A stretch of 64,000 nucleotides of DNA from a virus. The stretch covers positions 1 through 64,000 of the IMG/VR virus record IMGVR_UViG_3300005253_000193. One strand, 5' to 3'. Of the stretch, positions 1-64,000 are shown in pieces. The translations under genes and the position numbers were made by a program. The notes beneath the pieces were generated by a model, which worked only from the letters and a program-made list of their open reading frames with translations, had not been told where the DNA came from and ran no database searches. Each line of letters begins with the position of its first letter. Position 1 is the first letter of the stretch.

Positions 1-105
1 ACCCGGATTGTCGCCGTTGTTCGTAGCGCAGAAAGGTTCAAGCCTTCCGGGTTCGCACGGGCCGCCCCAGCGCACGTCGCAGTGAATTTCAATCCAGATT
101 GCCAT
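1..105 (-). CDS. Small Cys-containing protein, 3' end outside window
   Basis: A leftward reading frame runs from ATG at 105 off the left edge and has no stop in the window. It begins MAIWIEIHCD and has Cys at residues 9, 17 and 26, as in small phage zinc-ribbon-like proteins. GGAGG lies about 13 nt upstream, somewhat far. The family is not recognised; metal binding is only a guess from Cys spacing. Confidence 0.5.
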   Translation of the reverse strand, partial: MAIWIEIHCDVRWGGPCEPGRLEPFCATNNGDNPG

Positions 106-137
106 CTACACCACATCCCTCCGCTTTGATGTGTCAG

Positions 138-533
138 TCATGTAACCTCCTGTGTTGGTCTCCAATAATTGGGAGAACCACGCCCCAGATGTACTTCAAT
201 AAAGCCATAACGTTCCAACACCCCAGGAATAAATTCGTTCAGAATAGACTCAATGTAGATCCCATCGTAATGATGTATTTTGGCCAGCTCATTTAATTCC
301 CCAATGAGGGCCTTAAATTTACCTGTGCTTCTTTTGTTGGGGTCAAATGCAATGTTGTTGGGGCGTCGAGGATTTTTGACATTTGCGAGTTGGATGACCA
401 GTTTCTGCTCGTCATCAATAAATACAGGCCCTTTTCGCAGGTAAACGTTCAGCCCTTGAAATTTGACGTAGGAATTGAACATTGGGCTGTCCATAAACTT
501 TGCTGGGTCAAAGGAAGACTTTATTCCTTCCAT
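138..533 (-). CDS. Hypothetical protein, GNAT-like C-terminus
   Basis: 131 residues. The C-terminal half alternates helix and strand and contains a stretch (YGFIEVHLGRGSPNYWRP) that looks like the last strands of an acetyltransferase-like fold; no acetyl-CoA loop is convincing, so this is weak. The start ATG lies inside the end of the ArfA-like gene (13-nt overlap), so translation is probably coupled to it. Function unknown. Confidence 0.6.
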   Translation of the reverse strand: MEGIKSSFDPAKFMDSPMFNSYVKFQGLNVYLRKGPVFIDDEQKLVIQLANVKNPRRPNNIAFDPNKRSTGKFKALIGELNELAKIHHYDGIYIESILNEFIPGVLERYGFIEVHLGRGSPNYWRPTQEVT

Positions 534-655
534 CGGAGATACTTCCTCTTTCTGCGGTAGGAGCCTCGCCCCTTTTTGGGCCGTACCTTGCGAGTATGAT
601 GGGATCCATCTCGTAGTATGGCGGCATAAGGATTACGTCGCCGGATCTTTCTCAT
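521..655 (-). CDS. arfA: ArfA-like alternative ribosome-rescue factor
   Basis: 44 residues, very basic. Residues about 10-37 align without gaps to the core of Escherichia coli ArfA as recalled: the A-I-L-x-D segment matches A-L-L-x-D, and KKGRGSYRRKRKY matches KKGKGSYMRKGKH. ArfA binds the empty mRNA channel of stalled ribosomes and recruits RF2 to release the peptide (family knowledge). The phage copy ends right after the motif and lacks the hydrophobic C-terminal tail that makes cellular ArfA unstable, so it could be constitutively stable. The start overlaps the upstream stop (ATGA) and the 3' end overlaps the next gene by 13 nt. Confidence 0.72.
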   Translation of the reverse strand: MRKIRRRNPYAAILRDGSHHTRKVRPKKGRGSYRRKRKYLRWKE

Positions 656-807
656 GGTCGTTCGGTAGCGCAATCCTTGGTTTCCTCCTTGGTTAATTTT
701 TGTTTGCATCCTTCACACGTTGCGGTTCCATCTGGATTTATCCTCCAGACGTGGACGCCGCTTTTATTTTTTGAACACTCGAAGCACCAAATGGGAGTTT
801 TGTCCAT
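652..807 (-). CDS. Small zinc-ribbon protein
   Basis: 51 residues starting MDKTPIWCFEC. Two CxxC pairs (CFEC and CEGC) about 22 residues apart make a typical four-Cys zinc ribbon, followed by a Lys/Glu-rich tail. The stop overlaps the ATG of the ArfA-like gene, so the two are probably co-translated. A longer in-frame start exists at 879, but it would overlap the upstream gene by 55 nt; the internal ATG is preferred, though its Shine-Dalgarno is weak. Role unknown. Confidence 0.6.
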   Translation of the reverse strand: MDKTPIWCFECSKNKSGVHVWRINPDGTATCEGCKQKLTKEETKDCATERP

Positions 808-810
808 TTT

Positions 811-832
811 TGAAACTTCCGGGGTTAGTATA
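811..832. repeat. 22-nt motif copy, identical to 21468-21489
   Basis: TGAAACTTCC followed by GGGGTTAGTATA matches base for base the copy at 21468-21489, 20 kb away. It covers the stop codon of the 825-1127 gene and is followed by a short hairpin (ATCCCAG/CTGGGAT). Related variants lie between the rightward genes at 19.8-23.1 kb. Confidence 0.6.
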
Positions 833-1127
833 TCCCAGGTACTTCTGGGATTTCTGGCAGAGTTGAAAGAATTCCCCAACCACCAACGGGACCAAGAAAT
901 TTATTTCCGTCGAATTCGACCAGGTAGGGAGGTAGGGTGTGCATCCACCAGCGGTAGAAGTTATTCCTCTCCTTCCTTCCCCTCCATTCGTGGTAGTGGC
1001 AGGGGGACACGTTAGGCTGTTCAGGAGTGTTGTGCTCACTTCCGGGTTCATAGAGTTCAAACCCGTTGTAACCACCCTTTTTCCTTTGTTCCATCACAGC
1101 ACCAACCTCAAAGACACGGACGGTCAT
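825..1127 (-). CDS. Hypothetical protein, Trp/His-rich
   Basis: 100 residues beginning MTVRVFEVGAV. AGGAGAAAAC precedes the ATG with normal spacing. Aromatic- and His-rich middle (CHYHEWRG, NFYRWWMH) and a Pro/Gly-rich tail. No family recognised and no membrane segment. Its stop codon lies inside the conserved 22-nt motif, so the C-terminus and that DNA element evolve together. Confidence 0.65.
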   Translation of the reverse strand: MTVRVFEVGAVMEQRKKGGYNGFELYEPGSEHNTPEQPNVSPCHYHEWRGRKERNNFYRWWMHTLPPYLVEFDGNKFLGPVGGWGILSTLPEIPEVPGIY

Positions 1128-1177
1128 GTTTTCTCCTCGGGTAGTCCTGAATGGGGTGAGTCCCTTTCCCGTGCATG

Positions 1178-1336
1178 TTAACTGATGCGAGGTGTCCTTT
1201 GTGGTTTGGTTTCCTTGGGATGTACCTCAACCCCTGCCAAAAATGCCAGGAGACGGAGGGCTCCATACAAGAGAAGGAAGCCACCGACTACGAGCACAAG
1301 CAAGATGATGAGGAGGGTCATCCATACGTTGAACAT
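1178..1336 (-). CDS. Small single-pass membrane protein
   Basis: 52 residues. Residues 6-33 form one long hydrophobic helix (WMTLLIILLVLVVGGFLLLYGA and onward), followed by a Pro/Lys-rich polar tail. AGAGGAG precedes ATG 1336, so this start is preferred to the in-frame 1372 start. Probably inserted in the inner membrane; could be a superinfection-exclusion or lysis-timing peptide, but nothing in the sequence decides this. Confidence 0.6.
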   Translation of the reverse strand: MFNVWMTLLIILLVLVVGGFLLLYGALRLLAFLAGVEVHPKETKPQRTPRIS

Positions 1337-1370
1337 TTTCTTGGTCTCCTCTGTTGCTGGTCGTCCGAAC

Positions 1371-1402
1371 AAACAAAAGGGTGCCCGTTTTTGAGCACCC
1401 CG
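1371..1402 (-). terminator. Intrinsic terminator
   Basis: On the minus strand GGGTGC, a loop, GCACCC, then TTTTGTTTG, just past the stop of the 1419-1703 gene. Classic stem plus T-tract. Confidence 0.75.
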
Positions 1403-1418
1403 AAAGGGGGGGGGCTAC

Positions 1419-1703
1419 TTAATGAAGGACTGGTTTGAAGGCATCCTCGCCTGGAAAGTTTTCCTCTGATGCCGCCATAGCAGCATCATGGGAGTCGAAA
1501 GGACCCGCTACAATACTCCCATCCGGGAGTTGTAGGGGCTCGTTATCATCCTGGCGATACCAGTAGTACCATCCGGATTCAGAGATGTTGTATTTTGCCC
1601 CACAATCGTCCATGAAGAGTGTTCCTTCCTTGTCCGGATCATCACTGATCTCGAAGGCCTCTCCAAATGTAGGGTGCTCAGCATTGAAGTGTTCGTTGGC
1701 CAT
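1419..1703 (-). CDS. Hypothetical acidic protein
   Basis: 94 residues from MANEHFN; GGAGGGATGATC upstream favours this ATG over the one two codons earlier. Acidic, with a WYYWYRQDD core and a C-terminal F-x4-DAAMAASEENF helix that loosely resembles the C-terminal F..EA..F helix of the small-protein superfamily in this window. Followed by an intrinsic terminator. Function unknown. Confidence 0.6.
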   Translation of the reverse strand: MANEHFNAEHPTFGEAFEISDDPDKEGTLFMDDCGAKYNISESGWYYWYRQDDNEPLQLPDGSIVAGPFDSHDAAMAASEENFPGEDAFKPVLH

Positions 1704-1766
1704 GATCATCCCTCCGCTTGGTTTTGAGTATGATGTTATACCGTCTGGAGGGCTATCGCAAGCGCC

Positions 1767-2141
1767 TCATTTGTTTCCACCGCTTAACTCCTTCTCCAAC
1801 TGGCCTAAAGACTTTGCCAGACTTCTACCTAGAATCTGACAAAGTATCCCGGCTTTTTGCACCATGCACCATTCTTGATCCTCGGTGGTTGAACATTTTT
1901 GACCCTTCGGAACCCAGTGTCCTGTGTCAATATCAACGTATAGGTCTGTGACCTGGTTTTCTTCGATGATCTTCCTAACCATATCTAAAACACTCAGGTA
2001 TTCTTTGTCTATAGGTTCCCGTTTGTACAGGCTATGTTTAAGGAAGAGCTGAGCAAGTTTGATAATCTCTTGGTCAGCGGGGGTCAAATTGAAGGAGTCG
2101 ATGTACTCTGCGACAGCTTCCGCTATCAATACGTTGTCCAC
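1767..2141 (-). CDS. Hypothetical helical protein
   Basis: 124 residues starting at GTG with AGGAGGAGACA immediately upstream, the standard leader of this region. Predicted mostly helical, with two Cys (CSTTEDQEWC) flanking a short loop in the last third. It is the first gene downstream of the 18-nt-period array at 2194-2599 (leftward). No family recognised. Confidence 0.65.
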   Translation of the reverse strand: MDNVLIAEAVAEYIDSFNLTPADQEIIKLAQLFLKHSLYKREPIDKEYLSVLDMVRKIIEENQVTDLYVDIDTGHWVPKGQKCSTTEDQEWCMVQKAGILCQILGRSLAKSLGQLEKELSGGNK

Positions 2142-2193
2142 TGTCTCCTCCTTTGCTAGTATGTACTAAAAGAATGAAGTCGCTTTCCAACTT

Positions 2194-2599
2194 TGGGTTT
2201 CTGAATGTCGTTGGCTCGCTAGTCTCTCTCGGTTTTCTTAGAGTGGATGGCGCACTCTCCGTTCTTGGATTTCTATCTACAGTTGGCTCACTTTGGATGT
2301 GTGGTTTCCTACAGAATGTTGGCTCGCTTCGTCACATTGGATTTCCACTCCGTATTGGCTCGCTTCCTAGGGATGGTTTCCAAAACCAGTGTGGCTCACT
2401 TCCTTAACATGGTGGACTAGCGTTCTGTGGCTCGCTTGTGGCCATTGGATTTCTAAGACCAGGCTGGCTCGCTATGTTTCATTGGTTTTCTGAAGGTTTC
2501 CGGCTCGCTGTAGGGAGGTGGTTTTCTAAAGAGCAGCGGCTCACTTAGGATTTGTGGTTTTCTGCGATGTATTGGCTCGCTCGTACTTTCTGGGTTGCT
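2194..2599. repeat. 18-nt-period box array 1 (23 boxes)
   Basis: Alternating 9-nt boxes TGGCTCGCT (A) and TGGATTTCT (B), each followed by a 9-nt variable spacer. There are 23 boxes in 406 nt, and the phase is kept except for one extra base near 2470. The minus-strand end is followed by GCGACTTCATTC and TTTTAGT, resembling the ends of arrays 2 and 4. No protein frame is kept across it. Confidence 0.85.
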
Positions 2600-2651
2600 T
2601 GGAGGAGGGGCTATGCCTTTAAAATCATCACCTCCTAGCTTGAGTAGAAAA

Positions 2652-2685
2652 AGGAATAAAAAGACCCCCCTGCTAGAGGGGGGTC
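2652..2685 (-). terminator. Intrinsic terminator
   Basis: Minus strand: GACCCCCC, loop TCTAGCAG area, GGGGGGTC, then TTTTTATT. Follows the histone-like gene and isolates it from array 1. Confidence 0.85.
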
Positions 2686-2705
2686 GAGTTTGGGGGGAGT
2701 TCGAA

Positions 2706-3221
2706 TCACTTCTTGGGAACGATCTTGTAGCGATAGACCTGACGCTTGCCCCCGCTGTTCGTGACCTTGGTCTTGCTGACCTCCCATTCGGACGAAAGCT
2801 GCTTGAACAAGTTCAGGTGAGGGCTGCCAAGCTCCTTGCGGACCTCTTCGGTGGTGGCTCCCTTCCCAGTGCCATACATCTTGGCGGCACGGGAGGTCTT
2901 GGAGCCATCAACAAAACCGAATCTGTCCATCTTTCGGGTGGACTTCGACGCCTTGGCCTTGGCCGGGGTTTTGTCCTTGGCCTTTGCCGGAGCCTTGGCC
3001 TTTGCCGGAGCCTTGGCCGAGCCGGCGTTCTTTTTACCCTTGGCGGGCTTTGCTGGCGTCTTGGCCTTCGAAGCCGCTGTCGGCTTGTTTTTTGCCCTTG
3101 CGGCGGCCTCGTCGTCCTTGCGGGCCTTGACCCTGGCTGCATCATCCTCGGGAGTCCGCTTGAAAGCGGCGGGGATGGGTTCATCAGCGGGTTTGTTGGT
3201 AGCATTTGTGGCTTCACTCAT
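2706..3221 (-). CDS. Histone-like basic protein with C-terminal HTH-like domain
   Basis: 171 residues. Residues about 25-100 are a low-complexity Ala/Lys/Pro tail (repeats of PAKAKAP type) like bacterial histone-H1-type proteins, so DNA or RNA binding is likely. Residues about 100-171 carry a compact domain (SRAAKMY, GATTEEVRKELGSPHLNLFKQL, then a beta tail ending YRYKIVPKK) shared with the proteins at 5214, 20179 and 23312. The pattern suggests a winged-HTH, by inspection only. AGGAGAGAAA precedes ATG 3221. Possibly a nucleoid-associated regulator. Confidence 0.72.
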   Translation of the reverse strand: MSEATNATNKPADEPIPAAFKRTPEDDAARVKARKDDEAAARAKNKPTAASKAKTPAKPAKGKKNAGSAKAPAKAKAPAKAKDKTPAKAKASKSTRKMDRFGFVDGSKTSRAAKMYGTGKGATTEEVRKELGSPHLNLFKQLSSEWEVSKTKVTNSGGKRQVYRYKIVPKK

Positions 3222-3327
3222 TTTCTCTCCTCCTAGTGTTGTGTGTCTCTAATGGCAACGAACTTAAATTGCCAAAGGTGGATGATGATTACTTATACCA
3301 TCACCCAAAATTTTCGCAAGTTAAATT

Positions 3328-3828
3328 TTATTCGGGTTTGTCCTTATTGATATTTAGAGGTTTTTTCCATTTTTCCTCTGGGGTTGAACCTCGCATGAGG
3401 CTCGCATTGATGAATGCGCCACACCAGATCACGCCATGAAACCCATTTCGAAGAATGGTCTGGCGTACGAAATCGGTCTGGAAGGGGACGCCAAAGTATT
3501 CCCGACCGGGATGGTCACCGAGGTCACTCCAGGTTGGGTCAACAACCAAACCTTCAGGAGTTGCACACCAAGCATGATTTGTAGGAATGATAGAGTTGGC
3601 ATATCCCTCAACATAGATCAGATCCGGTTCGGACAGCACCAAATCGAAAGCATTGGAATAGCATTCCTTGATGGTGCCTTTCTTTATGCCTTCGGGGAGG
3701 GGTTGGCACTCAAACTCATTTCCATGTCTGAGTAAGAAGTCGCAGTGGTTGTTGTATAACCAACCCTTGGGACGTTTTCCCTTCATTACCTCTTGAAGCA
3801 TCTTTATATGCTCTATTGTCTCGTTCAT
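3328..3828 (-). CDS. Putative transglutaminase/papain-like fold protein
   Basis: 166 residues. Three conserved-looking blocks, KECYSNAF (about residue 55), NHAWC (about 85) and VVDPTW (about 95), have the Cys-His-Asp order of transglutaminase-like and papain-like enzymes. This reading is from motif order only. Leader CAGGAGGAGACC-ATG. Substrate unknown; a phage protease or amidase would fit. Confidence 0.5.
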   Translation of the reverse strand: MNETIEHIKMLQEVMKGKRPKGWLYNNHCDFLLRHGNEFECQPLPEGIKKGTIKECYSNAFDLVLSEPDLIYVEGYANSIIPTNHAWCATPEGLVVDPTWSDLGDHPGREYFGVPFQTDFVRQTILRNGFHGVIWCGAFINASLMRGSTPEEKWKKPLNINKDKPE

Positions 3829-3862
3829 GGTCTCCTCCTGTTGCTATCCATAGATGGATAAA

Positions 3863-3910
3863 AGCCGAGGCTAAAAAATTGTGGACTTCTTTGATCCAAT
3901 GGCCCCGGCT
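3863..3910 (-). repeat. Single-copy intergenic hairpin (box type)
   Basis: Minus strand: AGCCGGGGC-CA, 9 nt, AGAAGTCCA, about 8 nt, GCCTCGGCT, then TTTTATCC. The stem differs from the other copies but pairs. Confidence 0.7.
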
Positions 3911-3920
3911 AATTGTGTTG

Positions 3921-5111
3921 TCACGAAATGTCGAGTAGGTCCCCAAAGGGGGGAAGGTGCTCCCTTTTTGAGGTAGAAGCCCACATCACCGGATACTCCG
4001 GCTCCTGTGGGAAGGAGTTGCAGTACATGTCCGTCATGTAGATGAAACACGCCGGAATGATACCGTTGTCCTCAACCCACTTGAACGGAGGTTTGAAGTC
4101 CGTACCACCCCCACCCTTGGCGTGAAGCCTGATGGGAAGGTCGGTCTTGTCGAACTCCTCAGTACCAGCCACCTTGGCATCGCAGTAGACGACGTAGACC
4201 TTTTCGATGTCAATGGTGGATAGGATTTCAGACAGCTCCGTGGCAAATCTGGTCAGCTCGACCTGGGAAATGCTCCCGGATGTGTCAACGGCAATCACGA
4301 TGCAGCCGATTTCCTGGCTGTGAAGGCTGGGGAGGTAGATTCCCCGACCGAGGTGTCGACGGTTTGGCTTTAGCCAGGAGTAGTCGTTCCTGGCTGAGTG
4401 CTCCACAAACTGACGTAGGCGGTCCACCCAATTGACCTTGGGATGGAGCAACTCACCAACAAACCTTTCCAGATCAGCCGGAAATTGTCCTTGGGACTTC
4501 GCGACAGCCGCCGCCTGTGCCACAAGTATCTTGACGTCGGCCATGGCTTTCGACTCGGCGGCAGAAACGGAGGGTGATCCCCCGTTGTTCCTTTTTCCTT
4601 TCTTGTTGTTGCCGTTTCTGCCAGCACCCCGCGATGGATGATCCTTCAGACCTCCACAACAAGTCTTTTGTTTGCTCTCCTTTATTTTCTTTTTCAACTT
4701 GTTGTAGATTTCATCTGCCGACATGCCCTTGAATTGCTCATCCAACAACACATCATCCGCAAGACTGAAGCCGGAACTTTCGAGGATCTGATTGATGGCG
4801 AAGTCCCCGGCTATGTTCCATAACAAGGGGTCACGGTTCTTGCGACGTACCGGATGGGCCATTGCAACGTGCATGACTTCATGGGCTACGCTGAACTCGA
4901 CTTCCTTGTCGCTTTCTGCAATGATGACATCGGGCTCGTATCCGAGCATTTCACCATTGGTCCAGTAAGCACCGCCCACTCTTTTCACGCAACCAACATC
5001 CTCAACCAATCTCATCCTCAAGGCGATAGTTCCGAAGAAGGCGTGGTTGAGGATCAACGAGGACCTGGCTCGAGTGAGCTTGTATCTGGCTTCCTGATTT
5101 ATTTCGTTCAT
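3921..5111 (-). CDS. VWA-domain metallopeptidase-like protein (DUF2201/CobT-like)
   Basis: 396 residues. The N-terminal third contains a zincin-like motif HEVMHVAMAH (about residue 78); the middle is Lys/Gly-rich and disordered; the C-terminal third is a von Willebrand A-like domain with a MIDAS start DTSGSISQVEL and the C-terminal ALIGN FIYMTDMYCN. This is the DUF2201-type architecture that partners MoxR/CobS-like AAA ATPases, and such an ATPase sits at 10097-11113. Together they probably form a metal-ion- or complex-remodelling chaperone; the target is unknown. Confidence 0.75.
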   Translation of the reverse strand: MNEINQEARYKLTRARSSLILNHAFFGTIALRMRLVEDVGCVKRVGGAYWTNGEMLGYEPDVIIAESDKEVEFSVAHEVMHVAMAHPVRRKNRDPLLWNIAGDFAINQILESSGFSLADDVLLDEQFKGMSADEIYNKLKKKIKESKQKTCCGGLKDHPSRGAGRNGNNKKGKRNNGGSPSVSAAESKAMADVKILVAQAAAVAKSQGQFPADLERFVGELLHPKVNWVDRLRQFVEHSARNDYSWLKPNRRHLGRGIYLPSLHSQEIGCIVIAVDTSGSISQVELTRFATELSEILSTIDIEKVYVVYCDAKVAGTEEFDKTDLPIRLHAKGGGGTDFKPPFKWVEDNGIIPACFIYMTDMYCNSFPQEPEYPVMWASTSKREHLPPFGDLLDIS

Positions 5112-5156
5112 TGTCTCCTCCTGTTGCTTTCGTGTGACAATTAAATTGCCAAATTT

Positions 5157-5203
5157 GGAAGGGGCTCATGCCGAATGGTTTGCTCCCTCCATCTGGCCCC
5201 TCC
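5157..5203 (-). repeat. Single-copy intergenic hairpin (box type)
   Basis: Minus strand: GGGAGGGGC-CA, 9 nt, GAGCAAACCA box variant, 8 nt, GCCCCTTCC. Lies between the 5214 gene and the leader of the VWA gene. Confidence 0.7.
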
Positions 5204-5213
5204 CATAATGAGT

Positions 5214-5696
5214 TCACGCTCGTGTGGGAATTAACCCAAGACGTAGATGGTTTGAATTTGTTGAAGGGCTAAGACGGAGTTTGAGCAGTTGTTGTTGCCC
5301 TTCCATCGTATAGTAGTTTGTTCCTTCCGGAATTAAATGGGCAGACATGGATGGTATGCGCCAGATGGTCATGAGGTCGTTGACCTCATGTTTTCTGAAG
5401 CCCATGTTTTTGAGCTCCGTGAGTGAGACATCATCCCAATCGATGGGTCTGAACGGATGGGCATTCGGATTTATTTGGATGTGGTGTTTCTTGACTGCAT
5501 TTGAACCGCCGCCACCCGACCACTTGTAGTAGACGAAGTGTCCCTGTGAGGCTACCTCCTTGAGGAGGTTTAGTTGGGTTCCGCAAAGCAGTCCGATCTT
5601 GATGTCTTTTTGAGTTGCGCCCCCATGTACATACATTGAAGCCGCACGGGACTTCAGGCTTCCTTCCTTGAAGCCAAAAAGGTCACGTGTCGTCAT
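5214..5696 (-). CDS. HTH-like paralogue of the 2706/20179/23312 proteins
   Basis: 160 residues. The first 75 carry the shared domain: SRAASMYVHGGATQKDI, GTQLNLLKEV, then a Gly-rich beta hairpin ending in KHHIQI. The remaining 85 residues are unique, with no Lys/Ala-rich tail. AGGAGGAGATC precedes ATG. The shared core suggests nucleic-acid binding; the extension may set specificity (inference). Confidence 0.65.
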   Translation of the reverse strand: MTTRDLFGFKEGSLKSRAASMYVHGGATQKDIKIGLLCGTQLNLLKEVASQGHFVYYKWSGGGGSNAVKKHHIQINPNAHPFRPIDWDDVSLTELKNMGFRKHEVNDLMTIWRIPSMSAHLIPEGTNYYTMEGQQQLLKLRLSPSTNSNHLRLGLIPTRA

Positions 5697-5733
5697 GATC
5701 TCCTCCTGTTGCTGTCCTATTAAATGGACAAAT

Positions 5734-5780
5734 GGAAGGGGCTTGCGTCTTTTGGGTTTCTGATATTCGCTGGCCCCTTC
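5734..5780 (-). repeat. Single-copy intergenic hairpin (box type)
   Basis: Minus strand: GAAGGGGC-CA, 9 nt, AGAAACCCA, 8 nt, GCCCCTTCC, then ATTTGTCC. A canonical copy. Confidence 0.75.
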
Positions 5781-5790
5781 TTAATTGAGT

Positions 5791-6654
5791 CTACTTCATG
5801 AAACCGGACATCGTTTTGAGGATGGCGTCCGCGTCCTTGGCTGTCTTGGCCCTCACGTGGCCGTCGGTCCGAAGGGCATCGGCCTCCGTTCCACACAGCT
5901 TGAGCTTGATCTCCGTGGTCAGCTTGTTCATCCGGGGATCACCCGAGATGTTCAAGTGAGGCAGGAGGTCTGTCAGTTCCCGCATGTTGCCCACGAGGGA
6001 ATCCCGAAAGATGTTGTCCTCGTCGCTGAGCCGCTCGTGCATCTTGGTGACCATCCTGTGGACACGCTCCCACAGGTCGGTCATGGCACGTTCCTGGACG
6101 CCCATGATCTGCTCGTTGAGCGACTTCTTGAGCGCGGCGATGTGTTTCTTGTCGATGTCGACGCGCCAATCCCCGGCGTCGGGAAGTGGGGAGTAATTGA
6201 TTTCGAAGCCAAACTTGCGGCGGACGGCTTCCGCCTTCGGGTAATCCATGTCGTTGTGCATGGTGCCGAGGTCTCCCACAGCGTCCTTCCGGGCTCGCTT
6301 GTAGTCGATCCGGATGAACTCGTCGGCGAATTCCTCGCAGGTCACCCTGAACTCCTTCATGTCGTGATTGTAGTCCATGAAGATGCCAACCGGCAGGATC
6401 CGGACGCCGCCGTCATTCCACGGCAGAGTACGGTCGTAGTGATAGTTCCTGGCGGCGTCGGAAGTCCTGCGGAACATGTCCAATGAAGGACTCTTCAGCA
6501 GGACCTTGTAGTATTTCCCGACATTGCCCCTGGCATTGTGGCTTTCCGCCACCTCGCCGGAGACCTTGCGGTCGTACTTCCTGGCCGTCCACTGACTGAT
6601 ATTCAAGTAGACAAGCATGGCCTTCGTTGTGAGACCCTTTATCTTTGTGGTCAA
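5791..6654 (-). CDS. Hypothetical protein linked to MoxR/VWA module (DUF3150-like)
   Basis: 287 residues, mostly helical with a conserved-looking WTARKYDRKV N-terminus. Phage MoxR (CobS-like) and VWA (CobT-like) genes are often accompanied by a DUF3150 protein of this size and character; the assignment is by context and general appearance, not a domain search. The start is TTG, six bases after AGGAGGAG. The codons are GC-rich relative to neighbours, giving long antisense frames that are not genes. Confidence 0.6.
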   Translation of the reverse strand: MTTKIKGLTTKAMLVYLNISQWTARKYDRKVSGEVAESHNARGNVGKYYKVLLKSPSLDMFRRTSDAARNYHYDRTLPWNDGGVRILPVGIFMDYNHDMKEFRVTCEEFADEFIRIDYKRARKDAVGDLGTMHNDMDYPKAEAVRRKFGFEINYSPLPDAGDWRVDIDKKHIAALKKSLNEQIMGVQERAMTDLWERVHRMVTKMHERLSDEDNIFRDSLVGNMRELTDLLPHLNISGDPRMNKLTTEIKLKLCGTEADALRTDGHVRAKTAKDADAILKTMSGFMK

Positions 6655-6695
6655 TTTCTCCTCCTATGTTTGCTGTGGTTTTCTAGCTACCACTA

Positions 6696-6712
6696 CTGAG
6701 CAGAATGCTCAG
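6696..6712 (-). repeat. Perfect short hairpin
   Basis: CTGAGCA-GAA-TGCTCAG, a 7-bp perfect inverted repeat between the 6737 gene stop and the 5791-6654 gene start. Could be an attenuator or an mRNA-stabilising stem. It occupies the position where other gaps carry the box-type hairpin. Confidence 0.5.
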
Positions 6713-6736
6713 TTTCGTCCTTGCTAAAGGGACTCA

Positions 6737-6946
6737 TCAGGTGGGTAAACCACCATTACAGATGCATTCATCAACATATTCGTTGCAGTGAAAACATCTG
6801 TGGTGAATTTCGTCATCAAAATCACCGTAGCCCGCAAAGATGTCGTCGCTTCCGTGAGCAGCCCGATGATCTTCGACAAGACGTTTTGCCGTTTCTGGTT
6901 GGTGAGGGCCAATAACTTCATCGTTGACCTTTATCGTGATCTTCAT
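6737..6946 (-). CDS. Small protein with Cys/His cluster
   Basis: 69 residues from MKITIKVNDE. C-terminal CFHC...CIC with nearby His (HHRCFHCNEYVDECIC) suggests a small zinc-binding knuckle. GAGGGAGA lies 8 nt upstream of ATG 6946, and the upstream gene's TGA falls just before it, so the pair is coupled. Function unknown. Confidence 0.6.
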   Translation of the reverse strand: MKITIKVNDEVIGPHQPETAKRLVEDHRAAHGSDDIFAGYGDFDDEIHHRCFHCNEYVDECICNGGLPT

Positions 6947-6948
6947 AG

Positions 6949-7494
6949 TCATTCTCCCTCGTAACGGAAACCTTGCATTTCCTCCAGGAGGGCATCGAGG
7001 AACTCCTGGCGTTTTTCTTCGATGGCTGCCTCAAACTCAGCCTTGCTTGGCTTGTGTTCATCGTCATCGAAGTCGCTGTTGACCTCTTCCTTGGCGGCGT
7101 CCTCGTCGAACTCGAAGTCGAGGTTTTCGAAATTGTCGGCCCACTCATCACAGGAGCACTGACGACCTTCGAGCATTTCGCCGGTAGGGGCATCCTGTAG
7201 TTGTTCAGGCATATTGGCTCGCTTGTCGGCCTGTTCCTCTCCGAGTGCCCTGATCCGCTCGGCGAAGTCGTCTGTGAAGTCGTTGAGTGCGGAGTCAGCC
7301 TTCAAGTCTCCGATCTCATCCTCAAGATCGTACACCTGACCCAGAAAATCACTCTGCGTCAGTTGGCTTCGCCTGGGATGGGTCTTGGAGAAACGCTTTG
7401 GCCCAAAGGCAAACTTCCACCAGTAATAGGGCTCTCCCCTCTTGACGACGGGATTGTCCTTCCTGGCCTTTTTGACATGATGTACTCTTGGCAT
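6949..7494 (-). CDS. Hypothetical acidic coiled-coil protein
   Basis: 181 residues from MPRVHHVKKARKD, with TTGGAGGAGAAGCCG ahead of the ATG. A basic N-terminus (YYWWKFAFGPKRFSKT) is followed by long charged helices, and a CSCDEW motif near the middle. The very acidic C-terminal third is helical. A longer frame to 7635 exists but would overwrite the small gene at 7544-7699. No family recognised. Confidence 0.62.
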   Translation of the reverse strand: MPRVHHVKKARKDNPVVKRGEPYYWWKFAFGPKRFSKTHPRRSQLTQSDFLGQVYDLEDEIGDLKADSALNDFTDDFAERIRALGEEQADKRANMPEQLQDAPTGEMLEGRQCSCDEWADNFENLDFEFDEDAAKEEVNSDFDDDEHKPSKAEFEAAIEEKRQEFLDALLEEMQGFRYEGE

Positions 7495-7543
7495 CGGCTT
7501 CTCCTCCAATTGCGATGCGTTGACGCATCTGGAAGTCCACCCG

Positions 7544-7699
7544 TTAGGATGGACTTCTGGCTGCGTCCTCCTTTCCTTTATTGCTTGGACAGTCGTCTGA
7601 CGGACATTTGTCGCCTGGGTAAAGACCCTCGTCACCTTCCCACCAACGCCCGCAGTCTCGACAGCGGACGCCCTCAGGAAGCCTTGCTACCAATGTCAC
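7544..7699 (-). CDS. 51-residue zinc-ribbon-like protein
   Basis: Starts at GTG with AGGAGGAGAAAT just before it; the in-phase ATG two bases earlier is followed at once by a stop. Four Cys, CRDC and later C-x4-C, with a GRWW turn, give a small zinc-ribbon pattern. First gene downstream of array 2. Function unknown. Confidence 0.6.
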   Translation of the reverse strand: MTLVARLPEGVRCRDCGRWWEGDEGLYPGDKCPSDDCPSNKGKEDAARSPS

Positions 7700-7760
7700 A
7701 TTTCTCCTCCTGCGTGTGGCAATGTGAAATCACCAAAAGAATAAAGACGCTCTGCTTTCT

Positions 7761-8038
7761 TGGGTTTCTTATCTGGAAGGGCTCGCTTTCTCTTTCATGG
7801 GTTTCTATACCGTATCGGCTCGCTAACTCGCATTGGATTTCTTCGAATTCTTGGCTCGCTTTACCACTGTGGTTTTCTACTGACGAGTGGCTCACTAGAC
7901 GCTCCGGGATTTCTTTATTATAATGGCTCGCTCACGTTTTTTGGATTTCTGCCAACTTTTGGCTCGCTTAATCGAGATGGGCTTCTAAAAATCGGGGGCT
8001 CGCTTCCATTTCGTGGTTTCCTATATCCTTTTGGCCCC
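7761..8038. repeat. 18-nt-period box array 2 (16 boxes)
   Basis: Alternating TGGGTTTCT- and GGCTCGCT-type boxes with 9-nt spacers (one spacer of 10). The right end is TGGCCCCTCC, identical in kind to the 5' stem half of the single hairpins, and the left flank on the minus strand is GCGTCTTTATTC-TTTTGGT. The frame change at the 10-nt spacer breaks any continuous coding. Confidence 0.85.
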
Positions 8039-8054
8039 TCCTGTACGTCAAATT

Positions 8055-8086
8055 AACAAAAGGCCGAGGCCATAACAGCCTCGACC
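8055..8086 (-). terminator. Terminator-like hairpin between arrays 2 and 3
   Basis: Minus strand: GGTCGAGGC, 6-nt loop, GGCCTCGGCC, then TTTTGTTAATTT. If it terminates, array 2 would be separated from the IS110-like gene's transcript. Confidence 0.6.
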
Positions 8087-8103
8087 AATTCGCTTTCCCT
8101 TTT

Positions 8104-8238
8104 TGGTTTTCTTTACTGCGTTGGCACGCTCCCTCTTTCCGGGTTTCTGGTTTGGAATGGCACGCTCCAAGTTTTTGGGTTCCTATGTCCGAAGGGCTCG
8201 CTCCCTCTTTTTGGATTGCTCGCCCCGAATGGCTAACC
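8104..8238. repeat. 18-nt-period box array 3 (8 boxes)
   Basis: TGGTTTTCT, TGGCACGCT, CGGGTTTCT and so on, eight boxes with constant 9-nt spacers. It runs into the stop codon of the 8233-9204 gene. Confidence 0.8.
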
Positions 8239-9204
8239 CTCGTGGACGATCCCGAGTTTGCCCTCGCTGTAAGGGGTCGATACCGGAAGTCCTTCCAGCT
8301 CACGCCAGGCCATATGGAGATCCATCAGGAACATCTTGATCATGTACCTTTTGGAGGCATTGTTGATGCGTCCGGGCGTCCATACCAAGGCGGCTTCCGT
8401 CTTGGAGATCTTGGAGAGTTTCTTGTACTCCTCGACCGTCACCTTCACCCTGTTGGGATCCGTTTCCAGCCGACGCTTGTAGGTTTCGTAGATACGACGG
8501 TAGCCGGTCACCTCGCCGATGACCTCCTTGGTCTCCTTGTCCTTCGGCGCTACCCCCGACTTAAGGAAGGAGCCGGCCAACACGCCGACCATTTTGGTCT
8601 TCAGGAAAGGATTGAACGTGATGCTATCACGCTCGCTTTCCTTTCCCTTCTTGTCGACGTAGGTACGCTTGACCTGATGCTCCTTGCGCCTGGAGCGTCC
8701 GACACCATCCGGTCCGACGTCCAGCCCAGCATACTTCCAAAAGCTGGAAGGATACTTGGCCTTGTGGATGTCAAACTCGGAGATGATGACACCGGCCATG
8801 GCCGCGCCGACTCCCTTCACGTCCTCCAGGAATTGGGTCCAGATGGGAAAGTCGAGCAGAACCGTCTCGAGTTGACGGAACATTTGTTCCTCGGCCTGCC
8901 TTAGTTCAATGTACCTGGAAACGAGACAGAGCTCCGCGTATGTGGAGATGACCTCGTCTCCCTTGAACTTTTTGGGCGTCGGGAAGGACACCATCCCATC
9001 GGTGATGAGCTTGTAGCGCTCGCGGAGCAGGTCCAGGGTTCTCTTGGCTTCCTTTTCCAGCTCCTTTTCGGAGGTGCTGGGTTCTTGTCCCAGCTTGGCG
9101 CGATAGTTCATCGCGATCCTGTTTCCGATCTGGATGCGGAGTTGTTGGATGTCATAGACACCCCGCACCATGGTCCGGAGATTCCGTTTGTGGTCTTCGC
9201 TCAT
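8233..9204 (-). CDS. IS110-like (Transposase_20-type) protein without catalytic domain
   Basis: 323 residues. Residues about 125-220 resemble the C-terminal helix-hairpin-helix domain of IS110/IS116 transposases (VKGVGAAMAGVIISEF, SSFWKYAGLDVG). The N-terminal DEDD/RuvC-like catalytic domain expected in IS110 (about 150 residues with early Asp) is replaced by an unrelated helical region. So this is probably a domesticated DNA- or RNA-binding protein rather than a transposase. It lies directly between box arrays 3 and 4, a striking neighbour given that IS110 enzymes work with flanking structured RNAs. Leader AGGAGGAGACC-ATG. Confidence 0.6.
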   Translation of the reverse strand: MSEDHKRNLRTMVRGVYDIQQLRIQIGNRIAMNYRAKLGQEPSTSEKELEKEAKRTLDLLRERYKLITDGMVSFPTPKKFKGDEVISTYAELCLVSRYIELRQAEEQMFRQLETVLLDFPIWTQFLEDVKGVGAAMAGVIISEFDIHKAKYPSSFWKYAGLDVGPDGVGRSRRKEHQVKRTYVDKKGKESERDSITFNPFLKTKMVGVLAGSFLKSGVAPKDKETKEVIGEVTGYRRIYETYKRRLETDPNRVKVTVEEYKKLSKISKTEAALVWTPGRINNASKRYMIKMFLMDLHMAWRELEGLPVSTPYSEGKLGIVHEG

Positions 9205-9272
9205 GGTCTCCTCCTGTTGCAGCTTGTGATGGTAACACTATATTACCAAAAGAATAAGGCGCTCGATCTGGA

Positions 9273-10019
9273 TGGGTTTCTATAGCGTAATGGCTCGCTC
9301 ATTCGACATGGACTTCTATCACGCATTGGCTCGCTCATGAGTATTGGGTTTCTGTAGCGTAATGGCACACTTCCCTGTAATGGGTTCCTGGCTAGGTTTG
9401 GTTCGCTTTTACCGTGTGGATTTCTCGCCATGATCGGCTCGCTCTGAAAAGTTGGATTTCTGCCAGATGATGGCTCGTTTGATCACGTTGGATTTCTCGA
9501 GGTTTCTGACTCGCTCCTGCGTCTTGGATTACTCGGTCTCGAAGGCTCGCTTTGCTCCAAAGGTTTTCTACGAGATGTTGACTTGCTCTCACGGGTTGGG
9601 CTTCTGCGCCGGATTGACTCGCTTGCTCGCCTTGGATTACTTGGTTCCAATGGCTCGCTCACATTAAATGGATTTCTAGCTGACTTTGGCTCGCTCGACG
9701 TGTATGGATTTCTGAAGGCTACTGGCCCACTTCCTTGCATCGGATTCCTGGTTGGAGTCGGTTCGCTTTTGTCGCGTGGTATACTATTTTGTGATGGCTC
9801 GTTTCCTCCGTATGGATTTCTTGGCTCGGTTGACACGCTTCCTTGTTTTGGATTTCTTTTGGCGAATGGCTCGCTTTTAGGTTTTGGATTTCTACCAGCC
9901 GGTGGCACGCTTACTTCTATTGGATTTCTAGTATCCAAGGACTCGCTTACGATCTTTGGGTTTCTGCTAGGTTTTGGCTCGCTTGAATCGTATGGGCTAC
10001 TGGATTCCCACGGCTCCTC
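9273..10019. repeat. 18-nt-period box array 4 (42 boxes)
   Basis: Forty-two 9-nt boxes alternate between TGGCTCGCT- and TGGATTTCT-like sequences, with 9-nt non-repeating spacers. There is not one indel across 747 nt (first box 9273, last 10011, exactly 41 periods). The minus-strand end is GCGCCTTATTC-TTTTGGT. Because 18 is a multiple of three, RNP/SEP-type and GFL/GSL-type pseudo-peptides appear in two frames; stops interrupt them. Confidence 0.9.
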
Positions 10020-10038
10020 CTATCATAAATAGTTAAAA

Positions 10039-10087
10039 TGTCGGGGCTTAGATGGAAGTGGATTGCTGGTATCCTCTGGCCCCGACA
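10039..10087 (-). repeat. Single-copy intergenic hairpin (box type)
   Basis: Minus strand: TGTCGGGGC-CA, 9 nt, AGCAATCCA, 9 nt, GCCCCGACA. The stem sequence differs from the GGAAGGGGC type but is fully paired, so it is a compensatory variant. Confidence 0.75.
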
Positions 10088-10096
10088 AATGAAGTT

Positions 10097-11113
10097 TTAG
10101 GCAAGGATGTCCGGGTGTTCGGAAATCCATTTGATGAAGGGGGTTGTTTCCTTCAGATCGCGATTGCGTTGTGTCGCCAGCTTGAGGGCAACCACGGCAT
10201 ATTCCTGCTCGGGGTACTGGTCACAGAACGTTATGAAGTTGTCCATGTTTTTCTCGGTTGCCCGCTCCGCCACGGCGGCGGCGAGAGCGTAGGACAGTGC
10301 CGGGTCATCCACAGGCATGTCGAAGTCACGCGGGTTCTTGATGACCAGGTCCGGATCGGGGAGGTTCCTGTAGATCTTGAGGAACCCTATCAACTCGCTG
10401 GCAAAACCCTCACCGGCCGCACCCTTGAAGACCTCGAACTCGATTTCGGGGTCAACAATGCCTGCCCTCATGAACTTGGCTATGTAGTGGACGGTGCGGG
10501 GCGAAGGCGTGTTTGTGATGTCCGAGGTCGGTTGGAAGTCATGGAGCAAGTTGGGTCGGAAGTTGATAAAACCGATCAACTCCGCAGGGATGTCATTTTG
10601 GCTGGCCCAAACGCACCAATCCTCATAATCACACTCGAGCTCGATGATGGTAGCAAACCTGGACTTGACAGGTTCCAGGATGCCAGCCACTCCGGCCCGA
10701 TCCGCCTTGCGATTTGTGGCCGCGATGAACGAGACCTTGTCCGAGATCTTTTTCTCATTGATCCGACGGGCGAGGATGAGCTGCATACATGCAGCCTGAA
10801 CGGCCGGTGGTGCCTGCCCGAGGTCATCCAAGAAATACACGGTACGCTTCTTAGCATCCATGATTCTCTTGAGATTTCCGAAGGGCAAGAATCTTGCCTC
10901 CGGACCTTTAGTGGTCTCGACCGCAGTCGGAAGACCTTTGTAGTCGACCGGGTCGTCCGTTACGGGATGTGAAACCACGGTGTCCGTCTTGCAGAACGCG
11001 CAAGCCTGATGCGTGATGTCAGTCTTTCCGAGTCCCGGTGCGCTCTTGATGAGGATCGGGAGTCCGGTGGGGATTGCATCACACAACAGCCTGAATAATT
11101 GACTGGGCTTCAT
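10097..11113 (-). CDS. MoxR/CobS-like AAA+ ATPase
   Basis: 338 residues. Walker A APGLGKT (about residue 27), Walker B VYFLDD (about 93), sensor-1-like FIAATNRK (about 130), then a helical lid. This is the MoxR/CobS-like branch that works with VWA-domain partners; the VWA protein at 3921-5111 is the obvious one. ATG 11113 follows GGAGGAGAAA and is preferred to 11125. Probably an ATP-driven remodelling chaperone in phage assembly or takeover (inference). Confidence 0.8.
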   Translation of the reverse strand: MKPSQLFRLLCDAIPTGLPILIKSAPGLGKTDITHQACAFCKTDTVVSHPVTDDPVDYKGLPTAVETTKGPEARFLPFGNLKRIMDAKKRTVYFLDDLGQAPPAVQAACMQLILARRINEKKISDKVSFIAATNRKADRAGVAGILEPVKSRFATIIELECDYEDWCVWASQNDIPAELIGFINFRPNLLHDFQPTSDITNTPSPRTVHYIAKFMRAGIVDPEIEFEVFKGAAGEGFASELIGFLKIYRNLPDPDLVIKNPRDFDMPVDDPALSYALAAAVAERATEKNMDNFITFCDQYPEQEYAVVALKLATQRNRDLKETTPFIKWISEHPDILA

Positions 11114-11159
11114 TTTCTCCTCCATTGCTTGGTATAGTGGTAGAGTGAAACTACCAAAG

Positions 11160-11179
11160 GCCCATCAAGAATGATGGGC
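11160..11179 (-). repeat. Short intergenic hairpin
   Basis: GCCCATC-AAGAAT-GATGGGC, perfect 7-bp stem just upstream (leftward sense) of the MoxR leader. It lacks the box motifs. Confidence 0.55.
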
Positions 11180-11182
11180 TAA

Positions 11183-11419
11183 TTAGAATCGGTGCATGTT
11201 TACGGCAAATCTGAAAGCCAGTACCGAGCCCGTGAATTTTCCGGGCATAAACCTACCACGCTTGCAGACACGAAAGTATTTGCGCTTGATTCTCCGGACG
11301 GAGTACCCCGTATACCGTTTATTCATACATACTCGTCGGTCTTCACCAATTTGGAAGTTCAGGTGGTAGAAAGTCTTTCCGTGCCATGCCGAAGCGTTTA
11401 CAAAGGGCTCCCGGCTCAT
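11183..11419 (-). CDS. Small basic protein with C-terminal Phe
   Basis: 78 residues, strongly basic middle (VRRIKRKYFRVCKRGRF), ending AFRFAVNMHRF. The terminal F-x-x-A-V-N-M-x-x-F resembles the C-terminal helix of the small-protein superfamily (compare SVNKF and NMDKF). GGGAGGGGATC precedes ATG 11419. Function unknown; nucleic-acid contact is plausible from charge. Confidence 0.55.
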   Translation of the reverse strand: MSREPFVNASAWHGKTFYHLNFQIGEDRRVCMNKRYTGYSVRRIKRKYFRVCKRGRFMPGKFTGSVLAFRFAVNMHRF

Positions 11420-11451
11420 GATCCCCTCCCATACTGTGCTTATACCATAAT

Positions 11452-11475
11452 GAGCGGGCCGAGAATCGCCCGCTC
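11452..11475 (-). repeat. GC-rich hairpin
   Basis: GAGCGGGC, 8-nt loop, GCCCGCTC in the 121-nt gap between the 11183 and 11541 genes. No T-tract; a processing or attenuation stem is possible. A second inverted repeat (CACCTCC/GGAGGTT) lies nearby at 11510-11523. Confidence 0.5.
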
Positions 11476-11540
11476 AATGCGTTCGTCTGTGTTTTGGGTA
11501 CTTGGGGGGCACCTCCTGGAGGTTCGTTGCCCTATAAGGC

Positions 11541-11786
11541 TTAGAGTTGCTGGATATTGGTGACCTTCCACATGAAGGACTTCCAACGCTCCTCGGTTGG
11601 GGGTTCATCCCCCGCCATGAGCAGTCTGACCTCCCTTCTCCTGAACTCGTCTGGGCTGCCATGCTTGCCGGGGAACGCCTTGGCGGCATCCACCGACATA
11701 TAGGGCCAGCAGTTGTCGTACCGAAGCATGTCGGCGGGGAAGTCCCCGCCTCCTTCGACGGTAAAGAGAGTTTTCCTGGTCGTCAT
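11541..11786 (-). CDS. Hypothetical protein
   Basis: 81 residues, leader CAGGAGGAGAAA-ATG. Contains DNCWPYMSVDAA and a charged helix (DEFRRREVRLLMAG) resembling small phage proteins of unknown role. No Cys cluster or membrane segment. Not recognised. Confidence 0.6.
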   Translation of the reverse strand: MTTRKTLFTVEGGGDFPADMLRYDNCWPYMSVDAAKAFPGKHGSPDEFRRREVRLLMAGDEPPTEERWKSFMWKVTNIQQL

Positions 11787-11823
11787 TTTCTCCTCCTGTT
11801 GCTGTCCTGTTAAATGGACAAAA

Positions 11824-11870
11824 GGAAGGGGCTTATTACTGATGGTTTACTGATTCGCCATGGCCCTTCC
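11824..11870 (-). repeat. Single-copy intergenic hairpin (box type)
   Basis: Minus strand: GGAAGGGCC-A, 9 nt, AGTAAACCA, 8 nt, GCCCCTTCC. One stem position is a mismatch relative to the other copies. Confidence 0.7.
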
Positions 11871-11876
11871 CTAATC

Positions 11877-12443
11877 CTAGTAGTTTCCATCGGCAACTTG
11901 GAAGCAGGTCAGACCCTCTTCCCGCCACATGTCGACCATCTGTTGCCTGTCGTCGATGACGAAGTGAATAAGATAGGCTGCTCTGATCAAGGCCAGCATG
12001 TCCTTCTTGACAAGGACATCCTTGCGGCTATCTCCGTCACACCTCATGTAGAGGTCATCGTACTCGACGTAGTTCCTTTTAAGCCAGTCCTCGGTCACTG
12101 CTTTGTGCTCTTCATAGCGAGCAGTAACCAGGACAATCTTGAAGCCAAGCGCCTTGCAAGCGTGAAGGATGTTGGCCACGGGATAGCAAACGACGTCGTC
12201 CTTCATGCCTGCAAAGAACGACTTCCAATCAGCCTTGGTAAGTTTGCTTTCACAAGTAGTGCAAATGCGACCCCTTACTTCATCGAGCACCCAAACAGTC
12301 CTACGCTCCCGAGGACAGTTGGGACAATAACGATCGATGAAGTGTCTGCGATGATCGATGTTGGCGAGTGTGCCGTCGATGTCGCATAGCACGGCAAACT
12401 TCGTGCCCGGTGGATGGATGGTGACTCCTTTTGTTTCACTCAT
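11877..12443 (-). CDS. HAD phosphatase (polynucleotide 3'-phosphatase-like) with zinc insert
   Basis: 188 residues. HAD motif I DIDGTLA (about residue 21), motif II-type VTARYEEH (about 104) and a C-terminal acidic motif VIDDRQQMVDMW (about 163) match the 3'-phosphatase domain of T4 polynucleotide kinase-like proteins. An insert holds CPNC and CTTC, probably a zinc-binding hairpin over the active site. No kinase P-loop is present. Likely role: end-healing of nucleic acids or nucleotide dephosphorylation. Leader AGGAGGAGATT-ATG. Confidence 0.75.
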   Translation of the reverse strand: MSETKGVTIHPPGTKFAVLCDIDGTLANIDHRRHFIDRYCPNCPRERRTVWVLDEVRGRICTTCESKLTKADWKSFFAGMKDDVVCYPVANILHACKALGFKIVLVTARYEEHKAVTEDWLKRNYVEYDDLYMRCDGDSRKDVLVKKDMLALIRAAYLIHFVIDDRQQMVDMWREEGLTCFQVADGNY

Positions 12444-12480
12444 AATCTCCTCCTGTTGCTATCCTGATAAATGGATAAAT

Positions 12481-12527
12481 GGAAGGACTTCAGATCATTG
12501 GGCTTCTATGTCCACTTGGTCCTTCCA
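12481..12527 (-). repeat. Single-copy intergenic hairpin (box type)
   Basis: Minus strand: GGAAGGACC-A, 9 nt, AGAAGCCCA, 8 nt, AGTCCTTCC. C-to-A/G-to-T changes on opposite arms keep the stem. Confidence 0.75.
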
Positions 12528-12529
12528 AA

Positions 12530-12718
12530 TCAGAACTTGTTTACGCTGTTAGCAAACCTGTCGGCGTCGCGCTTGCGAAGGAAAGAGGCGTACTGGATTA
12601 TGCGCCCAATTCTAACCCCTTCAAGATAATTCTCAAAGACTATGTCGTTGTTTTTTATCACGTAGCATCGGTTTTCTCCGACGCCTCTGGCCACGTAGTA
12701 GCGTTTCTTTCTACGCAT
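12530..12718 (-). CDS. Small-protein superfamily member ending VNKF
   Basis: 62 residues, basic start MRRKKRYYVARG, a beta-rich middle, then FLRKRDADRFANSVNKF, which matches the F-x4-(E/D)A-x2-F-x3-(Y/V)N-x-F C-terminus of the YNAF genes. Stand-alone gene with leader GGAGGAGATC-ATG. It shows that the terminal Phe is kept even where no gene overlap demands it. Confidence 0.6.
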   Translation of the reverse strand: MRRKKRYYVARGVGENRCYVIKNNDIVFENYLEGVRIGRIIQYASFLRKRDADRFANSVNKF

Positions 12719-12749
12719 GATCTCCTCCGCTGCTCTAAAAGTGCTAAAT

Positions 12750-12796
12750 GGAAGGGGCTAACAGGTTTTGGGCTGCTGACGGTCTATGGCCCCTCC
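12750..12796 (-). repeat. Single-copy intergenic hairpin (box type)
   Basis: Minus strand: GGGAGGGGC-CA, 9 nt, AGCAGCCCA, 8 nt, GCCCCTTCC. Confidence 0.7.
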
Positions 12797-12803
12797 CAAT
12801 CTC

Positions 12804-13001
12804 TCACTCAAGAATTTCCCGCGCTTGGGAAAGAGTATTGAAGTGCCTGACACAGCAGGCGTTACCAATCTTTTCAGGACTGACAACTTGGTATCTATCC
12901 ACCACCTCCTTGCCATCCTTGATGTGAAAAACTTTCTGCACGATGACAGGGACGGAGACGTTGTCGATCTTAGTGGTTCCCTTGTCCACATTGCGTAGCA
13001 T
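12804..13001 (-). CDS. Hypothetical small protein
   Basis: 65 residues from MLRNVDKGT with GGAGGAGATC upstream. Beta-rich, ending HFNTLSQAREILE, a weak echo of the F..xxEA.. helix in the superfamily but without the final Phe. Each gene around it sits alone with its own leader and hairpin. Function unknown. Confidence 0.55.
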   Translation of the reverse strand: MLRNVDKGTTKIDNVSVPVIVQKVFHIKDGKEVVDRYQVVSPEKIGNACCVRHFNTLSQAREILE

Positions 13002-13039
13002 GATCTCCTCCTTTGCCTTTGATTGATAAATGGACAAAT

Positions 13040-13087
13040 GGGAGGGACTAGTTGCCTATGGTTTTCTCGGGCCTATTGGTCCCTCCC
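13040..13087 (-). repeat. Single-copy intergenic hairpin (box type)
   Basis: Minus strand: GGGAGGGAC-CA, 9 nt, AGAAAACCA, 9 nt, GTCCCTCCC. Another compensatory stem variant. Confidence 0.75.
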
Positions 13088-13093
13088 AATCTC

Positions 13094-13411
13094 TCACCTC
13101 ATTTTGAATTGATCTAGCCGCCGCTGAAGGTACTTGCCGATGTCGTGATTGAAGGAAGCATTGGTTTTCCACTGCCATACGATGCATCTGGACACGTCCG
13201 AGTTAAAGGAAATCGGAGCAATTTCCACATTGAGTGGAATGTTTCCCTTGATATACTTGACCTTGCCAAAGGTATAGCCGATGCCACATGGACGCTCGAC
13301 CGTTAAAGGAACGCGCACGACGAATACGCGCCGCCCCTTGGACATGGAACCGCCAAAGGCTTGCATTGCGGCCTTTTGACTTCCCCATATATGACCAGAT
13401 TGTTCGGTCAT
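13094..13411 (-). CDS. Hypothetical protein
   Basis: 105 residues from MTEQSGHIW with GGAGGAGATC-ATG. Beta-rich, basic, ending YLQRRLDQFKMR. Its upstream leader carries the TGCCAA-TTTGGCA version of the small stem seen before most Shine-Dalgarno sites here. Not recognised. Confidence 0.55.
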   Translation of the reverse strand: MTEQSGHIWGSQKAAMQAFGGSMSKGRRVFVVRVPLTVERPCGIGYTFGKVKYIKGNIPLNVEIAPISFNSDVSRCIVWQWKTNASFNHDIGKYLQRRLDQFKMR

Positions 13412-13465
13412 GATCTCCTCCGTTGCTGCCAAATTGGCAAACAAGGCACAGGAAACATCCCATGC

Positions 13466-13684
13466 CTAAAATTTATCCATGTTTTCACAGAACGCATGGG
13501 CAAGCTCTTCGCTTTCAAACCATTGAATGTTTAACCAACCCTCCTTTCTGAGTCTGGCCTCATGACGTAGATGGTCTGATTTGAAGGTTCCATTCGCGTA
13601 GTTGGTCCTGGCCTTGCCCCACGAGTACCTACCCTTCAATACATCATCGGTCCTACAACCAGCCCAATACTGCTTCTCTGCCAT
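13466..13684 (-). CDS. Small-protein superfamily member ending MDKF
   Basis: 72 residues from MAEKQYWAG. Ends WFESEELAHAFCENMDKF, matching the F-x4-E-(A)-x2-F-x3-N-x-F signature. The start has AAAGGAAGAAACC rather than the usual GGAGGAG. The N-terminal YW resembles the W-V-V start of YNAF genes. Function unknown. Confidence 0.6.
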   Translation of the reverse strand: MAEKQYWAGCRTDDVLKGRYSWGKARTNYANGTFKSDHLRHEARLRKEGWLNIQWFESEELAHAFCENMDKF

Positions 13685-13703
13685 GGTTTCTTCCTTTGTC
13701 CAT

Positions 13704-13829
13704 TTACTTTGTTGGACGCTTGATAGTATGTCGAAGGGAACGACGTTCATGTCGATTTCGTGGCCTTCCCGTTATTGGCCCAACGATCCATTCCAGGAGC
13801 AACCATACCCATCGCCCCAATCGCTTCAT
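13704..13829 (-). CDS. 41-residue amphipathic/membrane peptide
   Basis: Short gene starting MKRLGRWVWLLLEWIVG with TGGAGGAGATT-ATG. A Trp-rich hydrophobic helix is followed by a very basic tail (RPRNRHERRSLRHTIKR). Looks like a membrane-active or membrane-anchored peptide; could be a small host-takeover factor. Longer in-frame starts exist but only this one has the regional leader. Confidence 0.5.
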   Translation of the reverse strand: MKRLGRWVWLLLEWIVGPITGRPRNRHERRSLRHTIKRPTK

Positions 13830-13860
13830 AATCTCCTCCATTGCTTTGTAATTGATTAAA

Positions 13861-13905
13861 GAGGGGGCTTTTGTCGATTGGGTTTCTAACCACGTATGGC
13901 CCCCT
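13861..13905 (-). repeat. Single-copy intergenic hairpin (box type)
   Basis: Minus strand: AGGGGGC-CA, 9 nt, AGAAACCCA, 8 nt, GCCCCCTC. Confidence 0.7.
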
Positions 13906-14161
13906 AATGGAAGGTTGGTTTGTCGAAGCACCCATCTTTATTAGGACAGATGCTGCATACTTTGGCCTTCAACAGGTCATTCACAAAGTTTGAGCTCTCT
14001 TCCATGGACCTGAAAGAGGCTAGTACAGTCCAACCCTCACGTTTTTCAACGCACGTCTTGGAGTCGCCATGAAGGAAAACGTCGGCGTTAACCACCTCGA
14101 TAGTGACGTCACCTTCTCCAGTGGTATCTGAACTTATGACCAGGTATTTGTTCTCGGGCAT
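13904..14161 (-). CDS. Superfamily-like protein with C-terminal Cys cluster
   Basis: 85 residues. The middle holds FRSMEESSNFVNDLL, the family-type helix, but instead of stopping after it the protein continues with CSICPNKDGCF, a small metal-binding-like knuckle. GGAGGAGATC precedes ATG 14161. It may be a family member extended by a zinc motif (inference). Confidence 0.55.
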   Translation of the reverse strand: MPENKYLVISSDTTGEGDVTIEVVNADVFLHGDSKTCVEKREGWTVLASFRSMEESSNFVNDLLKAKVCSICPNKDGCFDKPTFH

Positions 14162-14193
14162 GATCTCCTCCCATCGTCTTAAATTGTCAAAAT

Positions 14194-14239
14194 GGAGGGG
14201 CTTGGCAACTTGGGATTTCTACCGGTCTATGGCCCCTCC
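14194..14239 (-). repeat. Single-copy intergenic hairpin (box type)
   Basis: Minus strand: GGAGGGGC-CA, 9 nt, AGAAATCCC, 8 nt, GCCCCTCC. The B box is AGAAATCC, as in the arrays. Confidence 0.75.
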
Positions 14240-14242
14240 AAA

Positions 14243-14419
14243 TCAGAAGGCATCGTAAGCGGCCCCAAAGGCCATGGCTTTCTTTGCGGTGGCAAATTTC
14301 GCCAACACTTTGTAAGGACCTTTAAGTCCCTCTTTGGTTTGTAGCTGAGACTTAGTTGTTATTGAACAGAATTGGCGTTGTGCCCATTGCACAACCCACC
14401 ATTTTCCTGACGTTGACAT
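14243..14419 (-). CDS. 58-residue superfamily member ending YDAF
   Basis: Starts MSTSGKWWVVQWAQ after TAGGAGGACGAA and ends KFATAKKAMAFGAAYDAF. Both hallmarks of the YNAF family are present: the W-V-V start and the F-x4-A-x2-F-x2-(A)Y-x-A-F end. It is free-standing, with no overlapping neighbour. It lies immediately downstream (leftward) of the ncRNA-like stretch. Confidence 0.65.
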   Translation of the reverse strand: MSTSGKWWVVQWAQRQFCSITTKSQLQTKEGLKGPYKVLAKFATAKKAMAFGAAYDAF

Positions 14420-14439
14420 TTCGTCCTCCTACAAAAGTG

Positions 14440-15262
14440 ATTAAAGAGAGGGGAGGACAACGGACCGTGAAATGGCCCGCATAGATATCCTCCCCTCCCC
14501 AGCAATAGGAGGAGGAGACTCACCCCATTCAGCACTACCCAATGTCCGCCGATCCAGCACCGTCCTTCTCGCACCGTTTGACAACGTATTACATAGTAGC
14601 GTGCGTGATGATGCAATCAAACATCACCGTATTGTTTTTCCTTGGTAGGGGCCTTACCCACATGCTGAAGAAAGCACCAGCTTACGTGATACTCATAATC
14701 AGCAACAGCCTACAGCATTACGTCGTGAAAGTACAAGAAGTGATAAAGCGCATTAGAAGCGCAAGGCACCACGGTCCCGCCCACTAGGGGGCAGCATCTT
14801 ACTACGGACATCCTCTTATGCTTATCCGACTAAAGAACGTCGGCCCACCCGTACCTTTTACAGCCAGAGATGGGGGGCAGTGGGACCGGACTCATCCGGG
14901 TCTCTCATCCACCGTGCGATCATCATTAGGGGACCAAACGGTCCAGCCATCCTCAGCACCCGGTCCATCGTTCCCTATACAGTAGCAAAGGGGATGATGA
15001 GACCAACTGCCTAGCCAGGGTAGCCAGGGCGTCGGTTCCCTTCGATCCGTTTTACCACTCAGCGGGGCGGGAATTTTTAGTACCTTCTTTCGCTGCCCCG
15101 GTGGCCTCCGGTTTTTGGGGAGTTCCGTCTTAGGTCTCCCGAGCTGCTAGTTCTTGACGAACCAGCCCTACCCAAACACACACATTTCTAGGTAGTATGC
15201 AATTATGGCACATGGTATACATCCTTACAACAGGATATATATATCATATACATCGGTGTTAA
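14440..15262 (-). ncRNA. Candidate large structured ncRNA (about 820 nt)
   Basis: A gene-free stretch in a region where genes are otherwise packed. The minus strand has no credible frame but many strong local stems: CCGG-rich arms near 15090-15120, CGGA-TGAG-TCCG near 14895, GGACC/GGTCC pairs near 14930-14950. Its 3' end is a long stem, AGGGGAGGA to TCCTCCCCT (14450-14505), with a GGGCCA loop motif. Size and setting resemble the giant phage RNAs GOLLD and ROOL, but I cannot test this. Orientation is inferred from the flanking leftward genes. Confidence 0.5.
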
Positions 15263-15269
15263 TGAAAGG

Positions 15270-15461
15270 TTAACCAACTGTTGGGATGTTGTAGTCCCAC
15301 CAATCAGAAAGCTTCCTAAAGGTGCTTTTCCTCTTGTGCCTGTCGGAGTGATCACGAAGTGCTTCTCCGATCAGCCTTGCCTCTTTGAGGTCCAGAAACA
15401 AAACCACTTGACCCGGCTTGGCCTCACGAGTCTCATCCTCCATTACGATAGCATATCTCAT
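15270..15461 (-). CDS. Hypothetical small protein
   Basis: 63 residues, MRYAIVMEDETR start, charged helical middle (LDLKEARLIGEALRDH). GGATAGGAT upstream is a modest Shine-Dalgarno. It lies between the YNAF chain and the ncRNA candidate and has neither family hallmark. Function unknown. Confidence 0.5.
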   Translation of the reverse strand: MRYAIVMEDETREAKPGQVVLFLDLKEARLIGEALRDHSDRHKRKSTFRKLSDWWDYNIPTVG

Positions 15462-15496
15462 ATCCTATCCTTTCCTAGATGGCTGATGTCTCCTAT

Positions 15497-15703
15497 CTAA
15501 AACGCATTGTACAATCTCAGGAAGTCCGCAGCGGCCTTATGGTTGTCAAAGATCTTGATTATTGTGCAGCCCCCAAACTCCTTTTCGTATTCCTCAAGCC
15601 TGCCCTCTCTCACTATGTCTAACTGTACTTCCAGCCGTATGAAGTGCAGGGGTTCCCAAAGCTTCACCACATACCAGTCATCTGTATCTTCAGAAGGCGT
15701 CAT
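15497..15703 (-). CDS. YNAF-family protein 15 (last, not overlapping)
   Basis: 68 residues. N-terminus DDWYVVKLWEP replaces the usual WVVxxPxPGxVW; ends IFDNHKAAADFLRLYNAF. It is separated from copy 14 by 66 nt, so the overlap chain is broken here. The ATG in the expected overlap position has become ATA. Confidence 0.7.
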   Translation of the reverse strand: MTPSEDTDDWYVVKLWEPLHFIRLEVQLDIVREGRLEEYEKEFGGCTIIKIFDNHKAAADFLRLYNAF

Positions 15704-15769
15704 GCAGTCTCACAAAACGTACAGCGTCATCCATTTCAGACATCACAAGCACCCATGATCAATCAACTC

Positions 15770-16015
15770 CTAGAAAATATTGTAGCACTTCTGAAAGTGT
15801 ATTGCCTCCTCTCTGGTATTGAACCCGGCAATGGTCACATAAGTCTCTAGAGGATGGTGACACAGATATTTAGAAGACAGTTCGCTTCTACGCTCGTTTG
15901 TTACAATAGCTTTTCTAGTCCCTCTATAGGCACCCAAATTCCACAATGTTCCACCCACAGGAATAACAACTTGCCAGTATTTGTTCAACAGTTTTGGTCT
16001 GCGTCTAGAAATCAT
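15770..16015 (-). CDS. YNAF-family protein 14
   Basis: 81 residues, the longest copy. Starts MISRRRPK and has YWQVVIPVGGTLWN, TRKAIVTN, then FNTREEAIHFQKCYNIF. Its start lies in the YNDF codons of copy 13, so the one-base change that made Ala into Asp there also made Pro into Ile here. The overlap is 11 nt. Confidence 0.72.
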   Translation of the reverse strand: MISRRRPKLLNKYWQVVIPVGGTLWNLGAYRGTRKAIVTNERRSELSSKYLCHHPLETYVTIAGFNTREEAIHFQKCYNIF

Positions 16016-16226
16016 TATACACCTTCACAAAATTGCTGGCCGCGCGGAGGTCATCAAATTCCGCTATGGTCCTGGTTTGTGCCTTCCAAAATTTGTTCCC
16101 ATGCAAGACGGAGACGGGATCAAGATACACGGCCCTTCTATGAGTGTCCTGATGACTTCCGAGATTAGTCTCACTCCAGAGCTTTCCGTCCTCCTTTGGT
16201 ATGACTACATTGTATCTAGAAGGCAT
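16005..16226 (-). CDS. YNAF-family protein 13 (ends YNDF)
   Basis: 73 residues starting MPSRYNVVIPKEDGKLW. Retains HRRAV and a FDDLRAASNFVKVYNDF end. Start overlaps copy 12 by 11 nt. Confidence 0.72.
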   Translation of the reverse strand: MPSRYNVVIPKEDGKLWSETNLGSHQDTHRRAVYLDPVSVLHGNKFWKAQTRTIAEFDDLRAASNFVKVYNDF

Positions 16227-16425
16227 TGTACAGCTCACAATATTTTACAGCTTCCAAGGTCTGACCTTCCTCAAAACGAGCTATTACCACCGCCCCTCTA
16301 TAAGGTTCCACGTATCTTACTTCCCCAACCCATTTGTACGACATGTAGATCCTTGCTTGCATCCCGTCTCCAGCGAGAATGCAAAGGCCGACCGTTCGTT
16401 TCTTTTTTCTACGTCTAAAATGCAT
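16216..16425 (-). CDS. YNAF-family protein 12 (divergent, basic start)
   Basis: 69 residues starting MHFRRRKKKR. The W-V-V/PG motif is lost, but YRGAVVIARFEEGQTLEAV and ELYNAF remain. The overlap bases are ATGCATTTTAG, giving MHF and AF-stop in the two frames. Confidence 0.68.
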   Translation of the reverse strand: MHFRRRKKKRTVGLCILAGDGMQARIYMSYKWVGEVRYVEPYRGAVVIARFEEGQTLEAVKYCELYNAF

Positions 16426-16648
16426 TGTACATATCCAAGAATTGGTGCGCTTCCGCATGTGATGTAAATTCCTTGATCAACGTATAGGAATCCATACTTC
16501 TCCCGGAAAACTTCCCAAAGTCGATGTCCTCCCACTCTTTCATTGATGGATGAATGAAGGCTCCGTCAAGGTCAAGGCGACGAACCACAAAATAGCGGAC
16601 ATAGATTCCTTCGCTAACCATCAATGACTCTATTGCCCTAGAAGGCAT
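16415..16648 (-). CDS. YNAF-family protein 11 (divergent)
   Basis: 77 residues starting MPSRAIESLMV. YFVVRRLDLDG is a trace of the N-terminal strand; the end is FTSHAEAHQFLDMYNAF. The longer upstream frame to 16741 lies inside copy 10 and is not used. 11-nt overlap. Confidence 0.68.
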   Translation of the reverse strand: MPSRAIESLMVSEGIYVRYFVVRRLDLDGAFIHPSMKEWEDIDFGKFSGRSMDSYTLIKEFTSHAEAHQFLDMYNAF

Positions 16649-16859
16649 TGTATAAGTCCCTAAAGGCGGCGGACTCCTGTAAATCTTTAAACACACCAAG
16701 GATAGTGAGAATGCTTCCTTCACTAGTGACACTGGACGCATCCCTAAATCTTATGGAGACGGCTTTTCTAGGGTGCCGAGAAGGAGACACCGTCTCATTC
16801 CATACCATCCCAGGAGGTGGAAGCACAACAACCCATTGACTAGTAAAATCAAAAGGCAT
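16638..16859 (-). CDS. YNAF-family protein 10
   Basis: 73 residues, MPFDFTSQWVVVLPPPGMVW start, HPRKAVSIRF centre, LGVFKDLQESAAFRDLYNAF end: a complete typical member. 11-nt overlaps on both sides. Confidence 0.78.
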   Translation of the reverse strand: MPFDFTSQWVVVLPPPGMVWNETVSPSRHPRKAVSIRFRDASSVTSEGSILTILGVFKDLQESAAFRDLYNAF

Positions 16860-17040
16860 TGTACAAATCCCTTAATTGATCTGCTTTCTGTCTCTCCGTA
16901 AACTTACCAAGGACCTCATAGATTTCGTGAAGTACTCTGTCTGCCTCCCTACTAGAGTGTTGTGACGTGAAAGCCAGTGGTCTTATAGAAGACTTGCTGA
17001 TCAATACATAGTAAAGTCCCTTTCCTTTTTTAGAAGGCAT
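16849..17040 (-). CDS. YNAF-family protein 9 (short, divergent)
   Basis: 63 residues, MPSKKGKGLYYVLISKS start; the PG-VW motif is missing. Ends LGKFTERQKADQLRDLYNAF. 11-nt overlaps on both sides. Confidence 0.7.
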   Translation of the reverse strand: MPSKKGKGLYYVLISKSSIRPLAFTSQHSSREADRVLHEIYEVLGKFTERQKADQLRDLYNAF

Positions 17041-17257
17041 TGTACATCCTTTTAAATTGCTGTGCATCTTTCAGCTCATAGAAGCTGGCAATGATCTTAT
17101 AGTGGGATGGAAGTTCGTCTATTTTTTTCCTTATGATGGCTCTGTTAGTTTCCATAGCGGGAACTGTTTTCCATTCCTTTTTAGGAACAAGAACCATGTA
17201 TTCCCCCACACCCATTTTCTGATAGAAATCCAACATGGACACGTTTTCAGAAGGCAT
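17030..17257 (-). CDS. YNAF-family protein 8 (divergent)
   Basis: 75 residues, MPSENVSMLDF start, then YMVLVPKKEWKTV and NRAIIRKK in place of the typical motifs; ends FYELKDAQQFKRMYNAF. 11-nt overlaps on both sides. Confidence 0.7.
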   Translation of the reverse strand: MPSENVSMLDFYQKMGVGEYMVLVPKKEWKTVPAMETNRAIIRKKIDELPSHYKIIASFYELKDAQQFKRMYNAF

Positions 17258-17468
17258 TGTACATGTTCCTAAATAATGTGGCTTCATTCAAATTGTCAAA
17301 CACACCAAGGAAGCAAACAATAGAACCAACATAGGTATAATGATGAATGCTTGCCCAATTAGTGATGATCGCTCTCCGTGTTCCTATAAGGAATGACAAA
17401 CCCCCTTCCCACACCCTTCCAGGGCCAGGTATCATAATAATAAATTGATCATTGAGTTCAGAAGGCAT
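17247..17468 (-). CDS. YNAF-family protein 7
   Basis: 73 residues, MPSELNDQFIIMIPGPGRVW start, GTRRAIITNW centre, LGVFDNLNEATLFRNMYNAF end. Typical. 11-nt overlaps on both sides. Confidence 0.76.
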   Translation of the reverse strand: MPSELNDQFIIMIPGPGRVWEGGLSFLIGTRRAIITNWASIHHYTYVGSIVCFLGVFDNLNEATLFRNMYNAF

Positions 17469-17667
17469 TGTAAGCATCCTTGAGCCTTACAGCTTCCCTC
17501 AATTTATCAAACTTACCAAGCAGGATGCAATCCTCAAAGCCCTCTGCGACCTGCTCAACCACGGTAGCTCTTCTAGTACCCTGACAACCCATCCATTGTT
17601 GATGCCGTTGATACCACACTTCGCCTGGAGGGGGTAAGACCACGGTCCATCTTAAATCAGAAAGCAT
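17458..17667 (-). CDS. YNAF-family protein 6
   Basis: 69 residues, MLSDLRWTVVLPPPGEVW start, GTRRATVV centre, LGKFDKLREAVRLKDAYNAF end. The overlap has CTT for CCT, so the start reads MLS while YNAF is unchanged. Confidence 0.76.
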   Translation of the reverse strand: MLSDLRWTVVLPPPGEVWYQRHQQWMGCQGTRRATVVEQVAEGFEDCILLGKFDKLREAVRLKDAYNAF

Positions 17668-17863
17668 TGTACGCATCCCTAAACTTCAGCGCCTTTTTGT
17701 GATCATCAAACTTTCCAAGGACAATACATCGTTTAATTAGGGATTTGATTGAAGTTGAAGTCAGAGCTGCTCTTCTGGTGCCATTATGCATCCATTTTCT
17801 ACTCCATACCTCACCAGGAGGTGGAAGCATAACAACCCAAGGACCGCGAAATTTAGAAGGCAT
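17657..17863 (-). CDS. YNAF-family protein 5
   Basis: 68 residues, MPSKFRGPWVVMLPPPGEVW start, GTRRAALTS centre, LGKFDDHKKALKFRDAYNAF end. Close relative of copy 6, suggesting recent tandem duplication. 11-nt overlaps on both sides. Confidence 0.78.
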   Translation of the reverse strand: MPSKFRGPWVVMLPPPGEVWSRKWMHNGTRRAALTSTSIKSLIKRCIVLGKFDDHKKALKFRDAYNAF

Positions 17864-18092
17864 TGTAGTTGTTCCTGAGGACTAATGCTTCTCCCAACTC
17901 AGCAAAAGCGCCAAGAATGGAAACAATGCCCATACCCGGATAGACTTCAGAATTTAAACTGGCGTAGCGAAAAGAAGCAGAACATCTACAGCTATGTTTG
18001 ACCCATGGCCCGATTCTGTTCCATACCTTTCCAGGCCGAGGAATGACAACCACCCACAAATCATTTACCTCGGCATAATAATCAGAACGCAT
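17853..18092 (-). CDS. YNAF-family protein 4
   Basis: 79 residues, MRSDYYAEVNDLWVVVIPRP start, then GKVWN, a Cys/Arg centre CRCSASFRYA, and LGAFAELGEALVLRNNYNAF end. 11-nt overlaps on both sides. Confidence 0.76.
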   Translation of the reverse strand: MRSDYYAEVNDLWVVVIPRPGKVWNRIGPWVKHSCRCSASFRYASLNSEVYPGMGIVSILGAFAELGEALVLRNNYNAF

Positions 18093-18309
18093 TGTAGCCG
18101 TTCCTAAAGGTCGCACCATCCACATGATCATCAAACACACCAAGGATGGAAACGATCCCTACATCCTTATTGGCAAAATACGATATGTTGTTATAGAGCA
18201 GGAGAACCGCCATCCTTTTACCCTGCTTTGATCCCATATGTTCCCCCCACGTCAATCCAGGCCGAGGAACAATGACGACCCATTGATCCCCTAGTCCATC
18301 AAAAGGCAT
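18082..18309 (-). CDS. YNAF-family protein 3
   Basis: 75 residues, MPFDGLGDQWVVIVPRPG start, KRMAVLLLYN centre, LGVFDDHVDGATFRNGYNAF end. Its stop TGA overlaps as TTTTGA, giving MPF in the next frame. 11-nt overlaps on both sides. Confidence 0.76.
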   Translation of the reverse strand: MPFDGLGDQWVVIVPRPGLTWGEHMGSKQGKRMAVLLLYNNISYFANKDVGIVSILGVFDDHVDGATFRNGYNAF

Positions 18310-18541
18310 TGTATAGATTCCGAAATATTACTGCCTCCGCAGAAGTGTTGAACACGCCGATGAAGGAAACCAATCCCACTTCGATATTAACCAGTGGGAG
18401 GATGCCACCATAACGACATATAGCAGCTTGTCTGATTTCAGAAGAGCTGGGGGGAAAGAGGGAGAAATGGATGGAATCCCCCCACACAACTCCAGGTCGA
18501 GGAAGCATCACAACCCAGGAGTCGTTGTTGTTAGAAGGCAT
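18299..18541 (-). CDS. YNAF-family protein 2
   Basis: 80 residues, MPSNNNDSWVVMLPRPGVVW start, IRQAAICRYGG centre, IGVFNTSAEAVIFRNLYNAF end. The central block closely matches copy 1 (ICRYxGxL, VSFIGVF). 11-nt overlaps on both sides. Confidence 0.77.
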   Translation of the reverse strand: MPSNNNDSWVVMLPRPGVVWGDSIHFSLFPPSSSEIRQAAICRYGGILPLVNIEVGLVSFIGVFNTSAEAVIFRNLYNAF

Positions 18542-18773
18542 TGTACAAATCCTGGAATATCCTTGCCTCCGTGGAAGTGTCAAACACGCCGATGAAGGAG
18601 ACTATCCCCAGTTCAAGATTGACGCGAAGGAGACTGCCAGCGTAACGACATATGGCAGCCCTTCTGGTATTGTGGAAGAAAGGGAAAGGTGAGGCAGGAT
18701 CCATTGAACTATGTTTCCACACCTTACCAGGAGCAGGAATGATAACAACCCAAGTTTTATCAAGAGAGACCAT
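18531..18773 (-). CDS. YNAF-family protein 1 (first of chain)
   Basis: 80 residues, MVSLDKTWVVIIPAPGKVW start; the domain layout is defined here. A W-V-V-x-x-P-x-P-G-x-V-W strand/turn is followed by a T-R-R-A-A strand, a variable loop, G-x-V-S-x-x-G-V-F strand, and a helix xxEAxxFxxLYNAF at the very C-terminus. The ATG at 18773 has no upstream family member. Leftward transcription presumably starts in the control region to the right. No known family is recognised; the small alpha/beta fold is inferred from pattern only. Confidence 0.74.
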   Translation of the reverse strand: MVSLDKTWVVIIPAPGKVWKHSSMDPASPFPFFHNTRRAAICRYAGSLLRVNLELGIVSFIGVFDTSTEARIFQDLYNAF

Positions 18774-19307
18774 TGAACCCCCGAAATCAAACAAACTACC
18801 AGATAAAGCCAAATCACCAGAGAAGTCAAGTAGTCCGTTTACTCCGTGCCACAACCAAAAGACAGCTATGTTAATGAGTCATTAACCATGTTTAAGAGAT
18901 AGAAGGATACGTCCAAGGATACATCAAAAACTTCATATGATGTAAAGACTCATAGAAAGGGTGATAGACCTGAGACGTAAAGCTCAGGGAAAAGCGGAGA
19001 CCAGCAGGACAGGGGGAGAGACCAGCCTGAAAGGGAAACCCGAAAGGCGTGAAAAGGGTTGTCCAGGAAGCCACAGGAAGCCAGAAAAGGGTTGTCCGGG
19101 AAGCCAGAAAAGGCGGCGTTCTTCCTCTTCCTCCCTGGCTTCTGGATGTTCTTCATCCTCATCTTTGTCATCATCGTCATCGTCTTTTTCCAAGGGTTTC
19201 CAAGGGTTTTGTGGTGATGTATGTTATTTGGTGGGGGATGATGAGGATGAGGAGGATTGATTGTATCAATCATCATCTTCATCTTCCTCGGGCCTACAGG
19301 ATTGACG

Positions 19308-19600
19308 TATCCTTGTCACGGATAGTTTATACCCACAGTGGGTGGGTGGGTGAAAAGTATCCTTGTCACGGATAGGGGGCACGCAAACTTCCAAACGCTG
19401 CCTGACGTTATCCGTGATAAGGATTGACTGACTCTACACCCACTGAGGGCTCGGAGAGACTATCAGTGTTGACCCAGAGTTGACAAGGCATGCCCCAGAG
19501 TTGACTATCCTTGTCATGGAAATGGTGACCCATTTTGTTATGACAGTATCAGGACCCACCATATATTGTTTTGTCCTCGGTGTTATCCGTGGTACGGACT
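19308..19600. repeat. Five dyad repeats TATCC-N7-GGATA
   Basis: TATCCTTGTCACGGATA at 19308 and 19358, TATCCGTGATAAGGATT at 19409 (opposite orientation), TATCCTTGTCATGGAAA at 19506 and TATCCGTGGTACGGACT at 19584. First gaps are 50 and 51 nt, so the sites fall nearly on the same helix face. A related CTGTCACGGACA lies near 19799. Looks like operators or iterons. Confidence 0.7.
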
Positions 19601-19826
19601 TAACGACGGATTTGGTGGTGATAGTATCAAGGCATACCATATATTGATTTACGGGGTCTTATCAATTTTTGACTTGTGTTTTTTATGGATATGGTCTATA
19701 GTTTGGTTGGTTTTGAAAAAGGCCAAGGGACTTCACGCCAGTGATGTCTCCTTTCTCATCCCAACTAAAACTCAGTGCTGGTGCACGCAGGCTCTATCTC
19801 TGTCACGGACAGGCGATCGCTTTTTT

Positions 19827-19853
19827 TTACACTTCCTAGCTCTGTATATCATA
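19827..19853 (+). repeat. ACTTCC...CTGTATA motif copy
   Basis: TTTACACTTCCTAG then CTCTGTATATCAT. One of several variants placed upstream of rightward genes. Confidence 0.5.
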
Positions 19854-19910
19854 GCCGGTCACGACTCACTATTCCTCATCGTAGTATTGTGTTTCGTTTT
19901 ATTCCCTGTC

Positions 19911-19941
19911 GATTTGAAACTTCCTGGCTCTGTATATCATC
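19911..19941 (+). repeat. ACTTCC...CTGTATA motif copy
   Basis: TTTGAAACTTCCTGG then CTCTGTATATCAT, 240 nt upstream of the 20179 gene. Confidence 0.5.
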
Positions 19942-20178
19942 TGTCGTCTGGTCCGCCGGTTCCTCTTAGTGTTATGTTTCGTTTTACACATCCTCTTCTT
20001 CCCGGGGCTTTATCATCCTCATCTTCTTCCTGGTGGCTCACCGCCGGTTTGGAAGTATGTGAGGAACAACAAATATGCTTCATAGAACAAAGTCCTTGTT
20101 GCATCCTAAATAACCGTCAATGTAAACTTGTCGTACCGTGTGCATAGGGCATACGAAGGCAACCAAGGAGTAACGACG

Positions 20179-20682
20179 ATGACTAGCAAGCAAACCGCGA
20201 AGACCACCGCCACCACTTCCCCCACCGCCGTGTGGAACCAACTCAAGAAGTGGCCTGGCAAGACGGCGGGGCCAGCCCCCAGCAACGCACTCCTCGTCAA
20301 GTCCGTCGCCCTCGGCTACCGCGCCGGAGCCGCCAACGCGCTGGCGGTGGCGATGTACATGCGTCCTGCGGGCGCGACGCAGAACCAGATCGCGGCCGTT
20401 TGTGGTGGGCCGCAGCTCAACGTCTTCCGGACCATGGTGGCCACGGGCGCGGCCAAGATCGGGACGCGCGTGAAGGCCGCCAAGGAAACCCGGAACATCG
20501 ATGGCAAGAGCCACACCGTCTACAAGGTCGCCGTCACGGGTGGGACGCCCAAGCCCAAGAAGCAGGCGGCTACCAAGAAGCAGCCCGCCAAGAAGGCCCC
20601 GGCCAGGAAGCGGGCGGCCAGGAAGTCCGAGGCCGCAAAAGTGGTCGAGGCTCTGGAGTCCGGATCGGTTCCCGCCAGCTAA
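20179..20682 (+). CDS. HTH-like protein with basic H1-type tail
   Basis: 167 residues. Residues about 45-130 carry the domain shared with 2706, 5214 and 23312: LAVAMYMRPAGATQNQI, GGPQLNVFRTM, then GKSHTVYKVAV. The last 40 residues are Lys/Ala/Arg-rich (KKQPAKKAPARKRAARK), typical of histone-H1-like DNA-binding tails. Rightward start MTSKQTAK after AAGGAGTAACGACG. GC-rich codons. First gene to the right of the control region, so a candidate early regulator (inference). Confidence 0.72.
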   Translation: MTSKQTAKTTATTSPTAVWNQLKKWPGKTAGPAPSNALLVKSVALGYRAGAANALAVAMYMRPAGATQNQIAAVCGGPQLNVFRTMVATGAAKIGTRVKAAKETRNIDGKSHTVYKVAVTGGTPKPKKQAATKKQPAKKAPARKRAARKSEAAKVVEALESGSVPAS

Positions 20683-20701
20683 CCACCGACTGCGATAAAC
20701 T

Positions 20702-20731
20702 GAGGCGGGAGTAACATCCCGCCTCTTTTTT
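20702..20731 (+). terminator. Intrinsic terminator
   Basis: GAGGCGGGA, 6-nt loop, TCCCGCCTC, TTTTTT. Follows the 20179 gene. Confidence 0.9.
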
Positions 20732-20778
20732 GCCTGGACGTTGTTCCAGTTACTATTCATCTTCCTGGGTCTACAGGG

Positions 20779-20806
20779 ATTTGAAACTTCCCAGCTCTGT
20801 ATATAT
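20779..20806 (+). repeat. ACTTCC...CTGTATA motif copy
   Basis: ATTTGAAACTTCCC then AGCTCTGTATATAT, between terminator and the 20985 gene. Confidence 0.5.
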
Positions 20807-20984
20807 CCATATGTCCTGGTGGGCGGCTTCTTCTTTTGGGTTTCGTCCTCCTCATCTTCTTCCGGGGTTGAGCGTTGGACAGCATATGAGGATTAAGACG
20901 ACTCTTTTTGCGGGTGCATCTTCCACACCCCCTGTTTAAAATAGTAGCATGTTTAATTACACGGCAAACAAGGGAGTTGGAGCA

Positions 20985-21455
20985 ATGGCAAAAAAGAGAA
21001 CGTACCCTGTGGGCGTGGCCGATATAGAAGGCCACAGCTACACAGCCCGCTTTGACACGATGAAGGAGAAGCGGGAGTACCTGGAGTTGAAGGAGAAGCT
21101 GAACGCCGCCGGTTTTAAGTATGGCATGTGGTTTGCGAGTGAAGGATTTTGGCCCACCGCCGCCTGGAAATTGGTGGGTAGGCACTTCCTCCTCAGCTTG
21201 GCCAGTGCCACCATGATGAAGGATGCAGGGGGAAACCCGTGCCACGAAGACGCGTTTGGCGAACCGCGCCACCAAGGGGAATACAGCTACTTGTTCGTCT
21301 ACGTGGGGCCGTTTGACGAGGAGTGGGAGCTTGGGGAACCACCGCTTGTAGACGGAGACTTCCCCGAAAAGCATTGGCAGATGATTTTCAATAACGCGGT
21401 GGAAGCTGCGGACTTTGCCAACAGGTTTATACCGGCGGGCAAGCCACTCTTCTAA
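20985..21455 (+). CDS. Hypothetical protein, paralogue of 22611 gene
   Basis: 156 residues from MAKKRTYPVG; GGGAGTTGGAGCA precedes ATG. Shares with the 22611 protein an N-terminal helix ending in AGF/AGY-x-Y, a GPF-x-x-EW-x-x-G segment and a C-terminal F-N-N-A-V-E-A-A-D-F-A-N-R-F helix. The final residues are KPLF, so the terminal Phe of the small-protein superfamily appears again. Function unknown. Confidence 0.62.
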   Translation: MAKKRTYPVGVADIEGHSYTARFDTMKEKREYLELKEKLNAAGFKYGMWFASEGFWPTAAWKLVGRHFLLSLASATMMKDAGGNPCHEDAFGEPRHQGEYSYLFVYVGPFDEEWELGEPPLVDGDFPEKHWQMIFNNAVEAADFANRFIPAGKPLF

Positions 21456-21467
21456 CCCACCGATTTC

Positions 21468-21489
21468 TGAAACTTCCGGGGTTAGTATA
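21468..21489 (+). repeat. 22-nt motif copy, identical to 811-832
   Basis: TGAAACTTCC followed by GGGGTTAGTATA. Here it overlaps the left arm of the terminator at 21476. Confidence 0.65.
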
Positions 21490-21503
21490 GGCCCCGGTTT
21501 TTT
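21476..21503 (+). terminator. Intrinsic terminator
   Basis: CCGGGG, 10-nt loop TTAGTATAGG, CCCCGG, TTTTTT, following the 20985 gene. Confidence 0.8.
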
Positions 21504-21687
21504 ATCCTCCGGTTTTCTTGTTGTTCTTCTTCGCAGCGGGTCTGTGATGCCATCCTCTTCTTCCCAGGGGGCTGTCGTGGCCCTTGGAAGACTTTGTTCT
21601 TTGAAGGTTTTTGTGGGTGCATCACTTGGGCAACACGTTTACACTGGTAACATGCTTAATTACACGGCAACACGGGAGTTTCGAAAC

Positions 21688-21876
21688 ATGGCATACGTGA
21701 TTTGGAAGCGGCCCAACTGGTTCCTCCACAAAGGCACTTTTAAGGATGCTCGCCAAGTGCCGCAGAGCAGTGCGCGATGGACGAGGAAAGTGGAACACGC
21801 CCAAAGATTTGATGCCTACTGGGCTGCGGAGTGGGCTTGCAGGCATCTGGACTTCACGATTGTGAAGGAGGTGTAG
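21688..21876 (+). CDS. Hypothetical small protein
   Basis: 62 residues from MAYVIWKRPNWF. The 5' leader (CATGCTTAATTACACGGCAA) is nearly identical to that of the 20985 gene, so the two share an upstream element. The C-terminal YWAAEWACRHLDF helix loosely fits the superfamily helix. Followed at once by the 21881 gene with AAGGAGGTG between, so probably coupled. Confidence 0.55.
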   Translation: MAYVIWKRPNWFLHKGTFKDARQVPQSSARWTRKVEHAQRFDAYWAAEWACRHLDFTIVKEV

Positions 21877-21880
21877 GACG

Positions 21881-22159
21881 ATGACCAACACGATTGTTGA
21901 AGTACCAACACCCCACTCGCTCTTCGAGACCCTAAGCCCAAACATGGTGGCGGAGTGCATACCCGGCGTACAGGGCGATCTATATCGTCTTCTTTGGGCG
22001 CTGGTACACAAGCACAAAAGAGAAGCGAGACCGGGAGCACCGGATTGCCTGGCCCGCTTCTGGAAACAGATTCCCAGAGAAAGCCAATGGGAGTTGAACA
22101 GCTTGGCCAGGAAGCATGAACTTTACCTTGCGGATTTGCTCCTACTTGTCCAAGAGTAG
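21881..22159 (+). CDS. Hypothetical helical protein
   Basis: 92 residues, AAGGAGGTGTAGGACG ahead of ATG. Helical and amphipathic, with one CLARFW segment. Four bases after the stop of the 21688 gene and 19 nt before the 22179 gene: a three-gene unit. Not recognised. Confidence 0.6.
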   Translation: MTNTIVEVPTPHSLFETLSPNMVAECIPGVQGDLYRLLWALVHKHKREARPGAPDCLARFWKQIPRESQWELNSLARKHELYLADLLLLVQE

Positions 22160-22178
22160 ACACAAAGGAGTTAGGACA

Positions 22179-22403
22179 ATGCGTACCATCATCATCATAC
22201 TGCTCACCTTCTACACCATCATACTTGCCACCACCGCCTGGATGCTCTGCTTCGAGGTCTTCATCCCGGCGTTTGGTGGGTGGATACCTTTCGGGATGAT
22301 CACCTTGGCGGTTCCTCTGACGGCCGTGCTTGCCGGGGGTTACGTGGCGCTGGAGGACCTGGAGTTTGAGGAGTGGTTGAGGACCCACCCTGAGTCCTCC
22401 TGA
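22179..22403 (+). CDS. Small two-pass membrane protein
   Basis: 74 residues from MRTIIIILLTFYTII. Two hydrophobic helices (about 3-25 and 32-57) and an acidic C-terminus. AAAGGAGTTAGGACA precedes ATG. Inner-membrane protein of unknown role; holin-sized but far from the lysis cluster. Confidence 0.6.
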   Translation: MRTIIIILLTFYTIILATTAWMLCFEVFIPAFGGWIPFGMITLAVPLTAVLAGGYVALEDLEFEEWLRTHPESS

Positions 22404-22412
22404 GCAGCCGGG

Positions 22413-22452
22413 GGAAGGACGGAGTTTAGCCGTGGGCTCCGTCCTTTCCTTT
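22413..22452 (+). terminator. Intrinsic terminator
   Basis: AAGGACGGAG, 12-nt loop, CTCCGTCCTT, TCCTTTA. Confidence 0.75.
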
Positions 22453-22610
22453 ACAGGGCACAGTATCCTCTTCTTCCCGAGCCCTCAGACAGGAAGAGGC
22501 GCTCGGCGGACACGAAGATTAATGAACCAATGGCTTCTTCCTACAGGGTGTTTTACTATATTTACATGCTTGCTACACACCTGCACTCGGCAAACAAAGG
22601 AGTAGAAATT

Positions 22611-22973
22611 GTGGAACATTTAAAGGCGGAAAATGACTTCCAGGAAGCGAGGGAGTTTCTCAACAGCGCCGGGTATAGCTACATGGAAGATGCCGCAAAC
22701 CCGGAGATGAAATTCGAGGCGGCCTGGAAGGATCATCCTAACGGCCTGTTGGTGCAGCTAACGGATGGAACCAAGGAGGAACCATTTTACTACCCGGTGG
22801 GGTTAAGCCAACCCTGCCATGTAGTAATATACCAGCGGCCCTTTAACCGGGAATGGAAGTTTGGAGATACTCCCTACAACCCGGATGAGGATCCTGTGGA
22901 TGTTTCCTGGGAAATATCGTTCAAAGACATCTCCACGGCAGTAAGCTTCTTGGAAAGGTTCATCTCCAAGTAA
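22611..22973 (+). CDS. Hypothetical protein, paralogue of 20985 gene
   Basis: 120 residues. GTG start with AAAGGAGTAGAAATT upstream; longer in-frame starts to 22530 lack a ribosome site. Matches the 20985 protein in layout: LNSAGYSY, RPFNREWKFGDTP, and a C-terminal FKDISTAVSFLERFISK helix. Function unknown. Confidence 0.58.
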   Translation: MEHLKAENDFQEAREFLNSAGYSYMEDAANPEMKFEAAWKDHPNGLLVQLTDGTKEEPFYYPVGLSQPCHVVIYQRPFNREWKFGDTPYNPDEDPVDVSWEISFKDISTAVSFLERFISK

Positions 22974-22988
22974 AACCGGCCTACCAGT

Positions 22989-23012
22989 TCTGAAACTTCC
23001 CAGCTCTGTATA
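22989..23012 (+). repeat. ACTTCC...CTGTATA motif copy
   Basis: TCTGAAACTTCCCAG then CTCTGTATAGG. Confidence 0.5.
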
Positions 23013-23050
23013 GGTCTGTCGCGTCCGTGTCCATAATTCCTCTCGCTCTT

Positions 23051-23099
23051 CATCTTCCCAGCTCTGTATGTTTTTGACACTTCCGGCATCCGTATATCC
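23051..23099 (+). repeat. Two further ACTTCC/GTATA motif copies
   Basis: CATCTTCCCAGCTCTGTATG at 23051 and TTTGACACTTCCGG...CGTATATCC at 23073. Both upstream of the 23312 gene; a perfect AAATAACAA/TTGTTATTT inverted repeat follows at 23205-23228. Confidence 0.5.
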
Positions 23100-23311
23100 T
23101 CTTGCTCGCCGCGTCGTCCTCTTCTTCTCCCTGGCCGCCCGGCGGCCATGCACCACCGGGGAGAAGTGTACGCAAACCCCGTGCCAAACTGGCCCAAATT
23201 AAAATAACAATTTGTTGTTATTTTGTTTGCGTTTGGCAAAACGCCCATGGTAGGCTACTTATTACCAGCCGGGGCGCGGTTGCCCTGGCCCGCAACAAGG
23301 GGTACTTACCA

Positions 23312-23812
23312 ATGCCAAAGCAAACCACCAAAACCACCGCCGCCGCCGTTGCCAACAACAAAGCCGCCCGCAACTTGTGGCCCAAGTTGGCAAACTGGCC
23401 TAAAAACGCTGGCCCCGCGCCAACCTTGGCGCAGTTAAACCAAGCCGTTAACCTGGGCTACCGTGCGGGCGCGGCTAATTGTTTGGCGGTGGCAATGTAC
23501 TTGCGCCAGGGTGGCGCTAACCAAAAGGTACAGGTTAGCGCAGCCTGTAATGGCCCGCAGCTAAATGTTTGGCGTGCCATACGCGCCACCGGCAAAACAC
23601 GCAGCGGGGCAAACGTGTATAGTGCGCAGGCAAGCCACACCGTACAGGGCAAGCGCATTACCGCCTATATAGTGCGGGTTGCCAAACCCAAGGCCCCAAG
23701 CAAGCCGCGCAAGGCTGCCAAGGTTGCCAGTGCTGGCAAGCCCGGTGGTAGCCCGGCGGTAGCCCAGGGTGTTGCCCCCCCTGCCAACCCTGCCGCGCCC
23801 ACCACGGCTTAA
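23312..23812 (+). CDS. HTH-like paralogue with Pro/Ala tail
   Basis: 166 residues. Core LAVAMYLRQGGANQKVQV, GPQLNVWRAI, GKRITAYIVRV aligns with the 20179 protein over about 90 residues; the N-terminal tail (QTTKTTAAAVANN) and C-terminal Lys/Ala/Pro tail also match in style. Codons strongly favour GCC, TTG and AAC and the pentamer TTGGC recurs, unlike the close paralogue at 20179, so it may have been acquired separately. ATG 23312 has only AAGGGGTAC upstream. Confidence 0.68.
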   Translation: MPKQTTKTTAAAVANNKAARNLWPKLANWPKNAGPAPTLAQLNQAVNLGYRAGAANCLAVAMYLRQGGANQKVQVSAACNGPQLNVWRAIRATGKTRSGANVYSAQASHTVQGKRITAYIVRVAKPKAPSKPRKAAKVASAGKPGGSPAVAQGVAPPANPAAPTTA

Positions 23813-23837
23813 CCTGGCGGCTTACAGCCACACCTAT

Positions 23838-23875
23838 AACCACCCCCTGGGTACTGCCTGGGGGGCGGTTTAGTT
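23838..23875 (+). terminator. Terminator-like hairpin
   Basis: AACCACCCCC, loop, GGGGGCGGTT, then TAGTTG. Stem strong, T-tract weak. Confidence 0.6.
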
Positions 23876-24065
23876 GGGGCAACCCCCTCCCCCACCGGCA
23901 GGGGCACCCTCCTCTTGTATCAGGCGAGATTCCAGAGGGTCAACCCTGTCTCAAAAATACTGTCAGAAATCTCAGGGGATTTCTAGAGGGTGTATCGCGC
24001 GACCGTTTGTCCTTTATCGTCGCACTAATATCCCAACCGATATCTTTGCCCTTAGCAAGCACCAC

Positions 24066-24390
24066 TCAAAAAAGAGAGCAGTTGTACAGGAAACGTGCGG
24101 CTTCATCCTGGGTGGGGAAGGGTTTCCGCCCAATGGAAGAAAGGATTATACCACGGTCGGAGGGATACCACTTATCCCCTAATTTGGTTATGCTTCCCAA
24201 CAGTATGCTCGGTGGATCGGTGAATCCAAGGGCATTCCCTGACCACACCTCCAAAACGTAGATATTTGTAGTCCTCACAAAATGCCATTTCTTTAATATT
24301 GGGTCTGCGTACATCATCGGTTTTCTCAGAACTGTGAATATGCCTTGAGTATCTTCGCGCAATGTTATCTGGGATTAGGGTCCATAACAT
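24066..24390 (-). pseudogene. Superfamily gene with apparent frameshift
   Basis: A good leader (GAGGAGCTATC-ATG) starts MLWTLIPDNIARR, but that frame yields an atypical C-terminus. The other frame, open from 24362 to 24066, gives the expected superfamily end FPTQDEAARFLYNCSLF and a YVLEVWSG strand. Joining the two frames near 24360 would give one protein of about 107 residues. Either a real frameshift, a sequencing error, or two starts in one RNA. Confidence 0.45.
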
Positions 24391-24399
24391 GATAGCTCC

Positions 24400-24771
24400 T
24401 CAAAACTTTGAGCTTAGCAGAAGATACATGGCGGCTTCATGCCGGGTTGGGAACTCTGGAGGATTGCGTACTGTTTTATGGGAGTCGACATCCTCCGTGA
24501 AAAGGACTGCCTTTGCTTCTGAATCATGTACTATGGCATAATATTTTAAGCCTTCGACCACTTCTATTATTGCGCCAGCCGAAGTTGGGAAATGTTGAAA
24601 GAGAGACTGTTCACTATCAAACACTGACCAACGCTGCATTTTCCTCTTTTGGATTGGATCATGGTGTTGAGATGATTCTATCAGCACATAGGGTCGGTCC
24701 TTGCCGGAAGCAATTGTGGCATCATCCGTTAAGGGACGGCTTACCCAAACTTCGTGTAGTTTAGAAGACAT
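24400..24771 (-). CDS. Superfamily member ending SSKF
   Basis: 123 residues from MSSKLHEVWVSRPL, so it has the W-V-x-x-P start. Ends FPTRHEAAMYLLLSSKF, matching the F-x4-EA-x2-(F/Y)-x4-x-x-F signature. The ATG lies 30 nt inside the end of the 24741 gene. Longer than the YNAF genes because of an inserted beta region. Confidence 0.6.
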   Translation of the reverse strand: MSSKLHEVWVSRPLTDDATIASGKDRPYVLIESSQHHDPIQKRKMQRWSVFDSEQSLFQHFPTSAGAIIEVVEGLKYYAIVHDSEAKAVLFTEDVDSHKTVRNPPEFPTRHEAAMYLLLSSKF

Positions 24772-25223
24772 TTTGCGGCGATCTCCAATGTTTCCAGCTT
24801 TGGTGATATTTTCCAATTGTCCATTCCCTCGGGTTCTATCTTGAATTTATTTTCACAAGCATGTATAGATCCAAGAAAGATCATTGAATCAAAAGGAGCC
24901 GTTGTTGATGCTTGGAGGAGGGGTGCTGTTTGTCTGGCTGCGTTTGGGGCCGATGTGCACATTGCTCCGTCGGTGCTGCCCCAACTGAATGTTAGGTTAG
25001 AAGATGGTTGGCCGGGTCCGGGGGCAACATTTCCAGTTTGGGGCTGAGCCTGATTTTTGAGTTTGCTTTCTTGAACATGGGCTGTCCAGTGGTTGATGGC
25101 CTCTATCACTGCCGGATTTTCTTGATAGTTCGTTGAAGGAGCTTGCCTCGTCCCCGGTATATTGGGGGTAATTGTCACCCCGCAATCAAAAGTTTGCATG
25201 GCTGTTATTTCATTCTCTTGCAC
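24741..25223 (-). CDS. Superfamily-like protein with Pro/Gln-rich insert
   Basis: About 160 residues. The middle is Pro/Gln/Asn-rich and disordered-looking. The C-terminus LETLEIAAKCLLNYTKFG carries the helix and near-terminal Phe. The start is uncertain: GTG 25223 with GGGGGCAATTACT upstream, TTG 25238 directly after the previous stop, or ATG 25199. Confidence 0.5.
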   Translation of the reverse strand: MQENEITAMQTFDCGVTITPNIPGTRQAPSTNYQENPAVIEAINHWTAHVQESKLKNQAQPQTGNVAPGPGQPSSNLTFSWGSTDGAMCTSAPNAARQTAPLLQASTTAPFDSMIFLGSIHACENKFKIEPEGMDNWKISPKLETLEIAAKCLLNYTKFG

Positions 25224-25238
25224 AGTAATTGCCCCCAA

Positions 25239-25499
25239 TTAGAACTTATTCATGTTCAATATGAAGAAGTAAGCGTCCCCTAAGTTGTCAAAGACATATA
25301 ATCTACCATCCCATGGGATGATGTTGAAGTATAGCGTGGCCAAAAACACGTCACCGTCCTTTTTAATCCTTCCTATGTCTGTCAAAAGAAGGACATGATC
25401 TTTCCCTCTAATGAATATTGTTACAGTCCAGAACTTTTCTTCGGAGTCAGCATTGAAATATGTGCTTTCCAATTGTTCGCGTTTTGCTGATGTAGTCAT
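25239..25499 (-). CDS. Superfamily member ending MNKF
   Basis: 86 residues. FWTVTIFIRGKDHV in the N-terminal third and FDNLGDAYFFILNMNKF at the end: both family hallmarks, with the (E)A replaced by DA. GGGAGATTAATC precedes ATG 25499. Stop adjoins the next gene. Confidence 0.6.
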   Translation of the reverse strand: MTTSAKREQLESTYFNADSEEKFWTVTIFIRGKDHVLLLTDIGRIKKDGDVFLATLYFNIIPWDGRLYVFDNLGDAYFFILNMNKF

Positions 25500-25513
25500 G
25501 ATTAATCTCCCAA

Positions 25514-26062
25514 TTAGAACTTGTCTTCAATTTCTTGATAGTTCTCCGGGACCTTGATAACATGCACTTCTCTTATCAAGTAGTTTGATAGCCAGAAAGT
25601 ATCTTTTGTGGGACTGGATTGTCTTGGTGGGATAATCAACAGGAGTTTGTGAACTTTTTGTTTTCTGAGGTGTCCTTCAGGGTAGTTCCAGATTCCGGTC
25701 TTGCAAGTTCTTATTTCGCAGACCTGGGTAATGAGGCCTTTAAGCATTGAAAGTTCTTTCTCATAGATTTTTTTCTCTGGGTGTTGGCTAACGAATGCTC
25801 TTTCCAAGAGTCGTTGTATGTAGATCGTTGTGTCTCTGAATATCTCAAGATCGATTGTGTAGTCTATTCCGGTGCTTTCAAGGAGCTCGGCTGCTTTGAG
25901 TTCTGCTGCCTCTAGAAAGTCAGAAAACTCTTTTCCGTATCCACAACGAATAAAGTTCATGGGTTTGATTATTTTAACGTGATCCCCTACTTCTATAAGA
26001 CTTGGGTGCTGTGCGCCTTGGATATCGCCGTCGGAAACTTTTTTTGAACTTTCTCTTGACAT
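25514..26062 (-). CDS. Hypothetical protein ending EDKF
   Basis: 182 residues, larger than its neighbours, with a helical core (FSDFLEAAELKAAELLES) and a C-terminal beta segment HVIKVPENYQEIEDKF. The last five residues fit the terminal Phe pattern but the EA-helix is only partial. Fourteen bases upstream of the 25239 gene start. Not recognised. Confidence 0.5.
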   Translation of the reverse strand: MSRESSKKVSDGDIQGAQHPSLIEVGDHVKIIKPMNFIRCGYGKEFSDFLEAAELKAAELLESTGIDYTIDLEIFRDTTIYIQRLLERAFVSQHPEKKIYEKELSMLKGLITQVCEIRTCKTGIWNYPEGHLRKQKVHKLLLIIPPRQSSPTKDTFWLSNYLIREVHVIKVPENYQEIEDKF

Positions 26063-26160
26063 GGTACTAGTGATTGGTTATAACATCAATTCACCGGCGC
26101 GCACAGGAAGAGCCAAACGAGCAGTAGGGTAGCCTTAGCGGGCGAGACTTCCTCAGGTTG

Positions 26161-26207
26161 AAGGGCCAGCAACGCTCAACTCCGCCCCCCGAGTTCTGCT
26201 GGCCCTT
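26161..26207 (-). repeat. Large intergenic hairpin
   Basis: AAGGGCCAGCA pairs perfectly with TGCTGGCCCTT, with an inner AACTC/GAGTT stem and a C-rich loop. Follows the 26223 gene. No T-tract, so termination is uncertain. Confidence 0.6.
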
Positions 26208-26222
26208 CTTAATCCCCAATGG

Positions 26223-26399
26223 TTATCTCCTTCTCCTCAGTTGATATTTGTAGCCCTTGTGTTTAACATATGATAGGACCTGTCGTAGTGTCCAGTCTTG
26301 TCGTTGCATCCATTGTAGTATGGGGGCACATCTTACGATGTATTCTCCCCTAAAGACGATTCCTGCAACGTAGTGAGGGGCTTTAATGCGTAGCAGCAT
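26223..26399 (-). CDS. 58-residue basic protein
   Basis: Starts MLLRIKAPHYVAG, at the stop of the NADAR gene (TAATG overlap), and ends GYKYQLRRRR. The middle (GEYIVRCAPILQWMQRQDW) is amphipathic. Translational coupling to NADAR suggests a shared role. Not recognised. Confidence 0.55.
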   Translation of the reverse strand: MLLRIKAPHYVAGIVFRGEYIVRCAPILQWMQRQDWTLRQVLSYVKHKGYKYQLRRRR

Positions 26400-26815
26400 T
26401 ATCTTCTCAGTTCATCCCTTACCTGCATGAGCAGTTTACCAAGATGATTCTCACCTTCGCCTTGGCAGACGCCCCAAAAAGTGTCGCCCCAGTGATTGCC
26501 CTCGATCAGTTCTTGGTTTTCAGTGGCCAGTAGCAAATCCCTTAACTTTGGAAATTGAAATTTTTGTCTGAGTAGATTGAGCATGATGCGTAGTTTGGTC
26601 CCCTCCCAATCAGGTCGCAGTGTAACTCCCCGACCCAATCGTTTAGCCCTTCCTGGACCTGCTGCCCGTTGGATGCGGAGTCGTTCCGTTTTATCCAGAG
26701 TTTTTGCTGCTTGGTATGCGTGTTCGACCGTTGGATAGGTAATCCCGCCCAATTTGACGTGTGATACGCTAAAATTGGAAAGGAATCTGTGTTTGTCGTT
26801 GAAGCTATCGATCAT
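26399..26815 (-). CDS. NADAR-family protein (YbiA-like)
   Basis: 138 residues matching the NADAR/YbiA fold family over full length: FLSNFSVSHVKLGGITYPTVEHAYQAAKT at the start, then RAKRLGRGVTLRPDW, and a C-terminal NHWGDTFWG block. NADAR enzymes cleave N-glycosidic bonds in riboflavin intermediates or ADP-ribosyl groups, including ADP-ribosyl-guanine in DNA (family knowledge). In a phage an anti-defence or NAD-related role is plausible (inference). Confidence 0.82.
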   Translation of the reverse strand: MIDSFNDKHRFLSNFSVSHVKLGGITYPTVEHAYQAAKTLDKTERLRIQRAAGPGRAKRLGRGVTLRPDWEGTKLRIMLNLLRQKFQFPKLRDLLLATENQELIEGNHWGDTFWGVCQGEGENHLGKLLMQVRDELRR

Positions 26816-26832
26816 AATGTATCCTTTTTAAT

Positions 26833-26911
26833 TGGTTGGCCCGGTGGGATTCGAACCCACGACCCCAAGATTAAAAGTCTCGTGCTCTTTATCCAACTGA
26901 GCTACGGGCCA
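26833..26911 (-). tRNA. tRNA-Lys (TTT)
   Basis: Complete cloverleaf on the minus strand: acceptor TGGCCCG/CGGGCCA, anticodon loop CTTTTAA, T-arm GTGGG-TTCGAAT-CCCAC and encoded CCA. Confidence 0.92.
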
Positions 26912-26984
26912 TAGGAGGGTTTACATATCATATAGCAGTATATATAGTCCACACCCATCCACAACAGATTTTTTGATAGTGTAT

Positions 26985-27060
26985 GCCGGATTAGCTCAGG
27001 GGTAGAGCGGGGTCCTTGTAAGGCCCAAGTCGCAGGTTCGAATCCGTGCATCCGGCACCA
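26985..27060 (+). tRNA. tRNA-Thr (TGT)
   Basis: Acceptor GCCGGAT/ATCCGGC, anticodon loop CTTGTAA, T-loop TTCGAAT and encoded CCA. Confidence 0.92.
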
Positions 27061-27085
27061 ACCCTTCTACGGCGGAGAATGCAAC

Positions 27086-27238
27086 ATGACTTCCAAACCA
27101 TCCAGGTCATCTCCTGCAACCAACCATACGGAGAGCATCATGTACCGGCGGGCTACAGTGTTGTGGCTAATCGCTATATCAATGCTGGTCACTGCTTGTC
27201 TCATCGTGCTCAAGGCATATTTGGAGTTTTTACCATAA
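27086..27238 (+). CDS. 50-residue single-pass membrane protein
   Basis: Starts MTSKPSRSSPATNHTES and has one hydrophobic helix, VLWLIAISMLVTACLIVL. GGCGGAGAA lies upstream. Sits between tRNA genes. An internal ATG at 27140 would give a 32-residue form that is mostly the helix. Function unknown. Confidence 0.45.
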   Translation: MTSKPSRSSPATNHTESIMYRRATVLWLIAISMLVTACLIVLKAYLEFLP

Positions 27239-27243
27239 CCTTT

Positions 27244-27277
27244 GAGGGGGCAGATTCGAGTCCTTCCCCCACCACCA
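27244..27277 (+). pseudogene. tRNA-Tyr-like 3' remnant
   Basis: GGGGGCAGA is joined directly to TTCGAGTCCTTCCCCC and ACCACCA. These match the anticodon-stem 5' side and the T-loop/acceptor/CCA end of Escherichia coli tRNA-Tyr as recalled, with the anticodon, variable arm and T-stem 5' half missing. Either a decayed tRNA or the tRNA end of an attachment site. Confidence 0.4.
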
Positions 27278-27354
27278 TTGGGAGTGGCGCAGCCTGGTAG
27301 CGCAATTGCTTTGGGAGCAATAGGTCGCTGGTTCGAATCCAGTCTCCCCGACCA
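27278..27354 (+). tRNA. tRNA-Pro (TGG)
   Basis: GTGGCGCAGCCTGGTAGCGC D-arm typical of tRNA-Pro, anticodon loop TTTGGGA, T-arm with TTCGAAT, ends ACCA. Acceptor TTGGGAG/CTCCCCG has one mismatch and one G-T pair, so function is slightly in doubt. Confidence 0.85.
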
Positions 27355-27424
27355 GTTTGAAGGAGATAGGCCATGACACGATAGTCACAATATTGGATTG
27401 TGACGGTTCCGAAAGGAGACTGTC

Positions 27425-27610
27425 ATGGCTACCGAAGTCAGAAAGAAAGGCAAGAGTGGAAACAAGAAGCACGGACGTAACAAGAGAGCTTGTGAAGCCT
27501 ATCACGCTCGAGGACAGAGAGAAAAGAACAAGATCCTCAAGATCAAGCGCCATCTCAAGAAGTATCCCACGGATGTTGCTGCCGCTGCTAAACTGAAATC
27601 CCTCAAGTGA
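27425..27610 (+). CDS. Small basic protein
   Basis: 61 residues, about one third Lys/Arg, beginning MATEVRKKGKSGNKKHG. Looks like a nucleic-acid-binding peptide (ribosomal-protein-like charge, KHLKKYP helix). GAAAGGAGACTGTC upstream of ATG. Ends before a strong terminator. Family unknown. Confidence 0.65.
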   Translation: MATEVRKKGKSGNKKHGRNKRACEAYHARGQREKNKILKIKRHLKKYPTDVAAAAKLKSLK

Positions 27611-27616
27611 AAAAGA

Positions 27617-27643
27617 TGGCCCCCACCGCGAGGCGGGGGCCAT
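27617..27643. terminator. Bidirectional terminator-type hairpin
   Basis: ATGGCCCCC, loop, GGGGGCCAT between two convergent genes (27610 and 27665). Confidence 0.75.
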
Positions 27644-27664
27644 AGCTTTCCTCAGTCTGGAAGG

Positions 27665-28438
27665 TTAGCTGGTGAGATCGAGGTCATCCACGGCGGATGT
27701 TTTTTGGTGATCGGTCCCGGATGTGGTGGTGGCCTGTTGGACGTGTCCGGAACTTTTCTTGCCATGAGTCATGAACCGGTCTCCAGCCTCCGTTTTCTGG
27801 TCGTTGGAGAACAGGGTGTCCGACCTCATTCCAGACTCTCGGTAGCCGTCGGTATTGGAAGCGACAGCCGCGAAAGCCGCTTTTGAAGACCCAAGGTCAT
27901 AGCTCATTGTTGCGGCTGCGGCCATACCCATTTGTCTGACAGCCACATCGTAGGCGTCGATGCCCGCACCCATGAACAGGAAGGACCAACCCTCGGCTTC
28001 CTTCTGCTTGATAAGGGTGGTCAGATCCGTGAAGTTGTACTCCGTCGAGGCGTTTTCCTGACCATCGGTCTGGATCACAAACAACACGTTGGGTTCGTCA
28101 TCCCGCTGCTTGAGCGCTGCCTCGGTGGCGCGGATGGATTTGACACACGCATCGACCAGCGGTGTCGCGGCTCCGGGTATGTAGGTTTCGCGGGTCAGAT
28201 TGGGAACCTTGGAGATATGCTCGCCAACGTGGACCTTGTCGATCTTCATCGAGTCAAACTTGATGAGGCTGAACTCGACCTTGCCCTTGCTTTCGTCCCG
28301 GAGGCTATCCAGGTATGTGTTGAAGCCGCCGATGGTGTCATCACGGATCATCTCCATTGATCCAGTTTCGTCGAGTACGAAGGTGACGACGGTTGTCTTC
28401 AGTGTAACCAAGTCCCTTCCCGTATTAGCTTTCGCCAT
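27665..28438 (-). CDS. VWA-domain (TerY-like) protein
   Basis: 257 residues. MIDAS motif FVLDETGSMEM at about residue 18, a Thr at GAATPLVDAC and an Asp at QTDGQENAS complete the metal site typical of von Willebrand A domains. The C-terminal 60 residues are Thr/Ser/Gln-rich. AAAGGGATGAAGACA precedes ATG 28438. VWA domains bind partner proteins through the metal; partner unknown. Start overlaps the end of the 28425 gene, so they are coupled. Confidence 0.75.
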   Translation of the reverse strand: MAKANTGRDLVTLKTTVVTFVLDETGSMEMIRDDTIGGFNTYLDSLRDESKGKVEFSLIKFDSMKIDKVHVGEHISKVPNLTRETYIPGAATPLVDACVKSIRATEAALKQRDDEPNVLFVIQTDGQENASTEYNFTDLTTLIKQKEAEGWSFLFMGAGIDAYDVAVRQMGMAAAATMSYDLGSSKAAFAAVASNTDGYRESGMRSDTLFSNDQKTEAGDRFMTHGKKSSGHVQQATTTSGTDHQKTSAVDDLDLTS

Positions 28439-28679
28439 TGTCTTCATCCCTTTCTTTGGTTGTGGTCACGAAGGCTGCCTTTGTGATGTTTTCGTAAAGA
28501 CTTTCACTCATCACAATGGCCACTGTCTTGTTGTTTTTCAGAACCCTATGAACTTTGCCAGGTTCCTTTTTTAGACCCTTCATGAGAATATTGGGGTCTC
28601 TAAAAGCCTCGGAAAATCCTGTGAGCACTGTTTCAGGACCCCCAACGAGATTGAAGTCAGGAATTGCTTTCTTGACCAT
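28425..28679 (-). CDS. Hypothetical protein, weakly Phd-antitoxin-like
   Basis: 84 residues from MVKKAIPDFNLVGG with a perfect AGGAGGT. The segment VHRVLKNNKTVAIVMSESLYENI resembles the vavvls..Ye pattern of Phd/YefM antitoxins, but no toxin neighbour is visible, so this is weak. The longer frame to 29075 is spurious. A good minus-strand promoter lies just upstream. Confidence 0.5.
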   Translation of the reverse strand: MVKKAIPDFNLVGGPETVLTGFSEAFRDPNILMKGLKKEPGKVHRVLKNNKTVAIVMSESLYENITKAAFVTTTKERDEDNGES

Positions 28680-28702
28680 GAGGCTTGACCTCCTATGTTG
28701 TA

Positions 28703-28732
28703 AATCTACAGCAGATTTGCAGCACATGTCAA
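28703..28732 (-). promoter_or_regulatory. Sigma70-like promoter
   Basis: TTGACA (28732-28727), 18-nt spacer, TAGATT (28708-28703), 24 nt before ATG of the 28425 gene. Consensus -35, fair -10. Confidence 0.6.
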
Positions 28733-28783
28733 CTCTTTTTATTTGATGTATAAAGAGAGGGTATAGGTGGGGTGGAGGACAAG

Positions 28784-29002
28784 TTGGCTTATTGGGATTC
28801 CAAGCGGGAAAAAATTGTCCGTCGACCAGATGAACCATATCCGGGTTATCCTGGCTGGGTAATGCACGACTGTGGTTGTTGTGCCGGTATTGAATGGGGT
28901 GGAGAATCACCACAAGAATGTAGGCGCTGCAATGGTGGTCATATAGCTGTGCATGTTGCAAGCGGAGTACGCGCCAAATATCCCGGCGGTAGATTTGTTT
29001 AG
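28784..29002 (+). CDS. Small Cys-rich zinc-binding-type protein
   Basis: 72 residues. CGCC and CRRC with nearby His make a four-Cys zinc site. GTGGAGGACAAG precedes TTG 28784; GTG 28772 is an alternative with a closer but weaker site. Directly followed by the 29005 gene. Function unknown. Confidence 0.55.
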   Translation: MAYWDSKREKIVRRPDEPYPGYPGWVMHDCGCCAGIEWGGESPQECRRCNGGHIAVHVASGVRAKYPGGRFV

Positions 29003-29004
29003 GA

Positions 29005-29256
29005 ATGAAAATGGCAAAGCAAACAAAGATATGTGGGGAGATGCATTTGCACGAGGTTGATCCACGCTTAGTCATGGCGGAATTTGCTAAAGCGGTGGCA
29101 ATGGGCTCGCCGGAATTAGTGAGATTTGTTATGAGGAATGGAGATGTCTACGCATTCAAAATTGATTGTATATCGACGCATGTTGTGGCTGAACCACAAA
29201 CGGCGACACTCAGTTTTGAAGCAATCGTAAAAGATATTATTGTCCAGGAATTTTGA
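29005..29256 (+). CDS. Hypothetical protein
   Basis: 83 residues, MKMAKQTKIC start (ATG 29011 with TTTAGGAATGAAA is also possible). A helix (MAEFAKAVAMGSPELVRFV) then a beta-rich half. Two bases after the 28784 gene, so the same RNA. Its 3' end overlaps the convergent 29237 gene by 20 nt. Confidence 0.55.
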   Translation: MKMAKQTKICGEMHLHEVDPRLVMAEFAKAVAMGSPELVRFVMRNGDVYAFKIDCISTHVVAEPQTATLSFEAIVKDIIVQEF

Positions 29257-30052
29257 GAGCTCTTTCCACGGAATTAAGAACTACGTCTGTACTTATGCTT
29301 GACATGGCTAATTCACAGTGGGGGCATCTGTCCCACATGCCGCAAGGGGTCTTTTCATGTTCAAAGTACAGATTTTTGTGAATTGGATATCCAGTGGTGT
29401 CTGGATGTGTGAATCCCCCGAATATAACCACTCCAGGCTTGTTAAAGGCTGCCGCCGCATGGTGTAGCCCACCTTCAACGCCGATATAGCCCCGTGAGCG
29501 CACGATAACGGCACAGGCCTCCCTAAAGGTGTTGGTATGTAACCGAACCACACCCTCAAGCCATTTTGTACCCACGGGGCCTATTTGGACCCAATGGATG
29601 CTGTTCATTTCGAACACTATCTTCTGCCAGCGATCAAATCCCCAATCTTTGTTGGCCTTTGCACCTTCTACATTTTTGGGATTTACGTTTGGTTCGATGA
29701 TGACATAGTTCTCCCCAAGTTCATCGTCATTATTGTGACTTTGAAGGACTTCGTCGGTTGATAGATAGATTCTGCCGGGGGCTGTTCTGGCTTGCCATTC
29801 CGTGAAGCGCCAACGCCTATCTCTTTCCGCGTTTTTGTAGATCAGATATGGGCGACACCACGGAGCGTTCTTAATGCGCGGAAGTTTGGGATTGTCTTCA
29901 ACGTCCTTTAATGTGGCAATAGCTGGATTGTACCACCACTCCACACATATTCTTGGATGGTTATTTCTGTCGCAGATGGCGACCTTCTGACCGGTCTTTT
30001 TGAAGAGGGCCTGCGCCTGCCCAGCCGCCATGATTTCATCGCCATGCCCCAT
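29237..30052 (-). CDS. Glycosyltransferase family 9-like (heptosyltransferase-type)
   Basis: 271 residues from MGHGDEIMAAGQA. C-terminal GVEGGLHHAAAAFNKPGVV-IFGG matches the acceptor/nucleotide-sugar loop of ADP-heptose-type GT9 enzymes; YVIIEPNVNP and the RWQKIV helix fit the N-terminal half of that domain. Transfers a sugar onto a lipid or protein glycan. Last gene of the leftward glycan operon, overlapping the sulfotransferase gene by 17 nt. Confidence 0.75.
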   Translation of the reverse strand: MGHGDEIMAAGQAQALFKKTGQKVAICDRNNHPRICVEWWYNPAIATLKDVEDNPKLPRIKNAPWCRPYLIYKNAERDRRWRFTEWQARTAPGRIYLSTDEVLQSHNNDDELGENYVIIEPNVNPKNVEGAKANKDWGFDRWQKIVFEMNSIHWVQIGPVGTKWLEGVVRLHTNTFREACAVIVRSRGYIGVEGGLHHAAAAFNKPGVVIFGGFTHPDTTGYPIHKNLYFEHEKTPCGMWDRCPHCELAMSSISTDVVLNSVERALKIPGQ

Positions 30053-30740
30053 TATACTCAAGCCTTTCAAAATCCAATTTGAGATGGTGATGTGCCCAGC
30101 AGATAACACTCTTGGTTACTTCGGAACGCTTGCCAACAATTTTATTGGCATGAATGGTCGCAAAGGGCTTTCTGTAGATTCCTTCAAGAGCGGCTCCTAT
30201 TATTTTTGGTTCCTCCATCTTGAAGATCCTGTTGACCATTATCCTCCCATTTCCATCGCAAAGCCAAGCCACTTGTGGAACTTCCGCTATGGATACGCCT
30301 TTGATTACATCCTGCCAGGGATTCCATCCATGCTGGAGGCATAATTCAAAAAGCCATTGGGTCATATTGTAATTTTTCCCATACGTCTTAATGATATATC
30401 TTCTTTCAGTTGGTTTTAGATGGGGAAAGCCCATGGCAAGCCTGGACATGCCACCATCGGGCTCACGAGTTTTGGATAGTTTGTATAAACTATGAAGCCT
30501 TGTTATTGGATGGCGGACGGTCGCAAATCTCCAACAGTATGACCAGATTTCTGGAGATATGTGGGCATGATCGGAGGCAAAAAGGTGAGGATGTATTGGT
30601 TTGCCATTTGGACGAAGGATGTATGCGCGGAATGCTCTTTCATCGTGTCGAGTTGCCCGTGACATGCCCCTCCTTATGCTTGTTCCACCACATCGCGGGA
30701 TGTGAACATAGTAGACACGATGTTCCAGAGAGCAAAACAT
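30036..30740 (-). CDS. Sulfotransferase family protein
   Basis: 234 residues. 5'-phosphosulfate loop HIPRCGGTSIRRGM at the N-terminus and a 3'-phosphate site FATVRHPITRLHSLYKL (about residue 90) define PAPS-dependent sulfotransferases. Start ATG overlaps the upstream stop (TGATG). Likely adds sulfate to a glycan or tyrosine-type acceptor. Sulfotransferases are uncommon in phage genomes (from general knowledge). Confidence 0.78.
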   Translation of the reverse strand: MFCSLEHRVYYVHIPRCGGTSIRRGMSRATRHDERAFRAYILRPNGKPIHPHLFASDHAHISPEIWSYCWRFATVRHPITRLHSLYKLSKTREPDGGMSRLAMGFPHLKPTERRYIIKTYGKNYNMTQWLFELCLQHGWNPWQDVIKGVSIAEVPQVAWLCDGNGRIMVNRIFKMEEPKIIGAALEGIYRKPFATIHANKIVGKRSEVTKSVICWAHHHLKLDFERLEYNGAWR

Positions 30741-31396
30741 CAATCGACCCAACTTAGGAAGAAATCGCCTTGGATGCCACCCCTACGCACCGCCCCCAGG
30801 CTTTCCAGGTACTCGACTCCGGCAAGCTCGGTTAGACCAAAGTTCTGCCCATGTCCTGGTTTCTGCTCGACGCAGATAACGGGTTTTTCCCGGAGTAGGG
30901 TCTCCTCCGCTCCTTTGAGGACGTGATATTCATATCCTTCACAATCTATTTTGATGAAGTCTACTTCCTCAAGTTTGTAGCTGTCCAAGGTTGTCATTGG
31001 AATGACACCACCATTGATAAGTGGGTCGATTCTTGTGTCGCCGGAGCTGCTTGGACCAGTGAAGAGAGTAACTTGTTTGGTTCCTTCTCCAAGAGCAACT
31101 GCGTGGAGACAGGAGTTTGTTTTGCCATCCATATTTTTCTTCCAGCATTTACGGTGGTCAAGTTTTGGCTCGAAACAATGAACCAAATCAAAGTCCCTTG
31201 CCATGTGAGTTGCCCATAAGCCAATGTGGGAACCAACGTCAATGGCAACTCGCCTTTTCTTCACAAACTTCATGGCCGCTTCATATTTGTGATATTGGTA
31301 TGAGGGTTTTCCATCTACAATTTTGTTGATTTGTTCCATCCACTCGATGAGGTGGGTTTCCCCATCGGGAAGCCAAATACCCTTCCATTGAAACAT
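30740..31396 (-). CDS. FkbM-family methyltransferase (copy 1)
   Basis: 218 residues. SAM-binding VAIDVGSHIGLWATHMA at about residue 50, and the FkbM hallmark IKIDCEGYEYHVLKGAEE at about 150. Probably an O-methyltransferase on a sugar. About 35-40% identical by eye to the next gene, with the same layout: a tandem duplication. Confidence 0.82.
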   Translation of the reverse strand: MFQWKGIWLPDGETHLIEWMEQINKIVDGKPSYQYHKYEAAMKFVKKRRVAIDVGSHIGLWATHMARDFDLVHCFEPKLDHRKCWKKNMDGKTNSCLHAVALGEGTKQVTLFTGPSSSGDTRIDPLINGGVIPMTTLDSYKLEEVDFIKIDCEGYEYHVLKGAEETLLREKPVICVEQKPGHGQNFGLTELAGVEYLESLGAVRRGGIQGDFFLSWVD

Positions 31397-31408
31397 TTTG
31401 AGTTCCTT

Positions 31409-32071
31409 CTATCTGATTGCTTCTAAGAGGAAGTCACCACTTTGATAATCAAGAACCGTATAACCAAAATTGTCAATCAACCATTGTATGGCTTGGTTAT
31501 CTGGAAGTCCATATCTCCGTTTTGCGACGCCTGGATATTGTTCAATGGAGATAATTGGAAGGTTATCCCCAATGAGTTTTTTTGCTCCTTTAAGGGCAAA
31601 GTATTCATAACCCTCACAATCTATCTTGATAAGATGTACCTGTTTAAAGTGGAATGAGTCAAGGCTTCTCAGAATGGCTTTTTCAGAACCGTTTTTATGG
31701 ATGTAGGTAATACAGGAAATTCCGGGCTTTGTTTTTAATTGAACAGAACCATTTTGTTCACCAATTGCAAAAGGATATAATGTTACATTTCTGTCATTTA
31801 CATTCTTTTGAAAACAAAGGCGATGTTCTTTGATTGGTTCAAATGCACTAACATGAGTGAAGTGCCTTGCAAGATGCATTGTCCATAGACCAATATGAGC
31901 ACCAACATCAATGGCGGTATTTAAGTTCCCTTTCTTTTGTGTGGTCTTTAATGCTGCTTGAATCTTTTCATATTGGTAAGTACCTTTTCCATCGATAAGT
32001 GGTTCCCTTGCAAATCGTTTAATAAAATAATTATCCTTATTTGGGACCCAAATGTTGCAGATATATTTCAT
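31409..32071 (-). CDS. FkbM-family methyltransferase (copy 2)
   Basis: 220 residues. TAIDVGAHIGLWTMHLARH and IKIDCEGYEYFALKGAKK are the FkbM landmarks. Start overlaps the upstream stop by one base (TAATG). AT-richer than copy 1, so duplication is not very recent or one copy was acquired. Confidence 0.82.
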   Translation of the reverse strand: MKYICNIWVPNKDNYFIKRFAREPLIDGKGTYQYEKIQAALKTTQKKGNLNTAIDVGAHIGLWTMHLARHFTHVSAFEPIKEHRLCFQKNVNDRNVTLYPFAIGEQNGSVQLKTKPGISCITYIHKNGSEKAILRSLDSFHFKQVHLIKIDCEGYEYFALKGAKKLIGDNLPIISIEQYPGVAKRRYGLPDNQAIQWLIDNFGYTVLDYQSGDFLLEAIR

Positions 32072-32892
32072 TATTTTCCTCCAATCGCTCTCCAACAAAT
32101 CCCATCACTGATTTCATCCAGGGTCCATTGATTGTTGGCCAAGGTACACGCCCATTTATATCTCCCGTGTGGTTTCCTTGGGTTGTTGATTTCCCTTATA
32201 TTTAGAAGTCCCATTGTTGAAGCCGAGCATTGTCCTGTGCAGATGACCGGGATACCAGCAAGCACGGCTTCCACCGCTGAATTGCTTACATAGGTGACCA
32301 AGGCCCAAGCCCCTTTGAGATCTTCTGAGAGTGGATTGTGGATATTGAGCCGTTTGCGAATCTTTATTGGGCGGTCGGTGTATCTTTGAATACATTCAAC
32401 AGCGTTTTTCTCCCACAGCGTCCCATCAAATTGAAACAGAGCTGAGAAGATATCATCCGGGGGGCATAATATGATATGTCTTTTGTCGATGCGTCCATTG
32501 AGAGGTTTGTTAACTCTCCAAGGTTTTATATTTATTCCGAAATGGTTGAATCTCTTTCTATATGGTCTTTTGGATATTCCGGTGTGCATATAGGCGTTCT
32601 TTGTTATCCTATAATATTCGAATCTTCCAAAATAGGCGTGATCTCCATAGTACCAGTCTCGACCTTCGGCTTGAGCCTGCTTTAGATTGGGCCATAGATG
32701 AACGCTTCCAAATAAGGCTATTGGTCCAGGCCAAAGATTGTCATGTTGGGTCAATTTCTTGCTCCCACACCCTTTGGCAAAGGCTTCACACCATCTTGGA
32801 GATGTGGATTCGGTGGTGACTTCATAGACGTTTGGGAGGAGCATCATATTGTTCCAATATGTTGAATTGTGTAGAGTATACAGCGGGGCCAA
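32071..32892 (-). CDS. Capsule-type glycosyltransferase-like protein
   Basis: 273 residues. SNSAVEAVLAGIPVICTGQ in the C-terminal half is the usual acidic-loop segment of GT-B sugar transferases acting on surface polysaccharides. FGSVHLWPN and a DHAYFGR loop lie in the middle. TTG start at 32892 fits a good N-terminus but has a weak ribosome site; ATG 32847 is an alternative. First gene of the leftward glycan operon. Confidence 0.6.
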   Translation of the reverse strand: MAPLYTLHNSTYWNNMMLLPNVYEVTTESTSPRWCEAFAKGCGSKKLTQHDNLWPGPIALFGSVHLWPNLKQAQAEGRDWYYGDHAYFGRFEYYRITKNAYMHTGISKRPYRKRFNHFGINIKPWRVNKPLNGRIDKRHIILCPPDDIFSALFQFDGTLWEKNAVECIQRYTDRPIKIRKRLNIHNPLSEDLKGAWALVTYVSNSAVEAVLAGIPVICTGQCSASTMGLLNIREINNPRKPHGRYKWACTLANNQWTLDEISDGICWRAIGGK

Positions 32893-32946
32893 GCCTCAGA
32901 CCATAAAAAAATAAAGAAGGCTTTCACGACATTCTAAACCTTATTG

Positions 32947-32975
32947 TTGACTTTTCCACCTTCTTCCAGTAAATG
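32947..32975 (+). promoter_or_regulatory. Sigma70-like promoter for virion operon
   Basis: TTGACT, 17-nt spacer, TAAATG, about 98 nt before the protease ATG in the divergent 32893-33072 gap. Confidence 0.5.
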
Positions 32976-33072
32976 ATTGAATGGTCAGTAGCTACGGGCC
33001 ACGGAACACCCGAATCCCGGCGTGGTGACGCATCATGTCGGGTTTGTGTCTTTAACCAGAGTGAGATGGCAA

Positions 33073-34434
33073 ATGAACACCCCAGCTCGGCACCTCAGCG
33101 TCGAAGATTTCAAAGAAGCCACCCGCGAAGATGGACTCTCCGGGGAGTCAGTGATTCTTCGAAAGCAATTTGCCTGCGATGAGGTGAGAGCTATCAACGA
33201 AGAGAAGAGACTCGTCGATTTTGTTATTTCCACCGGCATTGTCGATCGTATGGGAGATACGATTGATCCCGCTGGTTGGAATCTCAAGCCATACAAGAAA
33301 AATCCTGTTGTGCTCTGGGCGCACGATTCCAGACAACCCCCAGTTGCCCGTTCCATTCGTATTCGGAGAGAGGGTGACGCTTTGGTTTCCCGTGCTGAGT
33401 TTACGGACCAGGAGCTCAGTCCCTTCGGTTTTTCTATTTTTCAAATGTACGTCCAAGGCTTCATGAAGGCGGTCAGTGTTGGCTTCATACCCACCAAATG
33501 GGAACGTGTTGAAGACGACGATGACCGCCCTTGGGGAGTCGATTTTCTGAAGCAGGAGCTACTCGAATACAGCACCGTCCCCGTACCAGCCAATCCGGAA
33601 GCTCTCATTTCTGCGAAGGACGCGGGGATTGATCTTCGCCCGATTAAGCAATGGGCTGAGGATTTGCTTAGTAATTGGGACGAAAGAGGTGACCTGCTTG
33701 TTCCCAAGGACGTTGTTGAGGAAATCAGGAAGGCAGCGGATCGCACCGGCAAGTCTACTTTTGTTGTGCCGGTTGAGGTGCAAGATGATCTTCTTGCCAG
33801 GAACCTTGCCGCCGTCAAGCACGGAGAGATGGGCTCCGATCAGCTCGATGGGGAGAGGGAAAGCAAGGAATTCGATGATCCTGATCTTGTTCCTTTGGAT
33901 TCTGATGAAGAGGAAAAGGGGGAAACTCCCGTGACCATCACAGGAACAGAAGAAGACTTTGAGTCGGTTGAGCTGGATGACGATCTCGAGGAGGAAAAGG
34001 ATGGAGACGATCTTGATCCGTTTGACGAGAGCGACATCAGCCCCGAGGCCTTCTTAGAGTCAGCAATTTCGGCTACCGACTATATTTCGGATGCCATCGA
34101 GGATGGCACTCTGGAGATCGAAAGTCGTAGTGGACGGAGGTTGGTGGACAACGCTATTTCCGCCTTCCGTTCCGCCGCCGATGACTTGGAAAAGCTCATT
34201 GGCGCGGAGAAGGAGAAGGAGGAAGACCCCCAGCCTTCAAGCAATGATGCATCCTCCGATGTTGAAATCAAGGAAGATAAAGAGACACCGGAGATTCCCG
34301 CAATCAGACAACCCAAGGTGGACCCCCAAGCGGTCGCGGAAGCGATCAAGGAGGTTTTGCCAGGTCTCATTTCCGAAACCATCAAGAGGAAGGTTCGGGA
34401 CAGTGTCAACAAGTTGAGCGGCAAGCTCGACTAA
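33073..34434 (+). CDS. Head maturation protease with scaffold-like extension
   Basis: 453 residues. Residues about 1-180 match the caudoviral prohead protease (HK97-type U35): VVLWAHDSRQPP carries the catalytic His, AVSVGFIPTKW the catalytic Ser, and EYSTVPVPANP the usual end of the domain. The remaining 270 residues are very acidic and helical, as in protease-scaffold fusions. ATG 33073 follows GAGATGGCAA. Heads the capsid genes. Portal and terminase are not upstream in this window, which is unusual. Confidence 0.85.
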   Translation: MNTPARHLSVEDFKEATREDGLSGESVILRKQFACDEVRAINEEKRLVDFVISTGIVDRMGDTIDPAGWNLKPYKKNPVVLWAHDSRQPPVARSIRIRREGDALVSRAEFTDQELSPFGFSIFQMYVQGFMKAVSVGFIPTKWERVEDDDDRPWGVDFLKQELLEYSTVPVPANPEALISAKDAGIDLRPIKQWAEDLLSNWDERGDLLVPKDVVEEIRKAADRTGKSTFVVPVEVQDDLLARNLAAVKHGEMGSDQLDGERESKEFDDPDLVPLDSDEEEKGETPVTITGTEEDFESVELDDDLEEEKDGDDLDPFDESDISPEAFLESAISATDYISDAIEDGTLEIESRSGRRLVDNAISAFRSAADDLEKLIGAEKEKEEDPQPSSNDASSDVEIKEDKETPEIPAIRQPKVDPQAVAEAIKEVLPGLISETIKRKVRDSVNKLSGKLD

Positions 34435-34482
34435 ACCCCTTGCAATGATGTCCCTTTGGGGGCAACAGAAAAAGGAACTACA

Positions 34483-35739
34483 ATGAGTGACAACGAAAAA
34501 GACAAGGGCGGAGAGGCTGCGGACACCTCCGAAGCTCCCGACCTTTCGGCTGTGGTCCGTGACGCGGTTGCAAGCGCCATGGAAGGAGCCGAGGATCTCA
34601 TCCAGGCGAAGATCGACGAGTCTTTGGCCCCTTTGAAGGCTCAGCAAACCGACTGGATGGAGCAGATCCGTGAGCGGAGCGACAGCGCACCAAAGACCTA
34701 TGAGAAGGGTATTGGTGCGGCTCGCTTCGTCCGCGCCATGGCTTTTGGCAGGGGTGACGTTGCGCGTTCAGTCTACTTCTGCGAGAAGGCGTGGGATGAC
34801 GATCTCAGTCGTTCCATCGCCAAGGCTCTCCAGGCCGGCGACTTCACCGCTGGTGGTGCTCTCATTCCGCCTGAGTTTGCGGCGGAGATCATCGATCTGC
34901 TTCGGTCGCGTTCCATTGTTCGTGCAGCCGGTGCTCGTGTGCTGCCGATGAACAGTGGCACCCTTACCATCCGCAAGGCGACTGGAAGCTCCACGGCGTC
35001 GTATGTTGGGGAGTCGACCGACATCGCCAAGACGGAACCGACTGTCGGCCAGATCGTGCTGAACAGCAAGAAGCTGGCTGCCATCGTTCCGATCTCCAAT
35101 GACCTCCTGACCTTCTCGAGCAGCCCCGCTGCTGACGAGTTCGTCCGGGATGACTTGGTGCTGTCCATTGCCACCCGTGAAGACCAGGCATTCCTCAGGG
35201 ACACCGGCCTTCAGGATACCCCCAAGGGTCTACGCTACTGGGCGCAGGCGGCCAACGTCTCCGGGACCAACGGCACTTCCGCGGCCAACGTCGAGTTGGA
35301 CTTCAAGGAGCTCATCGACGATTTGGAAGGCAACGACGTCAAAATGATCAGGCCCGTGTGGTTTATGGCACCGCGTTCCAAGAACCATCTGATCAACCTT
35401 CGCGACACCAACGGCAACTTGATCTTCCCGGACGTCCGTGGTGCCAGCCCAACCCTTTATGGCTACCCGGTCTTCGTTTCAACCAACATCCCGGTTAACC
35501 TGGCCGGTGCCGGGAACCAGTCCGAGGTTTACTTCGTCGACATGATCGATGCAATCATCGGTGAAGCCACGGCTCTCGAAATTGCTGTGGATGCTTCCGG
35601 TGCCTACATGGAAAGCGGGACCTTGAAGTCGGCCTTCTCCCGCGACGAGACGCTCATCCGTGCGATCTCACGGCATGACTTCGCCGTGCGGCATGAGGAA
35701 AGCGTCGCCATCAAGACCGCCGTTGTTTGGGGCACGTAA
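34483..35739 (+). CDS. HK97-fold major capsid protein
   Basis: 418 residues, AAAAAGGAACTACA before ATG. N-terminal 110 residues are helical (delta-domain-like scaffold, probably cut off by the protease). From about 115, GGALIPPEFAAEII, then TIRKATGSSTASYVGE and LAAIVPISNDLLTFSS follow the HK97 capsid pattern to the end. Moderately GC-rich, as expected of a highly expressed gene. Confidence 0.9.
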   Translation: MSDNEKDKGGEAADTSEAPDLSAVVRDAVASAMEGAEDLIQAKIDESLAPLKAQQTDWMEQIRERSDSAPKTYEKGIGAARFVRAMAFGRGDVARSVYFCEKAWDDDLSRSIAKALQAGDFTAGGALIPPEFAAEIIDLLRSRSIVRAAGARVLPMNSGTLTIRKATGSSTASYVGESTDIAKTEPTVGQIVLNSKKLAAIVPISNDLLTFSSSPAADEFVRDDLVLSIATREDQAFLRDTGLQDTPKGLRYWAQAANVSGTNGTSAANVELDFKELIDDLEGNDVKMIRPVWFMAPRSKNHLINLRDTNGNLIFPDVRGASPTLYGYPVFVSTNIPVNLAGAGNQSEVYFVDMIDAIIGEATALEIAVDASGAYMESGTLKSAFSRDETLIRAISRHDFAVRHEESVAIKTAVVWGT

Positions 35740-35817
35740 GCCTAGCGTTCTAGCAGAACTCAACATGGGGCATATGGGGGCGAACCACCCCCGCCCCAAA
35801 GAGACAAGGAAGTGACC

Positions 35818-36306
35818 ATGACCAACAAATCTTTCCAGCAGGACGTCGGCGCATACCTTCATGGTGTCAATGCCCTCAACCCGGCTGTTGTCACGGCTAC
35901 CACCGTGGCGGCAGGTACGGAACTGGACGGCGTCGATATCAACCGCCTGTCCGATCCAGTCAACCTCACCGTTTCCGCCAAGGTTATCATTCCCTACAGC
36001 TACTCGTTGGCTGCGGCGGAGACCGCCACCCTCAAGTCGAACGCGCAGGACGGCGCCTCGACCACGGCATATACAGACTACGACGACAAGGACGGGAGCA
36101 CCGCCAATTCCGTGACTGTCGGTTCGACGGCCACTACCGCCGCGCAGACCGGCAACGGAGTTCTGGAATACGATCTGGATCTCGCCGCCGCACGTCAGTA
36201 TGTGCGAATCCAGCTCACTCCCACCTTCTCCGCCACCTCAGCCGATACTAACGATGTTGGTGGGGTGATGGTCTTTGGTGGTGGGACCGTGCTTCCCGCC
36301 GCCTAG
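35818..36306 (+). CDS. Putative head decoration protein
   Basis: 162 residues, Ala/Thr/Ser-rich and beta-type (e.g. VVTATTVAAGTELDG), directly after the capsid gene and before a strong terminator. Position and composition match outer-capsid decoration proteins. AAGGAAGTGACC precedes ATG 35818. Confidence 0.65.
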   Translation: MTNKSFQQDVGAYLHGVNALNPAVVTATTVAAGTELDGVDINRLSDPVNLTVSAKVIIPYSYSLAAAETATLKSNAQDGASTTAYTDYDDKDGSTANSVTVGSTATTAAQTGNGVLEYDLDLAAARQYVRIQLTPTFSATSADTNDVGGVMVFGGGTVLPAA

Positions 36307-36336
36307 ACCGTGACCGTGCAAAGGGGGTAACAACAA

Positions 36337-36372
36337 GGAAGGCATGGGCGAACGAACCCATGCCTTCTTTTG
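36337..36372 (+). terminator. Intrinsic terminator after capsid genes
   Basis: AAGGCATGGG, 8-nt loop, CCCATGCCTT, CTTTTG. Confidence 0.88.
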
Positions 36373-36395
36373 TTGGTGAAGGATGTAGTTTCACT

Positions 36396-36404
36396 TGGTA
36401 TAAT
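36396..36404 (+). promoter_or_regulatory. Extended -10 promoter
   Basis: TGGTATAAT just after the terminator, 36 nt before ATG of the glycosyltransferase-like gene. No clear -35, as allowed for extended -10 elements. Confidence 0.55.
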
Positions 36405-36439
36405 CGAGGCACAGAAACACGCATAGAAAGGGGATACCC

Positions 36440-37222
36440 ATGCAAAAGAGAACAAGAAAGCCTCCGAGGCAAAAGAGAACGAGAAAGCCTCCGATGCAAA
36501 AGAGAACAAGAAAGCCTCCGATCAAAAAATTGGCTTTGGTTGGTTCCGCTTCAAATACCAAGGACCTTGTTCCTTGGGAGGATGATTCGGTCGAGATTTG
36601 GGGGCTTGCCTGGAGAAAGGATCTTATCAGGGTTAATCGCCTTTTTGAGATGCATCCCTTTGCAAAGCATCGTTACAAGATTCCCAAAAACTATGTTGGG
36701 TATCTCGCGAGTCTCAGAACGCCAGTTTACCTTCTCCAAGAACACCACCGGATTCCCAATGGGGTTGTTTATCCCATTGATGTAGTTATCCAACGCCTTG
36801 GCCCCATGTTGGATAAAAACTCCGATGGGGATTATTTCGCATCCTCCATTGCTTATCTGTTGGCTCTGGCCATTGTGGAGGAATATGATGAGATCCAACT
36901 GTACGGGATCGACTTCATTGATACCGATGAGTACGGACATCAGCGTCCAAACATGGAATATCTCATTGGGGTTGCTCGCGGCTTGGGGATCAGCGTTTAC
37001 ATTCCACGGAAGGCAGCTCTTTGCTACTTCCCATATCGTTATGGGTATGAGCTTCCTGATTTTGGCCTCATCGATTCTGGCATTCTCAAGGAGAGAGAGA
37101 AGCAATATAATGAACAATGGGAAAAGGCCAGATGCGAGTTCTACACGGCTGATGGTGCTCGTCAGGAAGTGCGGCAGCTTCTGAAGATCACCGAACAAGC
37201 AAAGAAAGGACGCAGAGAATGA
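36440..37222 (+). CDS. GT42/Maf-like putative sialyltransferase
   Basis: 260 residues. Starts with three basic QKRTRKPP repeats (27-nt DNA repeats). LALVGSASNTKDL with VEIWGLAW resembles the GxGxSL nucleotide loop region of GT42 sialyltransferases and Maf/DUF115 glycosyltransferases; SSIAYLLALAIVEEYDEI-QLYGIDF closely echoes the SGxxxxxxAxxxGYxEIYLxGIDF motif of Campylobacter Cst-II. EYGHQRPNMEYLIG follows. Next to NeuB/NeuA genes this suggests transfer of a nonulosonic acid, perhaps to capsid or tail. Similar proteins are common in phages without known function, so the role stays inferred. Confidence 0.6.
   Translation: MQKRTRKPPRQKRTRKPPMQKRTRKPPIKKLALVGSASNTKDLVPWEDDSVEIWGLAWRKDLIRVNRLFEMHPFAKHRYKIPKNYVGYLASLRTPVYLLQEHHRIPNGVVYPIDVVIQRLGPMLDKNSDGDYFASSIAYLLALAIVEEYDEIQLYGIDFIDTDEYGHQRPNMEYLIGVARGLGISVYIPRKAALCYFPYRYGYELPDFGLIDSGILKEREKQYNEQWEKARCEFYTADGARQEVRQLLKITEQAKKGRRE
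36443..36523 (+). repeat. 27-nt tandem repeat x3 (coding)
   Basis: CAAAAGAGAACAAGAAAGCC with the following TCCG plus one codon, three times, encoding QKRTRKPP-x. Confidence 0.85.
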
Positions 37223-37647
37223 GCAATAACAAAGTCGTAAAGTTCATTATGCCTTGGCGTCAGTACAATACTGGAGAGCTTGCCAGGTTTGCGGGACCGA
37301 CGGCAGATGGACTGGTCAGAAGTGGCTTCGCCGAGTATCACAAATCCGGTGACGCTCCGGCTGCCACCCGCCCAAAACTGAGGCCCGAGCTCGGCGTTCG
37401 GGACAGGCGTGAGACGCCCGATGGCTTACCGGATGACCTTCGGGAACTTCCAGAGGGAGAAGTTCCAGGCGGCGTCATCGTCGAGGATGAGAACGAGGGC
37501 CTCGAAGCCCAACATGCGGGATTTGGCAAGTGGTTCATCTACCGTGATGGTGAACAGATCTCTGGTCCACACACGAGGGCTGCGGTCGTGAAGATGGGCC
37601 TGCTCGAAGAGAAAGCCAAATCCAAGAGGAGGGGTAGGCTCAAATGA
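37219..37647 (+). CDS. Hypothetical protein with GYF-like C-terminus
   Basis: 142 residues. The C-terminal part WFIYRDGEQISGPHTRAAV looks like the W/Y-x-GP core of GYF_2-type peptide-binding domains; the N-terminal part is charged. Start overlaps the upstream stop (ATGA). In the head-assembly position of the operon it could be a connector or accessory head protein. Confidence 0.55.
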   Translation: MSNNKVVKFIMPWRQYNTGELARFAGPTADGLVRSGFAEYHKSGDAPAATRPKLRPELGVRDRRETPDGLPDDLRELPEGEVPGGVIVEDENEGLEAQHAGFGKWFIYRDGEQISGPHTRAAVVKMGLLEEKAKSKRRGRLK

Positions 37648-37826
37648 TGAAGGCCAAGAAAACGAAGACCGTGAAGACCACCCGCTCACCACCGCCGCCT
37701 CCGAGGTCCGTCCGGTGGCCCCGGCGACATGGGGGGACAGAAGTTCTCCCACGAGAGGTCAAACCCAAGGACCGAAAGACCCGTCAGCTTGAGGCTGGCA
37801 GGTCCGTGGGGTACGAAACCAAATAA
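37644..37826 (+). CDS. Small basic protein
   Basis: 60 residues, MMKAKKTKTVKTTRSPPPPP start; Lys/Pro-rich, disordered. Overlaps the previous stop (ATGA), which supports expression. Nothing else supports it; it could be spurious. Confidence 0.4.
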   Translation: MMKAKKTKTVKTTRSPPPPPRSVRWPRRHGGTEVLPREVKPKDRKTRQLEAGRSVGYETK

Positions 37827-37909
37827 TACGTTCTCCTTGGTGGTCTGGAAGAAATCGGTTAGTCTGTTGGCTGACGGAACCGTAAGGTCTACGCCCGAAG
37901 GGAATTTAG

Positions 37910-38245
37910 ATGGTTCATACAAAGAATCTCGCATTTTATTCGGGAGATGACGTAACCATTAATTCTTCCGCTAAGGATATAAATGGAAACGACATCAATG
38001 TTACTACTGGCGCTTCCTTCAGTTGGAAGATGGCTGTGGATGAATATTCCGCAGCCATAGTTACGAAAACATCAGGTTTTGATACTGCGGGTTCAACTTC
38101 TAACGCTGGTTATTCTTTTACTATTGCTTCGTCCGAGTCGGCCGCTTTGGATGGTGTTTATTATCATGAAGCTCAAGTTACAAAGGCCTCTGTGACTACA
38201 ACCATCCTTAAAGGCTACCTTACCATCATTAGAGATCTTGCGTAG
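37910..38245 (+). CDS. Hypothetical virion protein (Ig-like beta)
   Basis: 111 residues, beta-rich with Ser/Thr/Ala repeats (STSNAGYSFTIASS). GAAGGGAATTTAG precedes ATG. Placement between head and connector genes suggests a head fibre or minor virion protein. No family recognised. Confidence 0.6.
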   Translation: MVHTKNLAFYSGDDVTINSSAKDINGNDINVTTGASFSWKMAVDEYSAAIVTKTSGFDTAGSTSNAGYSFTIASSESAALDGVYYHEAQVTKASVTTTILKGYLTIIRDLA

Positions 38246-38253
38246 GTGCTCAA

Positions 38254-38907
38254 ATGCTAACCATTAATACAGCCGCAGTTTCCACGAAGCTCACGACCCT
38301 TTCCAGGGTTAAGAGAGAAATGGATATTGATACAACGGCTTCCTCATCTGATAAGATCTTGGACGAAACTATTCAAGAGGCTTCCGATTGGATTACTAGA
38401 TATACGGGCCGCACGTTTGCTCTTGAAACAGTTACAGAGACAATGGATACGGCTGGTAGGTTTAAGGTCGTTCTGGAAAAGACCCCTATAGTTTCTATTG
38501 TTCAGGTGACTCGTGATGGCACCACCATTTCCTCAACGGTATATGAAGTGGAAAATGCCAAGGCCGGTATTGTTTGGAATGAATCCGGTTGGACCCCCAC
38601 TCAGCTTCTAGCTAATTACATTGAAACCTTTCCAACTCATGAAGGACGTCGTGATTGGTCTTTCAATTATATTGCTGGCTATCAGATGCCTGGAACCACT
38701 GCTTCTACCCACGGGTTGGAGGAAACTCTTCCTAAGGACCTGGAACGTGCTTGCATCGATCTGGTCAAGACCAATTACTTCCGGCGCGGTGACGATCCTC
38801 GGGTCGTGAGGCAGGGAGTTGGTGATACCTTTGAGCAACTCTCCAGAGAAGCCATTCCACCCACAACCTTGCAAATACTGGATAGATGGAAGAGAATTGA
38901 CATCTAG
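38254..38907 (+). CDS. Head-tail connector (gp6-like)
   Basis: 217 residues. SRVKREMDIDTTASSSDKIL followed by IQEASDWITRYTGRTF is the N-terminal helical signature of HK97 gp6-like adaptors; a beta domain with TPIVSIVQVTRDG and a C-terminal LERACIDLVKTNYF helix complete the family pattern. Connects portal to the stopper. Confidence 0.8.
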   Translation: MLTINTAAVSTKLTTLSRVKREMDIDTTASSSDKILDETIQEASDWITRYTGRTFALETVTETMDTAGRFKVVLEKTPIVSIVQVTRDGTTISSTVYEVENAKAGIVWNESGWTPTQLLANYIETFPTHEGRRDWSFNYIAGYQMPGTTASTHGLEETLPKDLERACIDLVKTNYFRRGDDPRVVRQGVGDTFEQLSREAIPPTTLQILDRWKRIDI

Positions 38908-38943
38908 CCGGTAGGACCGCAACCGAACAACGGAGGTCGTGCC

Positions 38944-39810
38944 ATGTTCAGAATCCCCGCAAATAGATGCTTCATGGTTGCTGAGATTGGTATCAATCAC
39001 AATTCCGATTTGGATATTGCCTTCAAACTTATCAAGAAGGCAAAGGAAGCTGGTTTTGATTGCGTCAAGTTCCAAAAGCGGACTGTTGATGTGGTCTACG
39101 GCAAGGAAGAGCTCGACAAGCCAAGGGAAAGCCCTTGGGGGACCACCAACAGGGAACAAAAAATGGCCCTGGAACTTAGCCGGGATGATTACGACGAAAT
39201 CAATTCATATTGTGCCTTTCATGACATTTTGTGGACGGCAAGCCCGTGGGATGAGGAATCGGTGGATTTCCTCATGCAGTATGATCCTCCCTACATCAAA
39301 ATTGCCAGTGCTTGTCTGACCGATGCCGGGCTTTTAAGGCGCGCTGCTGAAACCGAGAAGCCGCTTTTTCTGTCCACAGGCATGACAACCCTCGATATGA
39401 TATATCATGCTATGGAGGTTATAACCAATGCTGGCGGGGAAGTTGGTCTTATCTATCATTGCACGAGCACCTATCCGTGCGCTCCGGAGGACATCAATTT
39501 GTTGGGGATCAAGACATTGATGGAAGCCTTCCCTCGCATCCCAATCGGGTACTCAGGTCACGAACCGGGTTTGCCCCCTTCGGTAATGGCGGCTGCCTTG
39601 GGGGCAAGGTCCATCGAAAGGCATATCACATTACAACGTTCCATGTATGGAAGTGATCAGGCGGCATCTCTTGACCCCGAGGGCTTCCGCAGGCTGGTCC
39701 GAGACGTTCGTCTGTGGGAGGCTGTTAGAGGGGATGGCATCCTTCGCATATGTGAGTCCGAGAAGGCAGTTGAAAAGAAGCTACGCCGAAAAAACAATTT
39801 GGGGAACTGA
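38944..39810 (+). CDS. neuB: N-acetylneuraminate synthase-like (NeuB/SpsE)
   Basis: 288 residues. VAEIGINHNSDLD, VKFQKRT, KIASACLTD, LFLSTGM, YHCTSTYPCAPEDINL and GYSGHEPG follow the NeuB TIM barrel from start to end. It condenses PEP with a hexosamine to give a nonulosonic acid (Neu/Kdn-type). The usual C-terminal SAF antifreeze-like domain (about 60 residues) is absent, as the protein ends soon after the barrel. Inserted between connector and stopper genes of the head. Confidence 0.88.
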   Translation: MFRIPANRCFMVAEIGINHNSDLDIAFKLIKKAKEAGFDCVKFQKRTVDVVYGKEELDKPRESPWGTTNREQKMALELSRDDYDEINSYCAFHDILWTASPWDEESVDFLMQYDPPYIKIASACLTDAGLLRRAAETEKPLFLSTGMTTLDMIYHAMEVITNAGGEVGLIYHCTSTYPCAPEDINLLGIKTLMEAFPRIPIGYSGHEPGLPPSVMAAALGARSIERHITLQRSMYGSDQAASLDPEGFRRLVRDVRLWEAVRGDGILRICESEKAVEKKLRRKNNLGN

Positions 39811-39811
39811 T

Positions 39812-40279
39812 ATGACTGTGATACGAGTTCTGGTTCTTGACTTTGACGGTGTCCTAACTGACAATTTGGTCCATGTTGATTCCGAGGGGAAGGAGTCCGT
39901 GTGTTGTTCCCGAGCGGATAGTCTTGGGATTGCTATGGTGGTGGAGAGTGGTATAAAAGTTTTTGTTCTTTCATCAGAAAAGGATCCGGTTGTTGCCCAC
40001 CGTTGCCAGAAAATGGGACTGGACTATGCGAAGGGTATAGAGGACAAGAGAACGTTTCTTGGGAGTTGGTTGGCCCACAATAATTTCAGTTCGCGGGAGC
40101 TCATGTATATAGGGAATGATATCAATGATATTGGCTGCCTTGAACTGGCTGAAATTGGCGCTGTGGTGCCTGGGTCGCCTCCTGACGTGGTAGCGGTGGC
40201 CAATTGTTTTTTGAATGCACCAGGGGGGCGTGGGGCGGTGCGAGAGGCCTGCGACTTACTGCTCTCCGGGGACATTTAA
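39812..40279 (+). CDS. KdsC-like HAD phosphatase
   Basis: 155 residues. DFDGVLTDN (motif I), SSEKDP (motif II region), KG and IGNDINDIGCLE (motif IV) match KDO-8-phosphate phosphatase/NeuN-type HAD C0 enzymes. With NeuB it suggests a phosphorylated route: synthase makes sialic-acid-9-phosphate (or Kdn-9-P) and this enzyme removes phosphate. Start 1 nt after the NeuB stop. Confidence 0.82.
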   Translation: MTVIRVLVLDFDGVLTDNLVHVDSEGKESVCCSRADSLGIAMVVESGIKVFVLSSEKDPVVAHRCQKMGLDYAKGIEDKRTFLGSWLAHNNFSSRELMYIGNDINDIGCLELAEIGAVVPGSPPDVVAVANCFLNAPGGRGAVREACDLLLSGDI

Positions 40280-40929
40280 TGGTCACTGCCATAATTCCGG
40301 CTCGGGGGGGTTCTCAGGGCATAACTCGCAAGAATGTTCAGCCCTTGGGTGACAAGCCTTTGTTTGCTTGGAGCATAGAAGTTGCTCATGAAGCTGGGAT
40401 GCGCGTCGTGGTAAATACGGACGATGCGGAAATAGGCCGTATGTGCGAAGACTTTTGTGTTGAGGTAGTCATGGCCTCATCCTCTGTACATTCTGGCCAT
40501 GCTATTAATCCAACACTTCACACTATTAGTCAATTGGATCTCCTACAAGAGGAGAAGATATTTTTACTCCTTCCTACAGGGCCTCTCAGAAAGGTTGATG
40601 ATTTGATCATGGCCTTGAAAATAATGAAGGCCATGAAGGCTCCTTCTGTAATAGGAGTTTCCAGGACGAAGCCAAAACACAGTTTGAGGTGGATTAGGGA
40701 TGGTAAACTGGTCCGCCTTGAAACGGGAAATCCAAATAAACAAAGACAGGAGGTTGAGCAGCTTTACACTGTGAACGGAAATCTTTTCTTGTCCAGTGTT
40801 GAGGTCCTGGAAAGGGAGAAAACTTTTCATGTTGATGGAGCAGTACCGATTGTCATGAGTGGACCTTGTGTTGACATAGATGATTCTGGTGATTTGGATC
40901 TGGCTCGTATTTTGAAGGAAAGAGAATGA
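40279..40929 (+). CDS. neuA: CMP-nonulosonate cytidylyltransferase (NeuA)
   Basis: 216 residues. IIPARGGSQGITRKNVQPLG is the nucleotide-binding N-terminus of CMP-sialic acid synthetases; PLFAWSIE, VVNTDDAEI and LLLPTGPLR follow the family. Start overlaps the previous stop (TAATG). Activates the acid to a CMP-sugar for transfer. Confidence 0.88.
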   Translation: MVTAIIPARGGSQGITRKNVQPLGDKPLFAWSIEVAHEAGMRVVVNTDDAEIGRMCEDFCVEVVMASSSVHSGHAINPTLHTISQLDLLQEEKIFLLLPTGPLRKVDDLIMALKIMKAMKAPSVIGVSRTKPKHSLRWIRDGKLVRLETGNPNKQRQEVEQLYTVNGNLFLSSVEVLEREKTFHVDGAVPIVMSGPCVDIDDSGDLDLARILKERE

Positions 40930-42026
40930 AAAGGATATTCCATCTAGTTGGTTTTGGGAGAAATTTTGGTGATATGGCCATTCAACTTTCGATGATGGAC
41001 ATGCTTCAGAAAAAGTCCAAGGAAGCACTCCAGTTCATTCCCATCGATTTGAAGACCAACACCCCAATAGACAGAGATCTTGTTGAATATATCAATGAGG
41101 TTGGGGATATGCTTTTGGTTGGTGGTGGTGGTATGATTATGAAGGGAGATGGTTTTGATACTCTTTCCGGTTGGCAGTTCAACATTTCATTAGAGGATCT
41201 AAAACTGCTTCAGGTCCCATTGGTCATTTATGGAATAGGATATAACGATTTTCAATTGGAGGAACTTTCCAGTAGGGTGAACAGTCATCTGATGGCTACT
41301 TTATGGAAGTCCTCCCTGTTTTCTGTTCGCGATGAGGGGACCAGACAACAACTTCTAAAGAGGGGACTCGACATAAGAGATGTAATCCCCGATCCCGCCA
41401 TGTTTTGTCCAAGCCATCCTGTTACCCTTCCTAATATTACTCAAGACTCGTTTTGCATCGGACTTAATTTGGCCGGAGATAGATTGGACCAGAGATTTCC
41501 TCCAATGGGTGATTATTTTGCTGTGATCGAGAAGTTGTGTAGTTCTCTTTCAGTCTTTTCCAGAAGCAAGTCCGACGTAAGACTCTTTTACATCCCGCAC
41601 ATTGATATTTATGACCACAAATTGTGGAAAGTAGTTAAGTCAAGATTTGATGGGAGGTGTCAGAGCATTGCTGATATCTTCCCAAATATGTTCCCCGAAA
41701 GCCTTGCCAGGGTTCCTATGCTGGCTGGTATCTATCAAAGGATGGATATTGTTGTAGGGATGAGAGGTCATTCCAACATCATTCCATTTGGTCAAGGAAC
41801 TCCAGTTGTTGGCTTTGGGTCCCATGACAAGAACAAGTTTTTTGCACAGCAGGCGGGAACAAAGGTGGTTGGGAATGACTGTGATGGTCTTTTGGAGTGT
41901 CTGTCTGAGGAACTGGATTGTGTCAAGAGAGCAGTCAATGTTGATACCTTAGACGATTTGTGGATCAAGATAGACAGATTTAATGAGAAGGTCATTTCCC
42001 TCTTGGAGAACAGAGATGCCACTTAG
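40926..42026 (+). CDS. Polysaccharide pyruvyl transferase-like protein
   Basis: 366 residues. N-terminal GFGRNFGDMAIQLSM and DMLLVGGGGMIM resemble the CsaB/PS_pyruv_trans family, and VGMRGHSNIIPFGQGTPVV is the conserved C-terminal segment. Members add ketal-pyruvate (or act as glycosyltransferases) to glycans. Overlaps NeuA by four bases, so one operon. Confidence 0.72.
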   Translation: MKRIFHLVGFGRNFGDMAIQLSMMDMLQKKSKEALQFIPIDLKTNTPIDRDLVEYINEVGDMLLVGGGGMIMKGDGFDTLSGWQFNISLEDLKLLQVPLVIYGIGYNDFQLEELSSRVNSHLMATLWKSSLFSVRDEGTRQQLLKRGLDIRDVIPDPAMFCPSHPVTLPNITQDSFCIGLNLAGDRLDQRFPPMGDYFAVIEKLCSSLSVFSRSKSDVRLFYIPHIDIYDHKLWKVVKSRFDGRCQSIADIFPNMFPESLARVPMLAGIYQRMDIVVGMRGHSNIIPFGQGTPVVGFGSHDKNKFFAQQAGTKVVGNDCDGLLECLSEELDCVKRAVNVDTLDDLWIKIDRFNEKVISLLENRDAT

Positions 42027-42648
42027 TGAAAGATCAAAAACCCTTTTCGGTTCTCTTTCCTCGAGAGCAATTAATGGGGATAGGTTGGCTATGGATGCTG
42101 TCAAGTATTTGGAAAGACATCATGGATGGGCTGGCAAGAGTAAATTCTTTTTTAAGCCTGCTATCGATAGAACAAATATCTATGATTTTTTTGTCAGAGA
42201 TTTTGTGAAGAAGAATCCAAAGGCCAACATTCTGAATATAGGTTGTGGCTTTTGCACTCGCTTTTATAGAGTGGATAATGGTCATATTATATGGACAGAA
42301 CTTGACGTTCCTGAAGTTATGGATCTCCGAAAAGATTTCTTTGATAAATTAGATAAGGGTCCGAGGCACAGGAACACTAGTTTTGATCTGAAGGGTGGGC
42401 TTGATGCCTCCAATTATGACCTTATTATTGCTGAAGGGGTTCTTGTATATCTACCCCTTGAGTGTGCCCAGAAATTGGTTCAGGGTCATATGATATTTGA
42501 TGCGTTTACGTTAAAAAGAACTGTGAAGCTAGGCGACGACCAGCTTTGGCTGTATAATCCCAAGGATTGGGGATTCCTGAACATTATTCAGGAATGGGAT
42601 TATGACCGCCCTGGTAGGGAAGCCAAGGTTTTTGAGGTGATCCAATGA
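42016..42648 (+). CDS. Class I SAM methyltransferase (LCMT-like)
   Basis: 210 residues. ILNIGCGFCTRFYRVD then a SAM-acid loop WTELDVPEVMDLRKDFF resembles leucine-carboxyl-type O-methyltransferases, and YDLIIAEGVLVYLPLE the following beta strand. Starts 11 nt inside the previous gene. Probable sugar or protein methyl cap. Confidence 0.72.
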   Translation: MPLSERSKTLFGSLSSRAINGDRLAMDAVKYLERHHGWAGKSKFFFKPAIDRTNIYDFFVRDFVKKNPKANILNIGCGFCTRFYRVDNGHIIWTELDVPEVMDLRKDFFDKLDKGPRHRNTSFDLKGGLDASNYDLIIAEGVLVYLPLECAQKLVQGHMIFDAFTLKRTVKLGDDQLWLYNPKDWGFLNIIQEWDYDRPGREAKVFEVIQ

Positions 42649-42980
42649 GCTTTGTTCAAAGAATGCTTAAACAACAAGGAACCTACTGGGCACCCCCAAC
42701 CGCTATCGATGCCTTTGAGGGTTCAACATATGTTGAACCCATAGCTATTAAGACGCGTTGGGAGGACAAGGCCATTCTTTTTCGGGATGAGGCCGGTGTC
42801 GAAGTGACGAGTAGTTCTGTGGTCTACGTTGACAGGGACGTGGTGACACGTGGTTATTTATACAATGGCACGTCAACCGCTGCTGATCCAACCACGGTGG
42901 ATGGAGCAAGAGAGATTCGCCGGTTTGAGAAATGTCCTACGGTCAGCGCCAAAGACTTTGAGAGGAAGGCATTACTGTGA
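42645..42980 (+). CDS. Putative head closure/stopper protein
   Basis: 111 residues, beta-rich (FEGSTYVEPIAIKTRWED; VYVDRDVVTRGYLY). Fits the Ad/gp16-like stopper family by position and size. Overlap ATGA with the upstream methyltransferase returns the operon to structural genes. Confidence 0.6.
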   Translation: MSFVQRMLKQQGTYWAPPTAIDAFEGSTYVEPIAIKTRWEDKAILFRDEAGVEVTSSSVVYVDRDVVTRGYLYNGTSTAADPTTVDGAREIRRFEKCPTVSAKDFERKALL

Positions 42981-43537
42981 CGGGCAATCTTCCCACTGCT
43001 GATCTTCAAATAAGGGTTTCTGTTGATACCAAGAGGCTGAAACCCGCCATGGGTAAAGTCTCCAAATTTCTGAGAGAGCTTGATGATTTGTCCAATAAGA
43101 GAACCAGGAGAAAGACATTTAGAGTTGTCCGCCATGGAGGCCGAGAAAGTCTCAAGAAGGTCGAAAAGAAAATAGCCAAGGAATTTGAAGCTATTGAGGA
43201 TGGGACCAAGAGGGCATTGGAAAGAGTGTTGGCTCGGGTCCTGCATACGTCCAAGGGCCTTGTGCCGGTTGATACAGGTCTTCTAAAGAGGACTGGATTT
43301 TCAATGGCCGTAAGGTTGAAGACCAAGGTCGTAGGCATTGTAGGTTACAACATCATTTCCGGCAACGTCCCTCCCGGTGTGGATACGGGTGCTTATTACG
43401 CTGTATATGTTCATGAGATTAATGCTATACATGATCCACCCACTCAGTGGAAGTTTCTATCAGCGGCCCTTGACCAACATAAGAGTTCCATCTCAAGTGA
43501 TATGCAAACGGAGCTTAAGAAGAGGCGCAAAGGATAA
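42977..43537 (+). CDS. HK97 gp10-like tail-joining protein
   Basis: 186 residues, GTG start after GAGGAAGG. Helical first half, then VDTGLLKRTGFSMAVR and YAVYVHEINAIHDPPTQWKFL, the hallmarks of the gp10-like family. It sits between stopper and tail terminator. Confidence 0.78.
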   Translation: MTGNLPTADLQIRVSVDTKRLKPAMGKVSKFLRELDDLSNKRTRRKTFRVVRHGGRESLKKVEKKIAKEFEAIEDGTKRALERVLARVLHTSKGLVPVDTGLLKRTGFSMAVRLKTKVVGIVGYNIISGNVPPGVDTGAYYAVYVHEINAIHDPPTQWKFLSAALDQHKSSISSDMQTELKKRRKG

Positions 43538-43549
43538 AGGAACATTCGA

Positions 43550-43978
43550 ATGGCAAATGCTCCCAGCAAGGACGTGGTTGACGAATTGGTCTCCGCTGGT
43601 GTTGCTACTTACAAGAATACGAGTGGTTGGGGGCTTTGGCTTGCCAGAGAACCAGTAACACCCGATACTGCTATTAGCGTATTTGATGCCGGAGGAGATT
43701 CTCCCAATCCAAAGTATCGCTTGAACGAGCCGACCGTTCAGGTTCGCATTCGTGGAGCGAAGTGGGGTTATAAGGCTGCTTATACCAAAGCCCAAGCCGT
43801 TGTTGATGCCCTGCTTGGGATTGGTAAGAAAACGATTAATTCAACCGTATATGTTGGTATTTGGCAGCTTGGGGATATTATTTTTATTGGCTTTGATGAC
43901 AACAACCGCCCAGTCTTTACCACGAATTGGCGTGTTGTTCGGGAGGTTTCGACGAGCACCTATAGGGCTCAAGCGTAG
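43550..43978 (+). CDS. Putative tail terminator
   Basis: 142 residues. VQVRIRGAKWGYKAAYTKAQ and the ALLGIGK helix resemble DUF4128/gpU-like terminator proteins. Position before the tail-tube genes supports it. Confidence 0.6.
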   Translation: MANAPSKDVVDELVSAGVATYKNTSGWGLWLAREPVTPDTAISVFDAGGDSPNPKYRLNEPTVQVRIRGAKWGYKAAYTKAQAVVDALLGIGKKTINSTVYVGIWQLGDIIFIGFDDNNRPVFTTNWRVVREVSTSTYRAQA

Positions 43979-43996
43979 GGCTGGAGGCCTTTTGAA

Positions 43997-44155
43997 ATGG
44001 ATATTATCGAGAAGTGGGTAATGGGTCTTCTAAAGGATTTGCGACTCAAACGCTTCTACGGTAAAATTGTTTTCGAAATGAAGTTTGGGAAGATTGTTTT
44101 GGTGAGAAAGGAAGAAACCCTCAAGCCTCCAACTTCCGACGCAAATACTGGGTAA
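43997..44155 (+). CDS. 52-residue basic protein
   Basis: MDIIEKWVMGLLKDLRLKRF start with GGAGGCCTTTTGAA upstream. Alternates amphipathic helix and a beta hairpin (KIVFEMKFGKIVLV). Between terminator and tail tube, before an intrinsic terminator. Not recognised. Confidence 0.55.
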   Translation: MDIIEKWVMGLLKDLRLKRFYGKIVFEMKFGKIVLVRKEETLKPPTSDANTG

Positions 44156-44167
44156 CGGAAGAACCGG

Positions 44168-44206
44168 CCCCGGCCTGCTGAACTAGCAAGCCGGGGTGTC
44201 TTTTCT
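44168..44206 (+). terminator. Intrinsic terminator
   Basis: CCCCGGC, loop, GCCGGGG, TGTCTTTTC. Precedes the tail-tube genes. Confidence 0.82.
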
Positions 44207-44227
44207 AACAGATGAAGGGTTCGAATA

Positions 44228-44626
44228 ATGTCACAGGCATCGTATGTGAAGGTCGTCAACATCAAGACCACGGGGTCCACCGTCTGGACCGAACTCAAGG
44301 GCATCAGCGGTTCTTTCGGATTGTCTGGCGAGATGTTGGATGACACTGAGTTCTCGAGCACCGGCTACCGCAGCCGTATTCGAGGGCTCAAGGACTACAA
44401 CGTCAGCCTTTCGGGAAACTACACGTCCACAGCTTCATGGTACTCCACGGTCTTCTCGGCTTGGAATGCAGGCACCAAACTGGACTTCCAATACTTGCCG
44501 AATGGCACCAAGGGCTTCCAAGGTCGAGGTATTGTGGATAACTTCTCCCACTCTGGTGATGTTGGAAGTCTCGAGACTGTCGAGGTGTCCTTGCAGTCCG
44601 AAGGGACGGCGCTCACCACGGTCTAA
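44228..44626 (+). CDS. Major tail tube protein (first paralogue)
   Basis: 132 residues. LKGISGSFGLSGEMLDDTEF, SSTGYRSRIRGLKDYNVSLSG and GDVGSLETVEVSLQSEG give the usual tube fold landmarks. Follows a terminator and so probably has strong separate expression. Confidence 0.8.
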   Translation: MSQASYVKVVNIKTTGSTVWTELKGISGSFGLSGEMLDDTEFSSTGYRSRIRGLKDYNVSLSGNYTSTASWYSTVFSAWNAGTKLDFQYLPNGTKGFQGRGIVDNFSHSGDVGSLETVEVSLQSEGTALTTV

Positions 44627-44655
44627 CAACCCAAAGAGTGGAGGGAGAATAGACT

Positions 44656-45285
44656 ATGAGCGCACCAGGATATCTCACTACCATCAAGAAGTCCGGAACC
44701 GCCACTTCGATGACATCGGAAGCGATGTCGACGAACAGTACGGTGTCAAATACGTTTCAGCTCGACGCGGCTGCCAAGCGAATCCTGAATCGGGACGGTA
44801 CTTTCGTGGTCAGGGAAGCGGGAACTACTGCTCCGGTATCGGCTGCTTCCGTCGTCATTGATTATCTTTTTGGGAAAGTTACTCTCTCGTCTGCAACGAC
44901 TTCGGCGATCACCTTGTCTGGTTCGTACATGCCAATGACAGAAATCGCCGGGGCAAATAGCTTCACTCTTGAACAGATTAGGGATTCTTTGGACGACACC
45001 GACTTTACGAGCGTCGGCTGGCGCAGTCGGATTGTTGGCATCAAGGATGTTTCTCTGACCCTCGGACGATGGCAGACCCTTGGTGATGATTTCTTTTCCC
45101 TCATCGACAGTGGAGAATCAGTCGTGGCCGAAATTCAGCCGGGTGGAGCTGGTGATGTGGGCCGTGGTTGGTTCAAGATTGAGACGGAGGGATTCTCCGG
45201 GGACATTGGCTCCCTCGAATCGGCGGACGTAACCCTTCAGGTCGACGCCTCAACTTTAACCGATTTCAGTTGGGGGTCTGCTTGA
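44656..45285 (+). CDS. Tail tube-type protein (second paralogue)
   Basis: 209 residues. The C-terminal 125 (DTDFTSVGWRSRIVGIKD, GDIGSLESADVTLQ) match the first paralogue; the N-terminal 80 (SGTATSMTSEAMSTNSTVSN) is an extra beta-rich domain. So the tube may be built of two subunits, or this one decorates it (inference). Confidence 0.75.
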   Translation: MSAPGYLTTIKKSGTATSMTSEAMSTNSTVSNTFQLDAAAKRILNRDGTFVVREAGTTAPVSAASVVIDYLFGKVTLSSATTSAITLSGSYMPMTEIAGANSFTLEQIRDSLDDTDFTSVGWRSRIVGIKDVSLTLGRWQTLGDDFFSLIDSGESVVAEIQPGGAGDVGRGWFKIETEGFSGDIGSLESADVTLQVDASTLTDFSWGSA

Positions 45286-45317
45286 TACTACAACACACTT
45301 GAAAGGGAAAACCTGCT

Positions 45318-45692
45318 ATGACTAATTCCAAAAGAGATGAGATCCGCGCCGCCCTTTTCTCCTCCAAACAGTTCAAACGGAAAAAGGTCAAGATCCTCGA
45401 ACAGGATGTTGAGATAAAGCAACCTTCCGTCGGGGAGCTCACCGGCATTGGAAAGCTGGATGAGGATAAAGACAAGAACTCGGTCTGTCTGCTCATGATC
45501 GAGTATTGCTATGTCCCCGGCACCAATGAAAAGATTTTCACCAAGGAAGACTATGATGGTATCATGGGCTTTCCTTCTGGTGACTGGGTACAAACCTTCA
45601 ATCGGGCTTGGATGGAACTTGCCGGTATCGATTGGGAGGAAGCGGAAAAAAACTTGCTGGAGATAACTTCCGCGTCCTCCTCTTCAGAATAG
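45318..45692 (+). CDS. Tail assembly chaperone G
   Basis: 124 residues; KREEL-type helical chaperone (QPSVGELTGIGKLDED). It ends shortly after a slippery site, as chaperone G proteins do. Directly before the tape measure. Confidence 0.82.
   Translation: MTNSKRDEIRAALFSSKQFKRKKVKILEQDVEIKQPSVGELTGIGKLDEDKDKNSVCLLMIEYCYVPGTNEKIFTKEDYDGIMGFPSGDWVQTFNRAWMELAGIDWEEAEKNLLEITSASSSSE
45647..45653 (+). other. -1 frameshift slippery site
   Basis: A-AAA-AAC heptamer in the zero frame within G. Slipping back one base continues into the T frame. Confidence 0.85.
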
Positions 45693-45862
45693 CGGAGGTC
45701 TTGGGGAAATTTGTATGGGAGGTTGAACAACAAATAACTCCAAAGGAAGTCGCCGAGTGGGCTGCTTACTTCACGCTCCAGAGGAAGGCCGAGGAGGAAG
45801 CTTACAGAAAAATGGAGCGGAAGAATAGACCAAGAAAGCCTAGACATCTAAGGGGCAAATAA
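45647..45862 (+). CDS. T extension of tail chaperone (GT, via -1 frameshift)
   Basis: Reading after the slip gives KKLAGDNFRVLLFRIAEV and then about 50 residues of helix, ending just before the tape measure start. Helical, Glu/Lys-rich, as expected for the T domain that binds the tape measure. No independent ribosome site. Confidence 0.8.
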   Translation, partial: KKLAGDNFRVLLFRIAEVLGKFVWEVEQQITPKEVAEWAAYFTLQRKAEEEAYRKMERKNRPRKPRHLRGK

Positions 45863-45865
45863 TAG

Positions 45866-48800
45866 ATGGTAACCACACTCGACGAACTGCAACTGGTACT
45901 TGGCGCAAATACGAAGAGCCTCGATAAAGCGGCTCAGACAATCAGATCTGTCGGTACGTCCATGGATAGGGCGGCTGATAGGATTGATAAAGCCGTCAAG
46001 AAGATCGAGCAAGGCTTCCGCTCCGTGGAAAAGGCAACCAAGGGCGCGGCTGTTGCTCAATCCTCATCTACCAGCAAAATACGTGCTCAACTCCTGAGGC
46101 AAGAAAAGGCCGTTGCATCTGCCAGGGAACAATTCCTGAACATGACAGCGTCCATCAAGCGTGCTGGACAAACAGATCCATCCGCTTTGGGAAGGATTTC
46201 CAGATCTTTCAAAGCTCTTGAGGCCAGGATGCGTTCCGGGGCTATGTCTAGTAGACAATTTGCCGAGGCTCAGATGAAATTCAGGGCAACCCTTGGAAGG
46301 TCAAGAAGGTCCTTGGCTGATTTTAGGGCTACTCAGATGGGGGCAACGGCGGCGACAGTTAAAGGAAGGGGCGCATTGGGAGCCTTTTCTTCCCGTTTTG
46401 ATGAGTTTGGTAGAGCTGTCCGAGTCATTGAAGGACCGCTGGGTGGGATAGCCGCTCGTTTCCAAACTTTCGGTGCTGCTATTAAGACTGTCAATCTCAA
46501 GATGTTGGCATTTATTGGTATCATTGCTGGTATGATTCTTGGATTTGTGAAATTATTTCCTGCTATTATAAGGGCACATTTGGAATTAGATAAAATAAGA
46601 AGGACGTTGAAATTCGCCACAGGGTCGGCGGCATTAGCGGGGGAGACATTTGAGTTTTTGCGGGAGGTGACAGGTAGGCTTGGATTGAATTTTGTTGCTG
46701 CTGCTGAACAATTTTCAAAATTTGCGGCGGCTGCAAGAGGGACCAGTCTGGAGGGAGAAAAGGTAAAGGAAGTCTTTGAAAGTGTCTCGATGGCGGCGAC
46801 AGTTCTCAGCCTTACCGCTGACGAGACTGCTGGCGTTTTCAGGGCTCTCCAGCAAATGGTTTCCAAGGGTACAGTGCAGGCTGAGGAATTGAGGGGGCAG
46901 TTGGGTGAAAGACTTCCTGGTGCTTTTATACTTGCTGCAAAGGCTATGGGGGTCACCACCCGACAGCTTGGGAAGATGCTTGAGCAGGGCGAGGTTTTGG
47001 CTGAGGAGCTTCTTCCCAAGCTGTCCAAGCTCTTGAAGGAAGTTTTTGGACCAGACGTTATTGGTGCATCTAACAGTTTACGTGCTGCTATAGAAAAACT
47101 GAAAAATGAATGGATATTTTTGCTTGACGCCACCAATGCGTGGACTGGTGCCAGTGGTCTTGTCAAGAGCGTTATGAATGGTATTTCGTCGACGATGAAG
47201 GATATGTCCGACACGATTAATATGTCCCTGTTGGAGAATAAAAAGTTCATGGAGCTTTTGCCTTATGAACTCTCTAAGATGCTTGCTTCAATGCAGAGGC
47301 GGCTTGTCCAATTAAAAGCTGCGGATAATCCCATTAAAGATTGGATTGTTGAGCTTTTTGGCGGAGGGACAATGAAGGAAGCTGTTGCCAAATTTGAAGC
47401 AGAGATACTTAAATTACAGAAACGTATTGGTGAGTTGAAGAAGCAGGGATTTGTTTTTGAGGACATGATAGATTTTGAAGTTGATAAACTCATGAGATCA
47501 TTTTTCGACATTCGAGATGAACTATTGGAGAATGAAAAGGCGATTCGAGATTACAATATTGGGATGAAGAAGCTTCTTGACATACTTGCAAGAGCACCAG
47601 AGGTAGCCCATGCCGCTGGAATGAGTCTAGAGGAACTCCGGGAAGGAGCTGAGAGAATAAGGGATGCATGGATAGCTTCCCTACCTCCGGCAATAAGGTA
47701 TGTAGAAGCTTTGGAAGCAATGGCCAAAGCGGAGGCAAAACTTTCTAAAATCAAAAGAAAGGAGTTGAAGGTTGCTGATCCAAGGGCGGCTTTTATTGCG
47801 TCAGGGATGGCAGAGTTAAATGATATATTGAAGGATATTCAATTTACCGCGAAGGAACTCCCGGCCGTCCTGAATATGGTCAGTGCTTGGGGCGTTGCTC
47901 TTGCGGATGCTTTCGATGCAAAAGCCCTTGCCAAGTATAATGAGGAATTGGCGAAGACCGAGAAAAGAATTGCAAAGATGATGTCTGCGTTTGAAGGACG
48001 TCTGGCTGCCGCAAGTGGTCAAGCAACGGGAACTGAGAAGGAGCAGTTTATTGATAAGGAAATAAGGAGATTCATGAAGGGTCTTGATGCAGCTACATTT
48101 ACTATTAGAGAACTGGAAGAGGCATGGGACAGGGCTGGGATTGCTGCCCTAAGATCATGGAATAAGAAGGAACTCCTAAGCTATACTGAGGCCTTGGAAA
48201 AGGCCAGGGCAAAAATAGAGGAGTTTGCGGGGAAGGAACTGGCTACCACTGACCCCCGACAGAAGGCGTGGAATGATGCTGCAAGGCAAGTCGCTTCTTA
48301 TTTTGCCAAGCTGGAACTGCTTCCAGAACAGCTTGCTTTGGTTGGGGATCTTATCAGACAAGCTGGGAATGCAAATGCTAAAGCCTGGGATGTGAAGAAT
48401 CTTGCCGCTTTTATTGAAGAGTTGGAGAAGGGAAGGGACAGGCTGGCAAAGATGATGTCTGCGTTTGAAGGACGTCTGGCTGCCGCAAGTGGTCAAGCAA
48501 CGGGAACTGAGAAGGAGCAGTTTATTGATAAGGAAATAAGGAAACTCCTAAAAGGTCTGGATACAACAAAGTTTTCCATTAGGGAGATGGAAGAGGCGTG
48601 GGATAGGGCCTCCGTCTCAGCCAATAGGTCTTGGAGCAGAAAGGAGCTTGACAAGTACAACACGTCTTTGGACAAGGCTGTAGTATCCGTTGATAAATTA
48701 ATAGCTGGTTTCCAGGCACAGATTGATACTGCCGGAATGACCGAAAGAGAAAAGGCTGTTCATGCTGCTGGCTTGGCGGCTAAAGCGGCGGCGAAGGACT

Positions 48801-49669
48801 ATGTGGAGCTCGGTACTGAAGTGGAGAGGGCTGCGAGACTTTCTGGGGATGCTTGGGATGCTGTGCGATTGGACAAGATTTTTGATGAGACCAGAACCCC
48901 ACTTGAGGCTTTTAACATAGAAATGAAAGAGCTGAGTAGGCTTTCCGATGAATATAGTGATACCTATGGGCCAGCTCTTGAACGCGCCATGAAAAAATTG
49001 CGAGTGGATCTTGGCAAGACCGATCCTGTTTTAAAGTCCATTTCGAAGGGATTTGGTGATTTGGCGGATGGCATTGTAGATGCTATGAATACGAGTGGCA
49101 GTGCGATGGAGAAGTTTGCCAATGTTGTTGATTCAATTTTCATAGATATTCAGAAAGCATTTTTAAGAATGGCTATAATTAAGCCTCTTCAAGAAGCCAT
49201 ATTTGACTTTGGATCCTCTTTTTGGGATTCAGGAAGTGGTGGTGTTCAGACAGAACTTGGGCCGGGTGCCCAGATGAACAGTGCTCTTGGCAATGTTTTT
49301 AATAGGGGAAGGGTTGCCGCGTTTGCTGCCGGGGGTGTAATAAACACTCCGACTGTGTTCCCTATGGCGAAAGGTGCCGGACTCATGGGCGAGGCTGGCC
49401 CCGAGGCGGTTATGCCCCTGAGGCGCACTTCGAGCGGCCGACTCGGCGTTGAAATGGCTGGAGGGGGTGGTTCACAGGTAGTAACGGTAAACATAATCGA
49501 CAATGCTGGCAATGACATCAATGCTGAAAGCAGTCCAGACGGCCGTGGGGGTGTCAGATTAGACGTTGTCATTGATAAAGCTGTGGCTAACAAAATCCGT
49601 AGTGGGGGTTCAACCTTCCGAGCTATCAAGGACACGTTCAACACCACCGTAAGGACGTCCAGGAGATAA
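45866..49669 (+). CDS. Tape measure protein
   Basis: 1267 residues, the longest helical protein here. One hydrophobic segment at about residues 207-228 (KMLAFIGIIAGMILGFVKL), a long coiled-coil body, and a Gly-rich C-terminus with GEAGPEAVMPLRR, the usual tape-measure end. Two internal copies of a 97-nt perfect repeat at 47972 and 48446. Expected tail length, at about 1.5 angstrom per residue, is roughly 190 nm (rule of thumb). Confidence 0.9.
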   Translation: MVTTLDELQLVLGANTKSLDKAAQTIRSVGTSMDRAADRIDKAVKKIEQGFRSVEKATKGAAVAQSSSTSKIRAQLLRQEKAVASAREQFLNMTASIKRAGQTDPSALGRISRSFKALEARMRSGAMSSRQFAEAQMKFRATLGRSRRSLADFRATQMGATAATVKGRGALGAFSSRFDEFGRAVRVIEGPLGGIAARFQTFGAAIKTVNLKMLAFIGIIAGMILGFVKLFPAIIRAHLELDKIRRTLKFATGSAALAGETFEFLREVTGRLGLNFVAAAEQFSKFAAAARGTSLEGEKVKEVFESVSMAATVLSLTADETAGVFRALQQMVSKGTVQAEELRGQLGERLPGAFILAAKAMGVTTRQLGKMLEQGEVLAEELLPKLSKLLKEVFGPDVIGASNSLRAAIEKLKNEWIFLLDATNAWTGASGLVKSVMNGISSTMKDMSDTINMSLLENKKFMELLPYELSKMLASMQRRLVQLKAADNPIKDWIVELFGGGTMKEAVAKFEAEILKLQKRIGELKKQGFVFEDMIDFEVDKLMRSFFDIRDELLENEKAIRDYNIGMKKLLDILARAPEVAHAAGMSLEELREGAERIRDAWIASLPPAIRYVEALEAMAKAEAKLSKIKRKELKVADPRAAFIASGMAELNDILKDIQFTAKELPAVLNMVSAWGVALADAFDAKALAKYNEELAKTEKRIAKMMSAFEGRLAAASGQATGTEKEQFIDKEIRRFMKGLDAATFTIRELEEAWDRAGIAALRSWNKKELLSYTEALEKARAKIEEFAGKELATTDPRQKAWNDAARQVASYFAKLELLPEQLALVGDLIRQAGNANAKAWDVKNLAAFIEELEKGRDRLAKMMSAFEGRLAAASGQATGTEKEQFIDKEIRKLLKGLDTTKFSIREMEEAWDRASVSANRSWSRKELDKYNTSLDKAVVSVDKLIAGFQAQIDTAGMTEREKAVHAAGLAAKAAAKDYVELGTEVERAARLSGDAWDAVRLDKIFDETRTPLEAFNIEMKELSRLSDEYSDTYGPALERAMKKLRVDLGKTDPVLKSISKGFGDLADGIVDAMNTSGSAMEKFANVVDSIFIDIQKAFLRMAIIKPLQEAIFDFGSSFWDSGSGGVQTELGPGAQMNSALGNVFNRGRVAAFAAGGVINTPTVFPMAKGAGLMGEAGPEAVMPLRRTSSGRLGVEMAGGGGSQVVTVNIIDNAGNDINAESSPDGRGGVRLDVVIDKAVANKIRSGGSTFRAIKDTFNTTVRTSRR
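47972..48068 (+). repeat. 97-nt direct repeat, copy 1 (coding)
   Basis: Identical to 48446-48542; encodes AKMMSAFEGRLAAASGQ and the next 15 residues. The surrounding 158-residue units are also similar. Confidence 0.9.
48446..48542 (+). repeat. 97-nt direct repeat, copy 2 (coding)
   Basis: Base-for-base copy of 47972-48068, offset 474 nt (158 codons). Confidence 0.9.
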
Positions 49670-49672
49670 CCA

Positions 49673-50023
49673 ATGCCAGCTTGGCCCGCAAATCTTCCAC
49701 AGAATCCTCTGCTCGAGGGATATCAGGAGCAGGCACCGAATCTATCAATTCGGACCCAAATGGATTCTGGTCCGGCGAAAGTCAGGAAACGATTTACTTC
49801 CGGAGTGCGAAGTCTTGTATGGAACTTTATTCTTGGTTCAACGGAAGTGGACAATTTGGATGCTTTTTATCTGACCACTATAGAAGGGGGTTCATTGTCC
49901 TTTACACATACCGACCCAAGAACCGGGACTACTGGAGTATCCTATCGCATTGTAGAGGCTCCAACGTATGTTACGTTCAGTAATAGATTCAAAACCTCCC
50001 TAAAATTGGAGATGCTGCCGTGA
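49673..50023 (+). CDS. Minor tail protein (distal-tail type)
   Basis: 116 residues. MPAWPANLPQNPLLEGYQE, MDSGPAKVRKRF and SFTHTDPRTGTTG are typical of the small tail proteins that follow the tape measure in lambda-like and related siphophages. Confidence 0.7.
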   Translation: MPAWPANLPQNPLLEGYQEQAPNLSIRTQMDSGPAKVRKRFTSGVRSLVWNFILGSTEVDNLDAFYLTTIEGGSLSFTHTDPRTGTTGVSYRIVEAPTYVTFSNRFKTSLKLEMLP

Positions 50024-50484
50024 CCACTCAAGCTCTAAAGGAACTCCTCTACGATCAGGAGACGGAAGAGGTCTTGGTGGTACTCATAACCATCAGTCAT
50101 GATGATTTGGCCTCTCCAGTTCGGGTTTGCAGTGATTCCGAAAACATTACGAGCAGATCCGATCTTTTTGTGGCTTATCCTTTTGAAATAACTTTGCCCA
50201 CTGATGATCCTGAAGATCTTCCCAGTATTAACCTGCGGATTGATAATGTAGACAGAACAATTGTTCAGAATGTGAGGTCCATTACCTCTGCCCCATCGGT
50301 GCTTGTGGAAGTCATTAGAGCTTCAGCTCCAGATACGGTTGAGGTTTCATTGCCGGACTTCAAGATTGAAAGAATCAATTTTGATGCTTTAACAGTTTCC
50401 GGGAGTCTGACTCTTGAGAGTTTTTTGCAGGAGCCTTATCCGACAGCCACATTTGACCCTGCTAGATTTCCAGGGGGATTTTGA
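50020..50484 (+). CDS. DUF1833-type tail protein
   Basis: 154 residues, GTG start overlapping the previous stop. LPSINLRIDNVDRTIV and SLTLESFLQEPYP are DUF1833 hallmarks. Baseplate-hub region. Confidence 0.75.
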   Translation: MTTQALKELLYDQETEEVLVVLITISHDDLASPVRVCSDSENITSRSDLFVAYPFEITLPTDDPEDLPSINLRIDNVDRTIVQNVRSITSAPSVLVEVIRASAPDTVEVSLPDFKIERINFDALTVSGSLTLESFLQEPYPTATFDPARFPGGF

Positions 50485-50933
50485 TGGTAGCATTCCCCTC
50501 CTGGACTGAAAAGTATGTTGGGATACCTTTTGTCCTCCGTGGTAGGAGTATCGAGGGGGCGGATTGCTGGGGTTTGTTTGCCCTTATTTTGAAGGAGCAA
50601 TTTGGGATTGAAATTCCCGCACACGACACTGATCATTACGAGGAGTTGGCTGCAAAGGAAAGATGGAAACGTCTTGCCGCTCTCATTGTGGAGCAAAGGG
50701 AACGGGAGAAACAAATTTGGATACCTATAGATATCTGTGACGCTACGATTGGAGATGGTCTCATACTCAGAATGCTCAATCTTCCTTTACATGTGAGTTT
50801 TGTTGTTGCTCCTGGATGGATGATTCATACTGAGCTTGGGATAGATTCTGTTCTTGAGAACTTTGAAAGGTCCAATTGGAAAAATAGAATTCTTGGTGCA
50901 TATAGACATGAGCAAATTGCTTCCCATTCTTAA
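50484..50933 (+). CDS. NlpC/P60-type tail peptidase
   Basis: 149 residues. GADCWGLFALILKEQFG carries the nucleophilic Cys in the family GxDCxGL motif and HVSFVVAPGWMIHT the His region. Local peptidoglycan hydrolase at the tail tip, K-like in lambda. ATG 50484 overlaps the previous stop. Confidence 0.8.
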   Translation: MVAFPSWTEKYVGIPFVLRGRSIEGADCWGLFALILKEQFGIEIPAHDTDHYEELAAKERWKRLAALIVEQREREKQIWIPIDICDATIGDGLILRMLNLPLHVSFVVAPGWMIHTELGIDSVLENFERSNWKNRILGAYRHEQIASHS

Positions 50934-53900
50934 CATACCAGAGTCGGAAATCATACTTCCTTCTGACAAAGGGGTCATGATCTCGGCGGCTCCCCATCCC
51001 TTTAGAGCGAGCAATGAAATTTTCTTTGTTCAAGAAGGTGATACTATCGGTGAAATCTTTGAGAGGGTTCAACCAGATAGCGTTCTAAGAAAATACGCCC
51101 ACATTTTTGTGGGTGATGTGTACATTCCAAAAGCATATTGGGGAAAGGTAAGGCCCAAAAACGGAGCGACGGTTTCTATACGAGTAGTTCCGATGGGAGG
51201 TGGTGGTGGGGGGAAAAAGAATCCGCTTAGAACGATTCTTACCATTGCTGTTATTGCCGCTTCATGGTGGGCGTCTGCTGCTTGGGGTCCAGCTATGGCC
51301 CAGTCTATGTTTGGCCCCGGTTTTGCTGGAATGTCGTTTGGAGGAATTTCTGCTGCTAGAATAGGTGGTGCGATTGTTGGTGGCATGGTCTCCATGGCTG
51401 GCAATCTGTTGATAAATGCCATCGCACCCCCTCCAATGCCAAAGATGAGGAGCATGACCACTGGGCGTATATCATCGGAAAGGGATAGCCCAACCCTGTT
51501 TATTCAAGGAGCAAGAAATCAATTTCACCCATTTGGGGTTATTCCGAGAGTGCTTGGAAAGCATCTGATGGTTCCCCCCTATGGTGCCAGGCCCTTCACT
51601 GAAACAGTTGGGGATGATCAGTATGTTCGGATGATTTTTTGTTATGGATATGGCCCTATCACTATTGAGGATAGAAGAATTGGTGAGACTACTATCTCAG
51701 CTTTTGAGGAGGTGGAACGTGAGTTCCGCCGTGGGTTTAAAACGTCTCAAATAACGGACCAGGGCAATTGGGCTGCTGGGGTTCAGAAAACATTTTCTAC
51801 TGGTGATGTGAATACTGCAACTGATGTTATCACTGTGACCAGCCACGGTTACAACGATGATGATGAGGTGTTCTTTCTCTCATCGGAGGTGCCAGAGGAT
51901 CTTCCGGCGCCTCTAGTCGAGGGAAAGCCTTATTATGCTTCCAGTACCACAACTCATACCCTCAAATTGGTTACGGCCGTGGAAGACCCGGTGCTGACCG
52001 AAATTGATCTATCGGATGTAGGAACAGGAACACATACCATTACAAAGTCCGATTCTGTTTCATATCCAAGCTCCCCCGACTTCGGAGACAAATATACTGT
52101 TACAACTCCGGGAAGAGTTGATGGTGTAGATTACATAACGGGGGATGTTATTATCTTCAATGATACCGCTGCTGATAGTTCAAGCGATTCTTGGGACAAG
52201 AATGGGGATCAACCGTTAAAACTCTACACGGATGATGTTTACGAGGAATCCTTATCAATCCTTCTTACTCAGGCATCAGGTTGGTCCTTGAGGACTACCC
52301 AAGCCTCCACGGATGATATTTCGATTGACATTACGTTTTACAGAGGTCTTGTTCAATTCAGTGGTGCTGGAAGCAAAGGGGATCAGACAGTAGAACTCGA
52401 GATTGAGTCGAGCCTTACTGGTGTGGGCGATTGGAAGAAGCACGAGGTCACCTACGACGATGATGGAGAAGAGATTTCTTATTCTGTTACTGCTCGCCAA
52501 ACAAACGCTGTTCGTAGGAGTATTCATTGGCGGGTAGATACTCAGGGACAATATGATGTTCGTATTAGACGAACAACCGCTGATACGGAAGATACAAAAA
52601 TCTTTGACGAGATGACCTGGTCGGCTTTGAGGTCCATCACTGACCAGGATCCTATTAATATGTCCGGGATTGCTCTTGAAGCGGTTCGCATTAAAGCTAC
52701 GGACCAATTGAGAGGTGTTGTTGATCAGTGGAATGCAATAGTTCAGAGTATCATTCTTGATTGGACCGGCTCTGCATGGGTTTTGGCTCCGACGAGTAAT
52801 CCCGCTAGTTGTTATAGGGAAGTTCTTCAAGGGTCGGCCAATGGCAAACCTGTTGCTGATTCCAGGATGGACCTTTCTAATCTTCAGGACTGGCATGATT
52901 ATTGTGCCACCAATGGTTTTGAATTTAATATGGTCAGGGACTTTGTTTCCACTGTGCATGAAACCCTGATGGATATTGCAGCCGTTGGAAGATCAGCCAA
53001 GTCGGTTATTGATGGAAAGTGGGGGGTGATTACAGATCAGGTTCAGTCTACTTCCGTCCAACATTTTACTCCACGAAACTCCTGGGGATACGAAGGCACA
53101 AGAAATTATTATGATCTTCCTCATGCGTTCAGAGTGCGTTTTATAAACAGAGACAAGAGATGGAGGGAGGATTCTAGAATCGTCTATGATGATGGTTATG
53201 ACTCCGACAGCGCAACAGAGTTCGAGGAGCTGGAGCTTTCAGGTATCACCGATTCGGACCATGTTTGGAAGGACGGACGTTATCATATTGCTTCCATTAG
53301 GCTCCGCCCGGACGAACACAAGTTTAGCACCGACTTTGAATATATCATTGCAACTCGTGGACAGAAGATTCTTTTCACTCATGATGTTATCAATATTGGT
53401 ATTGCGGCGGGGAGAATTAAATCTGTTGCTGTTGATGGGGGAGACGCTACTGATATTACAGTGGATGAAGCCTTGGATATGGAGCTTGGAAAGAATTATG
53501 GAGTATCTATCCGGACAGATGATGACAATGAGTTGACTGAGCAAATTATTACCAATGCCGGATCTCAGACTACCGTCACTTTTACTACTCCTATTCCTGC
53601 TGCCAATATACCAACGGCTGGAGACCTCTTTGGTTTTGGTGAATTGGGATCAGAAACGATTGATTTGGTGATTAAGAGCATCAATCCTTTAGGTGATTTT
53701 GCTGCTCAGCTTACTTGTGTTGATTATAACAGTGCCCTTTACACCGCTGATTCTGGGACTATCCCCCCATGGACAAGTAACGTCACTATCCCGGTGGAGA
53801 TTTCCTATCCGGCCGTGACGGATATTGTTTCTGATGAATCGGCGATGGCTTTGTTCCCAGGCGGCCTCCTTATTTTGAGGGTCCAGGTTATTTTTGGATT

Positions 53901-55137
53901 CTTCGAAAGACGTCCCACCGAGGTTACATCGATAGAAGCGCGTTTCCGCCCGTCTGGTTCTGAGGGGGCGTGGCTTAATACGATCGCAAACGGTCAAGCC
54001 CCGGAGATTTTTCTCGAGCCAGTTGAGGAAGGAGAAGTGCTTGAGTTTCAAGTACGCGCAAGGACTGGTACAGGTGATGGTCCTTGGGGTCCCCTTCTGA
54101 TCCATACTGTGATTGGAGGATCTACGCCGCCGGATGAGGTTGACTCTGTTTATATTGAGAGTGGATCCCTTCATTGGGTGTTTGCCGATCCTCCACGAGA
54201 TTTTGATGGTTATATTCTCAAAACTCGTGGCGGCTTCTCCGTAAACTGGTCAGACGCGATGCAAGTTCATGATGATATATACAGAGAGCAGTCATTTGAA
54301 ATAAATAAGCTTCCCTCTGGTCCAAGAACTTTCATGGTAGCTACCATCGACAAGTTTGGAAATGAGAGTACGTCAAAGCCATTTGTGTTTCTTACCGTTC
54401 CGGATGCTTCAACAAACAATATTCTTGAGACGTTCGACTTTAAGGCGTTGGGTTTCCCAGGCACCTTAACAGACTGTACCATTGTGTCTGGAGATCTGAA
54501 GGCTGATAGTCATGGTGATTTATATCTTCCTATAGATTCGGCCCTTTATTTGAGCGATGGAGCTGCTTTGTATCTTCCCATAACCTACAAAGATATGACC
54601 TATCAGTCGTCCTTAGTTCCAAATTATTGGCCTTCAGAAATTTCATTTGAAATCACCATAGCCGGTAATTCCTGGACGATGGAATATCGTACACAGGGGG
54701 ATTCGATTTATCTTCCAGCAGGAGCCAACATATATCTTCCTATAGGAACTGATCCTTTTTTGGAAAGTCCTTCTTCTTGGCGAGTAATGCCAGTGAAATT
54801 CAGTGCAGCGAGACAAAAATACGACATTCGAATTTCCATTTCTGGTGGTTCAACGAGAGGAGTTATTTCCGAGGATATTGCGACGATGGATGTTGAGGAT
54901 ATTGTTGAAAGATTTACAGATGTAGTTCTATCTTCTGGAGGAAGTAGATTGCCTATTACGAAAACATACCGTAGTATCGTTTATGTCGAGGATATAGTTC
55001 TTCAGAGTGCGGCCAATGTGGCTTCAATTCAGGTTGTGGATATGAATGCGACACTTGGACCTTTGGTTAAACTTTTGGACTTCTCCGGTTCTGACATTGG
55101 GGGAACCCTTAACAATGCAGCCGTAAGAGGTTACTAA
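50908..55137 (+). CDS. Tail tip / host-specificity protein (J-like)
   Basis: 1409 residues. N-terminal Gly-rich turn VVPMGGGGGGKKN then a hydrophobic hairpin AAWGPAMAQSMFGPGFAGM and APPPMPKMR are typical of central tail-tip proteins (J/gp-fibre). A large beta domain and fibronectin-like repeats follow. LYLPI-repeat-like segments lie near the C-terminus (residues about 1200-1290). ATG 50908 lies inside the NlpC gene. Confidence 0.82.
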   Translation: MSKLLPILNIPESEIILPSDKGVMISAAPHPFRASNEIFFVQEGDTIGEIFERVQPDSVLRKYAHIFVGDVYIPKAYWGKVRPKNGATVSIRVVPMGGGGGGKKNPLRTILTIAVIAASWWASAAWGPAMAQSMFGPGFAGMSFGGISAARIGGAIVGGMVSMAGNLLINAIAPPPMPKMRSMTTGRISSERDSPTLFIQGARNQFHPFGVIPRVLGKHLMVPPYGARPFTETVGDDQYVRMIFCYGYGPITIEDRRIGETTISAFEEVEREFRRGFKTSQITDQGNWAAGVQKTFSTGDVNTATDVITVTSHGYNDDDEVFFLSSEVPEDLPAPLVEGKPYYASSTTTHTLKLVTAVEDPVLTEIDLSDVGTGTHTITKSDSVSYPSSPDFGDKYTVTTPGRVDGVDYITGDVIIFNDTAADSSSDSWDKNGDQPLKLYTDDVYEESLSILLTQASGWSLRTTQASTDDISIDITFYRGLVQFSGAGSKGDQTVELEIESSLTGVGDWKKHEVTYDDDGEEISYSVTARQTNAVRRSIHWRVDTQGQYDVRIRRTTADTEDTKIFDEMTWSALRSITDQDPINMSGIALEAVRIKATDQLRGVVDQWNAIVQSIILDWTGSAWVLAPTSNPASCYREVLQGSANGKPVADSRMDLSNLQDWHDYCATNGFEFNMVRDFVSTVHETLMDIAAVGRSAKSVIDGKWGVITDQVQSTSVQHFTPRNSWGYEGTRNYYDLPHAFRVRFINRDKRWREDSRIVYDDGYDSDSATEFEELELSGITDSDHVWKDGRYHIASIRLRPDEHKFSTDFEYIIATRGQKILFTHDVINIGIAAGRIKSVAVDGGDATDITVDEALDMELGKNYGVSIRTDDDNELTEQIITNAGSQTTVTFTTPIPAANIPTAGDLFGFGELGSETIDLVIKSINPLGDFAAQLTCVDYNSALYTADSGTIPPWTSNVTIPVEISYPAVTDIVSDESAMALFPGGLLILRVQVIFGFFERRPTEVTSIEARFRPSGSEGAWLNTIANGQAPEIFLEPVEEGEVLEFQVRARTGTGDGPWGPLLIHTVIGGSTPPDEVDSVYIESGSLHWVFADPPRDFDGYILKTRGGFSVNWSDAMQVHDDIYREQSFEINKLPSGPRTFMVATIDKFGNESTSKPFVFLTVPDASTNNILETFDFKALGFPGTLTDCTIVSGDLKADSHGDLYLPIDSALYLSDGAALYLPITYKDMTYQSSLVPNYWPSEISFEITIAGNSWTMEYRTQGDSIYLPAGANIYLPIGTDPFLESPSSWRVMPVKFSAARQKYDIRISISGGSTRGVISEDIATMDVEDIVERFTDVVLSSGGSRLPITKTYRSIVYVEDIVLQSAANVASIQVVDMNATLGPLVKLLDFSGSDIGGTLNNAAVRGY

Positions 55138-56285
55138 TGACCAGCATTCCGGCAGAGGGCTACTTCACTGTTGAAGCTCGAACGAATGCAGAGGCAAAGA
55201 CAGCCCATGACGATGGGCTTGAAATTCACCGAGAGCATTTGGGTGGCAATGCCATAGCTGAACTCACTATTTCATCTGGCTCTGTGACAGCAACCCAGGG
55301 CTTCCATTCGATTGATACGGAGATTGATGCGGGCAGTGACTTTCTGGACAACATTGTTCAGACCAATCTGGATGCAGGCCATCTCCTTCTTATTCGTGCT
55401 CAGGATTCCGGCAGGACTGTCAACGTAAGGGATATACAGGGAGGTGCTGGTGAGATTCTCACCGCCGACGGTGCCACTTTTGCTCTTGACAATATTGATA
55501 AGTGGCTTCTTCTTGTTCGAGAGGGTGCTCAGTGGTTGGAGGTTTTACGATCCTATGGAACGGATTCTGCCAGCGCGGCAGCCTTTTTGGGTGCGGCCGT
55601 TCTAGGAGCAAATATTTTTACGGGGGTCCAAAAATGGGATAAGGGTGGTGATGTAGCAAGCACCGCTTCGATGTCCTTGGGTACAGATGGGAATTCCTTC
55701 GACATCACTGGTACGGATGCCATAACCTCGATCGCCACCCTCGGTCTTGGAACGTGGGTACTGCTCCGATTTACTGGAATATTGACATTTACACATCACT
55801 CTACAGATCTGATTTGTCCTGGGGGACAGAACATAACGACAGCGGTGGATACTCGCATACTGCTGTGGGAATATGCTGTCGGAGATTGGATGGTGATGGG
55901 CCATGAGCAGGCTGGAGCGAGAAATTATGAAGACCGCACACTGCAAAGGGTCAACTTCAAGGACACTGGCGAGATCACCGTCGCCAAGGGGAACCTCGGG
56001 GCCACTCCGGATTTCGATATGGAGGACGGTAACAGTTTCCTCGGGACCCTCGACCAGGCCGCGAGCCCGACGTTCAGCAACCCGACGGCGAGCGACGAGC
56101 TGTGCGGGTTCGCCCTGGGCCTGACGAACGGCGAGGCGTTCACCATCACCTGGCCCGCCAGCGTAGACTGGGAGGGTGGGTCGCCACCGACGCTCACCGC
56201 CTCGGGCTACGATGAATTGATCTTCTGGACCCGCGACGGTGGGACCATCTGGCATGGTGCCGTCGTGACCACGGACAGCAGTTGA
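55137..56285 (+). CDS. Tail fibre 1
   Basis: 382 residues. The first 130 residues match tail fibre 2 (58271) closely (GGNAIAELTISSGSVTATQG; LDAGHLLLIRA). The last 110 residues differ and are encoded by GC-rich DNA (from about 55930). A conserved N-terminal attachment domain with a swapped receptor domain. Follows J with ATGA-type overlap. Confidence 0.75.
   Translation: MTSIPAEGYFTVEARTNAEAKTAHDDGLEIHREHLGGNAIAELTISSGSVTATQGFHSIDTEIDAGSDFLDNIVQTNLDAGHLLLIRAQDSGRTVNVRDIQGGAGEILTADGATFALDNIDKWLLLVREGAQWLEVLRSYGTDSASAAAFLGAAVLGANIFTGVQKWDKGGDVASTASMSLGTDGNSFDITGTDAITSIATLGLGTWVLLRFTGILTFTHHSTDLICPGGQNITTAVDTRILLWEYAVGDWMVMGHEQAGARNYEDRTLQRVNFKDTGEITVAKGNLGATPDFDMEDGNSFLGTLDQAASPTFSNPTASDELCGFALGLTNGEAFTITWPASVDWEGGSPPTLTASGYDELIFWTRDGGTIWHGAVVTTDSS
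55239..55300 (+). repeat. 62-nt repeat shared with fibre 2 (copy 1)
   Basis: Identical to 58373-58434. Confidence 0.9.
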
Positions 56286-56983
56286 TGACGATCCTTCGTA
56301 GGATGATGATGGCGGCGGCGGGTGGGGTAACTCCTGACTTACCCGTGACCTCTGATCTGGTGATGCACTTCCGGGCCGATCTGGGAATAACCAAAGATGG
56401 GAGCGATTACGTTTCCCAATGGGACGATCAGAGCGTCAACAATCGCCATCTGACTGAGGCGACGAACAAGCCTTTGTGGGTCGATGGCTTGGTCAATGGT
56501 CGCCCAGCCGTCCGGTTCGACGGGGCGAACGACCAACTCTCGGAGGCTGGAGGGACCGTAGCCCAGCCGGTACACGTTTTCACTGTCGCCAACTACCTGA
56601 CTTGGACCAATGGCGAGACTTCCTTCGGGTACAGGACCGTTCCGGGGGCCATGATACAACAACGAACATCCACCCCCCGCGTGTATCAATTGATCGACAA
56701 TATTTCGGGTGGTTACGTGTCCCCGACACTTGGCACGTTTTTTCTTATCCATCACGTCATCAGCAATGCCTCGTCATCGCTCGCACTCAACGATGGGGGG
56801 GACGTTGGTGGGGCCACTGGGACACGCACAATGAATGGTGGTTTCACTATGGGGGCGGAATTTCCGGGCGCCGGCTGGTGCAACGTGGAGGTCGCCGAGG
56901 CCATTGTCTACGACGCGATCAAGTCCGGCGGTGATCTGACCTCAATCAAGAATTATCTCAACGATCTATACGCCCTTTGGTAG
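56285..56983 (+). CDS. Lectin-like (LamG-type) fibre accessory protein
   Basis: 232 residues. VMHFRADLGITKDGSDYVSQWDD and VRFDGANDQLS resemble Laminin-G/concanavalin-like domains (LamG_3), used for glycan binding. GC-rich, beta-rich. ATG 56285 overlaps the fibre stop. Receptor-binding partner is plausible. Confidence 0.65.
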   Translation: MTILRRMMMAAAGGVTPDLPVTSDLVMHFRADLGITKDGSDYVSQWDDQSVNNRHLTEATNKPLWVDGLVNGRPAVRFDGANDQLSEAGGTVAQPVHVFTVANYLTWTNGETSFGYRTVPGAMIQQRTSTPRVYQLIDNISGGYVSPTLGTFFLIHHVISNASSSLALNDGGDVGGATGTRTMNGGFTMGAEFPGAGWCNVEVAEAIVYDAIKSGGDLTSIKNYLNDLYALW

Positions 56984-56994
56984 GAGGTTGAAAC

Positions 56995-57459
56995 ATGACT
57001 GATTATTGCCACATCGATGACGGCGCCATCGACGATGGGCCGCGAGCTTTGCCAAGAGCCTGGCGCAACGTTAGTGGCTTGCGTCGGGGGACACCTGAGT
57101 TTTTGAAAGACAAGGGCTGGTTGCCCGTGCGCTACGTCGATGAGTCCTTCGACCCCGCAACGCAAGTGCGGACGGGGCCTGTTGGGTGCAACGTCGGTGA
57201 CCCGGTGCCACCTGATGCCGACGAGGTTGTCGGGATCTACACCGTCAAGGACAAGACGCAATTGGAGCTGGATGACGACCAGCAGGCCGTCGACATCGCC
57301 AAACTTTCAACATCGGTGGACAAGATCGCGTTCATTCTGACCGAGCTGACTCAGAAGTTGTTCGAGAAGAACGTTATCATCCCTGATGATTTTACCCAAC
57401 CTGTGCGGCAGATTTATCGGGAAATCGAAGAAATCGTGGGTAGAGCCAAACCAAAGTAG
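56995..57459 (+). CDS. Hypothetical tail-associated protein
   Basis: 154 residues, GGAGGTTGAAAC before ATG. Cys at CHIDDGA and GCNVGDP; Asp-rich centre, helical C-terminal half. In the GC-rich fibre cluster. No family recognised. Confidence 0.6.
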   Translation: MTDYCHIDDGAIDDGPRALPRAWRNVSGLRRGTPEFLKDKGWLPVRYVDESFDPATQVRTGPVGCNVGDPVPPDADEVVGIYTVKDKTQLELDDDQQAVDIAKLSTSVDKIAFILTELTQKLFEKNVIIPDDFTQPVRQIYREIEEIVGRAKPK

Positions 57460-57467
57460 GAACAAAC

Positions 57468-57770
57468 ATGGTCGAAGAAGTACTTACCGACTGGCGCTTT
57501 TGGATCGTTGCCGTTGGAGTCATCCTCGCCATCGCCGAGACCCGGTGGACGGTGAAGCGACATAACAATATCCTGAACGGTGGCAAGCCTGGCGAGAACT
57601 TGGCGACCATAGTCATACTCACCGCAAAAGCTGTTGAAAGGCTTGAGAAAGACATCCGTGACTTACGTAAGGAGTTCACGGAGGAGCGCGGTGTCCGTAG
57701 CTTATGTGCAAGACGCGTACACGATAGAATCGACAATTTAGGGGTGGAAAACCGATCCGATAGCGGGTAA
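57468..57770 (+). CDS. N-terminal membrane protein with coiled coil (holin-like)
   Basis: 100 residues. WRFWIVAVGVILAIAE (about 9-25) is one membrane helix; the rest is a charged coiled coil (KAVERLEKDIRDLRKEF). Holin or lysis-accessory topology (inference). Confidence 0.5.
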   Translation: MVEEVLTDWRFWIVAVGVILAIAETRWTVKRHNNILNGGKPGENLATIVILTAKAVERLEKDIRDLRKEFTEERGVRSLCARRVHDRIDNLGVENRSDSG

Positions 57771-57799
57771 TTAGAATTATAACAATTGGGGAATGAGTC

Positions 57800-58153
57800 A
57801 TGCGTGCGCGAGACAAGGCAAAAGAGTGGGCAACGTCGGTTAAGTTCTGGATCACATGCGCGGTCCTCGTTGTAGGAACATTGGGGGGCCTTGGATATGC
57901 GTTTGATCGCCCGGTGTGGCTTAGTGAATTAAGAGCGCATGAGGTGGCGGCTGGAGAGGTAATGGATAACCTCCAGCAGCAGACTACCATCAACGTGGAA
58001 AATATTCTTGAGATCAAAATTGATCAGATGCAACTTCGTATTTGGGATCAGGAAGATCGCCTCGAGGATTACAATACTAAGGATGGTTGGAGCCGACTTC
58101 GCGATCTGAACCAACAATTGAAGAGGTTAATTCGTGAACGGAAAGATAAATAG
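57800..58153 (+). CDS. Inner-membrane spanin-like protein
   Basis: 117 residues. One N-terminal helix (FWITCAVLVVGTLGGLGYAF) followed by a long coiled coil; a small secreted protein starts inside its 3' end. This resembles i-spanin/o-spanin pairs. Not conclusive. Confidence 0.5.
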   Translation: MRARDKAKEWATSVKFWITCAVLVVGTLGGLGYAFDRPVWLSELRAHEVAAGEVMDNLQQQTTINVENILEIKIDQMQLRIWDQEDRLEDYNTKDGWSRLRDLNQQLKRLIRERKDK

Positions 58154-58274
58154 TGTGCTTGTTGCTGTATTTGCTTTTATGGCAATGTCACTCGCCACAC
58201 AGACTGTATGTGGCTCCTACAATGACGTGGTGGTCAACTTGGCGAATGACAAATTTAGGAAAAAAGTAAAATGA
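58134..58274 (+). CDS. 46-residue exported peptide overlapping the spanin-like gene
   Basis: GTG start, MNGKINSVLVAVFAFMAM signal-like helix, then LATQTVCGSYND. The Cys could be a lipoprotein site but the -3 to -1 residues (TQV type) do not fit the lipobox well. The overlap with the end of the 57800 gene is the classic o-spanin arrangement. Confidence 0.45.
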   Translation: MNGKINSVLVAVFAFMAMSLATQTVCGSYNDVVVNLANDKFRKKVK

Positions 58275-59725
58275 CCAGTATTCCGACAGCAGGCTATTTT
58301 ATAGACGGGGCAAGGACAAATCTTGAGGCAAAGACAGCTCAAGATGAAATGCTTGAGGTCCTCCGGGAAGAATTGGGTGGCAATGCCATAGCTGAACTCA
58401 CTATTTCATCTGGCTCTGTGACAGCAACCCAGGGTCTTCACTCAATTGATACAGAGAGTGATGCAGGCGACGATTATCTGGACAATATTATTCAAACTAA
58501 TCTGGATGCAGGTCATCTCCTTCTCATCCGTGCCGAAGATGCTGGTAGGACCATCAATGTAAGACATTCTCAAGGTGGTGCTGGAGAGATCATCACTGCC
58601 GAAGCTTCAACTATTGTCCTTGATGATACAAACAAGTGGATTCTCTTGGTCCGTAAGGGAACCCAATGGTTGGAAGTGTTTAAATCTTATAGGGCTGTCA
58701 AGGGCGCGGATATCACTTCGGCCTCGCCGCTGGTGATCGGGCCGGTCGGCAATTATTTCGACGTGGTGGGTGCCGTGGACTTCGCCGTGATGACAGTCGC
58801 GGCCGACCGTTGGTTCATGCTCCACTTCGACTCCGCGCTGACGATCACACATGGCGGCTCCCTAGCCCTCCCGAACGGTAGGGATATCGAGACCGCCGCA
58901 GGTACTGAGCTCACGTGCATGTCGATCGGCGTTAACTCCGTCCGTGTGTTGTCCGTGTCCCCCCCGGTCACCCAGCCCGTCTTCTTCGAGGAGAGCTCCG
59001 ACATCACCCTCGTGGAGACGGACCACGGGCGGACCCTCCATATCACCGATACTGCGACCGTCACCCTGCCCGACGCGGCCGCCGCCGGTCCGGGGTGGAC
59101 GATCCGCGTGATGAAGTACAGCGCCGGTGTTGAGCGCCCGGCGACTATCGTTCCTGCCGGTGCCGACACCATTGAGCTTTGGGCGGACCCCGGCCTGACA
59201 TCGATCCTGCTGTTCACCTCGGGCGACTACCTCGACCTGATATCCACCGGGTCGGGCTGGGTCGCGTCGGGTGAGGTGATTGTCAAGATGAGCGTGATTC
59301 TCAACGCGGAGACCCAGGTGGTCGCCAACACCACCAACACCGTGGTGGAGTTCGATGCCGTCGGTGCCGACACGCACTCGGGCTGGGAGGGGGTGCAGCC
59401 TTACCATTACGAGATACCTTTCTCGGGCTACTACCTACTGAATACCGTGGTGATCGTGGACGAGGGCTCTTCGCCCCACGGGTGGGATGTGTCCATCAGG
59501 AGGGTCGTATCCGGGCCGTCTACAGAGTGGATCGCGCTGACCCGTAACCTCATGCCTGGGACCGGTGATGAGGATAATCTGTCATTGCTCAGTATGTGGA
59601 ACTGGTTGGCCAAGGGAGAAGAGGTGCTTGTCATGGTGCGGCAGGACAGCGGCGGCAACCTGAACATACAGGGATCGACTGTTAGGCAGGAACAGACTCA
59701 GTTCGAAATCGTCCGGCTGGGATGA
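58271..59725 (+). CDS. Tail fibre 2
   Basis: 484 residues; N-terminal 140 shared with fibre 1, C-terminal 340 unique, beta-rich and GC-rich (from about 58690), ending LNIQGSTVRQEQTQFEIVRL. Likely an alternative or additional receptor-binding fibre. Confidence 0.72.
   Translation: MTSIPTAGYFIDGARTNLEAKTAQDEMLEVLREELGGNAIAELTISSGSVTATQGLHSIDTESDAGDDYLDNIIQTNLDAGHLLLIRAEDAGRTINVRHSQGGAGEIITAEASTIVLDDTNKWILLVRKGTQWLEVFKSYRAVKGADITSASPLVIGPVGNYFDVVGAVDFAVMTVAADRWFMLHFDSALTITHGGSLALPNGRDIETAAGTELTCMSIGVNSVRVLSVSPPVTQPVFFEESSDITLVETDHGRTLHITDTATVTLPDAAAAGPGWTIRVMKYSAGVERPATIVPAGADTIELWADPGLTSILLFTSGDYLDLISTGSGWVASGEVIVKMSVILNAETQVVANTTNTVVEFDAVGADTHSGWEGVQPYHYEIPFSGYYLLNTVVIVDEGSSPHGWDVSIRRVVSGPSTEWIALTRNLMPGTGDEDNLSLLSMWNWLAKGEEVLVMVRQDSGGNLNIQGSTVRQEQTQFEIVRLG
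58373..58434 (+). repeat. 62-nt repeat shared with fibre 1 (copy 2)
   Basis: Identical to 55239-55300. Confidence 0.9.
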
Positions 59726-59731
59726 TTCTAT

Positions 59732-60028
59732 ATGGTACGAGCATTAGCCTTTTTCATGTTCCTTGCCACCCTGCCAGCGACCGCACAGATGCTGTGCGGT
59801 CCCCGCGCCGACGTGCTGACCAACCTGACGGAGGGCCATGGTGAGTATTCAGCGTCGATGGGCCTGGCCAGCAACGGCGCGGTGATTGAGGTATTCGTAT
59901 CCGCGATCGATAGGGATGTCGGTGGGCGATCCTTTACCATCGTCATGACCCGGCCCGACGGTTTGAGCTGTTTGATGGCGGCGGGCAACAACTGGGAAGA
60001 CCTACTGATAAGGATGAACGGGACATGA
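59732..60028 (+). CDS. Small secreted protein
   Basis: 98 residues. Signal peptide RALAFFMFLATLPATAQ with a likely cleavage after ATA; two Cys (MLCGPR, LSCLMA) could form a disulfide. Next to lysis genes, so periplasmic or outer envelope role. Function unknown. Confidence 0.55.
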   Translation: MVRALAFFMFLATLPATAQMLCGPRADVLTNLTEGHGEYSASMGLASNGAVIEVFVSAIDRDVGGRSFTIVMTRPDGLSCLMAAGNNWEDLLIRMNGT

Positions 60029-60510
60029 TCCCCCCAATTCAATTTCTCCAGGACGTTATTGGCCCAACGCTCACGCATCTGGCCGCCATGGAGCCCCGGC
60101 TGGACACACCAGCGGCTCGAGCACTTCTTCTTGGCACGGCGATCCAGGAATCCCATCTGTCGGCTTATAAACAACTCGGCGGCGGACCCGCAATGTCGTT
60201 TTTCCAGATCGAGCCGGCGACATTTGAGGACATCTTCGACCGCTACCTCAGCCGCCCTGATAAGTCCGCTCTACGTGGTGCTGTTCGCGCCCTACTGATT
60301 CCAGCATTCGAGCCCGGCGAGCAGTTGGACACGAATCAACACTTGGCCTGTGCGATTGCCAGGATCCGGTATTGGATGGTTCCCGAGAGGATGCCCCGCC
60401 CGGATGACATCGATGGCTTGGCGGTCTACTGGAAGCTCCACTACAATACGACCGGCGGCGGCGGCTCTGCGTCGGAATGGGCACTTAATTTTCGAAAGTA
60501 CGCCAGTTAG
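60025..60510 (+). CDS. Lytic transglycosylase-like endolysin
   Basis: 161 residues. LLLGTAIQESHLSAYKQLGG has the glutamate-containing helix of SLT-type enzymes, followed by SFFQIEPATFEDIF. Cleaves peptidoglycan glycan strands. No signal peptide, so it needs a holin or tail. Overlaps the previous gene by ATGA. Confidence 0.72.
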   Translation: MIPPIQFLQDVIGPTLTHLAAMEPRLDTPAARALLLGTAIQESHLSAYKQLGGGPAMSFFQIEPATFEDIFDRYLSRPDKSALRGAVRALLIPAFEPGEQLDTNQHLACAIARIRYWMVPERMPRPDDIDGLAVYWKLHYNTTGGGGSASEWALNFRKYAS

Positions 60511-60519
60511 GAAAAAATC

Positions 60520-60777
60520 ATGAAACGCCTTCTTATCCTCGCCTCCCTCCTCCTCATCGCTGGCTGCGGGCTGACACCTGTTGGTGATCAGTACAGGGAA
60601 GCCGCTCGCATGGCCGCTAAGACCGTCGCCGATCAAACCCTGGCCAACGTCGAATGGGCATTGTGCAATGCCATGACGATTGGTGCTATCACCCGTCGCT
60701 ACGGCCGCATCCCGACAAAGGCTACGGCCTATCGGAATCTGTGCCGCGAGGCCCCGACTTTATTGTTGACGCCATGA
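60520..60777 (+). CDS. Small lipoprotein (o-spanin-like)
   Basis: 85 residues. LLILASLLLIAGCGLTP is a textbook lipobox (LIAGC); the body is helical and ends LLLTP. Outer-membrane-linked; could be an o-spanin. Confidence 0.68.
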   Translation: MKRLLILASLLLIAGCGLTPVGDQYREAARMAAKTVADQTLANVEWALCNAMTIGAITRRYGRIPTKATAYRNLCREAPTLLLTP

Positions 60778-61415
60778 TGGATCCGCTGGCCCAGGTCTGC
60801 GCGTCGCTGTCGCGGCGGGCTTACGATGACAATCCGGATTTTGCTGGCCTTGGGTTTGATCTGCTTGCCACGTTCGATCGCTTTGGCACCCAGGCGTTCC
60901 TGATTACAGATGGTATCAAGGTGATCCTCGTCTTTCGAGGCACCGAACCCGACGAGCCAACGGACCTGATTTCCGATGTATGCTACGTCAAGACCGACTT
61001 CCCCGGTGGTGGGCGGGTTCACTTGGGGTTTGAGCGGGCGTTCGAGCGCGTCTCAGAGGCCATCGGGGCAAGCCTGCCGTCTATCCCCCTGATTATCGTT
61101 GGACACTCCCTGGGGGCCGCTTTGGCGCTTGAGGGGGCCGCTACGTGGAAGACCGAGGCGGTCTATCTGTACGGCTGCCCGAGAGTCGGCAACCGGGCCT
61201 TCGTCAAGCGCATCACCTGTCCGGTATTCCGCTTCGAGAATCACGCCGACCTCGTTACCCACATCCCGCCGCCGACATCGTTTTTGCAGGTCGCATGGTC
61301 GCTGGCCCACTGGCGTCGACCAACCCTCTACCGCCATGCCGGGAAACGGATTCGCCTGTCCGGCCTGGGCCACCGCTCGGCCGCCTACGAGGCGGCGGCG
61401 ATGGGAGCGGGCTGA
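60774..61415 (+). CDS. Class 3 lipase
   Basis: 213 residues. VFRGTEPDEPTDLI, nucleophile elbow GHSLGAALALEGA, acid FENHADLVTHIPP and late His LGHRSAAY give the full Ser-Asp-His triad of the lipase_3 family. Start MMDPLAQVC overlaps the previous stop. Could cut membrane lipids during lysis or act on receptor lipids. No signal peptide. Confidence 0.82.
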   Translation: MMDPLAQVCASLSRRAYDDNPDFAGLGFDLLATFDRFGTQAFLITDGIKVILVFRGTEPDEPTDLISDVCYVKTDFPGGGRVHLGFERAFERVSEAIGASLPSIPLIIVGHSLGAALALEGAATWKTEAVYLYGCPRVGNRAFVKRITCPVFRFENHADLVTHIPPPTSFLQVAWSLAHWRRPTLYRHAGKRIRLSGLGHRSAAYEAAAMGAG

Positions 61416-61445
61416 CGCTCCTCAATCAAACACATCCACCCTTGA

Positions 61446-64000
61446 TCAGTAATCTTCCAGGATTTCTATTGACGAGCCTTCCACGGTTTTAGTGACACGT
61501 ATCACTTGCTGGAATCCTCCATAATCCAGGCTGTGATGCTCAACAACCCAAACTTGTCGCTTCAGTTCCTCGGCCCGTGATTGGAGAAGCTCAAGTAAGT
61601 CTTCTACCCCCTCCGGGTTGAGATGTTGAGTTGGTTCATCAAAGACCTCAATGTTGGACTTGATTCCACTCTTTCCTAGAATGAGATTTGCAAGGCCCAT
61701 GGTTCCCGCCAACCTCAATCTTTGTGACTCGCCGCCCGACCAGGCTTCCCAAGGAACGAGGTCTTCATTGTAGGGGGACTTGATAAAGACCGTGAAGCCC
61801 TTTGTTATGGAACCAGATTTTGTTTCCCGTTCTACATCAAACGCAATCTCCCAATTGTGAAGCCCAAGCTGCATCAGACTGTTGCTGACCTCGACTTCCA
61901 ATTGGTTGAGAGCCTCTTCAATCATGAATAACCTGACTTCCTTGAAGCCCTTTATCCAATACTTGTTACACTCATGTTTGGTCAGGAGATCGTCCAAATG
62001 AAGTACGAGCAGTTCGAGTTCCTTTTCAAAACCAATGAGCTGTTCTTCTGCAGTCGCTATTAAATCCTTGTGGGGGTTTTTTTCTTCCAAGACCTGGTCT
62101 AGATCCTCCTGCGCATCATCCACTTTTTCGGAGAGGTTGTTTAATTCATTTTCATATGTCCTTTTTTCAAGGATGAGTTCTCTTATTTTGTTATCGACCT
62201 TCATCCTGTCATTTTGAAGGTCCTTCTTTTCCTCCTTGAGTTCCTTCAGTTGTTTTTGGATGTGTTCCAAATCCTCGTTTTCATCAGATAGTTTATCCTT
62301 TAATTTATTACCTTCACTTTCAATCCTTTTCTTTTCGTCACGTAAATGCTTGGCGGAGACCTTCTGCCCACAATGGGGACAAGTGTTGCCGACTCCATCC
62401 AGTTTTTTCCATTCCTTTCTGCTTGCATCGATTTTGGTCTCTAGCCGGGTGATTTTTTGTTCCACAAAACCCCTGCTTGTGTTTTCTTCATCAAGATTGT
62501 CCTGCACTTCTTTCACTGCGAGATCAAACTCGGCCAGATCATCCTCAACTGTTTTCATTTCCTTGTTATGGGAGCATCCTTTCCCTTTCTTTTCCTCGAG
62601 CTTGTTCTTGTGGTCCTTTAGAACGTTCTTCAATACTTTGACACGTTCCCTCTCAGTTTTTAAATACCCTTCATTGCTATCATAATAATTTTCCAGATTG
62701 GTCTCGGTGAGGGTTATGTTTCCCTCCAAGGTTGCTATATCAGATTCGCAGGAACTTATCTTGCCAGCGATCTCGGTTGTCCACTGGGTTGCTTCCTGAC
62801 TTTTGTCCAACCAAAAGTCAAGTTCAAACATGTCGGAAAACAAGGACAGTTTTTGAGCCGGTTTAAGATCAAAGAACATGGGGGAGAATTGTCCGGTAAT
62901 GATAGAGTGTTGAAAGGATTCTGAATTGAGGCCAATCAAATCTTCCACAACTTGTTGGTCCACGGTCTCACCGTCAAGCTCCAGATTATTTGGGTTCCAT
63001 GTACGGATCAGTACGTGCTCCTCCCCTGACCTCTCAAAGAAGAGATGACCTGCACATCGTCCTTTAACACCCCAGGTGCAAACGTCCCCTGCCTTGAGAT
63101 TGCGAAGGGTCTTTCCGTAGATGATCCAAAACAATCCATCCCAAATGGTACTTTTGCCGCTATTATGAACAACGATTCCATTTGCCACAAAATTATGACA
63201 ATCTTCAACTTCCATATCGTATACATCTTCATACCCATAAAACTCGACGCTGATAACTTTATGGTTTGTCTTTCTTATGACTACTCCAAAATCAGACAAT
63301 CTATTGTAGACGGTCTGTGTGCTGCATTCACAAATTTTGGCTATTTCTTTTCCGGTTGCACCGGATTTGTAAATATTTTCAAGCCATGCTTTATTATTTA
63401 TTTTTTTCCCCGATTTATTTCTTTTTGCGATCCCAGCATTTTTAATAGCAAGAACCCTTCTTTGCCTATCTTCTTTCCATTGATATTTTATTGTGCTACT
63501 GATTTTAGCTTTTGTGGTAGAGCTGTGTTTCTTTCCCTTCATCCCTTTTGGATGTATGTTCCACATGAAATTTTCTTTTTCATGATTCTTATAAGCATGA
63601 AGGCTTTGATGCTCCACAGAGGATAAACCCTCCAAATTTTCTATTGAATTGTCCCATTTTTTATGATTTTTGTGGTGATGAACATCGTATTGACCACAAA
63701 CCAGTTCACCAATGAATTTATGTTCATATTTTGATTTACACTTAGAATCGTTCAGAACTAAATGGACATATCCATCATATGTTTTTCTATACAAAGATCG
63801 TAAGCTATCACCTCTCTTTAATTCCCCCAATTTACAGTATGATCCGTCGGTCTTTAGAATTGGATGGTCATAAGTTCCTATAATGTAATCATATGAATGA
63901 AAATGCTTATAATCTTTGCCCTCATATGACAGTTTGTAAACTGGCTTTCTTATTCCTGTCTTGCGAACGTCCTTTGCCCTTTTCAAAGTAAAACAATTAT
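61446..64000 (-). CDS. SbcC/gp46-type recombination ATPase with intein (5' end outside window)
   Basis: The leftward gene enters at the right edge. Codons at 63998-63996 give Asn, then the intein (278 residues), then SGKSTIWDGLFW, the Walker A of SMC/Rad50-type proteins. The rest is the classic layout: first arm, coiled coil, zinc hook CPHC (about residue 537 from TTG 63986), second coiled coil, ABC signature SGGESQRLRLA, Walker B IEVFDEPTQHLNP and a C-terminal VVEHH. Works with an SbcD/gp47 nuclease, not in the window. Reverse-strand neighbour of the lipase. Confidence 0.85.
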   Translation of the reverse strand, partial: NCFTLKRAKDVRKTGIRKPVYKLSYEGKDYKHFHSYDYIIGTYDHPILKTDGSYCKLGELKRGDSLRSLYRKTYDGYVHLVLNDSKCKSKYEHKFIGELVCGQYDVHHHKNHKKWDNSIENLEGLSSVEHQSLHAYKNHEKENFMWNIHPKGMKGKKHSSTTKAKISSTIKYQWKEDRQRRVLAIKNAGIAKRNKSGKKINNKAWLENIYKSGATGKEIAKICECSTQTVYNRLSDFGVVIRKTNHKVISVEFYGYEDVYDMEVEDCHNFVANGIVVHNSGKSTIWDGLFWIIYGKTLRNLKAGDVCTWGVKGRCAGHLFFERSGEEHVLIRTWNPNNLELDGETVDQQVVEDLIGLNSESFQHSIITGQFSPMFFDLKPAQKLSLFSDMFELDFWLDKSQEATQWTTEIAGKISSCESDIATLEGNITLTETNLENYYDSNEGYLKTERERVKVLKNVLKDHKNKLEEKKGKGCSHNKEMKTVEDDLAEFDLAVKEVQDNLDEENTSRGFVEQKITRLETKIDASRKEWKKLDGVGNTCPHCGQKVSAKHLRDEKKRIESEGNKLKDKLSDENEDLEHIQKQLKELKEEKKDLQNDRMKVDNKIRELILEKRTYENELNNLSEKVDDAQEDLDQVLEEKNPHKDLIATAEEQLIGFEKELELLVLHLDDLLTKHECNKYWIKGFKEVRLFMIEEALNQLEVEVSNSLMQLGLHNWEIAFDVERETKSGSITKGFTVFIKSPYNEDLVPWEAWSGGESQRLRLAGTMGLANLILGKSGIKSNIEVFDEPTQHLNPEGVEDLLELLQSRAEELKRQVWVVEHHSLDYGGFQQVIRVTKTVEGSSIEILEDY
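63162..63995 (-). other. Intein with HNH homing endonuclease
   Basis: Cys1 (63995) begins CFTLKRAKDV; Hint block B is GTYDHPIL, block F/G is GYEDVYDMEVEDCHNFVANG and the C-terminal splice site is VVHN/S. An HNH-type stretch (YDVHHHKNHKKWDNSIENLE) followed by NUMOD-like (GKKHSSTTKAKIS) and IENR/HTH-like (KEIAKICECSTQTVYNRL) modules lies in the middle. The extein junction is in the P-loop, N/S-GKST, a common intein insertion point. Confidence 0.85.

Follow-up and report, generated by a model that had tools for sequence, protein, structure and literature searches.

The closest described relatives of the locus considered here are the TIGR-Tas systems, reported in Science in 2025 (Faure et al., PMC12045711). 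The main text of that founding paper describes alternating 8–12-nt repeats, separated by 9-nt spacers, that lie beside a gene for a Nop-domain protein. The tigRNAs of relatives are there shown to be processed to 36 nt and to pair through their tandem spacers with opposite DNA strands; stem-loop arrays, a further format, are assigned in the same text to other Tas clades.

Here we describe a locus in an uncultivated phage, within a stretch of 64,000 nucleotides (positions 1 to 64,000 of IMG/VR record IMGVR_UViG_3300005253_000193) that we refer to as the window. To judge from sequence and predicted structure, the locus is a TIGR-Tas system of the nuclease-less TasA type, and its four arrays would be banks of guide RNAs. 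Its components are as follows.

2181..2608, minus strand: TIGR array 1, located 5.6 kb downstream of tas; about 12 units, truncated edge AGCG at its end
7748..8040, minus strand: TIGR array 2, about 8 units; truncated edge AGCG at its end
8062..8086, minus strand: terminator-like hairpin, 11 pairs, then TTTTGTT; right behind array 3
8091..8238, minus strand: TIGR array 3, directly downstream of tas; truncated edge AGCG at its end
8233..9204, minus strand: tas gene, TasA type, 323 aa, with a Nop domain and without a nuclease domain (NF052498, PDB profile, AlphaFold/Foldseek)
9255..10019, minus strand: TIGR array 4, composed of about 21 units (edge, spacer A, loop, spacer B) and lying upstream of tas

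The tas gene and its arrays

The gene that lies between arrays 3 and 4 had escaped the original prediction. Its product first resembled a fragment of an IS110 transposase – matching phrog_4285 transposase and, as its only Pfam domain, Transposase_20 – and it was this likeness that pointed to TIGR-Tas systems. The identification rests firstly on the NCBIfam model NF052498.1 (TIGR_Tas_endo), against which the protein scores 114.2 bits and so passes the cut-off of 100; the same curated model is matched by 59 of 59 aligned sequences. Secondly, a profile built from homologues matches TasH (3.9e-86) and TasR (4.8e-50) in the PDB. Finally, the AlphaFold model (pLDDT 92.5) finds its best Foldseek matches in TasR (9mty) and TasH (9vzx/9w04), followed by IS110, with Nop5 weaker. 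Pfam detects no RuvC or HNH domain at the N terminus, which is all-helical in the AlphaFold model, and a Tas protein without a nuclease domain is of the TasA type. The whole 106-kb record contains this one Tas gene only.

The arrays consist of two 9-nt boxes in essentially perfect alternation, with 9-nt spacers that do not repeat. The window contains 24 copies of the pattern TGGNTNNCT-N9-TGGNTNNCT, each on the + strand and within an array, against an expectation of 0.00 from 100 shuffles. Array 4 has 42 full boxes over 9273-10019 with zero indels, and at 9255 one truncated edge; in array 1 there are 23 boxes over 2194-2599 plus a weak outer box, in array 2 there are 16 over 7761-8040, and each of these two contains a single 10-nt spacer (near 2463 and near 7797, respectively). 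The boxes of array 3 extend from 8104 to 8238. The original prediction had described four such arrays, the fourth of 42 boxes without an indel and the others with at most one, and this description holds; so does its judgement that the arrays are not iterons and that their spacing is under selection.

The prediction had presented the arrays on the + strand, which is the antisense: their functional strand is the minus strand. There the edge repeat reads AGCGAGCCA and the A-rich loop repeat AGAAANCCA, and the two share their ends, starting with AG (box D) and finishing with CCA (box C). A truncated edge AGCG stands at the 3′ end of all four arrays, while the opening truncated edge of array 3 (TTAGCCA) overlaps the tas stop codon. 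Only array 3, among the four, is followed by a clear terminator-like hairpin. No Rfam family reached its gathering score, and PADLOC gave no model.

Considerably more than 100 contigs, viral and metagenomic, contain the boxes. A scan for them – the original prediction had suggested looking for the unit in related DNA – returned at least 118 viral stretches, and 22 from genome bins of bacteria and archaea. When the 225 strict runs of 118 loci, with 3279 boxes between them, are pooled, conservation at box positions is 79–100%, except at the variable fourth position of the B box, whereas spacer positions past the first carry 0.00–0.05 bits; neighbouring boxes alternate 2990 times and fail to do so 64 times. 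Boxes in related loci show no drift. On the + strand each box is followed by a pyrimidine base in 76–84% of cases, which is a purine just ahead of the box on the sense strand and makes the effective motif 10 nt. The same base, viewed from the pooled arrays as the last of the spacer, is a purine in 76–84% of units, so that a guide may in effect consist of 8 nt and a purine. The pooled edge repeats have T in place of the first C of CCA in 17% of cases, a change almost never seen in loop repeats, fitting a G-U pair that is tolerated in the edge only.

Association with tas is close. A Tas homologue is present in 117 of 176 loci (this phage counted), and all 240 arrays of loci with tas lie on the tas strand, at a median distance of 50 bp. 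Arrays without tas were seen in 57 loci, in 37 of which the array lies less than 1.5 kb from the end of the sequenced stretch. A protein-led search, whose loci are in part redundant as are those of the first count, found arrays with these boxes in 75 of 80 tas loci, with 128 of 130 arrays on the tas strand. The Tas protein has no match among named phage genomes, so that this branch is known mainly from metagenomes; neither those genomes nor single-protein searches with Tas and the neighbouring ATPase yielded a close relative of this phage.

Set against the TIGR-TasA dual-repeat type as given in the main text of the founding paper (PMC12045711), the locus shares the nuclease-less Nop protein, the two alternating short repeats, the 9-nt spacers, arrays on both sides of tas, truncated edges, carriage by a phage and, behind one array, a terminator-like hairpin. 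It departs from the typical case in having four arrays, one of them 5.6 kb off and another with about 21 units against the typical 5–15, in an AG box D, and in the solitary stem-closed units described below. With CRISPR arrays it has in common unique spacers that would serve as guides between repeats, and their fast turnover; CRISPR repeats are, however, 25–36 nt long and of one kind, with spacers of similar length, whereas here there are 9-nt repeats of two alternating kinds, split guides and a Nop-domain effector. The original prediction was right to set the arrays apart from classical CRISPR.

Several other features of the window were recorded. Two minus-strand genes flank tas, one for a DUF2201 metallopeptidase/VWA-like protein (3921-5111) and one for an AAA ATPase (phrog_1297, 10097-11125); relatives of both adjoin the TIGR locus of another contig, L124. 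At 2706-3221, also minus, lies a small lysine-alanine-rich protein with KAPAKAKAPAKAK repeats and a resemblance to histone H1-like proteins; this protein accounts for an 18-nt tandem repeat at 2975-3018. A 27-bp tandem repeat of 3.3 copies (36440-36527) stands at the start of a 260-aa ORF, and a large minus-strand ORF (61446-63986) has matches in its first third to intein splicing and, weakly, to HNH.

Solitary stem-closed units

About ten solitary guide-like units lie in early-gene gaps between 3871 and 14232, all on the minus strand, which is that of tas. Their form is stem, CCA, 9 nt, loop repeat, 9 nt, AG, stem.

3871..3902, minus strand: solitary tigRNA-like unit, stem 9 bp
5165..5196, minus strand: solitary tigRNA-like unit, stem 10 bp
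5742..5773, minus strand: solitary tigRNA-like unit, stem 8 bp
10047..10079, minus strand: solitary tigRNA-like unit, stem 9 bp; spacer B 10 nt long
11832..11863, minus strand: solitary tigRNA-like unit, stem imperfect; folds least well of the set (z −0.67)
12488..12519, minus strand: solitary tigRNA-like unit, stem 9 bp
12758..12789, minus strand: solitary tigRNA-like unit, stem 10 bp
13048..13079, minus strand: solitary tigRNA-like unit, stem 10 bp
13868..13899, minus strand: solitary tigRNA-like unit, stem 7 bp
14201..14232, minus strand: solitary tigRNA-like unit, stem-closed, from a relaxed-box search; variant loop repeat AGAAATCCC

A strict search returned eight solitary units, against none in 19 of 20 local shuffles and three in the other; the units at 11832 (imperfect stem) and 14201 (variant loop repeat) came from searches other than the strict one. 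The stems vary in sequence and keep their pairing: nine units contain 9 double-sided changes against 2.9 when shuffled, and none of 500 shuffles reached 9. Eight of nine units fold better than their shuffles (z −2.4 to −5.1), the exception being that at 11832. The first C of CCA pairs with the G of AG, in line with the box C/D pairing described in the main text of PMC12045711. Most early-gene gaps on the minus strand between 3871 and 14232 contain one TIGR array or one stem-closed single unit.

Related loci, most of which reach no further than 10 kb to either side of the match, contained no solitary unit clear of arrays (sets of 176 and 80). The strict search gave seven matches in the first set outside the window, in dense-array loci and mostly inside or adjoining arrays, and in the protein-led set of 80 loci it gave only array members with variant edges. 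The literal pattern GGGGCCA...AGCCCC, representing a single stem sequence, was absent from viral contigs.

The combination of arrays with scattered solitary units seems unusual. Like the stem-loop arrays of TIGR systems, as these appear in the main text of the founding paper (PMC12045711), the solitary units have two spacers, C and D boxes and a palindromic closing stem; unlike them, they are spread singly over the intergenic gaps, retain a loop repeat that follows the dual-repeat consensus, and lie beside dual-repeat arrays in a record with one Tas gene. That text puts the array and stem-loop formats into separate clades and holds no description of solitary units beside dual-repeat arrays. 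We lean slightly towards the view that a single TasA serves both the dual-repeat arrays and some ten dispersed stem-closed guides freed from early mRNA, thereby linking the two formats.

Separately from the TIGR units, many early genes have a small palindrome just ahead of their AGGAGG ribosome-binding site, as at 5112-5150, 5697-5730, 9205-9250 and 11787-11820 (for example TTTGTCC-ATTTAATA-GGACAG).

Proposed mechanism, target searches and turnover of the guides

The reading that we hold to be very probable is that of a TIGR-TasA system on the early operon of a tailed phage, whose minus-strand arrays would give rise to 36-nt tigRNAs with which a Tas dimer binds DNA without cutting it. The arrays would be transcribed with the early operon. 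A cut within each edge repeat would, by analogy with relatives in which such processing is known, release a 36-nt tigRNA made of edge half, spacer A, loop repeat, spacer B and edge half. The Tas dimer would grip this RNA at the ends of its edge and loop repeats, CCA being box C and AG box D, and the DNA target would comprise 18 bp, one strand pairing with spacer A and the other with spacer B. Lacking RuvC or HNH, TasA should bind and bend DNA without cutting, and would most likely block transcription or replication of competing mobile elements. Action against other mobile elements is a guess, and one that is made also in the main text of the founding paper (PMC12045711). Two observations count against the TIGR-TasA reading: guide targets were not found above shuffled controls, and box D reads AG, where TasR arrays have UG. 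Boxes vary between loci, according to the main text of PMC12045711, provided that edge and loop covary.

The target orientation used in our searches, spacer A and then spacer B in reverse complement, was derived in this analysis from the 8-nt 3′ overhangs reported in the paper's cutting rule. With up to 4 of 18 positions mismatched and gaps of 0–2 allowed, the window's guides (the solitary unit at 14201 omitted) had no more self-targets than expected from shuffled pairings. When 2028 unique guides were compared with 1.6 Mb of TIGR loci, the 0 exact and 22 one-mismatch matches fell within the shuffled-pairing controls. For g14, which recurs in nine loci and is shared more widely than any other guide, the predicted target has three matches in viral contigs, all at the start of one ORF in near-identical contigs; they amount to one event and are compatible with chance. 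Sequence searches of the phage genome, of TIGR loci and, for g14, of viral contigs identified no natural guide target.

These results bear on the possibility that TIGR-TasA regulates the phage's own genes rather than acting on other elements. A Tas without a nuclease domain would suit such a role, as would units that occupy the gaps of the early operon; self-targets no more frequent than in the shuffled control speak against it, and we regard it as unlikely.

Among related phages tas is mostly 92–96% identical, yet the arrays have only a minority of guides in common, in roughly conserved order, which indicates fast guide turnover. Where guides are shared – defined as at least 14 of 18 positions alike, a threshold that qualifies the figure – their spacers are 89–98% identical, similar to tas. 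Replacement of whole guides is, on these alignments, much faster than base change. We know of no adaptation genes in TIGR systems. Loci with tas at 92–96% and some guides identical, others wholly different, include L159, L168, L051, L114, L119, L171, L016, L097 and L175; the guide GAAGGACAT / TCCTTACRA recurs in nine loci. A transition bias among similar spacers of array 4 was refuted (52 transitions against 106 transversions), and we make no claim for a swap of single spacer halves between related arrays, of which there are a few clear cases, many others being drift.

That the arrays are a sponge, or a protein-binding array in RNA or DNA whose boxes titrate or park a protein while the spacers merely set the spacing, is very unlikely. 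Nearly invariant boxes, spacers almost free of information and a strict phase would all be expected of it; the family of the adjoining protein, however, uses such arrays as guides, and common spacers are about as well conserved as tas, the latter being a weak argument, as the comparison was confined to guides with 14 or more of 18 positions alike. The sponge offered in the original prediction is unneeded to explain the data. Another of its proposals, tandem protein- or RNA-binding units, came closer, in that the boxes would form RNA units bound by a protein, although the strand and the guide role of the spacers were missed.

It is scarcely credible that the arrays are the guide bank of an IS110-like RNA-guided transposase. 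The tas product matches Transposase_20 and phrog_4285 transposase and shares a Nop-like RNA-binding domain with IS110, but the protein reaches 24.1 bits against an IS110 cut-off of 140, whereas it passes the Tas model; moreover, the N-terminal DEDD transposase domain of IS110 is not visible in the AlphaFold model, and IS110 has a single bridge RNA in place of arrays. A coding repeat (GFLxxxGSLxxx on the + strand, RNPxxxSEPxxx on the minus strand) is rejected, as it was in the original prediction, because its frames are broken by stop codons, such as the TAG within the opening unit of array 4, and array 4 is not covered by any single open frame.

The discoverers of TIGR systems name their role, origin and natural targets as questions. 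To these systems the present locus adds a large TasA representative with about 50 guides; it suggests a second guide format alongside the arrays and, together with its relatives, gives figures for the rate at which guides are replaced.

What the first reader, a model, noticed from the sequence alone, without database searches (positions are those of the whole stretch)
11183..26062. A wider small-protein superfamily with a C-terminal Phe
Free-standing genes at 11183, 12530, 13466, 14243, 24066, 24400, 24741, 25239 and 25514 end MHRF, VNKF, MDKF, YDAF, CSLF, SSKF, TKFG, MNKF and EDKF, usually after F-x4-(E/D)A-x2-F. Several start with W-V-V-type strands. So the terminal Phe is kept where no overlap demands it, making it a probable functional tail, like the C-terminal Phe tails used for partner docking.
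Basis: partly seen in the sequence, partly recalled or inferred. Interest (0 to 1): 0.7.

Follow-up and report, generated by a model that had tools for sequence, protein, structure and literature searches.

The report
Phage small proteins sharing C-terminal helix
An uncultivated phage carries about 22 small related-looking proteins that end in the same short helix finishing on phenylalanine; the shared ending is real, but it looks like the last turn of a folded helix rather than a proven docking tail.

Summary
A matrix of the last 18 residues, trained only on the 15 overlapping array genes (15497-18773, minus strand), ranks 14243, 25239, 12530, 24400, 24066, 13466 and 11183 as the top seven of 907 other ORFs in the 106-kb virus record. 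Six carry the strict gapless motif F-x5-A-x2-F-x6-F-stop. 24741 (ends KFG) and 25514 do not fit. 24066 has an unclear start and probably a frame break.

The terminal Phe is a protein-level feature. At 13 of 13 array overlaps its first T is fixed although it is the third base of codon 2 of the next gene, while the Ala wobble before it varies.

The docking-tail reading is not shown. AlphaFold2 on the array family puts the end in a confident helix after a three-strand sheet, and the spacing hardly varies. Related-looking neighbours lack the terminal Phe. Most likely the Phe is the last residue of a folded helix; in the array the same DNA also holds the next gene's ribosome-binding site and start. 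Only the C-terminal module, not a common whole fold, is demonstrated for the free-standing genes. No homologue was found elsewhere.

The parts
18531..18773 (-). array gene 1 (MVSLDKTWVV..YNAF)
18299..18541 (-). array gene 2
18082..18309 (-). array gene 3
17853..18092 (-). array gene 4
17657..17863 (-). array gene 5
17458..17667 (-). array gene 6
17247..17468 (-). array gene 7
17030..17257 (-). array gene 8
16849..17040 (-). array gene 9
16638..16859 (-). array gene 10 (protein modelled)
16415..16648 (-). array gene 11
16216..16425 (-). array gene 12 (two-residue insertion before the helix)
16005..16226 (-). array gene 13 (ends YNDF)
15770..16015 (-). array gene 14 (ends YNIF; next gene not overlapping)
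15690..15755 (-). array remnant: open frame WVLVMSEMDDAVRFVRLHDAF-stop that keeps A6-F9-F16 of the module; no ATG at its N-terminal end in frame
15497..15703 (-). array gene 15
14243..14419 (-). free-standing family member, ends AAYDAF; clear relative of the array
13466..13684 (-). free-standing gene with the C-terminal module (NMDKF); ATG at 13684 follows a GGAAG
12530..12718 (-). free-standing gene with the module (SVNKF)
11183..11419 (-). free-standing gene with the module (NMHRF), weakest of the seven
25239..25499 (-). free-standing gene with the module (NMNKF)
24400..24771 (-). gene with relaxed module (LSSKF); its start lies inside gene 24741
24066..24362 (-). ORF with the module (NCSLF); start uncertain, probable frame break near 24340
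13904..14161 (-). neighbour with the same strand-helix ending but Ala at the Phe position and a Cys-containing tail

Best explanation
The array genes and at least seven free-standing neighbours end in one shared C-terminal module: a beta strand ending in F, a turn, and a last helix with residues at fixed steps (F0, E/D5, A6, F9, Y/M/V13, F16), stopping directly after F16. In the array family this helix closes a small three-strand domain. The terminal Phe most likely serves the fold: it is the last residue of the helix, on the same side as F9 and residue 13, so it is kept whether or not the next gene overlaps. In the array the DNA for this helix does a second job: it carries a Shine-Dalgarno-like AGG/GGA about ten bases before an ATG inside Asn-Ala, so each stop is tied to the next start (translational coupling, inferred). 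The array arose by tandem duplication and divergence (inferred). Shown: the motif, its spacing, constraint in the Phe frame, the modelled helix for one array protein. Inferred: burial of the Phe, coupling, common descent of the free-standing genes. What the proteins do for the phage (I would guess small early accessory or host-interaction proteins) is a guess without direct evidence.
For: Motif 15 of 561 ORFs vs shuffled mean 0.01. Array-only PSSM puts seven reader genes at ranks 1-7 of 907. F57, Y70 and F73 invariant in 16 aligned proteins at 23-42% identity to the first. First base of the Phe codon T in 15 of 15 array genes; Ala wobble C9 T3 G2 A1 (that row also includes the Asp and Ile codons). 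Next gene's codon 2 third base T in 13 of 13 (CCT 9, CGT, CTT, CAT, ATT), 11 of them four-fold degenerate codons; codon 3 TCT 10, TTT 3, silent only in the Phe frame. AlphaFold2: E9-13, E34-37, H38-44, E52-57, H60-72, pLDDT 91, 94, 86 in the last blocks. AGG/GGA in 12 of 13 upstream windows vs 34% of array-internal windows. Coding score favours the annotated frame over both other frames in all 27 genes tested. Array vs free-standing alignment: hhalign probability 46.6%, E 0.0002, 29 C-terminal columns.
Against: The single-sequence model of 25239 shows no C-terminal helix and low confidence there (five models 75 to 40). The full-length HMM does not recover the free-standing genes significantly. 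A6 was built from genes most of which were chosen by the motif, so it is not independent. The copies are related, so positions are not independent trials.
Confidence: 0.55

Rival explanations
1. Docking tail: the C-terminal Phe with its free carboxylate is a recognition element that inserts into a pocket of a common partner.
For: Phe is invariant at the very end in all 15 array genes and in 7 free-standing genes while other positions diverge; protein-frame constraint.
Against: The end is modelled as confident helix, not a flexible tail. Spacing to the core F9 and F0 is fixed (one two-residue exception, 16216). No acidic stretch before the Phe (NAF, NKF). No pocket protein identified. Related-looking neighbours end with other residues.
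Confidence: 0.15
2. Convergence: the free-standing proteins are unrelated and merely share a common strand-turn-helix ending of small phage proteins.
For: Only about 18-29 residues match; N-terminal parts cannot be aligned well; whole-family HMM insignificant; fold prediction of 25239 unlike the array.
Against: Gapless 17-residue register anchored on the stop codon in seven genes, all on the same strand within 14.5 kb and none in the rest of the record.
Confidence: 0.2
3. Relic: the Phe is inherited from overlapping ancestors or copied with DNA around the stop codon and has no function.
Against: Phe is constant although copies are mostly 23-42% identical and degenerate sites are scrambled; free-standing genes use both TTC and TTT.
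Confidence: 0.1

Closest known systems
Uncharacterised 65-aa protein E0YIT7 of Lactococcus phage 949 (BFVD)
   Same: Best fold match of the array model in BFVD: probability 0.97, TM 0.60/0.66, nearly whole length
   Different: E-value 0.29, 13% identity: only a similar small fold
DUF2188 domain proteins (BFVD A0A6J5S3A3)
   Same: Listed fold match, probability 0.66; the F-x-T-x-x-E-A strand-turn-helix ending is recalled as typical
   Different: E 1.3, TM 0.41/0.46; no Pfam match for any of the 16 proteins at E 0.001 or better, and the two families listed up to E 1 are not DUF2188
SSB / T7 gp2.5 C-terminal Phe tails
   Same: C-terminal Phe
   Different: Those tails are acidic and flexible (recalled); here the end is modelled as helix and has no acidic stretch
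Translationally coupled overlapping genes
   Same: Stop-start overlap with an SD-like sequence inside the upstream gene
   Different: Here the overlap lies in a conserved helix-ending motif repeated through a 15-gene paralogue array

Membership tests
The array's own C-terminal module family | F-x5-A-x2-F-x6-F-stop, gapless | tested here: met
The array's own C-terminal module family | Whole-protein homology of the free-standing genes to the array | tested here: inconclusive
   Clear only for 14243; others E 0.69 or worse
The array's own C-terminal module family | Same fold in a free-standing member | tested here: inconclusive
   25239 alone: five models 75 to 40 pLDDT, C-terminus 50-60
SSB-type C-terminal docking tails | Acidic stretch directly before the terminal Phe | tested here: not met
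   Endings YNAF, NMNKF, SVNKF and similar
SSB-type C-terminal docking tails | Flexible tail outside the folded domain | tested here: not met
   Array protein 16638: helix to residue 72 of 73, pLDDT 86-94 (one protein, a prediction)
SSB-type C-terminal docking tails | Phe needed for partner binding | not testable with these tools
   needs binding assays
DUF2188 and similar small phage folds | Profile match | tested here: not met
   No Pfam or PHROGs match at E 0.001 for any of 16 proteins
DUF2188 and similar small phage folds | Fold similarity | tested here: inconclusive
   Foldseek none at E 0.001; weak hits only; second look best Z 3.8
Translationally coupled gene pairs | Stop-start overlap with SD inside the upstream gene | tested here: met
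   13 standard junctions, AGG/GGA in 12
Translationally coupled gene pairs | Downstream expression depends on upstream translation | not testable with these tools
   needs reporter assays

The most novel reading that the evidence does not exclude
The helix-ending Phe with its free carboxylate is a shared plug that some 20 diversified small phage proteins present to one partner pocket, so that the phage fields a competing panel of adaptors or decoys whose variable sheets choose the target and whose common end chooses the machine.
Probability: 0.1. Interest if true: 0.75.

Novelty: new variant of a known kind. Interest (0 to 1): 0.4.

Why it matters
It describes a family of small phage proteins that matches no database searched here, defined by a C-terminal helix anchored on the stop codon, and shows one DNA stretch read in two frames (helix end, and RBS plus start) with the constraint visible in the upstream frame. 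It gives a simple way to find such genes. It does not show a new docking system.

Tried and rejected
Homologue searches that gave nothing usable: array and free-standing proteins against phages (one search gave one weak Bordetella phage match, E 0.04, not followed), single proteins in IMG/VR, junction patterns in IMG/VR and GTDB genomes (8, 5 and 2 stretches, judged chance matches or unrelated repeats after reading the ORFs), the WVVxxPxPGxVW pattern in IMG/VR (0; five copies in the window). The two IMG/VR records sharing the capsid gene showed no array match, but they are short (8 and 25 kb). The collections may leave out this virus's own or near records, so absence is weak evidence. Pfam, PHROGs, NCBIfam and PDB-sequence searches gave no significant family for the array; nor did PHROGs and Pfam for the free-standing genes. 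Profile-profile array vs 22530/20949: probability 1.8%.

Rejected: that overlap forces the Phe (the ATG only fixes Asn-Ala-type codons); that all nine genes belong (24741, 25514 do not). Phycobilisome-linker and polymerase fold hits have E above 1 or Z below 4 and were not used. VIA-align absence of other families proves nothing. Paper searches: listings only; in PMC9917605 I saw two reference-list passages. I make no claim that such arrays are absent from print.
Full report
Setting. The window is bases 1-64000 of a 105,963-base virus record. Its plus strand carries an HK97-type capsid gene (best phage match 49% identical, Burkholderia phage BgVeeders33) and large structural genes; the finding lies in the minus-strand genes to the left of them.

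Observation. Fifteen overlapping genes (18773 to 15497) end YNAF or a variant (YNDF, YNIF), as does 14243 (YDAF). I wrote the shared ending as a gapless motif counted from the first Phe: F0, A6, F9, F16, stop. Shuffles give a mean of 0.01 for the strict form and 0.13 for the relaxed one. No match occurs in the remaining 42 kb of the record.

Independent ranking. The top seven are 14243, 25239, 12530, 24400, 24066, 13466 and 11183. With the last residue ignored six of them are ranks 1-6 and 11183 is 9th; with the last four ignored six are ranks 1-6 and 11183 is 9th, behind 22530 (ends K) and 27665 (ends S). So seven of nine genes are supported, and the resemblance does not hang on the Phe alone. 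24741 and 25514 are not supported.

Limits of 'superfamily'. The full-length HMM finds its own 16 members, then 13904 (E 0.094), 22404-22973 on the plus strand (0.5) and 12530 (0.69); 13466 is at 13. Array against an alignment of five free-standing genes (12530, 13466, 11183, 25239, 13904): probability 46.6% over 29 C-terminal columns, with the caution that these genes had mostly been chosen by the motif; single comparisons give 3.5% and 5.7%. Common descent of the C-terminal module is likely; a common whole domain is not shown.

Which frame is constrained. In the standard overlap A-ATG-CNT-TYT, the first T of the Phe codon is the third base of codon 2 of the next gene. It is T in 13 of 13 standard junctions, 11 of them in four-fold degenerate codons, whereas the base before it, silent in the upstream Ala, varies and changes the next protein's second residue (Pro, Arg, Leu, His, Ile). 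TTC/TTT is silent upstream and Ser/Phe downstream. So the constraint follows the upstream protein. The copies are related by descent, so I give no probability.

Second use of the DNA. AGG or GGA lies 5-16 bases before the ATG in 12 of 13 standard junctions against 34% of 12-base windows inside array genes, consistent with translational coupling; not tested.

Structure. AlphaFold2 with 16 sequences for 16638: mean pLDDT 80.2, pTM 0.66, three strands, a short helix and a last helix 60-72 of 73. The tool gives no coordinates, so Phe burial is inferred from the helix and the spacing. The moment test is mixed. The second job, 25239 alone, gave five models of very unequal confidence, an all-strand best model and low confidence at the C-terminus: it does not settle the shared fold, though on its face it is against it. 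Fold searches give no match at E 0.001; the nearest are small uncharacterised phage proteins and DUF2188.

Genes themselves. Codon scores favour the annotated frame over both other frames in all 27 genes tested, though the own-frame scores are small (11183 is slightly negative). 24066 begins at a TTG without a clear ribosome site, while an ATG at 24390 with GAGGAG upstream opens another frame; the scores switch frame near 24340, so this gene is either frame-broken, mis-sequenced or recoded.

Terminal Phe is not universal. 13904 has the same ending with Ala at position 16 and then a Cys-containing tail; 12804 stops soon after the A6 position; 22530 on the plus strand ends in Lys at position 16 and 20949 runs on. 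These resemblances are weak, but they fit a helix that may end in several ways.

Verdict. A real C-terminal module, not listed in the libraries searched, in at least 22 small genes of one phage, most likely the closing helix of a small domain; docking is possible but unsupported.

Noticed in passing
window 10039-14496 (e.g. 12480-12527, 12749-12798, 13039-13088, 14193-14240, 14448-14497): Between the free-standing genes lie hairpins with 9-10 bp arms that differ in sequence but stay complementary (one has a mismatch) and loops of 30 bases (31 at 10039), several with a GAAnCC-like loop. Possible terminators or a regulatory element.
   Followed up: partly
window 15690-15755: Remnant of an array unit: first strand (WVLV) joined directly to the C-terminal helix (DDAVRFVRLHDAF), as if the middle were deleted; it keeps the overlap with gene 15497.
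   Followed up: partly
window 24066-24390: Gene with good SD and ATG in one frame and the module-bearing end in another; coding score switches near 24340.
   Followed up: partly
window 20949-21455 and 22530-22973 (+): Two plus-strand paralogues (31% identical) with a similar strand-helix ending; no phage match for 20949, no IMG/VR match for 22530.
   Followed up: partly
window 7760-9938: Minus-strand RNPxxxSEP-like repeat (plus strand GFL/GSL), a short-period repeat next to the gene cassettes.
   Followed up: no
window 3921-5111 and 10097-11110: A DUF2201 metallopeptidase/VWA-like protein and an AAA (MoxR-like) ATPase in the same minus-strand region, a pairing that recalls RavA-ViaA (recalled).
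   Followed up: no
window 14650-15220: About 570 bases between genes 15270 and 14243 with no clear gene and no Rfam match; may hold an unlisted RNA.
   Followed up: no

What the first reader, a model, noticed from the sequence alone, without database searches (positions are those of the whole stretch)
14440..15262. Gene-free 820-nt stretch with ncRNA-like structure
In a densely packed region this block has no credible gene, yet has many strong local stems and a GC-rich closing stem at 14450-14505. Phages carry giant RNAs (GOLLD, ROOL) of this size with unknown roles. It lies between a family gene and the YNAF chain, and one 14243 family gene follows at once.
Basis: partly seen in the sequence, partly recalled or inferred. 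Interest (0 to 1): 0.75.

Follow-up and report, generated by a model that had tools for sequence, protein, structure and literature searches.

The report
Gene-free phage stretch, hairpin-locked gene start
A bacterial virus carries an 850-base stretch with no recognisable gene; one end folds into a strong hairpin over the start of the next gene and also holds a 24-base piece complementary to the start region of another of its genes, so it may be a regulatory RNA, but nothing proves that the whole stretch is a functional RNA.

Summary
The gap is real: 850 nt (14420-15269) without a gene-like frame. It matches no Rfam family, so a GOLLD, ROOL, OLE or HEARO RNA is not supported, and no relative of its DNA was found, so covariation could not be tested. 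The minus strand folds better than its shuffles (z about -5; plus -1.6), but other windows of this phage do so too, and the excess sits mainly in the 3' hairpin. Two parts are concrete: a hairpin (14424-14513) pairs with the Shine-Dalgarno of the next gene, and the adjacent 24 nt (14517-14540) are complementary at 23 of 24 positions to the leader of gene 825-1127, directly upstream of its Shine-Dalgarno. Best reading: an untranslated leader RNA with a cis lock and a possible trans-antisense site; low-to-moderate confidence. Something more striking lies beside it: a TIGR-TasA system plus about ten solitary stem-closed tigRNA-like units, nine just upstream of gene starts.

The parts
14420..15269 (-). 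gene-free block, proposed untranslated minus-strand leader RNA
   Evidence: no gene-like ORF; minus-strand fold z -5.2 for 14440-15262
14424..14513 (-). 3' hairpin: 9-bp outer helix (14513-14505 with 14432-14424), 15-bp helix (14500-14486 with 14459-14445), 7-bp apical helix; the outer helix pairs with the Shine-Dalgarno of gene 14243-14419
   Evidence: helices; SD 98% paired, rank 7 of 140 leaders, leader MFE rank 2 of 140
14517..14540 (-). 24-nt segment complementary (16 bp + one mismatch + 7 bp) to the leader of gene 825-1127
1139..1162 (-). proposed trans-antisense target, directly upstream of SD GAGGAG (1138-1133) and ATG (1127)
825..1127 (-). proposed target gene, 100 aa, no Pfam match
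14243..14419 (-). downstream gene (58 aa, ends YDAF) whose SD is in the hairpin
15270..15461 (-). upstream neighbour gene, 63 aa, gene-like codon use, no family
14541..15262 (-). rest of the block; minus-strand fold better than its shuffles, no defined structure
   Evidence: z -4.4, 0 of 60 shuffles; 2nd of 182 by energy excess, not by z
15202..15230 (-). only promoter-like match in 13800-16200 (TTGTAA-17-CATAAT with TG); no better than chance
   Evidence: 1 found, 2.8 expected in shuffles

Best explanation
The block is an untranslated stretch of a minus-strand phage transcript, the long leader of the small gene 14243-14419. Its 3' end is a strong hairpin that holds that gene's Shine-Dalgarno closed (cis control). 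The adjacent 24 nt can pair with the leader of gene 825-1127 just upstream of its Shine-Dalgarno, so the same RNA, whole or processed, may block ribosome entry there (trans-antisense control). Shown: the gap, the predicted hairpin and SD pairing, the 23-of-24 complementarity and its position. Inferred: transcription, processing, and both regulatory effects. Unknown: whether the 700-nt body does anything.
For: Hairpin and SD pairing. Complementarity: E 7.6e-5 for the block against the record, 23 of 24 against a best of 21 of 24 in 39 dinucleotide shuffles of the block; in a record-wide self-comparison (E 0.018) it is the only opposite-strand pair apart from two self-palindromes in the 80 rows printed of 117. 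Best duplex of the block's minus RNA among 139 gene leaders is this one, -64.0 kcal/mol. The segment is somewhat open: mean unpaired probability 0.44 against 0.35 overall, rank 147 of 826 windows. Strand asymmetry of folding favours the strand of the neighbouring genes.
Against: No transcript data. No promoter or terminator support. No relatives, so no conservation. Duplex energy is only slightly better than the best in shuffled blocks (-51.4 to -61.9 in 6 shuffles). Excess folding is common in this phage. The 24-mer could instead be a shared DNA element; the plus ORF 14542-14787 starts right behind it, though without a near Shine-Dalgarno (read by eye).
Confidence: 0.38

Rival explanations
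1. Mostly idle sequence: a long spacer or decayed region whose only working part is the 3' hairpin before gene 14243-14419; the 24-nt match is a chance or historical leftover.
For: Middle of the block has no local folding excess; fold excess is common elsewhere; no promoter or terminator support; no relatives.
Against: Phage genomes rarely keep 850 idle bases (general knowledge); minus z -4.4 without the hairpin; 23 of 24 match not reached in 39 shuffles.
Confidence: 0.35
2. A DNA-level element: the 24-mer pair is an inverted repeat for recombination or a shared operator, or the block is a replication or packaging site.
For: The two 24-mers are an inverted repeat 13.4 kb apart; the plus ORF 14542-14787 starts right after one copy.
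Against: Of the 30 protein entries (29 distinct, not all genes) scanned with PHROGs none was named a site-specific recombinase; the TasA-like protein matched transposase families. No iteron-like repeats in the block; the cumulative GC-skew minimum is near 19 kb; terminase is at 100.9 kb.
Confidence: 0.1
3. One or more orphan protein genes, for example plus ORF 14542-14787 (81 aa).
For: Open frame of 81 aa; weak Pfam hit to Memo, E 0.0049, 16.5 bits against a cut-off of 27.
Against: Codon score within the spurious range (20% score as high); no near Shine-Dalgarno (by eye); lies against the direction of the neighbours; no phage relative by tblastn.
Confidence: 0.08
4. A giant ornate phage RNA of the GOLLD or ROOL kind.
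For: Size (many GOLLD members exceed 800 nt, passage read) and phage origin.
Against: No Rfam match; no tRNA island next to it; no tested covariation.
Confidence: 0.02

Closest known systems
c4 antisense RNA of phages P1 and P7
   Same: A phage RNA with a segment complementary to the ribosome-binding region of another phage mRNA (passage of PMC12197685).
   Different: The proposed target lies 13.4 kb away in another gene cluster; the block is several times longer than c4 (length of c4 recalled); no Rfam match; no known antirepressor.
Leader hairpins that sequester the Shine-Dalgarno (translation locks, thermometers; class recalled)
   Same: A helix pairs with the Shine-Dalgarno of the gene that follows.
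   Different: No Rfam riboswitch or thermometer family matched; no ligand or trigger known.
GOLLD and ROOL RNAs
   Same: Length near 800 nt, phage genome.
   Different: No model match, no tRNA island, no covariation evidence.

Membership tests
GOLLD, ROOL, OLE (profiles in Rfam according to PMC12286853, passage) and HEARO (presence in Rfam recalled) | match to the family covariance model | tested here: not met
   no such family at gathering score in the window or up to E 10 in 14240-15500
GOLLD, ROOL | often near tRNA islands | tested here: not met
   nearest tRNA gene at 26833
GOLLD, ROOL | conserved, covarying multi-helix structure | not testable with these tools
   no relative found
phage antisense RNA (c4 type) | long complementarity to the ribosome-binding region of a phage mRNA | tested here: met
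   23 of 24, ending at the base before SD GAGGAG of gene 825-1127
phage antisense RNA (c4 type) | antisense segment exposed (loop) | tested here: inconclusive
   mean unpaired probability 0.44, rank 147 of 826
phage antisense RNA (c4 type) | RNA is made and represses its target | not testable with these tools
   no transcriptome, host unknown
c4 (Rfam family, presence recalled) | match to the family covariance model | tested here: not met
TIGR unit (tigRNA), considered because units lie just downstream | two spacers of about 9 nt between edge and loop repeats, or in a stem-closed unit | tested here: not met
   53 unit-pattern matches in the record, none in 14420-15300; hairpin 14424-14513 lacks the loop repeat (by eye)

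The most novel reading that the evidence does not exclude
The block is a new class of large phage RNA, about 800 nt, that joins a folded body, a trans-antisense arm against one phage gene and a cis lock on another, coupling two small-gene clusters of the phage.
Probability: 0.08. Interest if true: 0.7.

Novelty: new member of a known kind. Interest (0 to 1): 0.35.

Why it matters
If the reading is right, it gives a testable RNA-RNA pair in an uncultured phage: one untranslated RNA that closes one gene and may silence another. If it is wrong, the block is an ordinary long spacer with a hairpin. Either way it is not evidence for a GOLLD-like giant RNA. The neighbouring TIGR-TasA system with solitary, stem-closed units in gene leaders matters more: it hints that a nuclease-free Tas protein or its guide RNAs may act on the phage's own mRNAs.

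Tried and rejected
Rfam families: only tRNAs. Relatives of the block by DNA: phages, distant mode, and window 10000-34000, near mode, nothing; the 24-mer in viral contigs and a 22-base core of it in genome contigs, nothing; 28 related records searched whole: best E 0.014, short matches, taken as chance. Relatives by neighbours: AAA ATPase, TasA and YNAF queries gave no confirmed viral locus, YNAF none in genome contigs; the DUF2201 protein gave 5 loci at 34-36% and the capsid 2 at 64%, none with the block. Anti-repeat (tracr-like) of the TIGR repeats in the block: none within 1 mismatch (the part printed before it timed out). tigRNA targets in the phage record: 8 loose hits against 2, 8, 5 and 7 in controls, none in the block, so no signal. 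Hammerhead or group I core: looked for by eye and through Rfam only, nothing.

Full report
Setting. The window is the first 64,000 bases of a 105,963-base IMG/VR virus record. The proteins tested point to a tailed phage with its own replication genes: HK97-type capsid, terminase, portal, DNA polymerase, helicases, primase, topoisomerase. No near relative is in the phage collection for the block or for 10000-34000.

The gap. Minus-strand genes 15270-15461 and 14243-14419 leave 850 nt, 14420-15269, with no convincing gene. A codon score trained on the record's long ORFs puts the seven ORFs of the gap inside the spurious range (20-70% of 373 spurious ORFs score as high). The same score cannot separate some accepted short neighbours either (18% for 14243-14419 and 17657-17863), so it is weak. 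PHROGs and Pfam give nothing significant; tblastn of the longest plus ORF finds nothing.

Known RNA families. Rfam at gathering scores finds only tRNAs in the window and in the rest of the record. Up to E 10, 14240-15500 gives nine weak hits to unrelated families, all far below their gathering scores. The GOLLD, ROOL, OLE or HEARO reading therefore fails the model test.

Folding. The minus strand of 14440-15262 folds to -325.8 kcal/mol against a shuffle mean of -283.4 (z -5.2, 0 of 60 as low); the plus strand has z -1.6 (4 of 60). Without the hairpin, 14541-15262 minus still has z -4.4 (0 of 60). Two results temper this. In 200-nt windows the excess is at the hairpin end (14301-14600) and mildly at 15051-15400, with none in the middle. 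And across the first 91 windows of 720 nt on both strands (182 of 292 planned jobs) the mean z is already -1.2 (plus) and -1.5 (minus); the block is second by energy excess (-36.6 kcal/mol) but at least 13 of the 25 windows listed have a lower z than its -3.8 there. So the block is structured, but not uniquely so for this phage.

The hairpin. On the minus strand 14513-14505 pairs with 14432-14424 (9 bp), 14500-14486 with 14459-14445 (15 bp) and 14480-14474 with 14466-14460 (7 bp). The outer helix takes in the Shine-Dalgarno of gene 14243-14419: paired probability 0.98, rank 7 of 140 leaders, and the leader's MFE is second of 140. A simple terminator scan finds no terminator here. A translation lock is the plain reading.

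The antisense segment. A search of the block against its own record returned one other place: 14517-14540 matches 1162-1139 on the opposite strand at 23 of 24 bases, E 7.6e-5. The minus RNA of the block is thus complementary to the minus RNA at 1162-1139, which ends at the base before the GAGGAG Shine-Dalgarno of gene 825-1127. In the record-wide self-comparison the pair has E 0.018 and is the only opposite-strand pair, apart from two self-palindromes, in the 80 rows printed of 117. Thirty-nine dinucleotide shuffles of the block reach at most 21 of 24. Among 139 leaders this one gives the best duplex, -64.0 kcal/mol; but six shuffled blocks reach -51.4 to -61.9 as their best, so energy alone is a weak argument. 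The segment is moderately open.

Search for relatives. Neighbour proteins gave at best distant loci or none. A scan for the phage's TIGR repeat found 102 stretches in other viral contigs; none of the 107 loci L008-L114 has a blastn match to the block (E 1 or better), and 28 whole records searched gave only short chance-level matches. So conservation is untested, which limits everything above.

Reading. I judge a leader RNA with a cis lock and a possible trans-antisense arm (0.38) about as likely as a mostly idle spacer with a working hairpin (0.35). DNA-level roles, an orphan gene or a giant ornate RNA are less likely.

Beside the block. Minus gene 8233-9204 matches Transposase_20 over residues 124-180 and phage transposase families, with no nuclease domain reported, and is flanked by arrays of 36-nt units with two 9-nt spacers between repeats like AGCGAGCCA and AGAAATCCA. 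That is the anatomy of a TIGR-TasA system as described by Faure et al. (PMC12045711; sections on dual-repeat arrays, targeting, stem-loop arrays, genomic vicinity and discussion read). tblastn finds a TasA relative in 63 of the 107 loci searched (L008-L114, five of them not from the repeat scan), up to 53% identity. In addition, single units closed by a stem (GGAGGGG-CCA-N9-AGNANNCCA-N9-AG-CCCCTCC type) lie in gene leaders: 11 pass the rule, one of them (8192-8241) probably just an array edge and one (10038-10088) before an array; the other nine stand 28-43 nt before the GGAGGAG of a gene start. In nine aligned units (two of 11 left out: 8192-8241, and 10038-10088 because it is one base longer) the stem pairs in 96.8% of cells, with both-side changes in 4 of 7 pairs; 0 of 500 shuffles reach the paired percentage or the covariation score and 3 of 500 the number of such pairs. 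Among 102 repeat-bearing loci four passed the stem rule with one unit each, three of them plainly ordinary dual-repeat edges and one (L022) doubtful. The paper places stem-loop arrays with Tas clades other than the dual-repeat clade; here both forms share one record. In the titles and abstract openings listed (20 and 5 papers) I saw no report of this; of those papers I read only named sections of Faure et al.

Noticed in passing
window 2180-2620, 7745-8245, 9257-10025 (arrays, minus strand) and 8233-9204 (minus): TIGR-TasA system: 36-nt dual-repeat arrays with 9-nt spacers around a Transposase_20/Nop-type protein with no nuclease domain reported; 53 unit-pattern matches in the record against 1-9 in 20 shuffles; same repeat in 102 stretches of other viral contigs, TasA relatives in 63 of 107 loci searched.
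   Followed up: partly
window minus strand 14192-14241, 13859-13908, 13039-13088, 12749-12798, 12479-12528, 11823-11872, 10038-10088, 5733-5782, 5156-5205, 3862-3911: Solitary stem-closed tigRNA-like units with a like loop repeat and 9-nt spacers; nine of these ten sit 28-43 nt before the Shine-Dalgarno of a gene, with compensatory changes in 4 of 7 stem pairs. Not clearly seen in 102 repeat-bearing loci of other phages, and one common stem form has no exact match in viral contigs (5 in this record). Possible autoregulation of phage mRNAs by TasA; deserves its own study.
   Followed up: partly
window 15497-18854, minus strand: Chain of about 15 small paralogous genes ending in YNAF or alike, plus divergent members at 12530-14419; no PHROGs or Pfam family above cut-off for the members tested, no relatives found.
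   Followed up: partly
window 61446-63986, running on to record position 64256, minus strand: SbcC/SMC-like ATPase frame whose upstream part reads like an intein or homing-endonuclease insert (by eye from the translation); an SbcD-like gene lies next to it.
   Followed up: no
record 67429-67906 and 87779-88277: Two further gaps of 478 and 499 nt between ORFs of at least 60 aa; at Rfam gathering scores only a tRNA at 88038-88109, inside the second gap.
   Followed up: no
window 3921-5111 and 10097-11125, minus strand: DUF2201 metallopeptidase/VWA protein and MoxR-like AAA ATPase, a pair also found together in four distant viral loci.
   Followed up: no
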